Position numbers and translations under genes: made by a program. From the NCBI RefSeq assembly GCF_018607965.1, contig NZ_JABBAM010000040.1:3534-54780 (forward strand): a stretch of 51,247 nt of DNA. The letters are read 5' to 3'. Each line of letters starts with the position of its first letter. The stretch's first letter is position 1. Of the stretch, positions 1-51,247 are shown one piece after another. This DNA comes from Planktotalea sp. (GTDB taxonomy: Bacteria; Pseudomonadota; Alphaproteobacteria; Rhodobacterales; Rhodobacteraceae). Below the pieces are notes generated by a model. It was not told the origin of the DNA, ran no database searches, and was given only the letters and a program-made list of their open reading frames with translations.

Positions 1-1190
1 CGTGGCTGATCCGGTTTGGTCTGTTCCTCTATGATAATCTGGGGGGGCGCAAAATCTTGCCTGCGACGTCTACGGTTGATCTTAGCACGTCGCCCGAGGG
101 TGCGCCTTTGCAAGAGCGCTTTAGCAAAGCTTACGAGTATTCTGATTGCTGGATTGAAGATTCCCGGCTTGTGGTCTTGAACGCCCGCGACGCCCAAGCG
201 CGCGGTGCGGACATCATGGTGCGCACTAAAGTTTCTGGCGCAGAGCGTCACGCCGATCATTGGGTTGTGACGCTGAATAATCAGCAAAGTGGCGAGACGC
301 GAACAGTCAGCGCCAAGATGATCGTTAACGCGGCTGGCCCGTGGGTTGGCGATGTCTTGAACGGCAAGCTGGGTCTGAACAGTCGCGAAGGCGTACGCCT
401 TGTACGTGGCAGCCATATCGTCGTGCCAAAACTATATGATCACGACAAATGCTATTTCTTCCAAGGCGAAGACGGGCGCATCATTTTTGCGATTCCGTAT
501 GAGGGTGATTTCACGTTGATCGGCACGACGGACGCGGATCATTCTGATCCTTCTGAGAAACCTGAATGTACGCCAGAAGAACAGGATTACCTTTGTGATT
601 TCGCGTCGCGCTATTTCACCAAACCAGTGACGCGTGATGAAATTGTGTGGACTTATTCCGGCGTGCGCCCGCTTTATGATGATGGGGCCGAAGATGCATC
701 AGCCGCAACGCGTGACTACATCCTGACGCTAGATGAAAACGCAGCGCCGTTGCTGAATATCTTTGGTGGCAAGATTACGACCTATCGCAAACTGGCCGAG
801 GGTGCCTTGGCCAAGATAGGGTCTCAGTTCGATGATCTTAGTGGCGATTGGACGGCAGGCGTTCCCATGCCCGGTGGTGATTTTCCTGTGAATGGCGTGG
901 CTGAGATGATTGCAGGTCTTCAGCGCGACTATTCTTTCCTGACCCAGAAATGGGCGCAACGTCTGGTGCGTGCTTATGGGACCGAGGCGAGAGGCGTGCT
1001 TGGGGGTGCCAAGACCGCCAGCGACCTTGGCGAAGATTTTGGTGCAACTTTGAGCGAGGCAGAACTCAACTGGCTTAGATCCCACGAATTTGCGCGCAGT
1101 GCGGAGGATGTCGTTTGGCGACGCTCAAAGCTTGGTCTGCGGATGAGCAAAGATCAAATCGCGCGGGTTGAGGCGTTTTTGACCGCCTAA
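1..1190 (+). CDS. glpD: Glycerol-3-phosphate dehydrogenase, 3' part (GlpD)
   Basis: The reading frame is already open at base 3 and runs to TAA at 1188-1190, so the N-terminal part (including the Rossmann FAD motif) lies outside the window. About 395 C-terminal residues remain. GlpD is an FAD enzyme at the inner membrane that oxidises sn-glycerol 3-phosphate to dihydroxyacetone phosphate and passes electrons to quinone. Supporting motifs are VNAAGPWV, VRGSHIVVP, the TLIGTTDADH segment, YSGVRPLYDDG and FGGKITTYRKLAE, all typical of the GlpD substrate domain, followed by the C-terminal helical domain. The stop codon overlaps the stop of the convergent DMT gene by 4 nt. The family call is firm; the true start cannot be seen. 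Confidence 0.93.
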   Translation, partial: WLIRFGLFLYDNLGGRKILPATSTVDLSTSPEGAPLQERFSKAYEYSDCWIEDSRLVVLNARDAQARGADIMVRTKVSGAERHADHWVVTLNNQQSGETRTVSAKMIVNAAGPWVGDVLNGKLGLNSREGVRLVRGSHIVVPKLYDHDKCYFFQGEDGRIIFAIPYEGDFTLIGTTDADHSDPSEKPECTPEEQDYLCDFASRYFTKPVTRDEIVWTYSGVRPLYDDGAEDASAATRDYILTLDENAAPLLNIFGGKITTYRKLAEGALAKIGSQFDDLSGDWTAGVPMPGGDFPVNGVAEMIAGLQRDYSFLTQKWAQRLVRAYGTEARGVLGGAKTASDLGEDFGATLSEAELNWLRSHEFARSAEDVVWRRSKLGLRMSKDQIARVEAFLTA

Positions 1191-2158
1191 CGACGCATAT
1201 TGATCGGGCGCGTGATTTTGCGCGCCAACATGCGTTCACGTAGGAATACGAACAACCCAGCACCCATGATAAGCAAGATGCCGAACGTCACTGCCAAATC
1301 GGGCAGTTCGCCAAAGATGAAATAGCCCCAAAGAACCGCAAGAGGCAGGCCGATGTATTCAAAGGGTGCGACAGTCGCGGCGCTGCTGATGCGGTAAGCT
1401 TGGCTAAGGCAGTAGCCTACGATTGCGGAGACGCAGCCCAAGCCAATCAAGAGGGGCCAATCTGCGGACGCAGGCCATGTCCACGCGCGCAGCAAGAATA
1501 TGACCGCGCCGTTTTCGGCACCTTCCGCAAAGCGTCCATCGCCCGCGACAAAATAGAAAGCTGCCGACACCAGAATAAATGCGCTTTGGATATAGATCGA
1601 CAGGGCAGATGCACGACTGCTGACGCCCAAATTTCGGGTCATGACTTGGTTAATCGCGTAGGTCAGCGCCGCGAGAATAGGCAAGAGCAGCACAATGCGA
1701 TTCACATCCGTATCGGCTACGCTTTGCCAAGGGCGCTGCATGATCATCACCCCTACAAAACCGACCAAGACTGCGGATAGACGCATGGGGCCGACTTTTT
1801 CGCCGAGGATCGGGATAGATAGTAGGGTGATCATCAAGGGTGCTGCGAAAAACAGCGCTGTGGTTTCGGCCAAGGGGAGAACCGCGATAGCAGCAAAAAA
1901 CGACATGTTTGAGATCACGATCATCAACGCGCGCAGGGTGTGTAAACCTGGTGTAGATGTCTTGAGCAGGGACCAGCCGCCTTCCAGATGAAGGAAGAAG
2001 ATTGAAAATATTACGCCGATCGCAGAGCGCGTGAACACCAATTGATGAAGAGGATATCCGCCTGAAAGCTGCTTGATCAGAACGTCATTTATCGAAATCG
2101 CAGCCATGCCGATCAGGATGAAAAGGATGCCGAGTGTGGATGTGTCGCGTGTGCTCAT
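1187..2158 (-). CDS. DMT-superfamily (EamA) permease
   Basis: 323 residues, strongly hydrophobic, about ten predicted membrane segments arranged as two EamA repeats, as usual for drug/metabolite transporters of 290-330 residues. The repeat signature is visible in the stretch with [15 protein letters not shown] and in the second half around [16 protein letters not shown]. It is expected to sit in the inner membrane and move a small metabolite, most often outward, but the substrate cannot be read from sequence. The gene is divergent from the ABC exporter (start codons 92 bp apart) and convergent with glpD, sharing a 4-nt CTAA stop overlap at 1187-1190. The S-adenosylmethionine and amino-acid exporter branches are both possible. 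Confidence 0.85.
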
Positions 2159-2250
2159 CCTCCATCCCTATCTGCGATACGTGCGGTGTACTAGCCCGTT
2201 TGCGACTGGCGCGCGAAGCAGATAGGCAGGGTGCAACAGGGGAGAAAACC

Positions 2251-3180
2251 ATGGCAGCCATTCTGAGTGTGCGTGATCTTATCAAGCGATACGATGATGG
2301 GTTCGAGGCCCTGAAGGGCGTGACGCTGGACATCGAAAAGGGCGAAATTCTTGCTTTGCTGGGCCCAAATGGTGCTGGTAAAACAACTTTGATTTCAACG
2401 ATTTGTGGCATCACCGAGGGCACGAGCGGCTCTGTCACGGTTGGTGGACATGATATTGTTAAGGGCTACCGCGCTGCGCGTTCCATGATCGGCCTTGTCC
2501 CCCAAGAAATCAACTTGGAACCGTTTGAACGCGTGCTGAACACTGTGCGTTTCTCACGTGGCTTGTTCGGCAAACCTAAGAACGAAGCACACATTGAAAA
2601 GATCCTGCGCCAGCTTTCGCTTTGGGACAAGAAGGACAATCGCATCATGGAATTATCAGGCGGCATGAAGCGCCGTGTGTTGATTGCCAAGGCGCTTAGC
2701 CATGAACCTGAAGTCCTGTTCCTTGACGAACCAACGGCTGGCGTGGACGTGGAGTTGCGAAAAGACATGTGGGAAATCGTGGCGGATCTGAAAAGCCACG
2801 GAACAACGATCATTCTGACCACACACTATATCGAAGAGGCCGAAGCAATCGCGGACCGCATTGGCGTAATCGCCAAAGGCGAACTTCTGCTTGTTGAAGA
2901 AAAACAGGCGCTGATGACGCGTATGGGGCAAAAGCAATTGCAGATTGATCTGGTTGAGCCCGTGACGGATTTACCCGCCGCGCTGGGCACATATGATCTG
3001 GAAATCACGGATGAGGGCAATTCAGTCCTTTATACCTACGACACACGCCGCGAGCGCACGGGCATCACTGCCTTGTTGGCTGCTTTGGCGAAACAAGGCA
3101 TGATCATGCGCGATCTACAAACGCGACAATCCAGTTTGGAAGACATTTTCGTGGGTCTGGTTGCGGAGGACGCGGCATGA
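2251..3180 (+). CDS. ABC exporter ATP-binding protein, YadG-like
   Basis: 309 residues from ATG 2251, chosen because a GGGGAG ribosome site lies just upstream; an in-frame upstream extension lacks family similarity. This is the ATPase of an ABC-2 type exporter. Walker A is GPNGAGKT at residues 38-45, Q-loop VPQE about 83-86, signature LSGGMK 135-140, Walker B LFLDEP 156-161, and the switch histidine is in TTHYIEEAE. Length and the C-terminal regulatory stretch match E. coli YadG (about 308 residues). It ends in an ATGA overlap with the permease gene at 3177-3180, so the two are translationally coupled. Substrate unknown; LPS or drug-type exporters are alternatives within the family. Confidence 0.9.
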
Positions 3181-3938
3181 ATTGGCAAGCGATCCGATCA
3201 ATTTACACATTTGAAATGGCGCGCTTCTTTCGTACGCTGACCCAAAGCTTCATTTCGCCGGTCATTTCAACGTCGCTATATTTCGTTGTGTTTGGCGCGG
3301 CCATCGGCAGCCGCATCCAAGAGGTTGATGGCGTCAGCTACGGCGCGTTCATCGTACCGGGTTTAATCATGCTGACCGTCATGACGCAGGCCATTTCGAA
3401 CGCATCTTTCGGGATATACTTTCCGAAATTCATGGGGACGATTTACGAATTACTCTCTGCGCCAGTGAATTTTTTAGAAATCGTACTGGGATATGTGGGC
3501 GCGGCGGCAACAAAAGCGCTGTTCATTGGGGTCGTCATCCTAATTACCTCAGCGTTCTTCGTCGATCTGCAAATCATGCATCCTTTCGCGATGGTCGCAT
3601 TCCTGCTGTTAACTTGCGTTAGCTTTTCGCTGTTCGGCTTTATCATCGGCATATGGGCGCAGAATTTTGAACAACTCCAATTGATCCCACTGCTGGTCGT
3701 CACGCCGTTGGTCTTTTTAGGGGGGTCATTCTACTCGATCTCGATGCTGCCCCCGATCTGGCAAACGGTCACGCTGTTTAACCCTGTTGTCTACTTGATC
3801 TCTGGGTTTCGGTGGGCGTTTTTTGGTATATCGGATGTGCCCATTGGGCTAAGTTTACTCGCGATCGCTGCGTTTTCGGGCCTGTGTCTGATCGCAGTAT
3901 GGTGGATCTTCAAATCTGGTTGGCGCATTCGCAAATGA
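3177..3938 (+). CDS. ABC-2 type exporter permease, YadH-like
   Basis: 253 residues with about six membrane segments, the size of E. coli YadH (256). The N-terminal cytoplasmic helix leads into the ABC-2 membrane domain; a segment reading [14 protein letters not shown] with the following LPP lies where the family has its conserved re-entrant region and P-rich loop. It should form a homodimeric pore driven by the ATPase encoded immediately upstream, to which it is coupled by a 4-nt ATGA overlap. What it exports cannot be inferred. The next gene (S49 peptidase) starts 64 bp downstream without an evident terminator and may be read from the same transcript. Confidence 0.9.
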
Positions 3939-4002
3939 ACACAGCAACATTATATCCCGCGCATACCTTGTTTCGCGGCTTTGGGCATTCTACATCGATC
4001 TT

Positions 4003-4800
4003 ATGAAACGCTATATTCCCTTCATGAAATCGAACCCCACGGTTGCGGTCGTTCGCTTGTCCGGCGCAATTGGCACGGGCGGTCGTGGTTCGCTGAGTGA
4101 CCAAGCGCTTGCGCCTGTGCTTGAAAAAGCTTTTTCACGCGGCAAGCCCGATGCGGTTGCGTTGCAGATCAATTCACCTGGTGGCAGTCCTGTGCAAAGT
4201 TCGCTGATAGGTGCGCGGATCCGGCGGCTTGCGGATGAAAAAGACATTCCCGTTGTTGCGTTTGTTGAAGATGTCGCGGCCTCTGGCGGGTATTGGCTCG
4301 CGGCAGCGGCTGATGAAATTTATGCGGATGAAAGTTCGGTTGTTGGCTCTATCGGTGTTATTTCCGCAGGCTTTGGGGCGCATGTCTTTCTTGCGCGTCA
4401 AGGGATCGAACGCCGCGTTTATACGGCGGGAAACTCCAAATCCATGCTTGATCCGTTCAAGCCCGAAACGGAAGAAGACGTCGCGCGTTTGAAAACGATG
4501 CTTGAGCAGATTCACACTAACTTTATCCGCCACGTCCAAAAACGTCGTGGGGAAAAGTTGGACAACAATAGTGATCTGTTCACTGGCAACATTTGGATCG
4601 GCAGTGCCGCGCAAGAGGTTGGTTTGATTGATGGGATCGCCCATTTGGTCCCGGCAATGAAAGCGCGCTTTGGCGACAAGGTTCAATTCAAACGATACGG
4701 CCCGAAACGTGGCTTTATGAGCCGCATTGGCGCGCAAGTCGCGACGGACGCGTTGGCCGGCATTGAGGAGCGCGCAGAGTTTGCACGCTTTGGTCTGTAA
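4003..4800 (+). CDS. S49-family serine peptidase (SppA/SohB-like)
   Basis: 265 residues, single-domain S49 peptidase. The nucleophile serine is in VAASGGYW (about residues 93-100) after VAFVEDV, and the general-base lysine is probably the one in GNSKSMLDPFKPE, which matches the Ser-Lys dyad of SppA36K/SohB proteins. The VGSIGVISAGFG strand follows as in the family. There is no clear signal peptide or N-terminal anchor, so it is probably cytosolic or peripherally membrane-bound, unlike classical SppA. An alternative in-frame ATG lies at 4024. The gene is followed after 2 nt by the GTG of a small Cys-motif protein, suggesting one transcript. The role could be signal-peptide or membrane-protein fragment digestion. 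Confidence 0.88.
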   Translation: MKRYIPFMKSNPTVAVVRLSGAIGTGGRGSLSDQALAPVLEKAFSRGKPDAVALQINSPGGSPVQSSLIGARIRRLADEKDIPVVAFVEDVAASGGYWLAAAADEIYADESSVVGSIGVISAGFGAHVFLARQGIERRVYTAGNSKSMLDPFKPETEEDVARLKTMLEQIHTNFIRHVQKRRGEKLDNNSDLFTGNIWIGSAAQEVGLIDGIAHLVPAMKARFGDKVQFKRYGPKRGFMSRIGAQVATDALAGIEERAEFARFGL

Positions 4801-4802
4801 GC

Positions 4803-4976
4803 GTGATCTTTAAGATCGTCACACTTTTTCTGGTTGGCATGGGCGTTTTGGCCATGTTCGGGAAATTCACGTTTCCTGGCCAAAAGCAGCTGCAAAACGC
4901 AAAATGCAAACGTTGCGGGCGGTTCAAAATCGGGCGTGGCCCTTGTGATTGCACCAAACTCAAGGGCAAGGGTTAA
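4803..4976 (+). CDS. Small membrane protein with CxxC...CxC motif
   Basis: 57 codons from GTG 4803 to TAA 4974-4976. Residues 1-20 form one hydrophobic segment with a positively charged flank. The C-terminal half carries C35-x2-C38 and C48-x-C50 in a Lys/Gly-rich context, a layout typical of a small zinc ribbon. It sits 2 nt after the S49 peptidase stop and 3 nt before the antiporter ATG, so the three genes are very probably co-transcribed. I do not recognise a named family. Codon use looks like that of the neighbours and there is no competing frame, so I regard it as real. Confidence 0.65.
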   Translation: MIFKIVTLFLVGMGVLAMFGKFTFPGQKQLQNAKCKRCGRFKIGRGPCDCTKLKGKG

Positions 4977-4979
4977 GAT

Positions 4980-5951
4980 ATGTTGGTTTGGCTGCTGTGT
5001 GGACTAGGCTTGGTGATCTTGCTGTTGGCTGGCGATGCGTTGGTGAAAGGGGCTGTGAACCTTAGTCTACGGGTCGGTATTCCAGCGTTGATCGTCAGTC
5101 TTACAATTGTTGCTTTCGGGACGTCTGCGCCCGAGCTGTTGATTGCGATCAGCTCGGTGCTTGAAAACAAGCCAGACATTGCAATGGGCAATGTCGTTGG
5201 TTCGAATACTGCGAATATTCTACTGGTCTTGGGTTTTCCCGCCATTCTTGCGACCCTGCACACCTCTGAATGTAACACGCGTAAAACCTACATTTTTATG
5301 ATGATGGCGAGCGTTTTGTTTGTTGCCCTTGCGTTTACGGGAAGCTTTGGCACGTGGCAGGCACTGGTCCTGCTTGGCGCTTTGGCGTTGGTTCTGAGCG
5401 ATGCATTTCGCGACGCACATCTTCACCGCAAAGGTGCGGCAATGGCGGCTGTCGAGGACGCAGACGAGGTTGAAGGCGCTGACCCCAACATGCCGTGGTG
5501 GCAAATCGTTGTGTTCTTGTTGCTTGGTCTTATTGGCCTGCCTTTGGGCGCGGATCTTTTGGTTGATAACGCCTCGTTCATCGCGCGGGATTACGGCGTC
5601 AGCGAGACAGTGATTGGCCTGACTTTGGTGGCCCTGGGAACGTCCTTACCAGAACTTGCAACGACAACAGTAGCGGCGCTGCGGCGTCAAGCGGATGTCG
5701 TGCTTGGCAGTGTCATAGGCTCTAACATGTTCAACTTGCTGGCGATTATTGGTATTGCTGCATTGATCGGCCCGATCCCTGTCGCACCTGAATTCCTACG
5801 GTTCGATCTATGGGTTATGTTGGGCGCGTCTGTTTTACTTGCACCCTTCGTATTCTGGCGTTGGAACATCACGCGGGCATGGGGCATTGGCCTGACGGTT
5901 GCATATTTCGCCTATATCGGAATCGTTCTTTTACAGGCTTTGCTGGACTAG
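4980..5951 (+). CDS. Calcium/sodium antiporter, CaCA family (YrbG-like)
   Basis: 323 residues, about ten membrane segments in two inverted halves. The two alpha-repeats that build the cation site are clear: FGTSAPELL with GNVVGSNTANI in the first half, and LGTSLPELA with GSVIGSNMFNL in the second. Both repeats have the acidic residue and the GSN motif needed for Na+/Ca2+ exchange. A hydrophilic acidic loop (about residues 150-170) separates the halves. Length fits prokaryotic K+-independent exchangers of the YrbG group. It lies at the end of a tight set beginning with the S49 peptidase; a hairpin at 6106-6124 downstream may mark the transcript end. Confidence 0.92.
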   Translation: MLVWLLCGLGLVILLLAGDALVKGAVNLSLRVGIPALIVSLTIVAFGTSAPELLIAISSVLENKPDIAMGNVVGSNTANILLVLGFPAILATLHTSECNTRKTYIFMMMASVLFVALAFTGSFGTWQALVLLGALALVLSDAFRDAHLHRKGAAMAAVEDADEVEGADPNMPWWQIVVFLLLGLIGLPLGADLLVDNASFIARDYGVSETVIGLTLVALGTSLPELATTTVAALRRQADVVLGSVIGSNMFNLLAIIGIAALIGPIPVAPEFLRFDLWVMLGASVLLAPFVFWRWNITRAWGIGLTVAYFAYIGIVLLQALLD

Positions 5952-6105
5952 AAGTGTTCGCTACCAAAGATGCCCTATAGTAAGTTGATGGGAAAGTTTT
6001 GCACCCTTTGCGGCCCGGTCACGGATGTGTTGCCAAAAACTTAATGATTTCAATTATTTACAAATATTTAATTAATTTTCAATTTAAAAACAACACCTTA
6101 AGTAA

Positions 6106-6124
6106 GTGCCTAATTTTTAGGCAC
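6106..6124. terminator. Perfect hairpin GTGCCTAA-TTT-TTAGGCAC
   Basis: Eight-base-pair perfect inverted repeat with a 3-nt T loop, about 155 bp after the antiporter stop. It lacks a downstream T run, so it is a weak terminator candidate. It could equally be an operator. Confidence 0.4.
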
Positions 6125-6172
6125 CTCAGCGAAGTGCGTATAAAACAACGAAAAAATGCACCTTAGGGAAAT

Positions 6173-6193
6173 TTATCCGCAGACTTATCCACA
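6173..6193 (+). promoter_or_regulatory. Two tandem DnaA-box-like sites
   Basis: TTATCCGCA (6173-6181) and TTATCCACA (6185-6193) lie in the same orientation, starts 12 bp apart. The second equals the classic DnaA consensus; the first differs at one base. They sit about 80 bp before the uvrC ATG and downstream of an AT-rich tract. Binding by DnaA is inferred. Confidence 0.5.
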
Positions 6194-6270
6194 GGAATGG
6201 TGGATGCCTTTTCTCTTGCTCTGTAGCTTGGGCCATTGCAGCGGTGGATGAAGAATCATATTCTTTGTAC

Positions 6271-8148
6271 ATGAACGATACCCCCGACACAGAAACCGAT
6301 CCTTCCCCGCACGGTGCGCAGGTTATTCAGGCCTACCTGAAGACTTTAGATAGCTCGCCTGGCGTGTATCGTATGCTGGATGAACAAAGTCGCGTACTCT
6401 ATGTTGGCAAAGCCCGTAATCTGCGTGCGCGCGTTTCCAATTATGCGCGCCCCACTGGCCATTCGGGCCGTATTTCGACGATGATCGCACAAACTGCAAC
6501 GATGATGTTCTTAACGACGCGCACGGAAACCGAAGCGCTGTTGCTAGAGCAAAACCTGATCAAGCAGCTAAAGCCGAAGTACAACGTGCTTTTGCGCGAC
6601 GACAAAAGTTTCCCGAATATTATGGTGAGCAAAGATCATGCATACCCCATGATCCGCAAACATCGTGGTGCGAAGAAGGATAAGGGATCCTACTATGGAC
6701 CTTTCGCCTCTGCGGGTGCTGTGAATCGAACGCTGAACCAGTTGCAACGTGCATTCCAACTACGCGATTGTGCGGACTCTAGCTTTGCCGTGCGCACGCG
6801 GCCCTGTTTGCAACACCAGATCAAACGCTGTTCCGCGCCTTGTGTCGGCAAAATCAGTGAAGCGGATTATGCGGAAACCGTGCGCGACGCGGAACGTTTT
6901 TTATCAGGCAAGTCAACAGAGATGCAGGCAAAGCTGGCCCAGCAAATGGCGAAAGCATCCGAGGAGATGGAGTTCGAACGCGCAGCTGCCTTGCGAGACC
7001 GCATTCGTGCGTTGACCCAAGTTCAAACATCCCAAGGGATCAACCCGCGAAATGTGTCTGAAGCAGATGTGATCGCGCTGCACATGGAGGGCGGGCAGGC
7101 CTGTGTTCAGGTCTTCTTTATCCGCGCCAATCAGAATTGGGGCAACAAGGATTACTATCCGCGCTTGACGGCGGATGTTGATGAGGCCGAAGTGCTTGAG
7201 GCGTTTCTGGGCCAGTTTTACGATACAAAAGACCCACCGCGCCAGATTTTGCTTAGCCATGCTTTGGCGAATGATGATCTGATGACGGATGCTTTGTCGC
7301 AAAAGCTGGGCAAAAAGGTTGAACTTTTGGTGCCCCAGCGTGGTGAGAAGGCGGAAATTATCGACGGCGCATTACGCAACGCTCGCGAAAGTCTTGCGCG
7401 TAAGATGGCGGAGACGCAGGCGCAGAGTAAGTTGCTTAAAGGTGTGGCCGAGGCGTTTGGTTTGGATAAAGTACCAGCGCGTATCGAAGTCTATGACAAC
7501 TCGCACATCCAAGGGGCGCACGCGGTTGGTGGCATGATTGTTGCTGGGCCTGAAGGGTTTGTAAAAAATGCGTATCGTAAATTCAACATCAAGGGAGAGG
7601 ATCTGACGCCTGGCGATGACTTTGGCATGATGAAGGAAGTGCTGACACGGCGGTTCAAGCGTTTGATCAAAGAAGACCCTGAGCGGAGCAAAGGCGATTG
7701 GCCTGATTTGCTGCTGATCGACGGTGGTGCGGGGCAGGTGAGTGCGGTGCGAGAAATCATGGAGCTGTACGGCGTTGGCGACATTCCGATGGTTGGTGTG
7801 GCGAAAGGTGTGGATCGCGATGCGGGTAAGGAAGAGTTCTATCGGACGGGGCAGCGCCCTTTTGCGCTGCGCTACAATGATCCTGTGCTTTATTTCATTC
7901 AGCGTATGCGTGATGAGGTGCACCGCTTTGCGATTGGAACCCACCGCGCCAAACGCAGCAAGGCAATTGGTGCGACGCCTTTGGATGATGTGCCCGGTGT
8001 GGGTGCAAGTCGTAAGCGGGCATTGCTTGCCCATTTTGGGTCTGCGAAAGCGGTAGGTCGTGCGAACTTGGTAGATTTAAAGGCGGTTGACGGGATTTCG
8101 GAAGCTTTGGCGCAAACGGTCTATGATTTTTTCCACGAGCGCGGGTAA
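6271..8148 (+). CDS. uvrC: Excinuclease ABC subunit C (UvrC)
   Basis: 625 residues from ATG 6271; an in-frame GTG at 6244 would add nine residues, but 6271 gives the usual UvrC length. UvrC makes the two incisions flanking a lesion in nucleotide excision repair with UvrB. Domains in order: GIY-YIG nuclease (SSPGVYRML ... [14 protein letters not shown], about residues 29-60), a Cys-rich stretch [15 protein letters not shown], the UVR/UvrB-binding coil ([14 protein letters not shown]), the RNase H-like nuclease ([10 protein letters not shown] and [10 protein letters not shown]), and a C-terminal double helix-hairpin-helix ([19 protein letters not shown]). All expected parts are present. The upstream DnaA-like sites raise the possibility of replication-linked control. 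Confidence 0.97.
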
Positions 8149-8157
8149 CCCAATGGA

Positions 8158-8215
8158 ACGCGCTTAGCGCGTGCTTGAGGAGCCGCTGGCGCGGCAGGTT
8201 GGGACGCTGTCCCAA
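8158..8215. repeat. REP-like cluster of three palindromes
   Basis: Three adjacent perfect inverted repeats: ACGCGC-TTA-GCGCGT (8158-8172), GCCGC-TGGC-GCGGC (8182-8195) and TTGGGAC-GCT-GTCCCAA (8199-8215). This spacing of GC-rich dyads after a gene is typical of repetitive extragenic palindromes in Rhodobacterales. Only one copy is in the window, so repetition in the genome is inferred. It may stabilise the uvrC mRNA 3' end. Confidence 0.5.
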
Positions 8216-8243
8216 ACCCTGGGATATTTCATGAGAGAGGAAG

Positions 8244-8264
8244 TGCTGCATTGCAGCATTTTTT
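8244..8264 (+). terminator. Rho-independent terminator after uvrC
   Basis: Stem TGCTGC-ATT-GCAGCA at 8244-8258 followed directly by six T residues (8259-8264). It lies 96 nt after the uvrC stop and 68 nt before the helicase ATG, so it should separate the two transcripts. Confidence 0.75.
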
Positions 8265-8331
8265 GCATTGGCACTATACTTATGCGATTAATGGGCCTAT
8301 GCGCGGGGCTTGTTCGAACGGCGGGTATGCA

Positions 8332-10539
8332 ATGACAGATTTTGAAAATATGATTCCAACTTTGGCGACAGCTTTGGCGGCTAAGGGGTACGAGACACTG
8401 ACACCAGTTCAGATTGACGTGTCCAAGCCTGAATATTTGGATCAGGATTTGCTCGTTTCTGCACAAACCGGTTCTGGTAAAACGGTTGCGTTTGGCTTGG
8501 CGATTGCGCCGACAATTTTGGAAGAGACTGGTCGTTTTGAACGTGCTGCGACGCCGCTTGCTTTGGTGATTGCACCGACGCGTGAATTGGCGCTGCAAGT
8601 GAAGCGTGAGTTTGATTGGTTGTTTGCACCTGCGGGCGTTGTTTGCGCCTCTACAGTTGGTGGTATGGATTCGCGCACAGAACGTCGCGGGTTAGAGCGC
8701 GGCGCGCATATTGTTGTCGCCACTCCTGGTCGTTTGCGCGATCACATTATGCGCGGCGCGATTGATCTGTCTGCTTTGCGCGCAGTTGTTTTGGACGAAG
8801 CTGACGAGATGCTCGATATGGGTTTCTCTGAGGATCTGGAGTTTATTCTGGATCACACGCCTGCTGAACGCCGCACGTTGATGTTTTCTGCCACAGTACC
8901 ACGCGGCATTGCTAAACTTGCGCAGAAATATCAGCGCAGTGATACCAAGCGTATCGAAACAGGCGGTGGTGGCCCACAGCATGCGGACATCACGTATCGC
9001 GCTTTGACAGTGGCACCCTCTGATACGGAAAACGCGATCATCAACACATTGCGCTATTATGAAGCGCAGAACGCGATTGTATTTGCTAACACGCGCGCGA
9101 TGGTTGCGCGTTTGACAGCGCGTTTCTCGAACCGTGGTTTTTCTGTTGTATCGCTGTCTGGTGAGTTGTCCCAGAACGAGCGGACACATGCGTTGCAAGC
9201 GATGCGCGATGGGCGCGCACGGGTTTGCGTTGCGACGGATGTTGCGGCGCGTGGGATCGACTTGCCCAACCTTGAATTGGTGATCCACGCGGATCTGCCG
9301 TCTAACGGGGAAACATTGTTGCACCGGTCTGGCCGTACAGGTCGTGCAGGTCGCAAGGGTATTTCTGCTTTAATCGTACCAGGGCGCCAGAAATCCAAAG
9401 CCGAACGTTTGTTGAAATTTGCCAAACTTACAGTGGAGTGGGCAAATGCGCCTTCTGCTGAGGATGTTCATGCGCGCGACGAAGATCGTATGTTGAACAA
9501 TGATAGCTGGACAGAAGCAATGACCGAGAGCGAATCTGCGTTCGCGGCGAAACTTCTTGAGAAGTACCAGCCAGAGCAGATTGCAGCTGCGTTCCTACGT
9601 ATGCACCGCTCGCAGCATTCTGCACCCGAGCAATTGGGTGAAGTGGTTGAGTCTGGTCCGCGCGATAAGCGCGCGCCCCGTGAGCCACGCGCACCCCGTG
9701 ATTTTGGCCCAAGCTCTTGGTTCTCTTTGTCGCTTGGTCGAAAGCATAAGGCCGAGCCGCGTTGGTTGCTGCCGATGCTGTGCCGCAATGGCAACATCTC
9801 TAAGGACGATATCGGTGCAATCCGTGTTCAGTACCAAGAGACGTTTGTAGAGGTTCAAACCTCTGCCGTTGAGCGCATGAAGAAAGAATTGGGTGAAGGC
9901 ATGAACCTTGAGCAAGGTGCAAGCCTGACCGAATTACCGGGCAAGCCTGACTTTGATTCTTCACCAAATGGTCCGCCCGCTGATGGCGCTTCAAAGCCAT
10001 ATGACAAAGGTCCACGCAAAGATCGTCTTCGTGGGGATAAGCCGCGCTACGATAAGCCACGCGGTGATAAGCCAAGCTACGGCGACAAGCCACGCGGCGA
10101 CAAGCCGAAGTATGACAAGCCTCGTGGAGACAAGCCGTCCTACGCTGACAAACCACGCGGTGATAAGCCTGCTTATGGTGACAAGCCGAAATTCGACAAG
10201 CCTAAGGGCAAGCCAGCATATAAAGCGGACAAGCCGGGTAAGAACGATCCGCGCCCACCTAAGCATGCTGCTAAGTCTGGCGTACCCAAATCAAAATCAC
10301 CACGCGCACCCAGCGCTGTTGATACGGGCGCCGTTGCGCACAAGTCTGCTGGCAGTGCAAAGCCTGCGTCACGCAAAGGTGCGATGGATCCGTCCAAGCC
10401 CATGGGTGATCGCAAAGCGCGCGCTAAATCGGCTGCGGGAAAGCCAAAGGGTGGCGACAGCAAGCCCTACAACGTGAAAACACGCGCGGGCAAAGGTCCT
10501 GACGCCAAACCAATGCGCAAAGCGCCGCGTAAACCATAA
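8332..10539 (+). CDS. DEAD-box RNA helicase with GDKP-repeat tail
   Basis: 735 residues from ATG 8332, chosen because the Q motif (GYETLTPVQ, residues 19-27) begins near the N-terminus as usual. RecA-like core: Walker A AQTGSGKT 44-51, PTREL about 82-86, TPGR 131-134, DEAD 155-158, SAT 186-188, and HRSGRTGRAGRKG near residues 335-347. After the core comes a DbpA/CsdA-type RNA-binding domain (RWLLPMLCRNGNISKDDIG region), then a tail of about 190 residues very rich in Lys, Pro, Gly and Asp. The family (DeaD/CsdA) unwinds structured RNA in ribosome assembly, mRNA decay and cold adaptation. The low-complexity basic tail is longer and more regular than in E. coli DeaD. It stands alone between a terminator and pgsA. 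Confidence 0.93.
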   Translation: MTDFENMIPTLATALAAKGYETLTPVQIDVSKPEYLDQDLLVSAQTGSGKTVAFGLAIAPTILEETGRFERAATPLALVIAPTRELALQVKREFDWLFAPAGVVCASTVGGMDSRTERRGLERGAHIVVATPGRLRDHIMRGAIDLSALRAVVLDEADEMLDMGFSEDLEFILDHTPAERRTLMFSATVPRGIAKLAQKYQRSDTKRIETGGGGPQHADITYRALTVAPSDTENAIINTLRYYEAQNAIVFANTRAMVARLTARFSNRGFSVVSLSGELSQNERTHALQAMRDGRARVCVATDVAARGIDLPNLELVIHADLPSNGETLLHRSGRTGRAGRKGISALIVPGRQKSKAERLLKFAKLTVEWANAPSAEDVHARDEDRMLNNDSWTEAMTESESAFAAKLLEKYQPEQIAAAFLRMHRSQHSAPEQLGEVVESGPRDKRAPREPRAPRDFGPSSWFSLSLGRKHKAEPRWLLPMLCRNGNISKDDIGAIRVQYQETFVEVQTSAVERMKKELGEGMNLEQGASLTELPGKPDFDSSPNGPPADGASKPYDKGPRKDRLRGDKPRYDKPRGDKPSYGDKPRGDKPKYDKPRGDKPSYADKPRGDKPAYGDKPKFDKPKGKPAYKADKPGKNDPRPPKHAAKSGVPKSKSPRAPSAVDTGAVAHKSAGSAKPASRKGAMDPSKPMGDRKARAKSAAGKPKGGDSKPYNVKTRAGKGPDAKPMRKAPRKP
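10030..10245 (+). repeat. In-frame GDKP/DKP coding repeats
   Basis: Inside the helicase tail the coding sequence repeats units of the type RGDKPxYxDKP about ten times, in 12-21-nt steps. Unit spellings are RGDKPRYDKP, RGDKPSYGDKP, RGDKPKYDKP and RGDKPAYGDKP. The tract is likely disordered, positively charged and prone to length change by slippage or recombination. Confidence 0.85.
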
Positions 10540-10592
10540 AGCAAGTGGTAAGCAGACTTGCGGGTGCCAAGGCGACAGCCTAGGTATTGGTC

Positions 10593-11258
10593 ATGAATAT
10601 GACGATCCCAAATGTTCTTACCGTGCTTCGGCTGCTTGCAGCGCCGGGGCTTGCGGTGATGTTTCTCTATTTCACGCGACCTTATGCGGATTGGTTCGCG
10701 CTTTGCCTGTTCGTACTGGCAGCGTTTACCGATTGGCTAGATGGCTATCTGGCCCGTACTTGGAAACAAGAAACCAAACTTGGTGCGATGTTAGATCCGA
10801 TTGCTGACAAGGCGATGGTCGTGATCGCATTGATGGTGATAATCGGATTTTCTTCGTGGTCTGCTTGGCTTGTTTTACCTGCGACTATGATCCTCTTTCG
10901 CGAGGTGTTCGTTTCAGGTCTACGTGAATTCCTTGGTGACACCGCGGGTACTTTGAAAGTGACCCAGCTGGCCAAGTGGAAAACGACCGCACAGATGGTC
11001 GCGATTGCTGTCCTCTTTAGTCAGGGCGTTTTCGAACACTACCTCGGTATGTCCGCGTGGGGCATGGACCAAGCTATGTTTGAAGCCATTCTAAGTGGTG
11101 CTGAAGACGACGTTTTGGGTCTGGGCTGGAAGTATCAAGGCATGGTTTGGTCTGGCCGCATTGGGCTTTGGTTGCTTTGGCTTGCAGCGTTCCTGACGCT
11201 GATCACGGGCTGGGATTATTTCCGCAAAGCGCTGCCGTATCTGAAAGATGGTGCGTGA
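10593..11258 (+). CDS. pgsA: CDP-diacylglycerol--glycerol-3-phosphate phosphatidyltransferase (PgsA)
   Basis: 221 residues from ATG 10593 (an ATG two codons later is also possible). It makes phosphatidylglycerophosphate from CDP-diacylglycerol and glycerol 3-phosphate at the inner membrane, the committed step to phosphatidylglycerol and cardiolipin. The CDP-alcohol phosphotransferase motif is complete: D50-G-x2-A-R55-x8-G64-x3-D68-x3-D72. About five to six hydrophobic segments surround it. The N-terminus TIPNVLTVLRLLAAP is characteristic. The stop overlaps the moaD start (TGATG, one base shared at 11258), so the gene heads a pgsA-moaD-moaE unit. The coupling to molybdenum cofactor genes is positional and need not be functional. 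Confidence 0.95.
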   Translation: MNMTIPNVLTVLRLLAAPGLAVMFLYFTRPYADWFALCLFVLAAFTDWLDGYLARTWKQETKLGAMLDPIADKAMVVIALMVIIGFSSWSAWLVLPATMILFREVFVSGLREFLGDTAGTLKVTQLAKWKTTAQMVAIAVLFSQGVFEHYLGMSAWGMDQAMFEAILSGAEDDVLGLGWKYQGMVWSGRIGLWLLWLAAFLTLITGWDYFRKALPYLKDGA

Positions 11259-11503
11259 TGGAAGTGCTTTACTTTGCATGGGTGCGTGAACGCATTGGCC
11301 TACCAAAAGAGACGGTAGACACACAAGCGCTGACAGTCATGGAGTTGGTTGATGAGTTGCGCGCGCGCGAAGAACGTTATGCGTTGGCTTTCTCTGATCT
11401 AAGCGCGTTGCGTGTGGCGGTTGACCAAGACCTCGCAGATTTTGACGCCCCTCTTAAGGGTGCACGCGAAGTTGCCTTCTTTCCTCCGATGACCGGCGGC
11501 TGA
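11258..11503 (+). CDS. moaD: Molybdopterin synthase small subunit (MoaD)
   Basis: 81 residues, ubiquitin-like fold, ending in the Gly-Gly (PPMTGG) that is adenylated by MoeB and converted to the thiocarboxylate used as sulfur donor. Start ATG 11258 overlaps the pgsA stop. The N-terminus MEVLYFAWVRERIG and the FFPPMTGG C-terminus are typical. It is followed after 3 nt by moaE, the large subunit. The molybdopterin made here would serve the Mo hydroxylase (22-26 kb) and formate dehydrogenase (39-44 kb) of this window. Those enzymes use differently finished cofactors, and the finishing genes are not in the window. Confidence 0.95.
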   Translation: MEVLYFAWVRERIGLPKETVDTQALTVMELVDELRAREERYALAFSDLSALRVAVDQDLADFDAPLKGAREVAFFPPMTGG

Positions 11504-11506
11504 ACG

Positions 11507-11950
11507 ATGCGCATCGTTGTGCAAAAACTGCCCTTTGATAGCGGCGTAGAGCTGAATGCGTTTACAGCCAAGCAATCCAATATGGGTGCTATCGTGAGCT
11601 TTACAGGGGTCGTGCGTGATTTTCCCAATGGCGGTTTGCAGTACATGGATATTGAACACTACGCGGGCATGACTGAAAAAGCGCTGGAGGCCATTGCAAC
11701 AGATGCGATGTCGCGCTGGGATTTAGGCGATGTTTTGGTGATCCATCGTTACGGTATGTTGACGCCGCAAGAACCGATTATGATGGTCGCGACTGCCTCA
11801 AAACATCGCAAAGATGCGTTTGAGGCCGCTGATTTTTTGATGGATTTCTTAAAGTCTCGCGCGCCCTTCTGGAAGAAAGAACAAACATCTGCATCTCACG
11901 AATGGGTCGCATCCAAGCAAGATGATGAAGACGCATTAAAGCGTTGGTAG
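11507..11950 (+). CDS. moaE: Molybdopterin synthase large subunit (MoaE)
   Basis: 147 residues, normal MoaE length. It converts cyclic pyranopterin monophosphate to molybdopterin using two MoaD thiocarboxylates. Diagnostic segments are GAIVSFTGVVRD, the EHYAGMTEKAL helix, the VIHRYGML strand and FLKSRAPFWKKE with the catalytic lysines; the HRKDAFEAADF stretch is also conserved. It lies 3 nt downstream of moaD and ends 4 nt from the stop of the convergent coiled-coil gene, leaving no room for a conventional terminator. Confidence 0.96.
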   Translation: MRIVVQKLPFDSGVELNAFTAKQSNMGAIVSFTGVVRDFPNGGLQYMDIEHYAGMTEKALEAIATDAMSRWDLGDVLVIHRYGMLTPQEPIMMVATASKHRKDAFEAADFLMDFLKSRAPFWKKEQTSASHEWVASKQDDEDALKRW

Positions 11951-11954
11951 GCCG

Positions 11955-12281
11955 TTAAGCCTGCTGTGCGCGCTCAATGTAGGCGCGAAGCTCTTCGGCT
12001 TCATAGCGTGCATCACGTAGACCCTCCATCGCCGCGTTCAATTCGGCTTCTGTCTGGGACAGTTGATTGGTCAATTCAGCTTCGCGTTGCTGCAAATAGG
12101 TGATTGACTGATCGCGGGTTTCTTCGGCTTCATGCAGCTCTTGCGCCATACGCTCTAGCTCACCCACATCAGAGCGGGACACGTGCGTGAAGCGGTGGAT
12201 CAGCCAGTTGGCAAACCAGCCCATGCAAAAGGCGACAAATAGAATAATCGCTGTTGCGATGACGAACTCAGTTCTGTTCAT
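11955..12281 (-). CDS. Small membrane-anchored coiled-coil protein
   Basis: 108 residues from ATG 12281. A single membrane segment (about residues 7-30, ATAIILFVAFCMGWFANWL) is followed by a long heptad-like coiled coil rich in Glu, Ala, Leu and Arg up to the end. I recall similar small proteins beside OmpA-family genes in Rhodobacteraceae but know no function. The start lies inside the 3' end of the upstream OmpA-family gene (14-nt overlap, 12268-12281), so translation is probably coupled and the two proteins may act together in the envelope. The longer upstream frame (to 12344) is a shadow within the OmpA gene. Confidence 0.75.
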   Translation of the reverse strand: MNRTEFVIATAIILFVAFCMGWFANWLIHRFTHVSRSDVGELERMAQELHEAEETRDQSITYLQQREAELTNQLSQTEAELNAAMEGLRDARYEAEELRAYIERAQQA

Positions 12282-14184
12282 CGGTTGTCCCTTCTTGGCC
12301 GCTCTCTTGCGTACCGTCTTGCGCGGTTTCAGCCGTCTCTTCAAGGGTTGTTGTGACGTCTTCGGTGGACTTTGGCAAAATCAATTTAAACTCGATCCGT
12401 CTGTTGGCTTCACGACCTGCTGCAGTCGCGTTGTCCCCAATCGGGTCTGCTTCGCCGTATCCCTTTGCAACGAACCGTGATGTCAGAATGCGACGGTCCC
12501 GAAGTGCCGCTAAAACCGCCTGCGCGCGTGCTTGGCTTAGCTCTTGGTTCATACTTTCGCGACCTTGGCTGTCTGTATAGCCGCTGATTTCCATTCGCAT
12601 ATCTTCAGGGCATTTGACAAGGATCTCGGCAATATCATCGATAATGCTTGCGTTAGATCCATCTAGATTTCCCGAACCTGGTTCGAACGCAATCTTGCGA
12701 CCCGTTTGAATTTCAGAGACTTGCAGTTGGCATTCCTCAGGCGTTGGCAATCCCAACACTGGATCAAGTTTTTTTTTGTAGGTAACATCGATTGCAAACT
12801 CTTCGGTTTCACCCAATTTAGACAAGAGCATTTGCGCAATATCAGATTTTGCACTGGGAACCCCTGTGTTACCAAACACGCGAACGTTCTCGGGTGTGAC
12901 CGTGACAGAGCCATTCTTTAGCATTGAAAGGGTTTCGATTGCTGCCAACATCCGCACGGACCAATCTCGAGGAAGCGTATCATCGATGCGCGCAGCAGAA
13001 TAAACCGCATCAGATCCAAAATGCGCTTTTGCGTAACTATCAGCGGTACTGCGCGAAAGTTCGGAATTCACACGACCACGGATCTGAACCTGACCTTCGG
13101 GGCTAAGCGTTACGACAAATTCCGGAGGGCCTTGGCTTGTGTCTTGTGCAATTGGTAAAACTGCATTCAGTGCGAAGACCTCCGGCAATTGCGTTTCCAA
13201 CTCGCCAACAACGCGATCAAAGAGGGATTGATCCGTTCCCTCATTCGCAGTTAGCGTTATGTCGGCATCAGCAAATGTCACAGATCCGCCGCCCAATTCA
13301 TCCAATTTGTCGATTGTGAGCGCGGTTGCGTTAGCCCATTGGCGAGATGGAACGCCTAGGCCAATTCGGCAATCTCTTTCGCCCGCCACACCCACTCGTT
13401 CGGCTGCAGCAAGGATAATGTCGCGCGCCTCTTCTGTATCAGCACTACACGCATCAAAGCGTGCGCCGTCTGGCAAAATGGAAAAGCGCAGCGTGAAGGG
13501 GCTGATGACCGGCCTTGGCGCAGAAATATTCAACGACAGATTTACACGTGTCGTGCGCCGCGCGCGCAATGTTTTCTCAAATTGGCTTTTCTCTGCGGGG
13601 CTATCGGCCATCGCTGTGATTGTAACATTGCCAGCATCAATAGAAATTTTAGAGCGTGGCAAAAGTTCAAGTGCTTCGAGGCCAAGTTCCATTGCTGCCG
13701 CCCAACCTTCGGGTGCTGGATACTGTGCGCCCTCCAGAAGGTCGCTTATCTTACCATCACCTGCCAATTTTGCGACGTCTTGGCGCATGTCTTCGGTTGA
13801 GTTGGTTTCCGGGATCAAACCGATCAAAGAAATACCACTGTCGTTGCGTAGAATCTCAATGGAAAAACGCGGTGGCGCATAGGCTTCGCGGTCTGCAACT
13901 TCGGTTTGATCGATCACGCGTGCTGCATCAACGATGCTACCCGCGGTGCTAACAGCTTTGAAACGTTCCGCTTCTGACGGAGCGGTTCCGATCAGGAAAA
14001 CTTGCAGGCCGTTTGAATCTGCATCGGCCCATGTGAGGCTTTGTTTGTCCAAAGCACGGCGCACAGCGGTCTTGGAATTGTCCTCGATCAGGGTGACCGC
14101 AAAGCCAGCGGCGACTGTGCACAAGCTTGCTGCGCATATAAATGTTGCAGCAACAGTAACGTATGAAGACAAGCGCATTGGCAT
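12268..14184 (-). CDS. Large OmpA-family envelope protein
   Basis: 638 residues. An N-terminal hydrophobic segment (about residues 6-30) serves as signal peptide or anchor. The central 450 residues contain repeated alpha/beta modules resembling BON-type domains. The C-terminal OmpA-like peptidoglycan-binding domain (about 500-610) is clear: ISGYTDSQGRESMNQELSQ, RAQAVLAAL, FVAKGYGEADPIGDN and the ANRRIEFKL end. The protein should span periplasm and bind peptidoglycan. Start ATG 14184; an ATG two codons later is an alternative. It overlaps the coiled-coil gene by 14 nt and lies 52 bp after ubiA on the same strand. The exact role is unknown. Confidence 0.85.
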   Translation of the reverse strand: MPMRLSSYVTVAATFICAASLCTVAAGFAVTLIEDNSKTAVRRALDKQSLTWADADSNGLQVFLIGTAPSEAERFKAVSTAGSIVDAARVIDQTEVADREAYAPPRFSIEILRNDSGISLIGLIPETNSTEDMRQDVAKLAGDGKISDLLEGAQYPAPEGWAAAMELGLEALELLPRSKISIDAGNVTITAMADSPAEKSQFEKTLRARRTTRVNLSLNISAPRPVISPFTLRFSILPDGARFDACSADTEEARDIILAAAERVGVAGERDCRIGLGVPSRQWANATALTIDKLDELGGGSVTFADADITLTANEGTDQSLFDRVVGELETQLPEVFALNAVLPIAQDTSQGPPEFVVTLSPEGQVQIRGRVNSELSRSTADSYAKAHFGSDAVYSAARIDDTLPRDWSVRMLAAIETLSMLKNGSVTVTPENVRVFGNTGVPSAKSDIAQMLLSKLGETEEFAIDVTYKKKLDPVLGLPTPEECQLQVSEIQTGRKIAFEPGSGNLDGSNASIIDDIAEILVKCPEDMRMEISGYTDSQGRESMNQELSQARAQAVLAALRDRRILTSRFVAKGYGEADPIGDNATAAGREANRRIEFKLILPKSTEDVTTTLEETAETAQDGTQESGQEGTTDEQN

Positions 14185-14236
14185 CCAGACTATTCAACTC
14201 TGTCAAGGTGATACGCCGTGATGCGATGGGTTTCAA

Positions 14237-15202
14237 TCACAGCAATAGGGCGATGGCGAAAAACAGCACAGGCAGCAGTCCAGCGTCACGATTTGATCGA
14301 AAGAGCATTATCAAATTGCTTTGATCGTGGGGGCTAAATTGACGCAATTGCCAGTTCAAGTGCCAACCGTAAGCCCAAACGCCTGCGACTGTGCATAATA
14401 GGGATAGAACAGAACGATCAACAGCAGCTTGAACAACTGCAAATGTGAAAAGCGTTACAGAACCGATCAGGAAGTACATCAACCACTGGGGTGACGCATC
14501 GCCAAACAAACGCGCCGTACTTTTGATGCCAATCAGCGCGTCATCTTCAGTATCTTGATAGGCATAGATTGTATCGTAAAAGAGGGTCCAAAGGATGCCG
14601 GTCACATACAGCGTTATCGCAGGCCAACCGAGTGATCCGCTATGTGCAGTCCATGCCAGTAAAGCCCCCCAGTTGAACGCCAGACCAAGGAACACTTGGG
14701 GCCACCACGTAAAACGTTTTGCAAATGGATAGACCAGAACAGGGACGATCGACAAAAATCCCAGTGGTATCGCGGCCCAGTTGAACGTTAGTAAAACACC
14801 CAGCGAAACAAGGGCTTGCAGGCCCATCCATATCACGGCTTGGCGAACGGTGACTTGACCAGACGGGATTGGGCGATTGCGTGTGCGCGCAACTGCGCCG
14901 TCATAATCGCGGTCTGTTATGTCATTCCACGTGCAGCCTGCACCGCGCATTAACGTCGCGCCAATCGCGCAGCCCACAAAAATCCACAGATCAAACCAAC
15001 TGGCACTGCGTGACGCCATCATGGCCAGCAAAAGCGCCCACCAACAAGGCAAAAGCAGCAACCATGTGCCAATGGGTCGATCAAACCGGCTAAGACGAAA
15101 ATAGGGCTGGGACCATGCGGGCGCATGTGTGTCGACCCAATTTCCTTTGACCGCATCAGCAATCAACGGGGTGCCCTCTGGTTCTTGCGAGTGACCTTGC
15201 AT
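14237..15202 (-). CDS. ubiA: 4-hydroxybenzoate polyprenyltransferase (UbiA)
   Basis: 321 residues, about nine membrane helices. UbiA attaches the polyprenyl tail to 4-hydroxybenzoate in ubiquinone synthesis. Both Asp-rich Mg/diphosphate motifs are intact: NDITDRDYD in the first half, and YAYQDTEDD in the second followed by LIGIKSTA. RTRNRPIPSG is the conserved basic loop. Thirty extra N-terminal residues before RPIGTWLLLLPC are hydrophilic. The gene is divergent from rsmE, with start codons only 11 bp apart (15203-15213), so promoters must overlap the coding ends. Menaquinone-type MenA is less likely given the 4-HB-type motif spelling. Confidence 0.95.
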   Translation of the reverse strand: MQGHSQEPEGTPLIADAVKGNWVDTHAPAWSQPYFRLSRFDRPIGTWLLLLPCWWALLLAMMASRSASWFDLWIFVGCAIGATLMRGAGCTWNDITDRDYDGAVARTRNRPIPSGQVTVRQAVIWMGLQALVSLGVLLTFNWAAIPLGFLSIVPVLVYPFAKRFTWWPQVFLGLAFNWGALLAWTAHSGSLGWPAITLYVTGILWTLFYDTIYAYQDTEDDALIGIKSTARLFGDASPQWLMYFLIGSVTLFTFAVVQAAVDRSVLSLLCTVAGVWAYGWHLNWQLRQFSPHDQSNLIMLFRSNRDAGLLPVLFFAIALLL

Positions 15203-15213
15203 ATGTAGGTTCC

Positions 15214-15939
15214 ATGAATGCTAAAATTCGCCTTTTTGTAGACCAGCCTCTTGCCAAGGGGAACCGCGTTTCACTGACGCAGCCCCAAGCCCACTATTTG
15301 TTTGGCGTGATGCGCCTTGCAGTTGGCGGTGCGGTTTCGCTGTTCAACGGTAGAGACGGCGAATGGCGCGGCGAAATTGTGGACGCGGGCAAGCGTAAAG
15401 GGACGTTGGAATGTTCTGAGCAGACCAAACCCTTGCAAGTGCCACCGGATCTATGGCTGTGCTTTGCGCCGATCAAAAAAACGCGCACAGATTTCATTGT
15501 TGAAAAAGCGGCTGAGATGGGCGCTGCAAAAATTTTCCCCATGCAGACCGAGTTCACCAATTCCGAACGGGTCAAACAGGAACGCTTGCAAGCCCACGCG
15601 ATTGAAGCCGCGGAACAATGTGGCGCGACATACGTTCCCGAAGTGACGGAACTGCGTAAATTAAGCGCTATGCTGGATCACTGGCCTAAAGAGCGCCAGA
15701 TCATGTTCTGTGATGAAGTTGAACTGGGTGTGGCGACGTCGCTTGCGACGGTTGCACGCGGACCCTGGGCAATTTTCATTGGCCCTGAGGGCGGCTTTTC
15801 ACCCGTTGAGCGCAAGCGATTGCATGCAATGCCCCAAGCACATGTGGTTAGCCTTGGCCCACGCATTTTGCGTGCTGATACGGCGGCGGTCGCAGCGCTG
15901 ACGCTTTGGCAAGCCGCTTTGGGGGATTGGTCGCAATGA
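15214..15939 (+). CDS. rsmE: 16S rRNA m3U1498 methyltransferase (RsmE)
   Basis: 241 residues, SPOUT-class methyltransferase that methylates N3 of U1498 in 16S rRNA of the 30S subunit. An N-terminal PUA-like domain (about 1-70, including QAHYLFGVMRL) precedes the knotted SAM-binding domain. Key motifs are the FAPIKKTRTDFIVEKAAEMG stretch, FIGPEGGFSP and LGPRILRADTAAVAAL, which form the trefoil knot. The stop overlaps the start of the next gene (ATGA at 15936-15939). Assignment is secure on motif and length. Confidence 0.96.
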   Translation: MNAKIRLFVDQPLAKGNRVSLTQPQAHYLFGVMRLAVGGAVSLFNGRDGEWRGEIVDAGKRKGTLECSEQTKPLQVPPDLWLCFAPIKKTRTDFIVEKAAEMGAAKIFPMQTEFTNSERVKQERLQAHAIEAAEQCGATYVPEVTELRKLSAMLDHWPKERQIMFCDEVELGVATSLATVARGPWAIFIGPEGGFSPVERKRLHAMPQAHVVSLGPRILRADTAAVAALTLWQAALGDWSQ

Positions 15940-16463
15940 GTTTCATTCGCCCAGAAGCGCGCGCCAGTCTTTGGAGGTGGCGCGAAGTTCTCTTTGGTGT
16001 CGGTCTTGCATGTTTTGCAACGGCTTGGGCGCTGGGGGCATTCGGCATCGTGCGCATGCTCGCATTGGTTCTTTTGGGGTTTGCCGTTGTGCTTATATTG
16101 GCGGGCATTCAACGCAGCCGCTTTCGTGGACGTGGCGGCGGGCAGGGCGTTGTGCAGGTTATCGAGGGACAAGTGACGTATTACGGTCCTTTGAACGGTG
16201 GCGCGGTCGCGATTTCAGAATTGGCTGCGCTTAGTTTGGATGGGCGCGATAAACCTGCACATTGGTTGTTGGTGCCAGATCAAGGCGCGACCTTGCAAAT
16301 TCCAGTCAGTGCAGAGGGGGCGGACGCTTTGTTTGATGCCTTTAACGGTCTGGCTGGATTGCGCACCGAACATTTGCTTCGCATCAAGCAAGCCGCCTTG
16401 CCGCGCCTTCAAGTGGTTTGGCGCAGGCAAGACGTTCAAGCACGGATCAATGCACTGAATTAG
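15936..16463 (+). CDS. Conserved small membrane protein downstream of rsmE
   Basis: 175 residues from ATG 15936, chosen because it overlaps the rsmE TGA by 4 nt. Two membrane helices (about residues 18-36 and 38-58) are followed by a basic R-F-R-G-R-G-G-G patch and a soluble domain of about 110 residues with mixed strand and helix character. I do not recognise a characterised family. Orientation of the loop charge suggests the large C-terminal domain is cytoplasmic. Position suggests co-transcription with rsmE. The stop is 4 nt from that of the convergent MATE gene. Confidence 0.75.
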   Translation: MSFIRPEARASLWRWREVLFGVGLACFATAWALGAFGIVRMLALVLLGFAVVLILAGIQRSRFRGRGGGQGVVQVIEGQVTYYGPLNGGAVAISELAALSLDGRDKPAHWLLVPDQGATLQIPVSAEGADALFDAFNGLAGLRTEHLLRIKQAALPRLQVVWRRQDVQARINALN

Positions 16464-16467
16464 AGGA

Positions 16468-17835
16468 TTACCTGCGCAAACCGCCAATTTTATCGTTGGC
16501 GATGCGGATTGTCAGGATCAATGCGATCACCCATCCAGAACTGACGGCGGCGGCAATCGCGAGCCAAACGCCCCAAACGTCCAATCCCATCACGCCGATC
16601 AACAGCCAGATGAAAAAGGCAACACCAAATCCTTGGCGATAAAGGCTGATCCACAATGTATAGACGGGTTTTTTCAGCGCTTGCAGTAGCGAGTTGATGG
16701 CGAACAGCATCATGTAGAGCGGGAACAGAAAGCCGTCGACGCGCAGATAGCTTTGGCCAATTGGGATAACGCGAGCGTCGTCTGTAAAAAAGCTCATCGC
16801 GAGACCGCCACCGAACCAGAGGATCGGGGCCGCAATTGCGGTCATTGCAAAGCCGAGTTTCCAGCAGAACCACGTCGCTTCACGCACGCGTTCGTGGTTG
16901 CCCGCACCGTAGTTTTGCGCCGCGATTGGAAGCAGCGCACCTGTCATGCCAAGAACGGGCAGGAGCAAGATTTGTTCGATCCGCAGCGCTATGCCGTAGG
17001 CGGCAATGGCCTCTTCACCAAATCCCTTTAACGCGTATTGCACGACGAATCCTGATATAAACATGACCATCATTGCGGTCGTGACAGGCAACATTTGGGC
17101 AAGGATTTCTTTGACGGTTGCCGCTTCGATCCGCACATGGCGTGGTTCAACACCTTTCATGATCTCAAGGCGGCTGACGGTCCAAAGGATCCAGATCATA
17201 ACACCTGTTTGGCAAAGGATGGTAGAGAACGCGATGCCGTTGAAGCCCATACCGTCGATTACGCCGGGGATGCCGTAAATGAACAGAGGGTTTAGTGCGA
17301 TATTGGCAAGAAACGCGATCACTTGGCTGCGTTGTAGCGTGACGCTATCGCCATGGGCTTGCAGAATGCCGTTTGCTGAGAACGTCAAGATAAAGCCGGG
17401 CAGGGCAGCGATCAGCCAGTAGAAATAGCCAGTTGCCGCATCGCGATACTCGCCTGGTTCAGAAATCAGCGCGATCGCGCGTGGGCCGAACCAAATTGCA
17501 AAGACCATTAGAATGGCTGTTGCGATGAACGCGAACGCAAGACCCTGAACTGCCAATCTGTGAGCCGTGCGATTGTCTTTGGCACCGCGTGCATTGCCCA
17601 CAAGCGCCGACATTGCTGCCGACAGGCCGAATGCGAAGGACAACAATACGAAAAACGCTTGGAAACCAATCGCCAAACCCGCTTGCGCGTCCGTTCCAAG
17701 TTGCCCAGCGTAGAACACATCCACCACGTTGTAGAGCGTGGTGAACAACATCCCGAAGGCGGCTGGAATGGCTATTGTTTTGAAGTGGCTGGCGATGGAA
17801 CCAGTCGTCAGATCGTAGTCGCGTGGCGCTGCCAT
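16468..17835 (-). CDS. MATE-family efflux transporter
   Basis: 455 residues with about twelve membrane helices in two bundles, normal MATE size. Hallmarks are the PAAFGMLFTTLYNVVDVFYAGQLG start of bundle one with its conserved Asn/Asp, the loop GNARGAKD, and the second-bundle LPIAAQNYGAG. MATE proteins expel cationic drugs or metabolites in exchange for Na+ or H+. The gene lies 3 nt upstream of nothing on its strand except the divergently spaced ABC operon: its start is only 3 nt before the stop of the ABC permease gene (17839), so it could be the third gene of that operon. Substrate unknown. Confidence 0.9.
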   Translation of the reverse strand: MAAPRDYDLTTGSIASHFKTIAIPAAFGMLFTTLYNVVDVFYAGQLGTDAQAGLAIGFQAFFVLLSFAFGLSAAMSALVGNARGAKDNRTAHRLAVQGLAFAFIATAILMVFAIWFGPRAIALISEPGEYRDAATGYFYWLIAALPGFILTFSANGILQAHGDSVTLQRSQVIAFLANIALNPLFIYGIPGVIDGMGFNGIAFSTILCQTGVMIWILWTVSRLEIMKGVEPRHVRIEAATVKEILAQMLPVTTAMMVMFISGFVVQYALKGFGEEAIAAYGIALRIEQILLLPVLGMTGALLPIAAQNYGAGNHERVREATWFCWKLGFAMTAIAAPILWFGGGLAMSFFTDDARVIPIGQSYLRVDGFLFPLYMMLFAINSLLQALKKPVYTLWISLYRQGFGVAFFIWLLIGVMGLDVWGVWLAIAAAVSSGWVIALILTIRIANDKIGGLRR

Positions 17836-17838
17836 TGG

Positions 17839-18579
17839 TTATCCTTCGGAGACGTTCATGCGACGCTCTAGCCAGCGCACACCTTGGGACACGATCAAAA
17901 TCAGCACCAAATATTCGAGAACTAGAATGGTGTAAATTTCGAGAGGTCTGTATTCTGTTACGACCAATTCATTGGCCTTGCGGGTCAATTCTTGCATGCC
18001 GATTACCGACACAAGAGACGACATTTTCATCATATAAACCAATTGATTGCCAAGCGCTGGTAAGATGCGGCGGATCGCTTGGGGCAAAATGATGTAGCGC
18101 ATTGTGTCGCGGTAGTTCAGGGACACGGATTGTGCGGCCTCATATTGGCCACGTCCGATGCTTTGAATGCCCGCGCGAAAAATCTCGGCTTGGAATGCGC
18201 TATCAGAGAGCGCGAGCGCGAGCACCCCCGCCCAGAAAACGTTCAACGTGATGCCTGAGAGTGCAGGTAGGCCGTAATAAACCCAAAGGATCAGAACAAG
18301 GATCGGCACAGAGCGCACGCATTCCACGTAGATACGGTTGAACCAACGCAGCCCGCGTTTTTCCGAAAGGCCAGGCAGGGCAACCAAAAGGCCGACCACA
18401 ACAGATATCGCAATCGCTGTCAGGGACAGTACGATCGTGTTCCAAGCCCCCGAAATGAGGAATGTTAGGTTACTCTTGCCGTTCGGGGTGCCTGGATCGA
18501 CCACGTACCAACCCCAGTTGTCGCCCGTGCAACCCGACAATCCAACTGCAATCAGAGCGAAAAGAAAGAAACGTTTCAT
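17839..18579 (-). CDS. Polar amino acid ABC transporter permease with lipobox-like N-terminus
   Basis: 246 residues from ATG 18579; longer frames upstream run back into the ATPase gene and are not plausible. It is a HisM/GlnP-type permease: five membrane helices and the EAA loop (EAAQSVSLNYRDTMRYIILP) that docks on the ATPase. Unusually, the first 16 residues look like a lipoprotein signal with the lipobox L-S-G-C (Cys16), followed by a short Gly/Trp/Asp/Pro linker before the usual first helix. The protein is about 25 residues longer than typical GlnP. It is 10 bp downstream of the ATPase gene. The partner binding protein is encoded divergently at 19468. Amino acid or related amine uptake is likely. 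Confidence 0.9.
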   Translation of the reverse strand: MKRFFLFALIAVGLSGCTGDNWGWYVVDPGTPNGKSNLTFLISGAWNTIVLSLTAIAISVVVGLLVALPGLSEKRGLRWFNRIYVECVRSVPILVLILWVYYGLPALSGITLNVFWAGVLALALSDSAFQAEIFRAGIQSIGRGQYEAAQSVSLNYRDTMRYIILPQAIRRILPALGNQLVYMMKMSSLVSVIGMQELTRKANELVVTEYRPLEIYTILVLEYLVLILIVSQGVRWLERRMNVSEG

Positions 18580-18589
18580 ATCGAACCCC

Positions 18590-19342
18590 TTAATGATTGA
18601 TGATTTTTTGAAGGAAATCACGGCAGCGATCTGACTTGGGCGCTGTAAAGAATTGCTCTGGCTCTGCGACCTCGACAATCTCGCCTTCGTCCATAAACAC
18701 CATGCGATCCGCGACTTTGCGCGCAAACCCCATCTCGTGGGTCACAACGATCATCGTCATGCCAGTCTCTGCTAGTTCTACCATCACCTCTAGCACTTCA
18801 TTGATCATCTCTGGATCAAGGGCCGACGTTGGTTCGTCAAACAGTAAAATCTTGGGCTCCATACAGAGCGAACGCGCTATCGCGACACGCTGTTGTTGAC
18901 CACCCGATAGCTGGCGCGGAAGCTTTTCAGCCTGATCTGGAATGCGGACACGTTCAAGATATTTCATGGCGCGGGCCTGCGCGACGGCTTTGGTTAGCCC
19001 ATATGCGCGCATCGGACCTAACGTCAGGTTGTCCATCACGGATAAGTGAGGAAACAGATTGAACTGCTGAAACACCATGCCAACATTCTGGCGTATTGCA
19101 TCCAGAGCAGCGGGGCTGTCGTTCAGTCGAATGCCCTCGACATCAATCTCGCCCTTTTCGTGCTTTTCCAAACGGTTGATACAGCGAATAAGAGTTGATT
19201 TACCTGACCCTGAAGGCCCACAGACCACCAAACGCTCGCCCTCGGCCACATCCAACGACACGTTTTTGAGCGCTTGGAAATCCCCGAAAAATTTAGACAC
19301 CCCGTTCATCTTGATTACTGGGGCTTGAGAACCACTTTGCAT
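18590..19342 (-). CDS. Polar amino acid ABC transporter ATPase (GlnQ/HisP-like)
   Basis: 250 residues from ATG 19342. That start has GGAG six bases upstream; ATGs at 19345 and 19354 are alternatives, the last lying within an inverted repeat. Walker A is [10 protein letters not shown]-loop [10 protein letters not shown], signature LSGGQQQR, Walker [14 protein letters not shown], and the switch histidine is in [10 protein letters not shown]-like sequence. This is the GlnQ/HisP type with no extra C-terminal domain. It leads the ATPase-permease pair and is divergent from the binding-protein gene. Confidence 0.93.
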
Positions 19343-19351
19343 CATACACTC

Positions 19352-19380
19352 CATCCTGAATTCCTAGGCATTTCAGGATG
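19352..19380. promoter_or_regulatory. Inverted repeat CATCCTGAA-N11-TTCAGGATG
   Basis: Perfect 9-bp arms separated by 11 bp, in the divergent control region between the ATPase and binding-protein genes. It overlaps the alternative ATG at 19354. It is a good candidate for the operator of a dimeric regulator, or a leader hairpin for the ATPase transcript. Confidence 0.45.
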
Positions 19381-19406
19381 CGAGAGCCATGACAAGCACT
19401 ATCGCC

Positions 19407-19435
19407 TTGCACATCTGCACATGAACGTGTGTTTT
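19407..19435 (+). promoter_or_regulatory. Possible promoter of the binding-protein gene
   Basis: TTGCAC (19407-19412) and TGTTTT (19430-19435) are 17 bp apart, a housekeeping-like layout about 33 bp before the ATG at 19468. The match is partial. Confidence 0.3.
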
Positions 19436-19467
19436 AGTGCGCAACCAAAATGAACCGAGGACGAACA

Positions 19468-20247
19468 ATGAAGTTTTTTAAGATCGCCGCAACTGCCGCC
19501 ATGTTGGCCGGCTCTACAATGGCTGCAAACGCCCAGTCCGTACTTAGCGAAATCCTATCTTCTGGCGTGTTGAAAGTTGGCACAACAGGCGATTGGGATC
19601 CAATGTCCGTTCGTGACCCGGCCACGAATTCCTACAAAGGCTACGACATCGACGTGATGACAGAGCTTGCAAGCGATCTGGGCGTTGAGCTTGAGTTCGT
19701 TGCAACAGACTGGAAGACGCTCGTCAGCGGCGTGACATCTGGCCAGTACCACATCACTGGATCCGCGTCGGTTTCCCCAGCGCGTGCAAAAGCGGCGGGT
19801 TACTCAGATAGCTATTTCGCGTTGTTCACTGTGCCTTTGACACAGAAAAAGAACGCGGATCGTTTCAAGGATTGGGATGATCTCAACAAAGCTGACGTCA
19901 AAGTCGCAGCTACACTTGGTACAACACAAGAACAGCAGGTTAAGCGCTTCTTCCCAGATGCAGAGCATCGCATCGTTGAAGCACCTGCACGTGATTTCCA
20001 AGAAGTTCTGTCAGGGCGTGCGGATGCAAACATCACATCCAACGTGGAAGCCAACAAGTTGATCGCGAAATACGACCAACTGATGATTGTCCCAGTATCT
20101 GAAGTACGTGCACCAACACCAATCGCGATGTTGTTGCCACAAGCAGATCAAGTCTGGATCAACTATGTGAACACTTGGATCGCGTTGAAGTCCGAACGTG
20201 GCTTCTTTGACGAGCTTGCAGACAAATGGGCACTTTCAGTCGACTAA
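19468..20247 (+). CDS. Polar amino acid ABC transporter substrate-binding protein
   Basis: 259 residues from ATG 19468, preceded by GAGGACG; the first 24 residues are a Sec signal peptide ending ANA. It is a family-3 (SBP_bac_3) periplasmic binding protein: GVLKVGTTGDWDPMS opens the mature fold, then YKGYDIDVMTELA, GQYHITGSASVSPAR and ANITSNVEANKL. Low similarity to cyclohexadienyl dehydratase PheC is visible, as in many family-3 proteins, but the neighbouring divergent ATPase and permease argue for transport. The gene ends at a strong terminator (20271-20293). Ligand unknown. Confidence 0.9.
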   Translation: MKFFKIAATAAMLAGSTMAANAQSVLSEILSSGVLKVGTTGDWDPMSVRDPATNSYKGYDIDVMTELASDLGVELEFVATDWKTLVSGVTSGQYHITGSASVSPARAKAAGYSDSYFALFTVPLTQKKNADRFKDWDDLNKADVKVAATLGTTQEQQVKRFFPDAEHRIVEAPARDFQEVLSGRADANITSNVEANKLIAKYDQLMIVPVSEVRAPTPIAMLLPQADQVWINYVNTWIALKSERGFFDELADKWALSVD

Positions 20248-20270
20248 AGACTGCGTATAGTATCGCTTCA

Positions 20271-20293
20271 AAGGGGGCTCTAGCCCCCTTTTT
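20271..20293 (+). terminator. Rho-independent terminator
   Basis: Perfect stem AAGGGGGCT / AGCCCCCTT followed by further T residues to 20293. It lies 23 nt after the binding-protein stop and 28 nt before the GST start. Confidence 0.9.
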
Positions 20294-20321
20294 CGTGTGA
20301 ATTTTACGGTAAGGGGCAAGT

Positions 20322-20957
20322 ATGCTGACGATCTATAACATCCCGATTTCGATCTACACGGCTAAATTGCGTGTTGTTTTGCGCCATAAGGGGCTTGCTT
20401 GGGAAGAATTAGCGCCCCCTGGTGGATACCGTTCTGATGCGTATCGCAAGATTGTGCCGTCGGGAAATATTCCGACCATGATAGATGGCGATGTGATGCT
20501 GTCTGACAGCGAAGCGATTGCTGAATACCTTGAGGAAAAGCATCCAGAATCCGCGATGATGCCCGTCGGCTTGGTGCCACGTGCCAAAGCACGCGAGCGT
20601 GGGCGCTTTCATGATACGCGGCTAGAGCCAGCCTTGCGGGTTATGTTCCCATTGCTGAAAACCCGTGATCAAGGCGCGCTATCCGTGGCGTTTTCAGAAG
20701 TGAATCGTCATTTTGAAGCGCTCGAAATGCTGCTCACGACCGATGGCCTTCCGACGCGCGACCTGCTTTTGTGTGATGCAGGTTTTGCAGCGACGCTTGA
20801 ATGGTTTGCAATCTTAGAGCGCGCTTTGGGGTTCGAACTGACATGGCCAAGCAGCGTCGTGGCCTATCGAAAGCGACTTAGCAGTTATCCCGCGGTCGCA
20901 AGTGAGATAGAGCATTATCGCCCTGCCATTCGTGCTTATCTTAACTCAGAAGGCTAA
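20322..20957 (+). CDS. Glutathione S-transferase family protein
   Basis: 211 residues, normal GST length. The N-terminal thioredoxin-like domain has SGNIPTM with the cis-proline and SDSEAIAEYLEEKHP with the glutathione gamma-glutamyl site. An all-helical C-terminal domain follows. A serine (I-S-I-Y near residue 10) rather than cysteine lies at the expected catalytic position. It begins right after a terminator and ends in a 4-nt CTAA overlap with the convergent enamidase gene. It borders the heteroaromatic island and could take part in it, for example in isomerisation or detoxification, but nothing in the sequence proves this. Confidence 0.88.
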   Translation: MLTIYNIPISIYTAKLRVVLRHKGLAWEELAPPGGYRSDAYRKIVPSGNIPTMIDGDVMLSDSEAIAEYLEEKHPESAMMPVGLVPRAKARERGRFHDTRLEPALRVMFPLLKTRDQGALSVAFSEVNRHFEALEMLLTTDGLPTRDLLLCDAGFAATLEWFAILERALGFELTWPSSVVAYRKRLSSYPAVASEIEHYRPAIRAYLNSEG

Positions 20958-22129
20958 GCGACGACGCGGGGAAGGCGATTTGCAGGTGGTGTGTTTCGGC
21001 TGCGTTCGGAACACACGACACCATCAATTACTGTCATGCCAACACCCGGTAGATTGCCCAACTGGACGCTTTCCAGAATGTTCTTGCCGGGTGCATGCTG
21101 GGCCTGATCCATCAGCACAAAGTCTGCGCACATACCGATTTCGATCAGCCCCGTATTCAATTTACGTTGACGCGATGTGTTGCCGTTGCCAAAGCAAAAC
21201 GCGATTTCGGCGGGAACATTACCAAAGGCAGACAGCATCGCGATCATGCGCAAGATGCCGAGCGGCTGCACACCTGATCCAGCTGGGCCGTCGGTGCCAA
21301 GGATCACTTGATCCAGTTTTCCAAGCTCGCGCGCAGTGTTTACCGTCAATACCGCCGCGCGTTCGTTGCCGTTATGAACGATCTCGAATGCTGCTTTGCA
21401 ACTTTCGCACAGACAAATGATCTGATCATCGGGCAGCGCCGAATGGCCGCCATTGATGTGACCAATCACATCTGTTCCCGTTTCCATCACCATATCCGCG
21501 TCGATCAAACCTGATCCAGGGATGGATGGGCCACCTGTATGGATCGTGCTTTGAATGCCATACTTACGCGCCCAACCGACCATCTGCTGCGCGGTCTTGC
21601 CGTCTTTTACGGTGCCAAGGCCAACTTCGCCCAGTAACGTCACGCCTGCATCTGCGAGGTCTTTGAAATCTTCTTCGACCATGCCGTGTTCAATGACAGG
21701 CGCACCCGCGTGAACTTTCATGCCGGAGGGGCGGAAATTTTCGTACCAGCGTTGCGCCGCAATCGCCATCGCCTTAAGGCCGACAACATCTTTGGGGCGT
21801 CCGGGCATATGTACTTCACCCGCTGAAATCAGCGTGGTCACGCCGCCGTGTAATGTGCTGTCGATCCAATGCAATTGCTGCTGACGCGGGGTGTAGTCGC
21901 CAATAACCGGGTGGATATGGCTGTCGATAAGACCGGGGGCCAGCGTGACGCCATTTGCATCGATGACTGAATCCGCACCCTCCAAATCCATGTCTTTTTC
22001 GCGCCCCCACTGCACGATCTTGCCGTCTAATGCGATAATGCAATCAGCCTCATAAATAGGTGCTTCCATTTTGCCCGAAAGCATCAGGCCGATATTGTGA
22101 ATGACGAGCTTGCGTGGGGTTTCAGACAT
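20954..22129 (-). CDS. ena: Enamidase-like amidohydrolase (nicotinate-route ring opening)
   Basis: 391 residues from ATG 22129. Amidohydrolase-superfamily enzyme closely resembling enamidase of Eubacterium barkeri (about 385 residues), which hydrolyses 1,4,5,6-tetrahydro-6-oxonicotinate to 2-formylglutarate and ammonia. All metal ligands are present: H71-x-H73 in DSHIHP, E168 in GEVGLGT, H197 in IHTGGPSIPGS, H224 in GHINGG and D280 in LGTDGPAG. Family-specific strings HGGVTTLISAG, PGRPKD and SRNTPPANR are shared with enamidase. It is divergent from the Mo hydroxylase/reductase operon, with a 143-bp shared control region. Together with the reductase homologue this identifies a reductive pyridine-ring pathway. 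The precise substrate remains inferred. Confidence 0.87.
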   Translation of the reverse strand: MSETPRKLVIHNIGLMLSGKMEAPIYEADCIIALDGKIVQWGREKDMDLEGADSVIDANGVTLAPGLIDSHIHPVIGDYTPRQQQLHWIDSTLHGGVTTLISAGEVHMPGRPKDVVGLKAMAIAAQRWYENFRPSGMKVHAGAPVIEHGMVEEDFKDLADAGVTLLGEVGLGTVKDGKTAQQMVGWARKYGIQSTIHTGGPSIPGSGLIDADMVMETGTDVIGHINGGHSALPDDQIICLCESCKAAFEIVHNGNERAAVLTVNTARELGKLDQVILGTDGPAGSGVQPLGILRMIAMLSAFGNVPAEIAFCFGNGNTSRQRKLNTGLIEIGMCADFVLMDQAQHAPGKNILESVQLGNLPGVGMTVIDGVVCSERSRNTPPANRLPRVVA

Positions 22130-22200
22130 TTTGGTTCCTCCCGAATTCGTTTGAACGCTAACAGAAGTTCGATGTCGATCAAGAGGGGGCATGAAAGGAT

Positions 22201-22256
22201 TTGACAGAATCCTCACTTCGATATTCTATTCGTATACAAACAAATATTTTGTGTAC
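22201..22256 (+). promoter_or_regulatory. Divergent control region: promoter plus operator-like palindrome
   Basis: A perfect -35 box TTGACA lies at 22201-22206, with TATTCT at 22222-22227 (15-bp spacer) as the best -10. Immediately downstream, at 22232-22256, is the imperfect palindrome GTATACAAA-N7-TTTGTGTAC (8 of 9 matched positions). It would cover the transcription start, the expected place for a repressor. GTATAC-centred dyads are common GntR/MarR-type targets; the local MarR protein is a candidate. Confidence 0.55.
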
Positions 22257-22272
22257 TTCACGAGGTGCTGTC

Positions 22273-23103
22273 TTGGACTACTTCACGCCAACACGTTTGC
22301 AAGACGCGCTAACCGCATTGGGATCTGGGGCGCCAAGCATCATTGCAGGTGGTACTGATTGGTATCCTGTGCAGGGAGAAAAATCTATTCGCTGTGACAT
22401 GCTCGATATAACGCGGATTGAAGGATTGCGTTGCATTTCCCGTGACGCGCAGGGATTGCGTATTGGGGCGGCAAGCACATGGACGGATATTATTAAGGCG
22501 GACCTTCCACCCGCGTTCAAAGGGCTGAAAACGGCCGCGCGCGAAGTGGGTTCTGTTCAAATCCAGAATGCTGGCACGATTGCGGGTAACCTGTGCAACG
22601 CATCCCCCGCTGCAGACGGTGTGCCGCCTTTGCTGACGCTGAATGCGCAGGTGGAGTTGGAGTCTTCGAATGGCATACGCGTTTTGCCTTTGTCGGATTT
22701 CATCACGGGTGTTCGCCAAATCGCGCGTAAAGCGGATGAATTGGTGACGGCGATTCTTATTCCTGACCTCTCTGAAACGCGCAGAAGTTCGTTTGTTAAG
22801 TTGGGTGCGCGCAAGTACTTGGTGATCTCGATCGCAATGGTTGCAGTGACATGCGAGGTAACGGATGGCGTGTTGAGCGACGTGCACATTGCTGTTGGAT
22901 CCTGTTCGCCAGTTGCTCAAAGATTGACTGGACTGGAAGCTGCATTAGAGGGGCTTCGCGTTAGCGACGTTGAGACGGTTATCGCCAAGGCGGACCTGTC
23001 GCGCCTTAGCCCAATCGACGATGTGCGCGGTTCAGGTGAGTATCGCTTCGATGTTGTCGCTTCGCTGATCAAGCGTGTATTAGAGGAGGCAGCCCATGAA
23101 TAA
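22273..23103 (+). CDS. Molybdenum hydroxylase FAD-binding subunit (CoxM/XdhB type)
   Basis: 276 residues from TTG 22273. That start has GAGGTG five to ten bases upstream and gives the family N-terminus DYFTPTRLQDAL; the open frame upstream to 22201 overlaps the promoter and has no family similarity. This subunit carries electrons from the Fe-S clusters of the partner to FAD. The FAD diphosphate-binding strings are IIAGGTDW and the pair NAGTIAGNLCNASPAADGVP. The C-terminal CO_deh_flav domain follows. It overlaps the next gene by 8 nt (23096-23103), so expression is coupled. A separate FAD subunit beside a fused Fe-S/Mo subunit is the arrangement seen here. Confidence 0.92.
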   Translation: MDYFTPTRLQDALTALGSGAPSIIAGGTDWYPVQGEKSIRCDMLDITRIEGLRCISRDAQGLRIGAASTWTDIIKADLPPAFKGLKTAAREVGSVQIQNAGTIAGNLCNASPAADGVPPLLTLNAQVELESSNGIRVLPLSDFITGVRQIARKADELVTAILIPDLSETRRSSFVKLGARKYLVISIAMVAVTCEVTDGVLSDVHIAVGSCSPVAQRLTGLEAALEGLRVSDVETVIAKADLSRLSPIDDVRGSGEYRFDVVASLIKRVLEEAAHE

Positions 23104-25816
23104 GTCTTCGCAGATTGAGTTCACCTTGAACGGACGTGCGGTCCAAAGCACGTCAGCCCGCCAAACGCGCCTAAGCGTGGTTTTGCGCGAAGAACTGGGT
23201 GCAAAAGATGTCAAAATCGGCTGTAACGCAGGCGATTGTGGGGCCTGTACGGTTTTGATCGATGGCGCGCCCGTTTGTGCCTGTCTCACGTCTAACGCTC
23301 AGGCGGCAGGGCGTAATGTTCAAACTTTGCAAGGTGTTGCGCCTGATATCCTTGCTGATTTGCAAAAAAGCTTCACCGCGCATCAAGCCGCGCAATGCGG
23401 TATTTGTACCCCTGCAATGATCGTGAGTGCGGCGGCGCTTTTAGCTGAAAACCCAAAACCAAATTCTGAGCAAGTTCAGGACGCTTTGGGTGGTGTGTTG
23501 TGCAGATGTACGGGCTATCGCAAAATCATTCATGCGGTTGTCGCGGTTGGTGAAAACCAGTCGGTCATTGCTGCAAAAGGCTCTGTTGGCGATCCGATTG
23601 CGCGATTGGATGCTTTGCCAAAGGTCGATGGGACAGAACTGTTTGGCGACGATGTTGCGCCCGTTGGCGCGCTCGTGGCGTTGGTGATCCGATCGCCGTT
23701 TCCGCGTGCTGCTTTTGAGTTTGGAGATCTGGATTCGGTGCGTGCAATCGAAGGAATTGAAGCGGTTCTGACAGCACAGGATGTGCCGGGCGTTAACCTA
23801 TTTGGCACCATTCCAGGCTTTATTGATCAGCCAATGTTTTCCGAAACTGAAACCCGCTTTAAGGGTGAGGCGGTTGCAGCTATCATTGGTGATGCGGACG
23901 TTATTTCAAGCTATGACATAACTGATTTTGCGATCAATTGGACGGAGCTCCCCAGTGTTCAGGACGTGAGCGAAGCCCAAAACAGCAACGTCGCGCAGAT
24001 CCATGAAGGTCACGACAACAATGTGATGTGTGGCGGGTTTGTTGCACACAGCGATATCGACGCGGGCTTGGCTGACGCTGATATCGTGCTGAGTGCAGAG
24101 TTTGAGACGTCCTTTGTAGAACACGCCTATATTGAACCCGAAGCAGGTTTTGCAGAAATGGTTGATGGCCGCGTGCATTTACATGTTTGCACACAAGCCC
24201 CAGTTATGAACCAAGAGGCCTTGGCAGGTCTGTTGGCACTTGAAAATAATGATATCAGGATTGTGCCGACGGCAGTTGGTGGTGGTTTTGGGTCCAAGCT
24301 GGATTTGACGGTACACCCCTATCTTGCGCTTGGTGCGATGGTCACGGGTCGCCCTGTTCGCATGGCCTATTCGCGAGTGGAAAGCATGGCAACATCAACC
24401 AAACGCCACCCTGGTAGGATCACGATTAAAGGGGGCGTTCGCAAGGATGGTCGCCTGACAGGTCTACGCTTTGACGGTGATTTTAATACGGGTGCCTATG
24501 CCAGTTGGGGCCCGACGGTTGCGAACCGCGTGCCGCTACATGCGTCTGGTCCATACAGCATTCCCAACTACCGCGCTCAGTCCAAAGGGATTTACACGAA
24601 TTGTCCCCCTGCGGGCGCATTTCGTGGTTTCGGAGTCCCCCAATCGGCTATCGCGCAAGAGACTTTATTTGACGAACTCGCCGCTGCAATTGGGATGGAC
24701 GCGCTTGATTTCCGCATGCTGAATGCGTTGGATAATGGCGTAGCGACGGTATCGGGACAGGTGTTTGAACAGGGTGTTGGGGTGAAAGCCTGTTTGGAGG
24801 CGTTGCGCGAGGCGTGGGTTGCAGAACAGCTTGAATGCCGAACGTTCAATGACATCGAAGGGCACTTGAAACGTGGTGTCGGTCTTGCGGCAGGCTGGTA
24901 TGGCTGTGGCAACACGTCCATGGCGAACCCGTCAACGATCAAATGCGGTTTGCGCAGCGATGGCACCTTGGTTTTGCATCAAGGTGCTGTGGATATCGGG
25001 CAGGGATCCAACACTGTCATCACACAAATTTTTGCGCAAGCGTTTGGCGTGCGCCCAGATCAGGTTTCGATTGTTGGCCCTGACACGGATATTACGCCAG
25101 ATGCGGGCAAAACGTCTGCCTCACGCCAGACATTTGTGACGGGTAACGCGGCCAAACTTTCGGCCGAAAGCCTTCGGCGCCAAGTTTTGGAACTGGTAAA
25201 CGCTGCCGAAGATGCCGAGATTATTTTAGGTAATACTGTGATTACCTTAAGTGGGGGGCACTCCATTGACCTTGCGAGGATGGATACAGGCGCGGACGGA
25301 TACGTCATGCGCGCTGTGGCCAGCTATGATCCGCCAACTGCGCCGCTGGATGAGAACGGTCAAGGCGTGCCTTACGCGCAATTTGGGTACGCTGCACATT
25401 TGGCTGTGGTCGAGGTGGACACGCAACTTGGAACAATCAAACCGCTGCGTTTTGTTGCCGCGCATGATGTGGGCCAAGCGATCAATCCTTTGCTGGTCGA
25501 GGGGCAAGTGCAAGGCGGCGTTGCCCAAGGTCTTGGTATGGCTTTGATGGAGGAATTTATCCCGGGGCGCACCGAAAATCTGCATGACTATTTGATTCCC
25601 ACAATCGGCGATGTTCCTCCGATTGAAACGCTGATCATCGAAGAACCAGATGCGCATGGACCCTATGGTGCCAAGGGTCTTGGCGAACATGCATTGATTC
25701 CCACCGCGCCTGCCATTTTGAACGCAGTTCATTTTGCAACAGGTGTGCGTTTGCGCCATGTTCCAGCCTTGCCGCACCGCGTCCGTGCCGCTTTGAAGGA
25801 GGCTGGATATGCCTGA
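23096..25816 (+). CDS. Molybdenum hydroxylase, fused 2Fe-2S and Mo-binding subunit
   Basis: 906 residues, xanthine dehydrogenase superfamily. The N-terminus holds both 2Fe-2S sites: C43-x4-C48-x2-C51-x11-C63 (plant type) and C101-x2-C104 with C136-x-C138. From about residue 180 comes the Mo-binding region: VGGGFGSKLD, the RGFGVPQ loop near GAFRGFG, and the catalytic glutamate E864 in AKGLGEHA. Together with the FAD subunit it should hydroxylate a heteroaromatic ring carbon using water. Length and Fe-S/Mo fusion resemble Desulfovibrio aldehyde oxidoreductase (about 907 residues), but a partner FAD subunit and the pathway context favour a nicotinate-type dehydrogenase. No XdhC- or MocA-like maturation gene is adjacent. 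It overlaps the reductase gene by 8 nt. Confidence 0.92.
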   Translation: MNKSSQIEFTLNGRAVQSTSARQTRLSVVLREELGAKDVKIGCNAGDCGACTVLIDGAPVCACLTSNAQAAGRNVQTLQGVAPDILADLQKSFTAHQAAQCGICTPAMIVSAAALLAENPKPNSEQVQDALGGVLCRCTGYRKIIHAVVAVGENQSVIAAKGSVGDPIARLDALPKVDGTELFGDDVAPVGALVALVIRSPFPRAAFEFGDLDSVRAIEGIEAVLTAQDVPGVNLFGTIPGFIDQPMFSETETRFKGEAVAAIIGDADVISSYDITDFAINWTELPSVQDVSEAQNSNVAQIHEGHDNNVMCGGFVAHSDIDAGLADADIVLSAEFETSFVEHAYIEPEAGFAEMVDGRVHLHVCTQAPVMNQEALAGLLALENNDIRIVPTAVGGGFGSKLDLTVHPYLALGAMVTGRPVRMAYSRVESMATSTKRHPGRITIKGGVRKDGRLTGLRFDGDFNTGAYASWGPTVANRVPLHASGPYSIPNYRAQSKGIYTNCPPAGAFRGFGVPQSAIAQETLFDELAAAIGMDALDFRMLNALDNGVATVSGQVFEQGVGVKACLEALREAWVAEQLECRTFNDIEGHLKRGVGLAAGWYGCGNTSMANPSTIKCGLRSDGTLVLHQGAVDIGQGSNTVITQIFAQAFGVRPDQVSIVGPDTDITPDAGKTSASRQTFVTGNAAKLSAESLRRQVLELVNAAEDAEIILGNTVITLSGGHSIDLARMDTGADGYVMRAVASYDPPTAPLDENGQGVPYAQFGYAAHLAVVEVDTQLGTIKPLRFVAAHDVGQAINPLLVEGQVQGGVAQGLGMALMEEFIPGRTENLHDYLIPTIGDVPPIETLIIEEPDAHGPYGAKGLGEHALIPTAPAILNAVHFATGVRLRHVPALPHRVRAALKEAGYA

Positions 25817-27302
25817 GGATGCCACCGATACCATGCACGTGAAACCAGAGAAAATTCGCTGCGATGCCTGTCCTGTGATGTGTTTCATCTCAGAGGGCAA
25901 AGCGGGGGCGTGCGATCGTTATGCCAATCACGCGGGCGACCTTGTGCGCCTTGATCCATTGACGGTTATCGAGAACGGCGCGCCTGCGGTTGCCTTTCTT
26001 GGTCAGGGCAAAGATCCCAAAAATTGGAACGGCGACGTGTTGCAAGGATCGCGCCCCTTTGTGACGGCTGTCGGGGCTGGTACGACCTATCCCGATTACA
26101 AACCAGCACCCTTCATTGTTAGCCAAGACGTTGACGGCGTTGATATGATCACGGTCGTGACCGAGGGGATCTATTCCTACTGCGGCGTGAAAGTGAAAAT
26201 CGACACGGATCGTTTCATCGGCCACGAACGTGCGGTTGTGCGTGTGAACGGAGAAGCGATTGGGCATGTAATGACATCTGAATATGGTTCCAAGATGCTC
26301 TCGCTTGGCGGGGTCGAACACTTGACAGGTGGTACGAAATCCGCGGGCCGTGTGACCTGTGATGCGTTGATGAACCTGTGCAATCGCGACGCGGTCACGA
26401 TGCAGATTGACGAGGGCGCAGAGATTATCGTGCAGGCGGGCATAGCTCCGATCATCAATGGCGTGCGCGAAAAACTGATGCGGGTTGGGTGTGGCTCTGC
26501 GGCGATTGGAATGTTCGCCAAACAATGGGAACCCCACGTGGACGAGGTGATCGTCGTGGATGATCATATCACGGGCGTTTTGACGGAACATGAAGCGGGC
26601 AAGCAGCTTAATATGCGCCCCTCTGGAGTAAAAATTAAAGGACGTCGTTCAACGCCGGGTCGCTATTTTCAGGTCGCCGAGCCGGGGACTGGGTGGGGCG
26701 GTACGGACGTGGAAGACCCGCTGACAATTTTGAAACCTGCGGATGCGAAAAAGGCGTGGGTAGGTTTGCGGTTGTTAATGGTGTCTACGACGGGCGAGCA
26801 GTGGGCGTATTATGAATTAGACGACGATCTGATCCCACGGCCCGCCGAGATTTCTGAAGAGCTACGCATTACTGCGGATCGCATCGCAGAGAACTGCGAA
26901 CCCTCCCTCTGTTCAGTTCTCTTCATGGGCGGCGCAGGTGGATCGTTGCGGGCTGGTGTTACGGAAAACCCCGTCCGGCTAACGCGTTCTGTCAAGGATG
27001 CGCTGACTTATGTGTCGTGCGGTGGTGCCGAAGCCTATGTTTGGCCCGGTGGTGGGATCACGGTGATGGTTGATGTCATGGAAATGCCCACGAATTCATT
27101 TGGCTATGTGCCAACGCCTGCGCTTGTGGCACCCATCGAATTCACCTTGCGGCGCGAAGACTATGACGCGCTGGGCGGTCACATGGAGTACATCATCGAC
27201 GCTGCAAGCGTGCTAAAGGGGGAGTTGCGCAAAGTCACGCGTATGCCGTCCCAGCCTGATCCGCACCAAGCGCAAAAAACCAAACGGATCCTGCGGGGAT
27301 GA
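25809..27302 (+). CDS. hnr: 6-hydroxynicotinate reductase homologue
   Basis: 497 residues. The N-terminus carries a ferredoxin-like cluster motif C18-x2-C21-x3-C25-x9-C35 (CDACPVMC ... GAC). The rest has glycine-rich and mixed alpha/beta segments such as EGIYSYCGVKVKI, GGTKSAGRVTCDAL, VGCGSAAIG and CGGAEAYVWPGGGI. It belongs to the family of E. barkeri 6-hydroxynicotinate reductase, an iron-sulfur flavoprotein that reduces 6-hydroxynicotinate to 1,4,5,6-tetrahydro-6-oxonicotinate with ferredoxin. The divergent enamidase homologue would act on that product. The ATG overlaps the Mo-subunit stop by 8 nt and its own stop overlaps the UPF0280 gene by 4 nt. I see no exact D-G-x-x-S/T-G-A-T flavinylation motif. 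No dedicated ferredoxin gene lies nearby. Confidence 0.82.
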   Translation: MPEDATDTMHVKPEKIRCDACPVMCFISEGKAGACDRYANHAGDLVRLDPLTVIENGAPAVAFLGQGKDPKNWNGDVLQGSRPFVTAVGAGTTYPDYKPAPFIVSQDVDGVDMITVVTEGIYSYCGVKVKIDTDRFIGHERAVVRVNGEAIGHVMTSEYGSKMLSLGGVEHLTGGTKSAGRVTCDALMNLCNRDAVTMQIDEGAEIIVQAGIAPIINGVREKLMRVGCGSAAIGMFAKQWEPHVDEVIVVDDHITGVLTEHEAGKQLNMRPSGVKIKGRRSTPGRYFQVAEPGTGWGGTDVEDPLTILKPADAKKAWVGLRLLMVSTTGEQWAYYELDDDLIPRPAEISEELRITADRIAENCEPSLCSVLFMGGAGGSLRAGVTENPVRLTRSVKDALTYVSCGGAEAYVWPGGGITVMVDVMEMPTNSFGYVPTPALVAPIEFTLRREDYDALGGHMEYIIDAASVLKGELRKVTRMPSQPDPHQAQKTKRILRG

Positions 27303-28132
27303 TGGGCGTCCAAGCAGCCCTTTTGTCGGGCGACCGTCTGCACCTACAACATGGCCCGATTGATTTGATCATTGGAGTCGATGGCGAACGCATGCTTGCT
27401 TTCGAGGCCGCGCAAACACGGCTTGGTACGGTCTTGGCAGAATTGATGGACGAGATTGATCTTTTGCGCATGGTCCATGGGCCAAAGCCAAAGGGGTGCA
27501 TTGCTTTGGCGATGTGGCGTGCGGCGCAAGCGCATGATGGATTTGTAACGCCTATGGCGGGTGTCGCGGGGGCTGTCGCTGAAACGGTTTTGGACGCGAT
27601 GCAGCAAGCCGCGTCTTTCAAGCGCGCCTATGTGAACAACGGCGGTGACATCGCGCTTCACGTGTCTGGCGACGCTGTGTTCTCGGTTGGTATGGCTGGT
27701 GTGAAGGGCGGCGCGCTTGGTAAGATTACATTGAGTGCTGACAGCCCCATTCGCGGTATCGCGACGAGTGGGCAGGGCGGTCGCAGCCTGTCCTTTGGTA
27801 TTGCGGATAGTGTCACGGCCTTAAGCGAAACGGCCTGCAAAGCCGATGTGGCGGCAACTTTGATTGCGGGTGCTGTCGATCTGCCAGATCACCCCGCGAT
27901 TACGCGCCAAAATGCGAATGAGATCGTTGATCAAAGTGACTTGGGTGCTATGAGGGTGGTCACGCATGTTGGGCAGTTGACTCTAGCAGAGGTCACGCGC
28001 GCGCTTGAAACTGGCCTAAGCCACGCGCGTGATATGCAAGAAGCTGGCCTAATTCACGCGGCCAGCTTGCATTTTCAGGGTCAAAGCAGACAAATAGAAA
28101 TGAACAACAAGAAGGTGCTAGAACATGCCTGA
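27299..28132 (+). CDS. UPF0280-family protein (ApbE superfamily)
   Basis: 277 residues. Recognised as UPF0280 (COG2122) by GPIDLIIGVDGER, the TPMAGVAGAVAETVLDAM helix, the AYVNNGGDIALHV strand-turn, and GIATSGQGGRSLSFGIADSVT. The last two are the counterparts of the FAD/Mg-binding NxGGD and TSG segments of ApbE flavin transferases. It lacks a signal peptide, unlike periplasmic ApbE, so it should act in the cytoplasm. Position between the ring reductase (4-nt overlap) and the DUF1185 pair (8-nt overlap) suggests a dedicated role. Flavin attachment or flavin-dependent chemistry for the reductase is a reasonable guess, not shown. Confidence 0.82.
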   Translation: MMGVQAALLSGDRLHLQHGPIDLIIGVDGERMLAFEAAQTRLGTVLAELMDEIDLLRMVHGPKPKGCIALAMWRAAQAHDGFVTPMAGVAGAVAETVLDAMQQAASFKRAYVNNGGDIALHVSGDAVFSVGMAGVKGGALGKITLSADSPIRGIATSGQGGRSLSFGIADSVTALSETACKADVAATLIAGAVDLPDHPAITRQNANEIVDQSDLGAMRVVTHVGQLTLAEVTRALETGLSHARDMQEAGLIHAASLHFQGQSRQIEMNNKKVLEHA

Positions 28133-28709
28133 TGTAGAGATCCGCAAGATTGCAACGGTCATTGAAGAAGTCTTTCACGAGGGTGGTCCACGCGCAAACG
28201 TGCCCCAAAGACGTGGAGCTGTTATCGCGGTCATCGCGAACCCCTACGCGGGACAATATGTTGAGGACATTCAACCGTTCATGGAAGACCTAAAGCCACT
28301 GGGCTTGCAAATGGGGCAAAAGTTGATTGATGCGCTCGGCGGTGATGCGAGTATGATCGAAGGCTATGGTAAAGGCTCAATCGTCGGTACGGCGGGTGAA
28401 TTGGAGCACGGGGCGCTTTGGCATGCGCCGGGCGGATACGCGATGCGCGAACTTTTGGGTGATGCAAAGGCGATAGTCCCGTCCACGAAAAAGGTGGGCG
28501 CGGCGGGCGTTCGTTTGGACGTTCCGATCACTCATATCAACGCATCCTACGTGCGCGGACATTTTGATGCGATGGAAGTTGGCATGAATGACGCGCCCCG
28601 TGCAAATGAGCTGGCGTTCGTTCTGGTGATGAGCACAGGCGCACGCGTGCATGACAGGGCTGGTGGGTTGCCCGCGAGTGCGATCAAAGGTGAGGATGGT
28701 CTACGATGA
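28125..28709 (+). CDS. DUF1185 (AA_synth) family protein, copy 1
   Basis: 194 residues of the PF06684-type family labelled amino acid synthesis without a proven reaction. Conserved blocks shared with the next gene are VIANPYAG, the ESYG/EGYG-type glycine turn GYGKG, GELEHG, VPSTKK-G, RLDVPITH and NDAPRANE. No signal peptide or membrane segment, so it is cytosolic. It overlaps UPF0280 by 8 nt and its paralogue by 4 nt. The invariant Lys pair after VPS and the NDAPRANE motif look like an active or binding site. The context implies a step near ring reduction or ring opening. Confidence 0.8.
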   Translation: MPDVEIRKIATVIEEVFHEGGPRANVPQRRGAVIAVIANPYAGQYVEDIQPFMEDLKPLGLQMGQKLIDALGGDASMIEGYGKGSIVGTAGELEHGALWHAPGGYAMRELLGDAKAIVPSTKKVGAAGVRLDVPITHINASYVRGHFDAMEVGMNDAPRANELAFVLVMSTGARVHDRAGGLPASAIKGEDGLR

Positions 28710-29290
28710 AAGCTGACATTCGCAAGATTGCTGTTTTCGTTGAAGAAACACATCGTGAGGCAGGGCGTTCAATTGCACCTGCCACGCGTAAAGCCGTTGC
28801 TGTCGCGGTCATCGCGAACCCATATGCGGGGGGATACACCGAGGATTTGAAACCCTTGATGGATATTGGCGCTGAACTTGGCGAAACGCTCGGCAAGCGC
28901 TGTGTCGAAGCGCTCGGCATCAAGCCTGCACAGGCCGAAAGCTATGGAAAAGCTGCGATGGTGGGCGAAAATGGAGAGCTAGAACACGCCGCCGCTTTGC
29001 TGCACCCCAAGATGGGTGCGCCTTTGCGCAAAGAAGTTGAAAAGGGTGCCGCCCTTGTGCCGTCGTCTAAGAAAATGGGTGGCCCTGGACAGGATTTAGA
29101 TGTGCCGTTGGGACATAAAGATGCGGCCTATGTGCGGTCACATTTCGATGGAATAGAAGTCCGTTTGAACGATGCACCGCGTGCGAATGAAATCATGGTT
29201 GCAGTTGCCGTTACAGACGGCGGGCGGCCTTTACCGCGCGTTGGTGGCTTGTTGCACGCGGATGCGGTGGGCAAAGATGGGTTGCGTTAA
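28706..29290 (+). CDS. DUF1185 (AA_synth) family protein, copy 2
   Basis: 194 residues, exactly the length of copy 1 and alignable over the whole chain, with the same blocks (VIANPYAG, SYGKA, GELEHA, VPSSKKMGG, DLDVPLGH, NDAPRANE, GKDGLR end). Many other positions differ, so this is an old duplication or two specialised subunits and not a recent repeat. ATGA coupling to copy 1 supports 1:1 production and a hetero-oligomer. The stop shares a 4-nt TTAA overlap with the convergent MarR gene. Biochemical role unknown. Confidence 0.8.
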   Translation: MKADIRKIAVFVEETHREAGRSIAPATRKAVAVAVIANPYAGGYTEDLKPLMDIGAELGETLGKRCVEALGIKPAQAESYGKAAMVGENGELEHAAALLHPKMGAPLRKEVEKGAALVPSSKKMGGPGQDLDVPLGHKDAAYVRSHFDGIEVRLNDAPRANEIMVAVAVTDGGRPLPRVGGLLHADAVGKDGLR

Positions 29291-29724
29291 AGTTTTTCCA
29301 GAAGGGCCAGCAAGCGTTCCGTTTCGCGCGTACTTAGGTTTGCAGTTGTGCGCGCCGAGATTTTAGTTGCTGTCGCGATTGCGCGGGATGCAAACTCTTG
29401 TCCTGTTGAGGTTAAAGAAATCTCTAGCCTGCGCAAATCGGTTTTAGACGCGGTGCTTTGAACAAACCCTTTGCTGCGCAAACGATCCACGACGCCTTTT
29501 GTGGTTGCCGAATCCATGCCAACACGGCGTCCCAGATGATTTTGCGACAATGGTCCGTCGGCGTGAAGGCGTGCGAGGATGGCAAATTGCGTTGGGGTCG
29601 CGTCTGGCATCAACTCTGCAAAGTGCTCTAGGTGCTTTTGGTTCGCCAAACGCAGCTTGAAACCGATCTGATCTTCCAGACGGTATTCGACCTTCTGCGC
29701 ATTGCTTGCCTCGTCTTTGATCAT
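29287..29724 (-). CDS. MarR-family transcriptional regulator
   Basis: 145 residues from ATG 29724, selected because GGGAGA lies upstream at proper distance; ATG 29748 is an alternative without a ribosome site. The winged helix-turn-helix is clear: TPTQFAILARL, LSQNHLGRRVGMDSATTKGVVDRLRSKG-type recognition region and the DLRRLEISLT wing, flanked by dimerisation helices. MarR proteins often repress catabolic operons and release DNA on binding an aromatic acid. It lies between the reductive operon (convergent, 4-nt overlap) and the Rieske gene (divergent), the natural place for a local regulator of the island. Confidence 0.92.
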   Translation of the reverse strand: MIKDEASNAQKVEYRLEDQIGFKLRLANQKHLEHFAELMPDATPTQFAILARLHADGPLSQNHLGRRVGMDSATTKGVVDRLRSKGFVQSTASKTDLRRLEISLTSTGQEFASRAIATATKISARTTANLSTRETERLLALLEKL

Positions 29725-29766
29725 TCGCCGCGTTCTCCCTATTTTCATAGGATACGAGCGAAAATA

Positions 29767-29784
29767 TTGTTTGACAACGAACAA
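29767..29784. promoter_or_regulatory. Dyad TTGTT-N8-AACAA between marR and Rieske genes
   Basis: A short 5+5-bp dyad centred in the 111-bp divergent region; it contains TTGACA (29771-29776), a perfect -35 box for the Rieske gene. Overlap of dyad and -35 fits MarR autoregulation and control of the oxygenase, but the dyad is short. Confidence 0.4.
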
Positions 29785-29835
29785 GTTTTCAGTGCCGAAT
29801 GCAGTTTAGATGCCAAGGCTGGGAGAGTCGCTCGA

Positions 29836-30903
29836 ATGCCGTTTGTACGTAATGCGTGGTACGTTGCTGGCTGGTCCAAGGACTTTGCGGATGATCTGCG
29901 CGCGATCACGATCACTGAACAAAATATGGTGTTGTTTAGGGCCTCCGACGGAGAACTTGTTGCCTTGGAAGATCGCTGTCCGCACCGCCTGTTGCCACTC
30001 TCTAAAGGCAAACGCGTTGGCGATACGGTGCAATGTGGCTACCACGGAATGACGTTTGGGCGTGATGGGAAATGCGTGCGCGTTCCGGGTCAAGATAACC
30101 TTCCTGCGTCGGCGTATGTTGATACATATCCTGTTCACGAAGCCCATGGAATCGTTTGGATTTGGCCTGGTGAAGCAGCTTTGGCTGCAAACACGCCCGT
30201 CTTTGACATGCCTGAATTTTCCGACCCGAATTGGCATGCGCATCACGGCGATGGGCTGCATCTACACGCGAACTATCTCAACGTCGCAGAGAACCTTGTT
30301 GATCCTGCGCACGTCAGTTTTGTGCATCCAACAACGCTGGGCAGTGCCGCGTCTGAAAACGTACCTGTGCATGTGTCGACGTCTGGTGATGTGATCCTCG
30401 CGTGGCGTTGGATCAAGGACTCCGCTCCCGTTGGGTTCTTTCAGAATTTTGGCGATTTCACAGGCAATGTGGATCGCTGGCATTACTACTATTTGCACCT
30501 GCCCAGTACGGCTGTCATTGATTTCGGCAGTGCGGATGTGGCGGCTAACCTCTCTGAGGATGAACGTGACAAGGGCGTACGCATTTTCGCGCTGCACTTT
30601 GTGACGCCTGTGACCGAGGACTTTACGATCGATTACTGGATGCACCTGCGCAACACGGCGGTTGGCGACGAAGCTGCGTCAGAAAATATGGACACGATGT
30701 TCCGCATCGCGTTTTCTGAGGACAAAGAGGTGCTGGAAGCCATCAACATTGAAGAACAGCGTCCACAGAAGCGTAAACCCATCAGAATTGCCATCGACAA
30801 AGGGCCAAACGTGTATCGCAAACGAATACGCGACCTTGTCGAACTGGAGGCCACCGAAGATCTCGGTGCGCCTCTCCATCCGACCTTTGTGCAGCACGAC
30901 TGA
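29836..30903 (+). CDS. Rieske non-haem iron oxygenase, VanA-type
   Basis: 355 residues from ATG 29836, with GGGAGAG nine bases upstream; the open frame upstream overlaps marR on the other strand and is not coding. The Rieske 2Fe-2S site is C48-x-H50-x16-C67-x2-H70. The mononuclear iron site is D156-x2-H159-x4-H164 in NLVDPAHVSFVH. Size and MPFVRNAWYVAGW start match single-polypeptide oxygenases such as vanillate O-demethylase and N-demethylases. Such enzymes hydroxylate a methyl group, which leaves as formaldehyde, or a ring. No reductase gene is adjacent, so electrons must come from elsewhere. It is followed by the ABC importer genes and is a candidate first catabolic step. Confidence 0.92.
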   Translation: MPFVRNAWYVAGWSKDFADDLRAITITEQNMVLFRASDGELVALEDRCPHRLLPLSKGKRVGDTVQCGYHGMTFGRDGKCVRVPGQDNLPASAYVDTYPVHEAHGIVWIWPGEAALAANTPVFDMPEFSDPNWHAHHGDGLHLHANYLNVAENLVDPAHVSFVHPTTLGSAASENVPVHVSTSGDVILAWRWIKDSAPVGFFQNFGDFTGNVDRWHYYYLHLPSTAVIDFGSADVAANLSEDERDKGVRIFALHFVTPVTEDFTIDYWMHLRNTAVGDEAASENMDTMFRIAFSEDKEVLEAINIEEQRPQKRKPIRIAIDKGPNVYRKRIRDLVELEATEDLGAPLHPTFVQHD

Positions 30904-30939
30904 CGCTGCTAGGGTCGACCCAACAGAAAAGGGATGACC

Positions 30940-32148
30940 ATGAAACGTAAGATATTTTTGAAAAGCCTTGTAGGCGCGATTGCGATTGCGGCTGTCGGCC
31001 TGCCTGCGCTTGCGCAAGAGACGATCAAGATTGGTGAGATCAACCACTACAAGCGCCTCGCGGCCTTTGCAGGTCCCTATAAATTAGGCATCGAGATGGC
31101 TATTGAAGAGGTGAACGCAGCAGGTGGTGTGCTTGGCAAGCCGCTCGAATTCATTTTCCGCGATGACCAAGGCAAGCCCGGTGAAGCGGTGAAGATTGCC
31201 GAAGAGCTTATGACGCGTGAGGGCGCTGTGATGCTGACGGGCACGATCTTGTCCAATGTTGGTTTGGCGATTTCATCGCTCGCGGCAGAAAAAAAGTATG
31301 TCTACCTGGCGTCAGAGCCTTTGGCCGATGCAATCACATGGTCCAAGGGCAATGACTACACGTTCCGCCTGCGGTCCTCCACATACATGCAAGCGGCCAT
31401 GCTGGCTGAACAAGCTGCGCAAACCGATGCGATCCGTTACGCGACAATCGCGCCGAACTATGCGTATGGCAAAGATGCGGTCGCAGCGTTCAAGAAGGCG
31501 CTGACAAAGCTAAAGCCCGAGGTTGAATTCGTAGCAGAGCAGTGGCCTGCCTTGTTCAAGATCGATGCGGGCGCTGAGGCGCAAGCGATTGAGCGCGCTA
31601 AGCCAGACGCGATCTACAACGTGACATTCGGGGGCGACCTTGCAAAATTCGTTCGCGAAGGCGGCACACGCGGCTTGTTTGAAGGCCGTAATGTTTACGG
31701 TCTCCTTTCAGGTGAACCTGAATATATGGATCCTTTAGGTGATGAAGCGCCTGAAGGTTGGGTTGTCACAGGTTATCCTTGGTCCGAAATTACGGAAGGA
31801 CCGGGTAAGGTCTTCGTTGATGGCTACATGGCGAAATACGACGATCACCCCCGTATCGGATCGCTTGTTGGCTATATGACCGTGCAATCTGTCGTGGCTG
31901 TTCTGGAAAAAGCAGGTTCTACTGATAGTGAAGCCATTCGTGCGGCGTTTGCGGACCTACCCGTCAGCACACCTGTTGGCGATATCACGTACCGTGCGAT
32001 TGATCACCAATCCACAATGGGTGCTTTCGTTGGTACAATTGCCTTAAAGGACGGCAAAGGGACGCTGGTTGATTGGTCTTATAAGAACGGTGGCGACTAC
32101 ACTTTGCCAGACGAAGAAGTCATGAAACTACGCGGTTCTGGCAACTAA
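30940..32148 (+). CDS. Liv-type ABC transporter substrate-binding protein
   Basis: 402 residues from ATG 30940, seven bases after an AAAAGGGA ribosome site (ATG 30934 is too close to it). The signal peptide ends LPALAQE. Mature protein is a type-I periplasmic fold of the branched-chain amino acid family: TIKIGEINHYKR, GIEMAIEEVNAAGGVLGKPL, EELMTREGAVMLTGT, and YGKDAVAAFKKAL. Family members bind amino acids, amides or aromatic carboxylates. The cluster context suggests an aromatic acid. It lies 36 bp behind the Rieske gene and is separated from the permease gene by two hairpins, which may allow higher production of the binding protein. Confidence 0.92.
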   Translation: MKRKIFLKSLVGAIAIAAVGLPALAQETIKIGEINHYKRLAAFAGPYKLGIEMAIEEVNAAGGVLGKPLEFIFRDDQGKPGEAVKIAEELMTREGAVMLTGTILSNVGLAISSLAAEKKYVYLASEPLADAITWSKGNDYTFRLRSSTYMQAAMLAEQAAQTDAIRYATIAPNYAYGKDAVAAFKKALTKLKPEVEFVAEQWPALFKIDAGAEAQAIERAKPDAIYNVTFGGDLAKFVREGGTRGLFEGRNVYGLLSGEPEYMDPLGDEAPEGWVVTGYPWSEITEGPGKVFVDGYMAKYDDHPRIGSLVGYMTVQSVVAVLEKAGSTDSEAIRAAFADLPVSTPVGDITYRAIDHQSTMGAFVGTIALKDGKGTLVDWSYKNGGDYTLPDEEVMKLRGSGN

Positions 32149-32154
32149 GCGCTA

Positions 32155-32172
32155 GATTTTTCTTGAAAAATC
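32155..32172. repeat. Hairpin GATTTTTC-TT-GAAAAATC
   Basis: Perfect 8-bp inverted repeat starting 7 nt after the binding-protein stop. It is AT-rich and weak as an RNA stem. Confidence 0.5.
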
Positions 32173-32177
32173 GAAAC

Positions 32178-32205
32178 ACGGTCCGTGCAAATGCGTGCGG
32201 ACCGT
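32178..32205 (+). terminator. Intra-operon stem-loop after binding-protein gene
   Basis: Perfect stem ACGGTCCG / CGGACCGT with a 12-nt loop, followed by TCCCTTTTCC. This resembles a leaky terminator or 3'-end stabiliser between a binding-protein gene and its permease. The ORF start for the permease is 34 nt downstream. Confidence 0.6.
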
Positions 32206-32238
32206 TCCCTTTTCCTACATCGAAGACAGGAGCAGACC

Positions 32239-34098
32239 ATGGGTCTCTTCATCGCGCAAATCCTGACAGGTTTGGCCAATGCAAGCGCACTTTTTATGGT
32301 TGCTTCAGGCCTTTCCCTGATTTTTGGCGTCACACGGATCGTGAACTTCGCGCATGGCTCATTTTACATGCTGGGCGCTTATGTGGGCTATTCTTTCATG
32401 CAGATTTTGCCAGGGGCATTCGGATTTTGGGCGTCGATCCTTTTGGCAGGTCTCGTTGTCGGGATCATCGGCATTATTGTCGAAATATTGGTCCTACGTC
32501 CTGTCTACAAAGCGCCTGAGCTGTTCCAGCTGGTCGCGACGTTTGGCGTAATTCTCGTCATTCAAGACCTCACATTGTTGGTTTGGGGCGCGGACGATTT
32601 CCTTGGCCCGCGTGCGCCGGGTTTGAAAGGTATCATTCGGATCATGGGGGAACCCGTTCCGAAATATGACCTTGCTTTGATCGCGCTGACGCCGTTCGTG
32701 GCCTTCGCGCTTTGGTGGCTGATCACCAAAACCCGCACAGGCATTCTCGTGCGCGCGGCAACGCAAGACCGCGAAATGGTTGGCGCTTTGGGTGTGAACC
32801 AAGCATGGCTTTTCACGGGTGTTTTCTTCCTCGGTTGCGCGCTTGCGGGGCTCGGCGGCGCGGTGCAACTCCCCAAAGGCGGCGCGGACTTGTTGATGGA
32901 TTTCAACATTCTTAGTGCAATCTTTGTTGTCGTGGTAATTGGCGGCATGGGATCGCTCCCAGGTGCCTATGTAGCCGCTGTTCTCATCTCTGTTCTCAAC
33001 GTGTTCGGTGTGAACTACCTGCCGCAATCCACACTCGCCCTGATGTTTGTTGTCATGGTCGTGGTCCTGATCTTCCGCCCTTTCGGTCTGTTTGGACGAG
33101 AGGAAGTCGCGGGCGAGCATGGGCAGGTTGGGGAGCCGGAACGCCCGATCAAACCCGCAGGTCAGAGTGCGCGGATGATTGTGATGTTTGGCCTCTTTCT
33201 CATGGCGCTGCTTCCGATTGTGGGGGATAGCTTTATCCTTGTTCTCATCACCGACATTGCGATTTTCTGTTTGTTCGCGGCTTCGCTGCATTTCCTACTT
33301 GGCCTTGGTGGTCTCGTCTCTTTCGGTCACGCGGCCTACTTTGGCGGTGGTGCTTATGCAGCGGCCTTGCTTGTTACATATGCGGGCACGCCGATGGAGC
33401 TTGCGTTGATCCTTGCGCCCCTTGCGGCAGGCCTAACTGCAATCATTTTCGGCTGGGTCTGCCTGCGCTTGACGGGTGTTTATTTCGCCATGCTTACGCT
33501 CGCCTTCGCGCAGCTTTTGTGGTCGCTGGTCTTCCAATGGGGCGATTTTACGGGTGGCGACGATGGGCTTGTGGATATATGGCCATCTGATTGGGCAAGT
33601 GGGACGACCACGTTCTATTACTTGTCGATGGTACTCTGTGTCGGAGGCATCATACTGCTGCGCCACACCGCCCATTCGCCGTTTGGGTATGCGTTACGTG
33701 CTGCACGAGACAGCCAGCGGCAGGCGGAATCTACAGGTATCCACACCAAGCATGTTCAATTGGTCGCCTTCGGTTTCGCGGGGGCCATGGCGGGTATCGC
33801 GGGTGGCTTGTTCGTGTTCTCAAAAGGCTCGATCTTTCCGAATGAACTAGAAATTGCACGCAGCTTTGATGCGTTGATTGTTGTTTTTCTAGGCGGCGTA
33901 AAAACCCTCGCAGGTGGCGTCGTCGGCGGTGCTGCGCTTGAAGGGGCTAAGGACTACATCACGCGATTTGAATACTGGCGGTTGCTGCTGGGTCTGCTGA
34001 TTATCTTCGTTGTGATTGTTGCGCCTGATGGCATCGCAGGCACGTTGCGTAAATGGGCCGAAAAAATTGGCTTTATGAAACGGGAGGATCAAGCATGA
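32239..34098 (+). CDS. Fused LivH-LivM ABC permease
   Basis: 619 residues from ATG 32239 (CAGGAGC upstream). Residues about 1-290 are a complete LivH-type permease: FSLIFGVTRIVNFAHGSFYMLGAY-like region near residue 20-45, the GALGVNQAWLF loop, and GGMGSLPGAYVAA. A hydrophilic linker (about 295-325) joins it to a LivM-type permease: GLGGLVSFGHAAYFGGGAYAA-like start, a second EAA-like loop ARDSQRQAESTG, and GGVKTLAGGVVGGA. The two halves normally are separate proteins; the fusion fixes their 1:1 ratio. The stop overlaps the ATPase start by 4 nt (ATGA, 34095-34098). Confidence 0.93.
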   Translation: MGLFIAQILTGLANASALFMVASGLSLIFGVTRIVNFAHGSFYMLGAYVGYSFMQILPGAFGFWASILLAGLVVGIIGIIVEILVLRPVYKAPELFQLVATFGVILVIQDLTLLVWGADDFLGPRAPGLKGIIRIMGEPVPKYDLALIALTPFVAFALWWLITKTRTGILVRAATQDREMVGALGVNQAWLFTGVFFLGCALAGLGGAVQLPKGGADLLMDFNILSAIFVVVVIGGMGSLPGAYVAAVLISVLNVFGVNYLPQSTLALMFVVMVVVLIFRPFGLFGREEVAGEHGQVGEPERPIKPAGQSARMIVMFGLFLMALLPIVGDSFILVLITDIAIFCLFAASLHFLLGLGGLVSFGHAAYFGGGAYAAALLVTYAGTPMELALILAPLAAGLTAIIFGWVCLRLTGVYFAMLTLAFAQLLWSLVFQWGDFTGGDDGLVDIWPSDWASGTTTFYYLSMVLCVGGIILLRHTAHSPFGYALRAARDSQRQAESTGIHTKHVQLVAFGFAGAMAGIAGGLFVFSKGSIFPNELEIARSFDALIVVFLGGVKTLAGGVVGGAALEGAKDYITRFEYWRLLLGLLIIFVVIVAPDGIAGTLRKWAEKIGFMKREDQA

Positions 34099-34874
34099 GC
34101 GCGGTTCTTGAAGTGCAGGGCCTGAGCAAGGCTTTTGGTGCTATCCAAGCGGTGGATAACGTGTCGTTCGCGTTGCAAAAGGGCGAGCTGCTTGCGTTGA
34201 TCGGCCCTAACGGTGCGGGCAAAAGTACATGTTTCAACATGCTCATGGGGCAATTGAAATCAAGCGCTGGCACGGTCAAGCTGAACGGCCAAACCCTTGC
34301 GGGCCTGAAGCCTCGCCAAATTTGGCGCAAAGGGGTGGGACGCACCTTTCAGATCACCGGAACCTACACGTCAATGACGGTGATCGAGAATGTGCAAATG
34401 GCGCTGATATCGCATCATCGTAAAATTTATTCCCTGCTGCCGCGCGCCCATAAGATGTATTGTGACGCAGCGATGGACCTGCTTGATCTGGTTGGCATGG
34501 CAGATCAATCGGAACGCCATTGCGCTGTTTTAGCTTATGGTGATTTGAAACGTCTCGAACTCGCGATTGCTTTAGCGCATGAGCCGACGCTTTTGTTGAT
34601 GGACGAACCGACAGCTGGGATGGCACCTGCGGAACGGATCGCGTTGATGCAGCTAACGGCGGATATCGTCGAAAGCCGCGGGGTCAGCGTGTTGTTTACG
34701 GAACATGATATGGACGTCGTTTTTGCCCATGCGCATCGTGTGATGGTTTTGAACCGAGGTCAGTTGATCGCCAATGGCTCCGTCGATGAAATTCGAAATG
34801 ATGATCGTGTGCGCGAGGTTTACCTTGGGGGCGGGACGCTGTTCAAGCATGACGGGGAGAGTGCACATGCTTGA
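34095..34874 (+). CDS. Liv-type ABC transporter ATPase (LivG-like)
   Basis: 259 residues from ATG 34095, coupled to the permease stop. Walker A GPNGAGKST, signature LAYGDLKR (LivG spelling of LSYGxQR), Walker B LLLMDEPTAGMAP, and H-loop FTEHDMDVVF. The C-terminal extension with VREVYLGGG is typical of LivG. It overlaps the second ATPase gene by 8 nt (34867-34874). Confidence 0.94.
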   Translation: MSAVLEVQGLSKAFGAIQAVDNVSFALQKGELLALIGPNGAGKSTCFNMLMGQLKSSAGTVKLNGQTLAGLKPRQIWRKGVGRTFQITGTYTSMTVIENVQMALISHHRKIYSLLPRAHKMYCDAAMDLLDLVGMADQSERHCAVLAYGDLKRLELAIALAHEPTLLLMDEPTAGMAPAERIALMQLTADIVESRGVSVLFTEHDMDVVFAHAHRVMVLNRGQLIANGSVDEIRNDDRVREVYLGGGTLFKHDGESAHA

Positions 34875-35568
34875 GATCAAAGGCATCAACAGCTTTTACG
34901 GTAAGGCACATGTTCTGCGCGACCTGAGTTTCGATGTGGAACGCGGGCAAGTTGTTGCGCTACTTGGGCGCAACGGTGCTGGCAAAACGACGACGATGAA
35001 ATCGGTCATGCAATTGGTTGTGCCCGAATCGGGGTCTGTCACGTTTCAAGGTGTCGAAATTACACGAATGGCCCCGCACAAGGTGGCCAAAATGGGTCTG
35101 GGCTATGTACCAGAAGAACGGCGCATTTTCACGGACTTGACTGTCATGGAAAACCTAGAAGTGGGCCGCCAGCCTGCGCGCGCGCAGGCCGTGACGTGGA
35201 ACGAGGACATGCTGTTTGACATGTTCCCCAACTTGGCTGAACGGCGCACGAACCGTGGCAAGGAACTGTCGGGTGGAGAACAGCAAATGCTGACAATCGC
35301 GCGTACGTTGATGGGTAATCCTAGTTTGATCTTACTTGATGAACCCTCAGAGGGCATCGCACCTGTAATTGTCGAAGAAATGGCGCGCGTTATTTTGAAG
35401 CTGAAGACAGAAGGGCTGACGGTTCTGTTGTCTGAGCAAAACCTGCATTTTGCACAGGCCGTGGCAGACCGGGTCGTGATTGTGGAAAGTGGTAGTGCTA
35501 AATATCAAGGTACGATGGCTGAACTGAACGCAAACCCTGAAATTCGCGATACATACCTGTCGGTTTAA
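34867..35568 (+). CDS. Liv-type ABC transporter ATPase (LivF-like)
   Basis: 233 residues from ATG 34867; longer upstream frames overlap the LivG-like gene and are not plausible. Walker A GRNGAGKTT, YVPEERRIF (LivF-specific Q-loop region), signature LSGGEQQM, Walker B LILLDEPSEGIAP, and H-loop LSEQNLHFA. It completes a five-part importer (binding protein, two permease domains, two ATPases). The operon ends at the terminator 35711-35747 unless the intervening hairpin region is a separate RNA. Confidence 0.94.
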   Translation: MLEIKGINSFYGKAHVLRDLSFDVERGQVVALLGRNGAGKTTTMKSVMQLVVPESGSVTFQGVEITRMAPHKVAKMGLGYVPEERRIFTDLTVMENLEVGRQPARAQAVTWNEDMLFDMFPNLAERRTNRGKELSGGEQQMLTIARTLMGNPSLILLDEPSEGIAPVIVEEMARVILKLKTEGLTVLLSEQNLHFAQAVADRVVIVESGSAKYQGTMAELNANPEIRDTYLSV

Positions 35569-35639
35569 CCCGATTTGCGCGAGTTTTCGCCGAGTATTCA
35601 CAAAATCCAGCGCAGCCCTTTAAGTACGCAAAACAGCAC

Positions 35640-35747
35640 CTAAGTCTAATCCCAAGAGACGCGCCTCTCGGAACACGGCGCGTCACTTCACTGTCCCTCG
35701 TTCCCCACTCAGCGCCCCGGGTTTCCCTGCCCGTGGGCGCTTTTTTC
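35640..35747 (+). ncRNA. Possible small RNA ending in a strong terminator
   Basis: The 215-bp gap after the LivF-like gene has a perfect 8-bp stem GACGCGCC / GGCGCGTC (35658-35684, 11-nt loop), an unstructured pyrimidine-rich stretch with CCCTCGTTCCCC, then a long terminator hairpin with T run. This hairpin-linker-terminator layout is typical of trans-acting sRNAs, but I could not place a convincing promoter. It may instead be only the structured 3' UTR of the importer mRNA. Confidence 0.3.
35711..35747 (+). terminator. Rho-independent terminator
   Basis: Stem AGCGCCC / GGGCGCT extended by CGGG / CCCG with one bulged T, loop TTTCCCTG, then a run of six T residues. It ends the Liv-type importer transcript. 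Confidence 0.85.
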
Positions 35748-35783
35748 TTTTGAACTTTGCGTAAAATTGGGGTGAATAGACAT

Positions 35784-36251
35784 ATGAGCTATTCTGATAA
35801 ATTTTTGCGCGACATTTTGAACCGGACCAAAGTGGTCGCGGTTGTCGGCGTGTCGACCAATCCTTTGCGTCCCAGTTATTATGTGGCGCGTTACCTTGGG
35901 CTGAAGGGATACCCTGTGATCCCCGTCAATCCGATGCACTCGGGGAAGATGCTGTTTGGTCAAACCATCCGCGCAAGCCTGTCTGAAATTACAGAGCCTG
36001 TGGATATGGTCGATATTTTTCGCCGTTCCGAAGCGGTGCCTGAAATTGTCGATGAGGCGCTGGCGCATTTGCCCTCGTTGAAAACCATTTGGATGCAGAT
36101 CGGAGTCCAACATCCGCAATCGGCTGCAAAGGCCGAGGCGCAAAATATCGACGTAATCCAAGATCGTTGCCCGAAAATCGAGTATCAGCGCTTGTTTGGC
36201 GAGTTGCGCATGGGTGGTTTTGCGACCGGCATCATTTCGTCCAAGCTATAA
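35784..36251 (+). CDS. CoA-binding protein (YccU-like)
   Basis: 155 residues from ATG 35784 with GGGGTG about ten bases upstream. Single Rossmann-like CoA_binding domain: VVAVVGVSTNPLRPSYYVA with the nucleotide loop, GYPVIPVNPMHSGKMLFGQ, VDMVDIFRRSEAVPEIVDEAL and IWMQIGVQHPQSAAKAE. Members are about 140 residues and resemble the CoA domain of succinyl-CoA synthetase; their cellular role is not established. It stands alone between a terminator and the ftsH promoter region. Confidence 0.9.
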   Translation: MSYSDKFLRDILNRTKVVAVVGVSTNPLRPSYYVARYLGLKGYPVIPVNPMHSGKMLFGQTIRASLSEITEPVDMVDIFRRSEAVPEIVDEALAHLPSLKTIWMQIGVQHPQSAAKAEAQNIDVIQDRCPKIEYQRLFGELRMGGFATGIISSKL

Positions 36252-36315
36252 TTGGCGATAATCCGCGTTTTTTTCCCATAAATGGCGAATTGAACGTATT
36301 TGATCCCAGCGCTTC

Positions 36316-36344
36316 ATTGAACATTGGCGCGATGTGTCTATTTT
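36316..36344 (+). promoter_or_regulatory. Possible heat-shock type promoter of ftsH
   Basis: TTGAA (36317-36321) and CTATTT (36338-36343) are 16 bp apart about 60 bp before the TTG start. This resembles alphaproteobacterial RpoH promoters, and ftsH is often in that regulon. The match is loose; another TTGAAC lies just upstream. Confidence 0.3.
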
Positions 36345-36401
36345 AGTTCTAATCGCGTCGTGCTAACCCACACGCCAAATCCATATCAAGGAGAGTGTTT
36401 C

Positions 36402-38318
36402 TTGGGAAACGCACGCAACTTCGCATTCTGGGTCGTCCTATTTCTTCTGATCCTAGCGCTCTTTAACCTCTTTAGCGGCGGAAACACCGCGATGCAGAGC
36501 CGCGAGATCAGCTATTCTGAGTTTGTCTCTTCTGTTAACGGTGGCTCTGTCACGAATGTGACGCTTGACGGTGAACGCATTCGGTTCCGTGGTTCAGACG
36601 GCAGCGACTACGTGACGATCAAGCCGACAGACGCGAATGTGTCTGAGTTTTTGATTGAACAGAACGTGGCCGTACGCGCAGAGCAGCAGCAAAAATCTGG
36701 GTTCCAGACGTTCATCCTATCGCTTCTTCCGTTCCTTTTGCTTATCGGTGTGTGGGTCTACTTCATGAACCGCATGCAGGGCGGCGGCAAAGGCGGCGCG
36801 ATGGGCTTTGGCAAATCCAAGGCCAAGATGCTGACCGAAAAGTCTGGCCGTGTTACGTTTGATGACGTTGCAGGCATCGATGAAGCCAAGGAAGAGCTGG
36901 AAGAAATCGTTGAATTCTTGCGCAACCCGCAGAAATTCTCGCGGCTTGGAGGCAAAATCCCTAAAGGTGCTTTGCTCGTTGGCCCTCCCGGTACGGGTAA
37001 AACGCTTCTCGCACGCGCAATCGCGGGCGAGGCAGGAGTTCCGTTCTTCACAATTTCTGGTTCTGACTTCGTTGAAATGTTCGTTGGTGTGGGTGCATCC
37101 CGTGTGCGCGACATGTTTGAGCAGGCGAAAAAGAATGCACCGTGTATTGTTTTCATCGACGAAATCGACGCAGTCGGTCGTCACCGTGGCGCAGGCCATG
37201 GCGGTGGTAACGACGAGCGCGAGCAGACATTGAATCAATTGCTGGTTGAGATGGATGGCTTTGAATCAAACGAGGGTGTGATCATCATCGCTGCGACCAA
37301 CCGTCGTGATGTGCTTGACCCCGCTCTTCTGCGTCCAGGACGTTTTGACCGTCAGGTTACGGTACCAAACCCAGACATCAAAGGCCGCGAAAAGATCCTG
37401 AATGTCCACGCACGCAAAACGCCGCTTGGCCCAGATGCCGACATGCGCATCATTGCACGCGGTACTCCTGGTTTTTCTGGTGCGGACTTGGCCAACCTAG
37501 TGAACGAAGCTGCCTTGATGGCTGCACGTATCGGTCGTCGCTTTGTAACGATGGAAGATTTTGAATCCGCCAAAGACAAGGTGATGATGGGTGCAGAACG
37601 TCGTTCGATGGTTCTGACCAATGATCAAAAAGAAAAGACGGCTTACCACGAAGCGGGTCATGCCGTTGTTGGTATGCATTTGCCCCAGTGTGATCCCGTC
37701 TACAAAGCGACGATCATTCCGCGCGGTGGAGCGTTGGGTATGGTTGTGTCCTTGCCTGAGATTGATCGCCTAAATTGGCATCGTTCTGAGTGTGAAGAAA
37801 AGATGGCGATGACGATGGCGGGCAAAGCTGCTGAAATCATCAAATATGGCGCGGATAATGTGTCCAATGGCCCTGCTGGCGATATCCAGCAAGCTTCCGG
37901 TCTGGCGCGTGCGATGGTTCTGCGTTGGGGCATGTCGGACAAAGTCGGCAACATCGACTACGAACAGGCGCATGAAGGATACAACGGCAACGGCGCGGGC
38001 GGTTTTTCAATCTCTGCGGCGACGAAAGAACTGATCGAATCCGAAGTGAAGCGCATGATCGATGAAGCCTACGTGACTGCGCATCGCATTCTGACGGAAA
38101 AGAACGAAGAGTGGGAGCGCCTTGCGCAAGGATTGCTTGAGTACGAAACGCTGACTGGCGAAGAGATCAAGCGCGTCATGGACGGCGAAGCACCCAATGC
38201 TGGACCTGACGAAGATGACACGCCAGATCAAGGCAACGCTCCAAGTGTGACGGCCATTCCCAAGACCAAGCCACGGGCAAAGCCCACAGGCGGAATGGAA
38301 CCTGAACCCACTGCGTAA
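36402..38318 (+). CDS. ftsH: ATP-dependent zinc metalloprotease FtsH
   Basis: 638 residues starting at TTG 36402. AAGGAGAG lies 6-14 bases upstream, and the start gives the family N-terminus [12 protein letters not shown]; an ATG 78 nt upstream would add unrelated sequence. Membrane helices at about 8-24 and 103-122 flank a periplasmic domain. The AAA module has Walker A GPPGTGKT 194-201, Walker B FIDEIDA 251-257 and the second region of homology to about 315. The zinc site HEAGH is at 416-420, with the third ligand Asp in [12 protein letters not shown] disordered, Pro/acidic tail of about 40 residues ends the chain. FtsH degrades misassembled membrane proteins and regulators such as RpoH. 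A terminator follows. Confidence 0.97.
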
Positions 38319-38345
38319 GAAACCTTACGACGTAAAATTTTGATG

Positions 38346-38371
38346 AACCCCAGCCAAGCGCTGGGGTTTTT
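38346..38371 (+). terminator. Rho-independent terminator after ftsH
   Basis: Perfect 9-bp stem AACCCCAGC / GCTGGGGTT with a 5-nt loop, followed by TTT. It lies 28 nt after the ftsH stop. Confidence 0.9.
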
Positions 38372-38463
38372 CATTTCTGGATGTGATTGTTCAGATCACA
38401 CATTCTGGATTGAATGTTAGCGCGCCCCGTGGCTAAAGTTGATATGGCAAATTCGGAAGCCCC

Positions 38464-39046
38464 ATGCCCGCTCTCAAACCTACTGATTTCTACGCGACAG
38501 TCCTTTGGCTTGGATCTGTGAAGGATAGCGAAGCTGATTTGACGTCTGCGCCGCTGTCCAAATGCCGCTTACCTTCGCAGGTTATGAGGCCGAATTTCAT
38601 TCAGGACTAACGCGTCCTTCATGTAGTCGGGTTAAGCAGCAGTATAAGCGTTACACGACGATCAAGAACGCGCACCAACTGTCGATTGTGTCGCGCGAAG
38701 AGTTGGATTTGATCGCTGCTGACATGGATCTTGAAACGTTAGAACCACACCTAATCGGCGCATCCCTTGTCATTGAGGGTATCCCTGATTGGAGCTACGT
38801 TCCCCCATCCGCGCGCTTGTTGCACAGGATGGTCCGGGCCTGATCATCGACATGGAAAACCGTCCCTGCCATCTGCCTGCGCCCTTCATCGAAGCGCAGC
38901 ACCCAGAGAAAGGGAAGGGCTTTAAAGCTGCAGCTAAAGGTCGGCGCGGTGTCACCGCCGCGGTGGAATGCGAGGGAGTTTTAACGCTTGTAATGACATT
39001 GCGTCTGCATGTTCCAGACCAACCGATTTGGAGCGAACAGCGCTAG
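38464..39046 (+). pseudogene. MOSC-domain protein gene, broken by two frameshifts
   Basis: Three frames join into one MOSC-type (Moco sulfurase C-terminal) protein of about 194 residues. Frame from ATG 38464 gives MPALKPTDFYATVLWLG and stops after shifting near 38560. The next frame carries HSGLTRPSCSRV, NAHQLSIVSREEL and IGASLVIEGIPDWSYVPPSAR. After a second shift near 38818-38820 the third frame gives AQDGPGLIIDMENRPCHLP, KAAAKGRRGVTA and LRLHVPDQPIW. Each shift equals loss of one base. The conserved Cys of TRPSCSR and of NRPCH survive, suggesting recent decay. MOSC proteins bind sulfur or molybdenum-cofactor-related ligands. Sequencing error is possible but two hits in one gene make it less likely. 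Confidence 0.85.
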
Positions 39047-39200
39047 ATTTAGCGGTTTCAGCACTCAATTCCCAACACCTCGCGCACCGACTCCGTTTTT
39101 GTGACATTTCTTGTCTTGAATGAAGGATTGTATGCCGTCGCATGGCGTAGAACTTGCCTGAGGTTCGGCACGCATTGTGCCGCTTGGGGAGGGTACGCGC

Positions 39201-40886
39201 ATGGCGCTCGATGATCGCAAAGGCGTTTGGAAATCTGGCAAAGGCAAGGGGCGTCATACGCCCAAAGGTCGCCAGCTAGAGGATAACGCGTGGGACGAGG
39301 TTCGCACGCTTTTGGGCGATAGCCCACGTCGCGCTGATCTTCTGATCGAGTTTCTGCATCTGATCCAAGATGAATATGGCCACCTAAGTGCCGCACATCT
39401 GCGCGCCTTGGCCGAAGAACTGCGCCTGTCCATGGCCGAAGTTTACGAGGTCGCCACCTTCTACGCGCATTTCGATGTTGTGAAAGAAGGCGAGATCCCG
39501 CCACCTGCTTTGACGATCCGTGTATGCGATTCACTGTCTTGCGAACTTGCGGGTGCGCAGGCGCTGAAATCTGCACTGGAAAGCGGTCTGGATGCATCAG
39601 AAGTGCGCGTATTGCGTGTGCCGTGCATGGGCCGTTGCGATACCGCGCCTGTGTTGGAATTGGGCCATCACCACATCGACTACGCCACGCCTGAAAAGGT
39701 GCAGGCGGCGATTGCGGCGAACCATACGCATGCGGACATTCCTGAGTACGAAGATTACGCGACTTATGTTGCCTCAGGTGGTTATGCATCCCTGAAAACC
39801 CTGCGCGACACTGGAAACTGGGAACAGGTTCAAGAAACCGTTCTAGACGCTGGTCTGCGTGGCCTTGGCGGCGCTGGTTTCCCGTCTGGCAAAAAATGGG
39901 GCTTTGTGCGCGGTAACGCGGGCACGCGCTACTTGGCGGTGAACGGTGACGAGGGCGAACCCGGCACATTCAAAGACCGCTACTATTTAGAGCGTACACC
40001 ACACCTTTTCCTTGAGGGCATGCTAATCGCTGCGTGGGCCGTCGAGGCGGAAACCTGTTTTATCTACATGCGCGACGAATATCCTGCGGTTCTGCATATC
40101 TTGGCCGGGGAAATCGCCAAACTGGAAGAGGCGGGATTGGTTGCAAAAGGCTACATCGATCTACGTCGCGGCGCGGGTGCTTATATCTGCGGTGAAGAAA
40201 GCGCGATGATCGAAAGCATAGAGGGCAAGCGCGGACTTCCGCGTCATCGCCCACCTTTCGTGGCGCAGGTTGGCATCTTTAACAAGCCGACTTTGGTGCA
40301 CAATGTTGAGACGCTTTTGTGGGTTGCGCGCATCGTGCGCGAAGGGCCTGAAGTCCTCTCCTCCACCGAGAAAAACGGTCGCAAAGGTCTGCGCAGTTAC
40401 TCCATCTCTGGACGCGTGAATAACCCTGGTGTGCACTTGTTGCCTGCGGGATCGACAATCATGGACTTGATCGAGGCCTCTGGCGGTATGATCGACGGGC
40501 ACACGTTCAAAGCTTATCAGCCGGGTGGTCCGTCTGCGGGTCTTTTGCCTGCGTCTATCAACGATGTCCCGATGGATTTTGATACGCTCCAACCACTTGG
40601 TACGTTCATTGGATCTGCCGCTGTTGTTATCCTGTCTGACAAAGACAGTGCGCGCGGTGCCGCGTTGAATATGCTGCGCTTCTTTGAGGATGAAAGCTGC
40701 GGTCAATGTACCCCGTGTCGTGTCGGCTGCGGCAAGGCGGTTCAGTTGATGCAGGCGGACAAGTGGGATCAACCGCTGCTGGAAGAGCTTTGTACAGCAA
40801 TGGGCGATGCGTCGATCTGCGGTTTGGGCCAAGCGGCGCCAAACCCAATTCGCATGACCATGAAACATTTCGCGGATGAGGTGTAA
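39201..40886 (+). CDS. fdhB: NAD-dependent formate dehydrogenase, fused NuoE-NuoF-like beta subunit
   Basis: 561 residues from ATG 39201, with GGGGAGGG upstream. Residues 1-170 are NuoE-like: a helical part (SMAEVYEVATFYAHF) and a thioredoxin-like 2Fe-2S domain with C-x4-C in VCDSLSC and C-x3-C in CMGRC. The rest is NuoF-like: GLGGAGFPSGKKW and NGDEGEPGTFKDR for FMN/NAD, AYICGEESAMIES, and a 4Fe-4S motif in ESCGQCTPCRVG. It takes electrons from the alpha subunit and reduces NAD+. Length matches the fused beta subunit of the Methylobacterium enzyme (about 570). It is 3 nt before the alpha gene. No separate gamma (FdsG), FdsC or FdsD gene is in the window. Confidence 0.93.
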   Translation: MALDDRKGVWKSGKGKGRHTPKGRQLEDNAWDEVRTLLGDSPRRADLLIEFLHLIQDEYGHLSAAHLRALAEELRLSMAEVYEVATFYAHFDVVKEGEIPPPALTIRVCDSLSCELAGAQALKSALESGLDASEVRVLRVPCMGRCDTAPVLELGHHHIDYATPEKVQAAIAANHTHADIPEYEDYATYVASGGYASLKTLRDTGNWEQVQETVLDAGLRGLGGAGFPSGKKWGFVRGNAGTRYLAVNGDEGEPGTFKDRYYLERTPHLFLEGMLIAAWAVEAETCFIYMRDEYPAVLHILAGEIAKLEEAGLVAKGYIDLRRGAGAYICGEESAMIESIEGKRGLPRHRPPFVAQVGIFNKPTLVHNVETLLWVARIVREGPEVLSSTEKNGRKGLRSYSISGRVNNPGVHLLPAGSTIMDLIEASGGMIDGHTFKAYQPGGPSAGLLPASINDVPMDFDTLQPLGTFIGSAAVVILSDKDSARGAALNMLRFFEDESCGQCTPCRVGCGKAVQLMQADKWDQPLLEELCTAMGDASICGLGQAAPNPIRMTMKHFADEV

Positions 40887-40889
40887 TCC

Positions 40890-43667
40890 ATGACTAATCA
40901 AATCACATTCACGATGGACGGCGAAGAAGTCACTGTTGATGCGGGCCTGACCATTTGGGAAGTCGCCAACGGTCGCGGCCTTGTTATTCCACATCTGTGC
41001 CACAAACCACAGCCCGGCTATCGCCCAGATGGCAATTGTCGTGCCTGCATGGTCGAGGTCGCGGGCGAACGCACTTTGGTTGCGTCCTGTATTCGTGAAC
41101 CGAATGAGGGTATGGTTGTCACGACCAATTCGAACCGCGCGACAAGCGCGCGTAAGATGGTTGTGGAAATGCTGATGGCGGACCAGCCTGCGCGCGACGT
41201 GTCCCACGATAAATCCTCGCATCTTTGGGACATGGCCGAAGCAAACGGCATCGATCAAAGCCGTTTCCCCAAGATGGAAGAGGGCTGCATCCCATTGCTG
41301 GATAACAGCCACGTCGCGATGTCTGTTAACCTTGATGCCTGCATCCAATGTGGTCTCTGTGTGCGCGCGTGTCGTGAAGTGCAGGTCAATGATGTGATCG
41401 GCATGTCGGGGCGTGGTCAGAATTCTTATCCAACGTTCGATTTGGCTGATCCGATGGGTGACAGCACTTGTGTCGCTTGCGGCGAATGCGTTCAGGCCTG
41501 TCCAACGGGCGCGCTGATGCCATCCACTGTGGTGGACGATGCGCAAGTTGGGGACAGCAAGGATTTTGATAGTGAAACCGAAAGCGTCTGCCCGTTCTGC
41601 GGCGTTGGCTGCAAGGTTTCGTTGAAAGTCAAAGACGGGAAAGTGAAATTCATCGAGGGCATCAACGGTCCTGCGAATGAGGGTCGTCTGTGCGTTAAAG
41701 GTCGTTTCGGGTTTGACTATATTCACCATGATCACCGCCTGACCAAACCACTGATCCGCCGTGATGATGCCCCTGCAAAGGGCCTGAACGTCGATCCGGG
41801 CAACGTGCTGACGCACTTCCGTGAGGCGACTTGGGAAGAAGCAATGGATCGTGCGGCTGGCGGTCTTGCCAAACTGCGCCAAGCCCATGGTGGGCAATCG
41901 GTTGCGGGATTTGGTTCTGCCAAATGCACCAATGAAGAAGCGTATTTGTTCCAAAAACTGATCCGCCAAGGATTTAAGCATAACAACGTCGATCACTGTA
42001 CGCGTCTGTGCCACGCATCTTCGGTGACGGCGCTGATCGAAAATGTCGGGTCTGGCGCTGTGACGGCGACGTTCAACGAGATCAAAAATTCGGATGTTGC
42101 GATCGTAATCGGGGCCAACCCTGTCGAAAACCATCCTGTTGCCGCAACCTATTTCAAGCAGTTCACCAAACGCGGTGGCAAGCTGATCGTGATGGACCCA
42201 CGGGGGCAGGGGCTAAAGCGTCACGCCTCGCATATGCTGCAATTCCGTCCCGGTTCAGACGTCAGCCTGTTGAACGCGATCATGCATGTGATCGTCGAAG
42301 AAGAGCTGTATGATAAGCAATATATCGACGCCTATACCGAAAATTGGGAAGCTGAAAAAGCCCACCTTAAGGACTTCACGCCCGAAGCGATGGAAGGCAT
42401 TTGTGGCATCGCGCCCGATGTGATCCGCGATGTTGCGCGCATTTTTGCGGGTGCTAAAGCGGGTATGATCTTCTGGGGCATGGGCGTTTCGCAGCATATT
42501 CACGGAACAGACAATTCACGTTGCCTGATTTCACTCGCGCTGATGACGGGCCAGGTTGGTCGTCCTGGCGCGGGTCTGCATCCACTACGCGGTCAGAACA
42601 ACGTGCAAGGCGCGTCTGATGCGGGGCTGGTCCCGATGTTTGTTCCTGATTATCGTTCTGTCGAGGATGATGGTGTACGCGAAGACATCTTTGGTGTTTG
42701 GGGCCGTGATGAGGATTGGTCCAACAAAAAGGGCCTGACGGTTACTGAAATCGTTGATCAAGTTTACGCAGGCAACATCAAGGGCATGTATATTCAGGGC
42801 GAGAACCCTGCAATGTCGGACCCTGACGTGGAACATGCACGTGATGCGTTTGCGAATTTAGAGCACCTTGTTGTGCAGGATATCTTCCTCACGGAAACGG
42901 CGTGTTTCGCCGATGTGATCCTGCCAGCCTCTGCGCTTTATGAAAAGAACGGCACCGTTTCCAACACCAACCGCCAAGTACAACGTGTACGCCCAGCCGT
43001 GCCGCCGCCCGGGGACGCACGTGAGGATTGGGTGATCACGGTCGATCTGGCACAGCGTTTGGGTCTGGATTGGGATTACACCGAGGCGAGCCAAGTCTTT
43101 GACGAGATGAAGCTCGTTATGAAATCGCTCGACAACATCACATGGGAACGCCTGAAAACTGAAACGGTAACCTATCCTTCGCTTTCCCCAACTGATCCAG
43201 GCCAAGCGATTGTGTTTGGCGATGGTTTCCCACGTGCAGGGGGCCGTGCGAAATTTACACCTGCCTCAATCATTGCGCCGGATGAAGTCCCCGATACGGA
43301 TTACCCGATGATCATGACCACGGGCCGTCAGTTGGAACATTGGCACACAGGGTCGATGACCCGCCGCGCCATGGTTCTGGACGCGGTTGAACCAGAAGCG
43401 AACTGTTCACTGCACCCCAAAACTCTGCGCGCCCTTGGCGTTGAGCCGGGTGGCATGGTGCGTCTGACAACGCGTCGTGGAAGCATCGACATCATGGCCC
43501 GCGCGGATCGTGCGGTATCTGAGGATATGGTGTTCGTCCCATTCGCCTACGTCGAAGCGGCGGCAAACGTGCTGACCAATCCGGCCGTCGATCCATACGG
43601 AAAAATTCCAGAATTCAAATTCTCGGCGGTGCGCGTCGAGGCTGTTCAAACAATAGCCGCAGAATAA
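40890..43667 (+). CDS. fdhA: NAD-dependent formate dehydrogenase, molybdenum alpha subunit
   Basis: 925 residues. N-terminal ferredoxin-like 2Fe-2S domain (HLCHKPQPGYRPDGNCRACM), a His-coordinated cluster region (SHLWDMAEANGI), two 4Fe-4S motifs (CIQCGLCVRAC and CVACGECVQACPTGAL), then another 4Fe-4S at CPFCGVGC and the bis-molybdopterin guanine dinucleotide domain. The Mo ligand is Cys374 in CTRLCHASS, encoded TGC, with the adjacent catalytic His375; the enzyme therefore uses cysteine, not selenocysteine. It oxidises formate to CO2 in the cytosol and works with FdhB. Insertion of sulfurated cofactor needs an FdhD/FdsC chaperone, absent here. fhs and folD follow on the same strand. Confidence 0.96.
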   Translation: MTNQITFTMDGEEVTVDAGLTIWEVANGRGLVIPHLCHKPQPGYRPDGNCRACMVEVAGERTLVASCIREPNEGMVVTTNSNRATSARKMVVEMLMADQPARDVSHDKSSHLWDMAEANGIDQSRFPKMEEGCIPLLDNSHVAMSVNLDACIQCGLCVRACREVQVNDVIGMSGRGQNSYPTFDLADPMGDSTCVACGECVQACPTGALMPSTVVDDAQVGDSKDFDSETESVCPFCGVGCKVSLKVKDGKVKFIEGINGPANEGRLCVKGRFGFDYIHHDHRLTKPLIRRDDAPAKGLNVDPGNVLTHFREATWEEAMDRAAGGLAKLRQAHGGQSVAGFGSAKCTNEEAYLFQKLIRQGFKHNNVDHCTRLCHASSVTALIENVGSGAVTATFNEIKNSDVAIVIGANPVENHPVAATYFKQFTKRGGKLIVMDPRGQGLKRHASHMLQFRPGSDVSLLNAIMHVIVEEELYDKQYIDAYTENWEAEKAHLKDFTPEAMEGICGIAPDVIRDVARIFAGAKAGMIFWGMGVSQHIHGTDNSRCLISLALMTGQVGRPGAGLHPLRGQNNVQGASDAGLVPMFVPDYRSVEDDGVREDIFGVWGRDEDWSNKKGLTVTEIVDQVYAGNIKGMYIQGENPAMSDPDVEHARDAFANLEHLVVQDIFLTETACFADVILPASALYEKNGTVSNTNRQVQRVRPAVPPPGDAREDWVITVDLAQRLGLDWDYTEASQVFDEMKLVMKSLDNITWERLKTETVTYPSLSPTDPGQAIVFGDGFPRAGGRAKFTPASIIAPDEVPDTDYPMIMTTGRQLEHWHTGSMTRRAMVLDAVEPEANCSLHPKTLRALGVEPGGMVRLTTRRGSIDIMARADRAVSEDMVFVPFAYVEAAANVLTNPAVDPYGKIPEFKFSAVRVEAVQTIAAE

Positions 43668-43700
43668 GCGGAACCACGTATCAACAAGGAAGTAAGACCC

Positions 43701-45377
43701 ATGGGATATAAAACAGACATCGAAATCGCGCGCGAAGCGGATAAGAAATCAATCCAAGAGATTGGCTTGAAGCTTGGCATTGAAAGCAAAGATTTGCTGC
43801 CATATGGCCACGACAAAGCAAAGGTTTCCCAAGAGTTCATCAACTCTGTGCAGGGTAACAAGAACGGCAAGTTGATCCTTGTGACTGCGATCAACCCGAC
43901 GCCTGCGGGTGAGGGTAAGACGACAACGACGGTTGGTCTTGGTGACGGTCTGAACCGCATTGGCAAAAAGGCGGCTGTTTGTATTCGCGAAGCGTCCTTG
44001 GGGCCAAACTTTGGCATGAAGGGTGGCGCTGCAGGGGGTGGTTACGCTCAGGTTATTCCGATGGAAGACATGAACCTGCATTTCACAGGTGACTTCCACG
44101 CGATCACATCTGCGCACTCGCTGCTTTCTGCGATGCTCGACAACCACATTTATTGGGGCAACGAGGCGGACATCGACATTCGCCGCGTCCAGTGGAAGCG
44201 TGTTGTTGATATGAATGACCGTGCGTTGCGTCAGGTGAACGTGTCGCTTGGTGGTGTCGCGAACGGTTTCCCACGTGAGGGCGGTTTTGACATCACAGTC
44301 GCGTCCGAAGTCATGGCGATCTTGTGTTTGGCGAATAACCTTAAGGACCTCGAGAAGCGTCTTGGCGACATGATCGTGGCGTACCGCCGTGACCGCAGCC
44401 CAGTGTTCTGCCGCGATATCAAAGCGGAAGGCGCGATGACCGTGTTGTTGAAAGACGCGATGCAGCCGAACCTTGTTCAGACGCTTGAGAACAATCCAGC
44501 CTTCGTTCATGGTGGCCCATTCGCGAACATCGCGCACGGCTGTAACTCTGTTATTGCGACGACAACAGCACTTAAGATTGCTGATTTTGTTGTGACAGAA
44601 GCGGGCTTTGGTGCGGACCTTGGCGCTGAGAAGTTTATGAACATCAAATGTCGTAAAGCGGGTCTTGCACCTGATTGCGTCGTCTTGGTTGCGACTGTGC
44701 GTGCGATGAAGATGAACGGTGGTGTTGTTAAAGCGGATCTTGGCGCTGAGAACGTTGATGCGGTGAATTCTGGCTGTGCAAACCTTGGCCGCCATATTGG
44801 CAACCTGAAGTCCTTCGGTGTTCCAGTTGTTGTTGCGATCAACCACTTCGTCACCGATACGGATGCAGAAGTCCAAGCGGTCAAAGACTATGTCGCAACG
44901 CAAGGATCTGAAGCGATCTTGTCCCGTCACTGGGAACTTGGTTCAGAGGGTTCCGCAGACTTGGCGACACGCGTCGCGGAGATTGCCGAGAGCGGCGCAA
45001 GCCAGTTCGCACCGATTTACAAAGATGACATTCCTTTGATGGAGAAGATCGAAACAATTGCAAAGCGTATCTACCACGCAGACGAAGTGCTGGCGGATAA
45101 GAAAGTACGCGATCAGTTGAAGTTGTGGGAAGAGCAGGGCTACGGTCATCTGCCTATCTGTATGGCGAAAACGCAGTACAGCTTTTCAACTGATCCGTCC
45201 CTGCGCGGCGCGCCGACGGGGCATTCTGTGCCGATCCGTGAAGTGCGTTTGTCTGCGGGTGCCGGATTTGTTGTGGTTGTCTGCGGTGAGATCATGACGA
45301 TGCCGGGTCTGCCACGTGTTCCGTCTGCGGAGAACATACACTTGAACGATGACGGTCAAATCGAAGGCTTGTTCTAA
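43701..45377 (+). CDS. fhs: Formate--tetrahydrofolate ligase
   Basis: 558 residues, usual Fhs length. It makes 10-formyl-THF from formate, THF and ATP, or runs in reverse to release formate with ATP gain. The nucleotide loop is [16 protein letters not shown]; other family strings are [38 protein letters not shown], the [16 protein letters not shown] stretch and [13 protein letters not shown] 43701 is preceded by AAGGAAG. It lies 33 bp after fdhA and 77 bp before folD, so all four genes look like one C1 operon. Confidence 0.97.
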
Positions 45378-45454
45378 ATACGATGGGGCGGTGTGTGCTT
45401 GGCATGCTCCGCCCCTTTGGCACCGATATGAAAAGACGAAAAAAGGACGACATG

Positions 45455-46345
45455 ATGAGCGCTCAAATTATTGATGGAAAAGCCTTTGCAGCCAAGGTGC
45501 GTGGCCAAGTGGCTGAGCACGTGACGCGTTTGAAAGAACAGCACGGTATCACGCCAGGACTGGCTGTTGTGCTTGTTGGCGAAGATCCTGCGTCGCAGGT
45601 TTATGTGCGCTCTAAGGGTAAGATGACCGCTGAAGTCGGCATGAAAAGTGTTGAGCATAAGTTGGAGGTTGAAACAGCCGAAGCTGATTTGCTGGCGTTG
45701 ATTGATCAGTTGAACAAGGATGAAAGTATCCACGGAATTTTGGTACAGCTGCCATTGCCTAAGCATTTGAATGAAGACCTTGTGATTAATTCAATCAGCC
45801 CTGCCAAAGATGTTGATGGGTTTCATATTTCTAACGTGGGTCTGCTTGGAACGGGGCAAAAGAGCATGGTTCCCTGCACGCCGCTTGGCTGTTTGATGAT
45901 GTTACGTGAACATCATGGATCGCTCTCGGGTTTGAACGCCGTCGTAATCGGCCGTTCCAACATTGTGGGCAAACCAATGGCGCAGCTTTTGCTGGGTGAT
46001 AGCTGCACGGTTACTATCGCGCATTCGCGTACGAAAGATTTGCCAGAGGTTGTGGGCCGCGCGGATATCGTTGTTGCCGCCGTTGGGCGTCCTGAAATGG
46101 TGCCAGGTGAGTGGATCAAAAAAGGCGCGACTGTTATAGATGTGGGCATCAATCGCATTGAACGTGACGGTAAGAACAAGCTGGTCGGTGATGTAGATTT
46201 TGCATCCTGTTCAGAAGTTGCTGGCGCGATCACGCCTGTGCCAGGTGGTGTGGGCCCTATGACGATTGCGTGCTTGCTTGCAAACACCGTGACCGCCTGT
46301 TCGCGTGCGAATGGATTGCCAGAACCTGAAGGATTGACTGCCTAA
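45455..46345 (+). CDS. folD: Methylenetetrahydrofolate dehydrogenase/cyclohydrolase (FolD)
   Basis: 296 residues from ATG 45455; ATG 45452 immediately before is equally possible, both following AAAAAAGGA. FolD interconverts 5,10-methylene-, 5,10-methenyl- and 10-formyl-THF with NADP. Motifs: [19 protein letters not shown]-type segment with catalytic Lys region, [25 protein letters not shown], and [17 protein letters not shown] for [16 protein letters not shown] closes the protein. Together with fhs and fdhBA it links the THF C1 pool to formate and CO2. A terminator follows at 46377-46408. Confidence 0.97.
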
Positions 46346-46376
46346 ATTCTAACAAACTCTAGAACATTATTTCATG

Positions 46377-46408
46377 ACACCGGGTGCGATCAGCGCTCGG
46401 TGTTTTTT
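46377..46408 (+). terminator. Rho-independent terminator after folD
   Basis: Outer stem ACACCG / CGGTGT (46377-46382 with 46398-46403) and T run to 46408, 32 nt after the folD stop. Confidence 0.7.
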
Positions 46409-46639
46409 ATCACATGCACACGCATAACGTTTAAAGTGATCTTTTTTAAAAGGAGAAATTGCTTTACGTCGGTCGTAAGATCAACACAGAACGCTCAGCT
46501 TGAAGGGACAAAACCTTTCCTGTTTCAGTAGTCGCCTTTAGGATGCATTTTCTAGGGGAAAAGAATTGAATTTCTCCCATGCCACCTTAGGTGACGTTAG
46601 GAGATCGTCTTTGGGAAACCGGAAGCAGGAATTCGAGTA
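46409..46639. other. Intergenic region before the broken LytTR gene
   Basis: 231 bp without a recognisable gene. It contains an 11-bp palindrome CACCTTAGGTG (around 46582-46592) and several TTAGG words in the same orientation spaced about one helical turn, such as TTAGGTGACG then TTAGGAGATC. LytTR regulators bind short direct repeats, so these could be remnants of an autoregulatory site. That is speculative. Confidence 0.3.
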
Positions 46640-47510
46640 GTGAATATTGCACAAGATCAATGTGATAGGATCATACCTAAAGCAAAAACTGCTTTGAAGA
46701 ATGCTCTTTCGAGGGTTCTGAATTGGCGCATTATATCAATTTGGTTTTGCTGCTCATTAATCGTGGCTTTTGCGGGACCCTTTGGGACCTACCAAAATCA
46801 AAGCCACTGGATCTTTTGGTAAAATGGCTGGTTTTATTGGGCGTTGCCATTTTACTCGCTTATATCGTCGATGCGTTCTGTCGTGTTTTTATGCCGAGTA
46901 CCGCCTCAAGGCTGTATAAGGGTTGTGTGTTTGCACCTATTTCGTCAATATTGGTTGGCTTAAGCGTTGATCTTTTCTTGACGTATGCGTTTATCTCACA
47001 GCAAGAAGTAAGGCCTGAAATGCTCGAACTTTCGGCTTTTACTTTAGCCGTTATTTTACTCATGTTTGGCCTGTGCGCTGTCATTGCCACGGCTGAGCCG
47101 TTCAATGAAATAAAAAATAGCCAAATCACGCCCGTGATTTCATCGGCGCCCTGCCGCGGCACAGCCGGTTGGCAAAGCGCTTGGACATACCGCAAGACAA
47201 GCAGATTATTCATATCACAGCGCAGGGTCATTTCGTCGAAGTACGAACCTGCTCTAAAACCTATCGCATTCGTATTCGGTTTTCTGATGCCGTGGATGAA
47301 TTGGATAGCACAATTGGACTAACCGTGCATCGTTCACATCGGGCTCATCGCGATGCGATTAAAGGCTGGGTGCCAACTGCGCGTAAACCATACGTTCTAT
47401 TGGAAGATGGAACTCGAGTGCCCGTCAGTAAGACGTATTTTGAAAAGGTTCTAGCGGCCGACTTGGTGACGTTGGAAGACCCAAAAGATTCAGCTGAATA
47501 CGTTGACTAG
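46640..47510 (+). pseudogene. LytTR-domain membrane regulator, broken by two frameshifts
   Basis: Three frames together encode a roughly 289-residue protein: GTG 46640 gives an N-terminal helix with LNWRIISIWFCCSLIVAF and AGPFGTY; after a shift near 46795-46800 the next frame gives three more membrane helices (KWLVLLGVAILLAY; SSILVGLSVDLFLTYAF; LAVILLMFGLCAVI); after a shift near 47130-47160 the last frame carries a LytTR DNA-binding domain (HFVEVRTCSKTYRIRI, RFSDAVDEL, GLTVHRSHRAHRDAI, DGTRVPVSKTYFEKVL). Each shift equals one lost base. The LytTR frame might still be translated from an internal start (about 114 residues). The stop shares CTAG with the convergent pdeM gene. Confidence 0.85.
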
Positions 47511-48175
47511 GTGGCATTGGGACGAGGAATGGGTAACGCTTGGAGCCCCGTCAAAATACAAGTCGAATTTCGCTTCATGATGGATACAAGCGGTTCGGAC
47601 AATACACTTAAACCACCTGTGTAAGTTCCGAATGCAGGCATTATAATCCGGTCTTCGTCCACGATGAAACATCGCTTTGAAACGTTGCGTTTTGATAGCT
47701 TTAGAGAGACCTTTGGATGGTAGTGGCCAGATATTTCGCCGCGTGTCCTTTGGTCTGTTATGTGGCGAAAACTTATGGAACCAACCGTATGGTTTGCTAA
47801 GTGAATCCCGCCTAACCCGATTGGTCCTGGATCATGATTTCCCTCAATCCAAAGCCAATCCCGCCCCGCTTGCAACCTTGTGATCCAGTCGTGGGCTTGG
47901 TCGTCCATGTCATCGCTGGCACCGACGCGATCAAAACTATCGCCAAGACAAATTACCGTCCTTGCCATCGTGTTTGATATGTCGTCGCTCAAACGCGTAA
48001 GCGTATCAAGGGTGTCGTAAGGCGGCAGTGTGCTTCCACCTTGCGTCGCATAGCGCTGCGCTTTGCCGAAATGTAGATCAGACACGCAAAATAGATTTTG
48101 TTTCGGCCAAAACAACGCGCCAGAGGCGAGGGCGTGAAGGATTTCGCCTTGAAACGTGAATGCGTAATGGCTCAT
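47507..48175 (-). CDS. pdeM: Ligase-associated DNA-damage-response phosphoesterase (PdeM)
   Basis: 222 residues, calcineurin-like metallophosphoesterase. Metal ligands are D33-x-H35 in SDLHFGKAQ, GDSFDR at 79-83, GNHD at 112-115 and GHYHP at 150-154, in the order of the family. The protein is known as the endonuclease partner of the ligase-associated helicase encoded 9 bp upstream. It probably cuts or processes DNA in the cytosol during repair. The other usual members of the set, an ATP-dependent DNA ligase and an exonuclease, are not in this window. The stop overlaps that of the LytTR pseudogene by 4 nt. Confidence 0.9.
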   Translation of the reverse strand: MSHYAFTFQGEILHALASGALFWPKQNLFCVSDLHFGKAQRYATQGGSTLPPYDTLDTLTRLSDDISNTMARTVICLGDSFDRVGASDDMDDQAHDWITRLQAGRDWLWIEGNHDPGPIGLGGIHLANHTVGSISFRHITDQRTRGEISGHYHPKVSLKLSKRNVSKRCFIVDEDRIIMPAFGTYTGGLSVLSEPLVSIMKRNSTCILTGLQALPIPRPNAT

Positions 48176-48184
48176 GCGCTGTTC

Positions 48185-50590
48185 TTATCCTAAGCCAGCG
48201 GCATCCATCAACGCAGCAGTTTCAGCGGCCAAAAGACGCTCTTCACCAGCACCTTTTATTGGAACGCGACCCATCTCTAGAAACATTGGGGCGGCAAGCG
48301 GGCTGACACGTTTGAGCGTAACAAAATCGATGCGTCCGGATGTGCGATCCAGCATGTCGCGGATGCGTCCGAAATCAACCAAGCCACGCAGGGCTTCTTG
48401 TTTGGTGATCCGTAAAAGAAGATGGTCTGGGTCATATTTGTGCAGGGTGTCATAAAGAATATCGGAACTGAACGTGGCTTGGCGTCCGTTTTTGCGTTGC
48501 GAGGGCAGATTACGCTCAATCAAACCCGCAATGGTGGCAGAGGCGCGAAATGTACGCTTGATCAACGCGTTGCCAGCCAACCATTGCTCTAGCCCGTGTT
48601 CAAGTGTTTCGGTGTTCATCAGCGCGTCGGGGTCGGCGACAGGCTTCAGACCCCAGAACAGTGTTGCGTAGTCGGTGGCGACGAAACCCAAAGGATCATA
48701 TCCGAGCTCCTCCATGCGCTTGGATAGTAACAAACCCAGCGTTTGTTGGGCATTGCGGCCCGCAAACCCATAGACAACGGTATGGCTGCGATCGTCGTGT
48801 GGAAAACTCTCAATCAGCAATCTGCCGGGTCTTGGCAGGGTGCTGGATCCGCGCTGAAGGGTCAGCCAATCGGCGGTGTGTGCAGGAAGTTCTGGCCACG
48901 AATCTTGCTGGAACATACGTAAAATGCGCTGACTTAGCTGCGTCGATGTTGCGAATTTTGTGCCCGAAAAGGTCGCAACTTTTGGTTTTTTGTCAGCGCG
49001 ACGTGTGACTTCAACGGTCATCTCACGAAGGCGTTCGTAGCGCACAATCTGTCCGCCAATTAGAAATGTGTCGCCTGGTGTCAGCGAGGCCGCAAAATTT
49101 TCTTCGACTTCGCCCAAGGGCTTGCGGCCGCGACTTCCTTTCATCCGAACCTTTAGGGTGTCTGTGTCTTGGATTGTGCCGATGTTCATCCTGATACGCT
49201 GGCTGGAACGCGGATCGCGTAAAATCCACAACCCGTCGGGGCGCTGCATCAAGCGTTTCCATTTGTCATAGGCGCGCAACGCATAGCCACCGGTTGCGCA
49301 AAAATCAAAGCAGTCATCGAAGGCCGCGCGCGTCAAATCGCTATAGGTGCCCACGCTTTTGATCTCAGGGTAGAGCGTATCTGGATCAATTGGTCCTGCG
49401 CAGGCGCGAATAAGGATGTGTTGGCACATGACATCTAACGGGCCTGCGCCACGGGGGTCCCCGTCTAGATCATGTTTTTTTACGGCGTGCAAAGCGGCGA
49501 CACATTCCACGACTTCCATGCGGTTTGCAGGGACAAGCAGCGCTTTGGAGGGGGCGTTATAGCGATGGTTGGCACGTCCAATGCGTTGCACAAGGCGCTT
49601 TACGTTCTTAGGCGCGCCAATCTGGATCACAAGATCCACATCGCCCCAATCGATCCCTAAATCGAGCGAGCCTGTACACACGATCGCGCGTAAATCGCCG
49701 CGCACCATCGCGGCCTCGACCCGTTCGCGTTGAACACGATCAAGAGATCCATGATGAATGCCAATGGGTAGACTGTCTTCATTCGCCAGCCATAGATTGT
49801 GGAAATAGATTTCGGCTTGCGCGCGGGTATTATGAAAAATTAGCGTGGTTTTATGTGCTTTTATTTGCTCAAGCACTGCAGGGATTGAATAGTTCGCCCC
49901 TGCGCCCGCCCAAGGGGGTGGTTCAGCAATTTGTAGCATGGAGATGTCAGGATCTGGCCCTGGGTCTGCATGCACGATGTCACAAGGATCAGGATGTTTG
50001 GCAAGATAGTGCGCGATCGCGTCAGGGTCTTCTACGGTTGCGGACAAACCAACGCGATGCAGGTCAGGACATAGCACTTGGATCGCCGAGAGTGCGAGCA
50101 TGAGTTGATCGCCCCGCTTGCTTTCTGCCAGTGCGTGAATTTCGTCCACAACGATGCGTTTGAGCCCTTTGAACATCCGCGGTGCATCCTCGTAGGACAC
50201 CAGCAGTGCGAGGCTTTCAGGGGTGGTTAAAAGGATGTGAGGGGGATCTGCGCGTTGACGCTTTCTGCGCGTCGCAGAGGTGTCGCCAGTACGATCCTCG
50301 ATGCGAATGGGCAGGCCCATGTCTTCGACAGGGCGGCGCAGGTTGCGTTTGATGTCTGCGGCAAGCGCCTTGAGCGGTGAAACGTATAACGTGTGCAATC
50401 CTTGGTGATCACCGTTCGCTAATTCGTTGAGCGTGGGCAGAAAACCCGCAATGGTTTTGCCGCCCCCCGTGGGGGCGATCAGCAGGGTTGCGGGGTCTTG
50501 CGCACGATCCAACATGTCCTGTTGGTGTGGGTGGATAGACCAACCTTGCTTGGTAAACCAAGCATCAATTTGGGGGTTAAGTGCGCGCAT
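48185..50590 (-). CDS. Ligase-associated DEXH-box helicase (Lhr-type)
   Basis: 801 residues from ATG 50590. A TTG three codons upstream is possible. SF2 helicase with the Lhr core: Walker A APTGGGKT 39-46, VSPLKALAADI, LLTTPESLALL, DEIH box in VVDEIHALAESKRGDQ, SATVEDP, and motif VI QRIGRANHR. After the RecA pair come the winged-helix and beta-barrel parts of Lhr and a C-terminal ligase-associated-type extension (about residues 540-800). It probably translocates along single-stranded DNA in repair together with PdeM, whose gene is 9 bp downstream. The gene starts 38 bp after the stop of the AAA ATPase remnant. Confidence 0.93.
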   Translation of the reverse strand: MRALNPQIDAWFTKQGWSIHPHQQDMLDRAQDPATLLIAPTGGGKTIAGFLPTLNELANGDHQGLHTLYVSPLKALAADIKRNLRRPVEDMGLPIRIEDRTGDTSATRRKRQRADPPHILLTTPESLALLVSYEDAPRMFKGLKRIVVDEIHALAESKRGDQLMLALSAIQVLCPDLHRVGLSATVEDPDAIAHYLAKHPDPCDIVHADPGPDPDISMLQIAEPPPWAGAGANYSIPAVLEQIKAHKTTLIFHNTRAQAEIYFHNLWLANEDSLPIGIHHGSLDRVQRERVEAAMVRGDLRAIVCTGSLDLGIDWGDVDLVIQIGAPKNVKRLVQRIGRANHRYNAPSKALLVPANRMEVVECVAALHAVKKHDLDGDPRGAGPLDVMCQHILIRACAGPIDPDTLYPEIKSVGTYSDLTRAAFDDCFDFCATGGYALRAYDKWKRLMQRPDGLWILRDPRSSQRIRMNIGTIQDTDTLKVRMKGSRGRKPLGEVEENFAASLTPGDTFLIGGQIVRYERLREMTVEVTRRADKKPKVATFSGTKFATSTQLSQRILRMFQQDSWPELPAHTADWLTLQRGSSTLPRPGRLLIESFPHDDRSHTVVYGFAGRNAQQTLGLLLSKRMEELGYDPLGFVATDYATLFWGLKPVADPDALMNTETLEHGLEQWLAGNALIKRTFRASATIAGLIERNLPSQRKNGRQATFSSDILYDTLHKYDPDHLLLRITKQEALRGLVDFGRIRDMLDRTSGRIDFVTLKRVSPLAAPMFLEMGRVPIKGAGEERLLAAETAALMDAAGLG

Positions 50591-50628
50591 ATCGTGCAAA
50601 GTAACCCAGCCGCACGCACCTGCCAGTC

Positions 50629-51210
50629 CTATTTTACAATTACTTCGTCCTTAACGAACATATTCGCCCAAGCACGGTCGATAAGTTCGGGTGTCATCTG
50701 GTTCGGGATGCCTTCAAATTCACAAATCGCGATCATTTGGTCGATCAGAAAGACGGGTTGATAGTTCGCATACACGTTGTCGATCGTGGGATATTTATTC
50801 TGCAACAAATAGATCAGCGTTTCTTCGTCTAAAGGAACACCCTTTTTATTCGCAACAAGTGCGAAAATCTTGAGGAAGTTCTGCTGGTCAGGACCATCAA
50901 TTTTGATCTTGTAGAAAATCTGGCGCAGGGCAGCCTGGTCAAAGATTTCATTTGGGTGGAAGTTGGTGGAGAAAATCACTAACGTATCGAAGGGTACTTC
51001 AAATTTTTCTCCCGATTGTAGGGCTAGAATGTCTTTGGATTCCTCAAGCGGAACAATCCAACGGTTGACCAAGGATTGGGGCGGTTCGGCCTGTCGACCA
51101 AGGTCGTCGACGATAAAAATTCCACCAGTTGATTTTAACTGCAAAGGCGCTTGATACATCCGTGCGGTTGGATTGTAGACCAGATCAAGCATATCTAGGG
51201 TCAGGACCCA
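50629..51210 (-). pseudogene. AAA-type ATPase gene, 3' remnant
   Basis: About 188-194 C-terminal residues of an AAA ATPase that should be about twice this long or more. Walker B is in GGIFIVDDLGRQ, followed by LVNRWIVPLEE, FDTLVIFSTNFHPNEIFD (sensor 1) and ALRQIFYKIKIDGPD (arginine region); the C-terminal helical lid ends at VKDEVIVK. The Walker A half is missing. Reading upstream, the frame hits TAA at 51211-51213 after six codons beyond ATG 51192, so the gene is cut there, probably by an insertion beginning near 51195-51210. If the element is only at the contig edge, the 5' part may continue beyond it. Confidence 0.75.
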
Positions 51211-51247
51211 TTAACTGATTGAGCCTGTGGGGCTGATATGATTCACG
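51195..51247. mobile_element. Possible insertion-sequence end
   Basis: The AAA gene's sequence is interrupted at CTAG (51195-51198) followed by the dyad GGGTC-AG-GACCC (51198-51209), and the rest to the window end does not continue the protein in any frame. A terminal inverted repeat next to CTAG fits an IS5-type element with a CTAG target duplication. No transposase gene is in view, so this is inference. Confidence 0.35.

Follow-up and report, generated by a model that had tools for sequence, protein, structure and literature searches.

Gene content of the island

The window, a stretch of 51,247 nucleotides from Planktotalea sp., carries an island in which every gene named in a preliminary description of this DNA was found at or close to its assigned position. 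The same gene order is seen again across many genera, which sets the arrangement far above chance; phage records hold no near match to positions 20954-29290. On the reverse strand (20954..22129) lies the gene for a ring-opening amidohydrolase of 391 amino acids. Over residues 7-389 of 391 it matches the solved enamidase of Eubacterium barkeri (PDB 2VUN; E 3.4e-104, 352 bits), with 43.6% identity across 383 aligned residues. His67, His69, Glu164, His193, His220 and Asp276 (2VUN numbering), an HxH, E, H, H, D set that we take to be the metal ligands, are kept in at least 41 of 42 enamidase sequences. The protein thus belongs to the enamidase family, as had been proposed, and judging by family and metal site it would hydrolyse a ring of the tetrahydro-6-oxonicotinate type.

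Six genes on the forward strand overlap at their five junctions by 8, 8, 4, 8 and 4 nt, which agrees with the overlaps of 4 or 8 nt first described. The first encodes the FAD subunit of a xanthine-dehydrogenase-family hydroxylase (22270..23103, starting at GTG 22270 or TTG 22273; PF00941 and PF03450) and the second a fused Fe-S/molybdopterin subunit of 906 amino acids (23096..25816; PF01799, PF02738 and PF20256); FAD, [2Fe-2S] and molybdopterin modules are all present. This hydroxylase was not filed as nicotinate dehydrogenase (Ndh) because its molybdopterin protein is a single chain and not split into two, like chains A and B of Ndh (3hrd). The latter is among many family matches of the subunit, and other hydroxylases match better. 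The third gene (25809..27302) encodes a 497-residue homologue of 6-hydroxynicotinate reductase (Hnr), a name that rests on PMC3511419 and on the annotation of relatives, including plasmid-borne ones that are annotated as 6-hydroxynicotinate reductase. Neither Pfam nor NCBIfam yields a family for Hnr at E 0.001, nor is any PDB sequence matched. The fourth gene (27299..28132) encodes a UPF0280/COG2122 protein (NF003322, 319.4 bits against a cut-off of 290), and the last two encode the DUF1185 proteins D1 (28125..28709; PF06684, E 1.5e-69) and D2 (28706..29290; PF06684, E 4.1e-74). UPF0280, D1 and D2 had been counted as three families without known function; these three proteins fall into just two families, and PMC5764234 reports a role in homocysteine synthesis for UPF0280 (COG2122) in other organisms.

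A MarR-family regulator is encoded on the reverse strand (29287..29748; PF01047, E 5.7e-13). It is followed on the forward strand by a Rieske oxygenase of the vanillate/dicamba demethylase type (29836..30903, with 29836 the likely start; PF00355, E 4.9e-22; PF19112, VanA_C, E 5.7e-43), in whose translation the CxH...CxxH cluster motif can be read. The ABC importer comprises a substrate-binding protein of the branched-chain amino acid type (30934..32148; PF13458), a fused double permease (32239..34098, the longest ORF running from 32185; two PF02653 stretches) and two ATPases, one UrtD/LivG-like (34095..34874) and one UrtE/LivF-like (34867..35568), all on the forward strand.

The FAD and UPF0280 genes share 66-70% identity with those of Planktotalea relatives, while most neighbours reach 86-96%, the molybdenum subunit 81-83% and the MarR gene 61-83%. 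Recombination was considered for both genes and rejected: in three of four compared pairs of relatives the two FAD genes are about as far apart from one another (66-69%), and all four pairs are strongly divergent in UPF0280 (68-78%). Since the relatives diverge likewise among themselves, the two genes seem simply to evolve fast. A shared operator was also considered and discarded: the pattern of a 25-bp near-palindrome upstream of the FAD gene (22232-22256) did not recur ahead of that gene in those relatives that were scanned, and the likeness of the two divergent intergenic regions was equalled in 2 of 60 shuffles.

Distribution of the island genes

Hnr and UPF0280 occur in the identical 98 of 390 genomes sampled at the level of the order, with Hnr reduced to its remains in one of the 98. 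At class level they share the same 40 of 279 genomes once weak matches are dropped, a choice made after the results were seen; the dropped rows are two for Hnr (G441 and G569, about 35 residues) and four for UPF0280 (G487, G497, G509 and G531, E 4.6e-7 to 6.5e-4), all four without Hnr. Of these, the match in G531 (E 4.6e-7) may represent a genuine if remote relative. At phylum level the two genes again coincide, in 9 of 135 genomes; the genomes share ancestry and these counts are not independent. All 26 plasmids that carry Hnr also carry UPF0280, while a Hydrogenophaga plasmid is exceptional in having UPF0280 without Hnr. UPF0280 is a near-obligate partner of Hnr.

Neighbourhoods were compared in 113 loci, made up of 45 named ones, 40 picked from the order-level genomes with distant Hnr over-sampled, and 28 from wider samples. 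The counting set consists of the 91 in which Hnr is flanked by 6 kb or more on each side. Gene presence was scored by tblastn because simple script gene calls mis-called some antisense ORFs. For association tests one locus with a split Hnr match (L044) was left out, giving 90 loci, of which 86 are in the tree; the Fisher tests on loci ignore shared ancestry.

The ring openers alternate and are exchangeable on the Hnr platform: enamidase is present in 42 of the 91 loci, a HyuAB-type opener in 20, and both together in none. D2 is tied to enamidase, accompanying it in 41 of 42 loci; a gene in a relative was called D1 or D2 according to which of the two window proteins it matched best. The remaining enamidase locus, which has D1 but no D2, is presumed to be L044, without which the count is 41 of 41. 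DUF1185 genes are found in 95 of the 98 order-level genomes, and Hnr, UPF0280 and a D2-type gene occur together in G692 and G761 (loci L175 and L174). D2 is a close relative of the solved Ruegeria pomeroyi protein SPO0826 (2qtp); a branch of a solved family that bears the name 'amino acid synthesis' is now placed in N-heterocycle catabolism. The near-obligate pairing of Hnr with UPF0280 and the exchange of ring openers go beyond what the preliminary description could see.

UPF0280 as a candidate helper of Hnr

The predicted model of UPF0280 (pLDDT 93.4) aligns with the ApbE flavin transferases 1vrm, 6nxi and 7esa at Z 14.1-16.2, the next unrelated structure scoring 7.6; the match to 1vrm (Z 16.2) has an rmsd of 3.0 over 206 residues. 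On this model, the fold is that of the ApbE flavin transferases. PF02424 is weakly matched by 25 of 33 UPF0280 relatives and not by the window protein, which hits nothing in Pfam even with E allowed up to 10. Ser157 and Asp183 of UPF0280 are invariant and we take their surroundings to resemble the ApbE motifs, which makes them candidate equivalents of the ApbE Ser and Asp. In Vibrio cholerae ApbE, the catalytic residues include Ser241 and Asp285 (PMC12052999). Price et al. cite the view that the homology between COG2122 and ApbE stops short of the flavin-binding region. If Ser157 and Asp183 are taken as the ApbE equivalents, a counterpart of the catalytic His of ApbE is not conserved: a His lies between them in only 12 of 33 rows, and none does in the window protein.

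The E. barkeri Hnr contains a covalent flavin and Fe-S clusters. In the Hnr family, Cys 18, 21, 25, 35, 125, 184, 228 and 363 are invariant in every row of two alignments, enough for several Fe-S clusters. The strict ApbE target, D-x-x-[ST]-G-A-[ST], occurs in none of 35 Hnr rows. A looser pattern, D112-x-x-T-[VI]-V-T118, with D112, T115 and T118 as candidate positions, is present in all 35; loosened after the fact, it appears fully conserved in 6 of 5000 column shuffles. Structure prediction gave a weak Hnr model (pLDDT 72.6, residues 1-111 below 50), with which Foldseek returned nothing at E 0.001 or better. A GcvT C-terminal barrel, the best match to the weak model (Z 4.9 over 66 residues), was set aside as too weak to use; GCV_T_C is weakly matched by the sequences of 27 of the 35 rows, with E 0.00024 at best. 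No sequence support was found for kinship with DUF39/COG1900 (HcyBio), PF01837 not being among the families that 35 members match at E up to 10.

The co-occurrence establishes the partnership. As to its nature, UPF0280 is probably a dedicated helper that activates Hnr, presumably by handling flavin. More specifically, it might be a cytosolic FMN transferase of the ApbE superfamily that targets Thr118 of Hnr (DxxT[VI]VT), with both active site and target motif altered, a proposal that we offer as tentative and rather doubtful. If true, FMN-transfer chemistry might explain why COG2122 is needed beside DUF39 in homocysteine synthesis.

UPF0280 might instead traffic sulfur or mature Fe-S clusters for Hnr and be no flavin enzyme, which we regard as possible, though with the odds against it. 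MA1715, an archaeal relative, has been called a sulfur trafficking protein (PMC12068725), and PMC5764234 has COG2122 needed together with DUF39 and a NIL/ferredoxin protein for homocysteine formation in Desulfovibrio. The eight invariant cysteines of Hnr and the poor conservation of the catalytic His in UPF0280 point the same way. However, none of the cysteines in the 33 UPF0280 proteins of the set reaches 90% conservation, making a Cys-persulfide carrier unlikely here, and both the predicted ApbE fold and the covalent flavin of the E. barkeri enzyme argue for flavin. DUF39 was not found in the Planktotalea genome itself (91% complete), so that UPF0280 is probably not serving the DUF39 homocysteine route in this organism. 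Among the papers listed by the literature search, none uses the name UPF0280; COG2122 occurs in four.

We consider it unlikely that UPF0280 is a structural subunit or a pathway enzyme in its own right, co-travelling with Hnr through a shared operon. The two genes are indeed adjacent in 96 of the 98 order-level genomes, but other genes of the operon go missing more frequently (DUF1185 from 8 of the 91 loci, UPF0280 from one), and G099 and G106 retain both genes at a distance of about 4.2 kb. L011, the locus with Hnr but no UPF0280, possibly depends on L009, another locus of the same strain, where both are present. The helper role would turn UPF0280 from an uncharacterised family into a testable maturation factor for Hnr.

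Proposed route and relation to known systems

Taken together, we favour with reasonable confidence the joint reading that the island serves the import and reductive opening of a pyridine carboxylate in an aerobe, with UPF0280 as the helper of Hnr. Nicotinate or an N-methylated nicotinate is the most likely substrate candidate. It would be taken up by the ABC importer and, where the Rieske enzyme is present, an imported derivative would be trimmed with O2, most simply by demethylation. The FAD/Fe-S/molybdenum enzyme, given its family, would hydroxylate the ring beside the nitrogen; Hnr, by analogy with E. barkeri, would reduce the hydroxylated ring with low-potential electrons, and enamidase hydrolysis would yield ammonia or methylamine and an acid of the formylglutarate type. 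D2, and possibly D1, may work on the enamidase product, as the co-occurrence suggests. UPF0280 would stand outside these steps, making Hnr active, probably via flavin, and MarR probably senses the substrate. Hydroxylation, reduction and hydrolysis thus remain the best reading, as in the preliminary description, but its 'complete' was too strong: genes for the steps past ring opening, down to glutarate, were not recognised within the island.

The same families could, with different regiochemistry, act on a pyridine-2-carboxylate (picolinate, homarine) or another N-heterocycle, an outcome that we think improbable. The hosts are marine, and homarine is common in that habitat. Hnr loci with HyuAB-type openers in place of enamidase indicate that Hnr is a platform for at least two downstream routes, and the Rieske gene together with an Oxidored_FMN/TMADH-like gene (four loci) hints at N-methylated substrates. 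Nevertheless, the metal site and many polar positions of the enamidase agree with the solved 3-carboxylate enzyme 2VUN, and PMC3511419 connects the related cluster with 6-hydroxynicotinate in a strain that degrades nicotinate. Among the matches listed, the literature search found no paper on bacterial homarine genes.

The combination of a Rieske oxygenase with reductive genes, stressed in the preliminary description, is real in this island but does not extend to the core: the Rieske gene, present in 22 of the 91 loci, is accessory. It is accompanied by the same importer type in 19 of the 22, including L011, where the substrate-binding protein match is just 27%. A Sulfitobacter pontiacus plasmid carries the same set, Rieske gene included, plus a ferredoxin-NADP reductase. 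That the Rieske enzyme, and not the molybdenum enzyme, performs the first ring hydroxylation, with some other compound as the target of the reductive genes, is very unlikely: its gene has the reductive operon on one side and the importer on the other, co-segregates with the latter and has the hydroxylases SxtDIOX and SxtT among its solved relatives, but the best of these is the demethylase DdmC (131.8 bits) and 69 of the 91 loci keep the rest without it.

The nicotinate fermentation of E. barkeri differs in being anaerobic, in its split molybdenum subunits and in its later steps, with 2-hydroxymethylglutarate and methyleneglutarate mutase, which are not recognised in the island. Shared are the enamidase family and metal site (2VUN), the hydroxylase superfamily (3HRD) and, through the 42% identity of a Bradyrhizobiaceae Hnr to the E. 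barkeri enzyme given in PMC3511419, the Hnr family. The same 2012 paper also describes, in Azorhizobium, Bradyrhizobium and the nicotinate-degrading strain SG-6C, a gene cluster that covers the first three steps and includes an importer and two proteins of unknown function, with gene roles assigned by BLAST; the strain with that Hnr degrades nicotinate supplied as its only carbon source, and 6-hydroxynicotinate appears transiently. The island resembles this cluster in Hnr, the first three steps, the ABC importer and conserved unknown proteins, and Azorhizobium is likewise aerobic. Unlike the cluster as there described, it is marine and has MarR, the Rieske gene, two DUF1185 genes and a fused Fe-S/molybdenum protein with an FAD subunit. 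The passages covered do not name the cluster's two unknown proteins as UPF0280 and DUF1185, though Hnr, UPF0280 and a D2-type gene do stand together in G692 and G761. The pathway variant was therefore, for the most part, not undescribed. With the reductase present in 98 of the 390 genomes that represent the order, presumed from named relatives to be Rhodobacterales (one of the 98 with remains), reductive ring breakdown may be common in the aerobes of this group.

UPF0280 is of the same family as the COG2122 proteins of homocysteine synthesis (DvMF_0044, MA1715 and the solved DVU1097; 2o34, E 3.4e-11 with the profile), which likewise partner a redox/Fe-S enzyme system; there the partner is DUF39 with NIL/ferredoxin, whereas here it is Hnr. 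With ApbE flavin transferases it shares a predicted whole-domain fold (Z 14-16), without the conserved catalytic His in UPF0280 or a strict DxxTGAT target in Hnr. The route itself was known before from certain aerobic bacteria of the soil; what is new is that Hnr and UPF0280 are almost always inherited together.

The island and its enzymes

All the genes named in the preliminary description are present. The island opens with a minus-strand enamidase homologue, ahead of a plus-strand operon of six genes in the order FAD subunit, Fe-S/Mo subunit, Hnr (the 6-hydroxynicotinate reductase homologue, 25809-27302), UPF0280 (27299-28132) and the DUF1185 genes D1 (28125-28709) and D2 (28706-29290). The claim that these six genes overlap is borne out, since their five junctions share 8, 8, 4, 8 and 4 nt. 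A minus-strand MarR gene follows D2, then a Rieske oxygenase gene (likely start 29836) and the genes of a branched-chain-type ABC importer, whose two permeases are fused. The downstream neighbour is ftsH. Taken as a whole, the block has its closest relatives in Planktotalea and strain HTCC2083 (loci L001-L004). Adjoining the island, positions 17839-20957 hold a second ABC importer, of amino-acid type, and a GST-like gene; the same four genes lie beside the island in L004, but not in L001-L003. Among Planktotalea relatives the FAD subunit (22270-23103) and UPF0280 seem to evolve faster than most neighbours (66-70% identity versus 86-96% for most).

Judged by its sequence, the amidohydrolase is a clear relative of enamidase. 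It matches the solved Eubacterium barkeri enamidase (2VUN) at E 3.4e-104 with 43.6% identity, the sole PDB sequence to pass E 1e-20; relaxing the threshold to E 0.001 adds four more amidohydrolases, none better than 2.7e-5. Six positions, which we take to be metal ligands, are kept in at least 41 of 42 aligned sequences, 2VUN being one of the 42. The FAD and Fe-S/Mo proteins are hydroxylase subunits of the xanthine-dehydrogenase family. Nicotinate dehydrogenase is among their family matches but is outscored by many other hydroxylases, so these subunits do not reveal the substrate. Neither Pfam nor NCBIfam yields a match to Hnr at E 0.001, and none was seen among PDB sequences. Its relatives bear the annotation 6-hydroxynicotinate reductase, and a published relative is given as 42% identical to E. 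barkeri Hnr (PMC3511419). Residues 16-47 of Hnr (25854-25949) form an N-terminal cysteine module, CxxCPxxC...G.C..R.N..G, similar to that of the AmmeMemoRadiSam radical SAM enzymes (TIGR04337). Weak 35-residue matches of the Hnr profile are such enzymes in L182 and L184 (scanned) and in L183 (by sequence).

Pairing of Hnr with UPF0280

In 390 genomes sampled from the order, Hnr and UPF0280 each occur in 98, and these are exactly the same genomes. They include G150, where a decayed island (L109, G150:C13) has kept a DUF1185 gene and importer genes, but of Hnr and UPF0280 only fragments, lying side by side. The two genes share the same 40 of 279 genomes in the class sample, once short Hnr matches (2) and weak UPF0280 matches (4) are removed, and the same 9 of 135 in the phylum sample, three of which also belong to the class sample. 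In 96 of the 98 order genomes UPF0280 follows Hnr at a distance of no more than 200 bp; in G099 and G106 it precedes Hnr, the two being about 4.2 kb apart. Pairing with DUF1185 is looser: it is present in 95 of the 98 Hnr genomes of the order sample, yet also in 96 of the 292 without Hnr.

Among plasmids, Hnr is found in 26 records and UPF0280 in the same 26 plus one from Hydrogenophaga sp. BPS33 (pBPS33-1, L189). This record has UPF0280 matches at four places; in the stretch viewed, IS1071 elements flank repeated units that lack Hnr but hold UPF0280, MarR, Rieske, tripartite-transporter proteins and a VanB-type reductase. When 91 loci were compared with 6 kb either side of Hnr, UPF0280 was absent from L011 only. 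Its host, Cypionkella psychrotolerans PAMC 27389, has a second Hnr locus, L009, with UPF0280. One UPF0280 for two Hnr loci is what would be expected of a helper acting in trans.

The structure model of the window UPF0280 protein is of high confidence (pLDDT 93.4) and predicts an ApbE-type fold. It matches DVU1097, of the same family, with Z 20.2 and ApbE flavin transferases with Z 14.1 to 16.2; the next unrelated fold scores 7.6. The ApbE family PF02424 gives a weak match in 25 of 33 UPF0280 relatives (best E 2.8e-6) and none in the window protein itself. The invariant NxGGD, SG and DxxxT positions are retained. The relatives' alignment has no conserved His between S157 and D183, the stretch where the catalytic His of ApbE would be (PMC12052999).

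The strict ApbE target motif occurs in none of 35 Hnr rows, while residues 112-118 read D-x-x-T-[VI]-V-T in all 35. In E. barkeri Hnr, the flavin is covalently bound. Shuffling the window Hnr produces the loose form D-x-x-[ST]-x-[AV]-[ST] in 6.4% of cases, and the unshuffled protein has a second, non-conserved match at 397; when the alignment columns are shuffled, a fully conserved loose motif appears 6 times in 5000. Because the motif was loosened after the fact, Hnr 112-118 is only a suggestive candidate for an ApbE-like target.

Alternatively, by analogy with MA1715, for which such a role has been proposed (PMC12068725), UPF0280 could serve in sulfur trafficking, but these proteins are without any conserved Cys. 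COG2122, to which UPF0280 belongs, has also been linked to DUF39 in Desulfovibrio (PMC5764234). A search of the window's genome (91% complete) gave no DUF39 and a single UPF0280, at the island. In 14 control genomes UPF0280 was present in two methanogens, both of which also have DUF39.

Ring openers and accessory genes

The 91 loci comprise 42 with enamidase, 20 with a HyuA or HyuB gene (hydantoinase/oxoprolinase; Pfam-checked in one locus), 29 with neither in reach and none with both. D2 is present in 41 of the 42 enamidase loci. In the 90 loci used for tests, it occurs in 41/41 enamidase loci versus 15/49 others (Fisher 2.8e-13), and in 2 of the 20 Hyu loci. The two types are interleaved on the Hnr tree (86 rows), on which the enamidase label changes 14 times, at least 11 of them forced; L169, for instance, is an enamidase/D1/D2 locus within a mostly Hyu group. 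Annotated plasmids show the same alternation: HyuAB in Sagittula and hyuA plus hyuB in Neorhizobium, an amidohydrolase in Sulfitobacter and Comamonadaceae. The Sagittula HyuAB accompanies two DUF1185 genes which are not assigned to D1 or D2 and may therefore contradict the D2-enamidase rule. It is suggested that D2 would act on the product of enamidase. Window D2 is a close relative of SPO0826 (2qtp; E 8.7e-101), whose authors noted importer genes nearby and suggested amino-acid metabolism (PMC2954203).

The Rieske protein groups with vanillate/dicamba demethylases, and its solved relatives also include the hydroxylases SxtDIOX and SxtT. Its gene is present in 22 of the 91 loci, 19 of which have the window-type importer and none the other substrate-binding protein type, SBPb. 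The Rieske enzyme therefore probably performs a first step on a modified (e.g. N-methylated) imported compound, outside the reductive core. Several relatives have an annotated ferredoxin-NADP reductase beside the operon, its FAD- and NAD-binding domains having been verified in two; it could feed electrons to Hnr or the Rieske enzyme. Next to the Hnr operon of L099, L107, L108 and L112 is a gene for an Oxidored_FMN protein (confirmed with Pfam in L099), presumably TMADH/N-methylproline-demethylase-like, a hint that the substrates may be N-methylated. A 551-aa protein (L015:4149-5801), membrane-like by eye and without Pfam match, recurs with its relatives in 16 loci close to the SBPb-type importer.

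Comparison with known nicotinate clusters

PMC3511419 describes a cluster, identified by BLAST and conserved among strain SG-6C, Azorhizobium, Bradyrhizobium and Rhodopseudomonas, that covers steps one to three along with a putative importer and a pair of conserved proteins of unknown function. SG-6C can live on nicotinate as its only carbon source, and 6-hydroxynicotinate then appears transiently; the same source states that the reductive route has been reported for the aerobic Azorhizobium; a 2022 paper likewise summarises it (PMC9304392). Nicotinate-type breakdown by reduction is therefore already on record for an aerobe, and the island represents a marine variant. The assignment to a reductive pyridine-carboxylate class is supported, with only a candidate substrate, while the suggestion of a pathway variant not yet described largely falls, as the class was already known (PMC3511419). 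What is new is the strict partnership of Hnr with a UPF0280 protein of predicted ApbE-like fold, together with ring-opening modules that are exchangeable and a D2 tied to enamidase.
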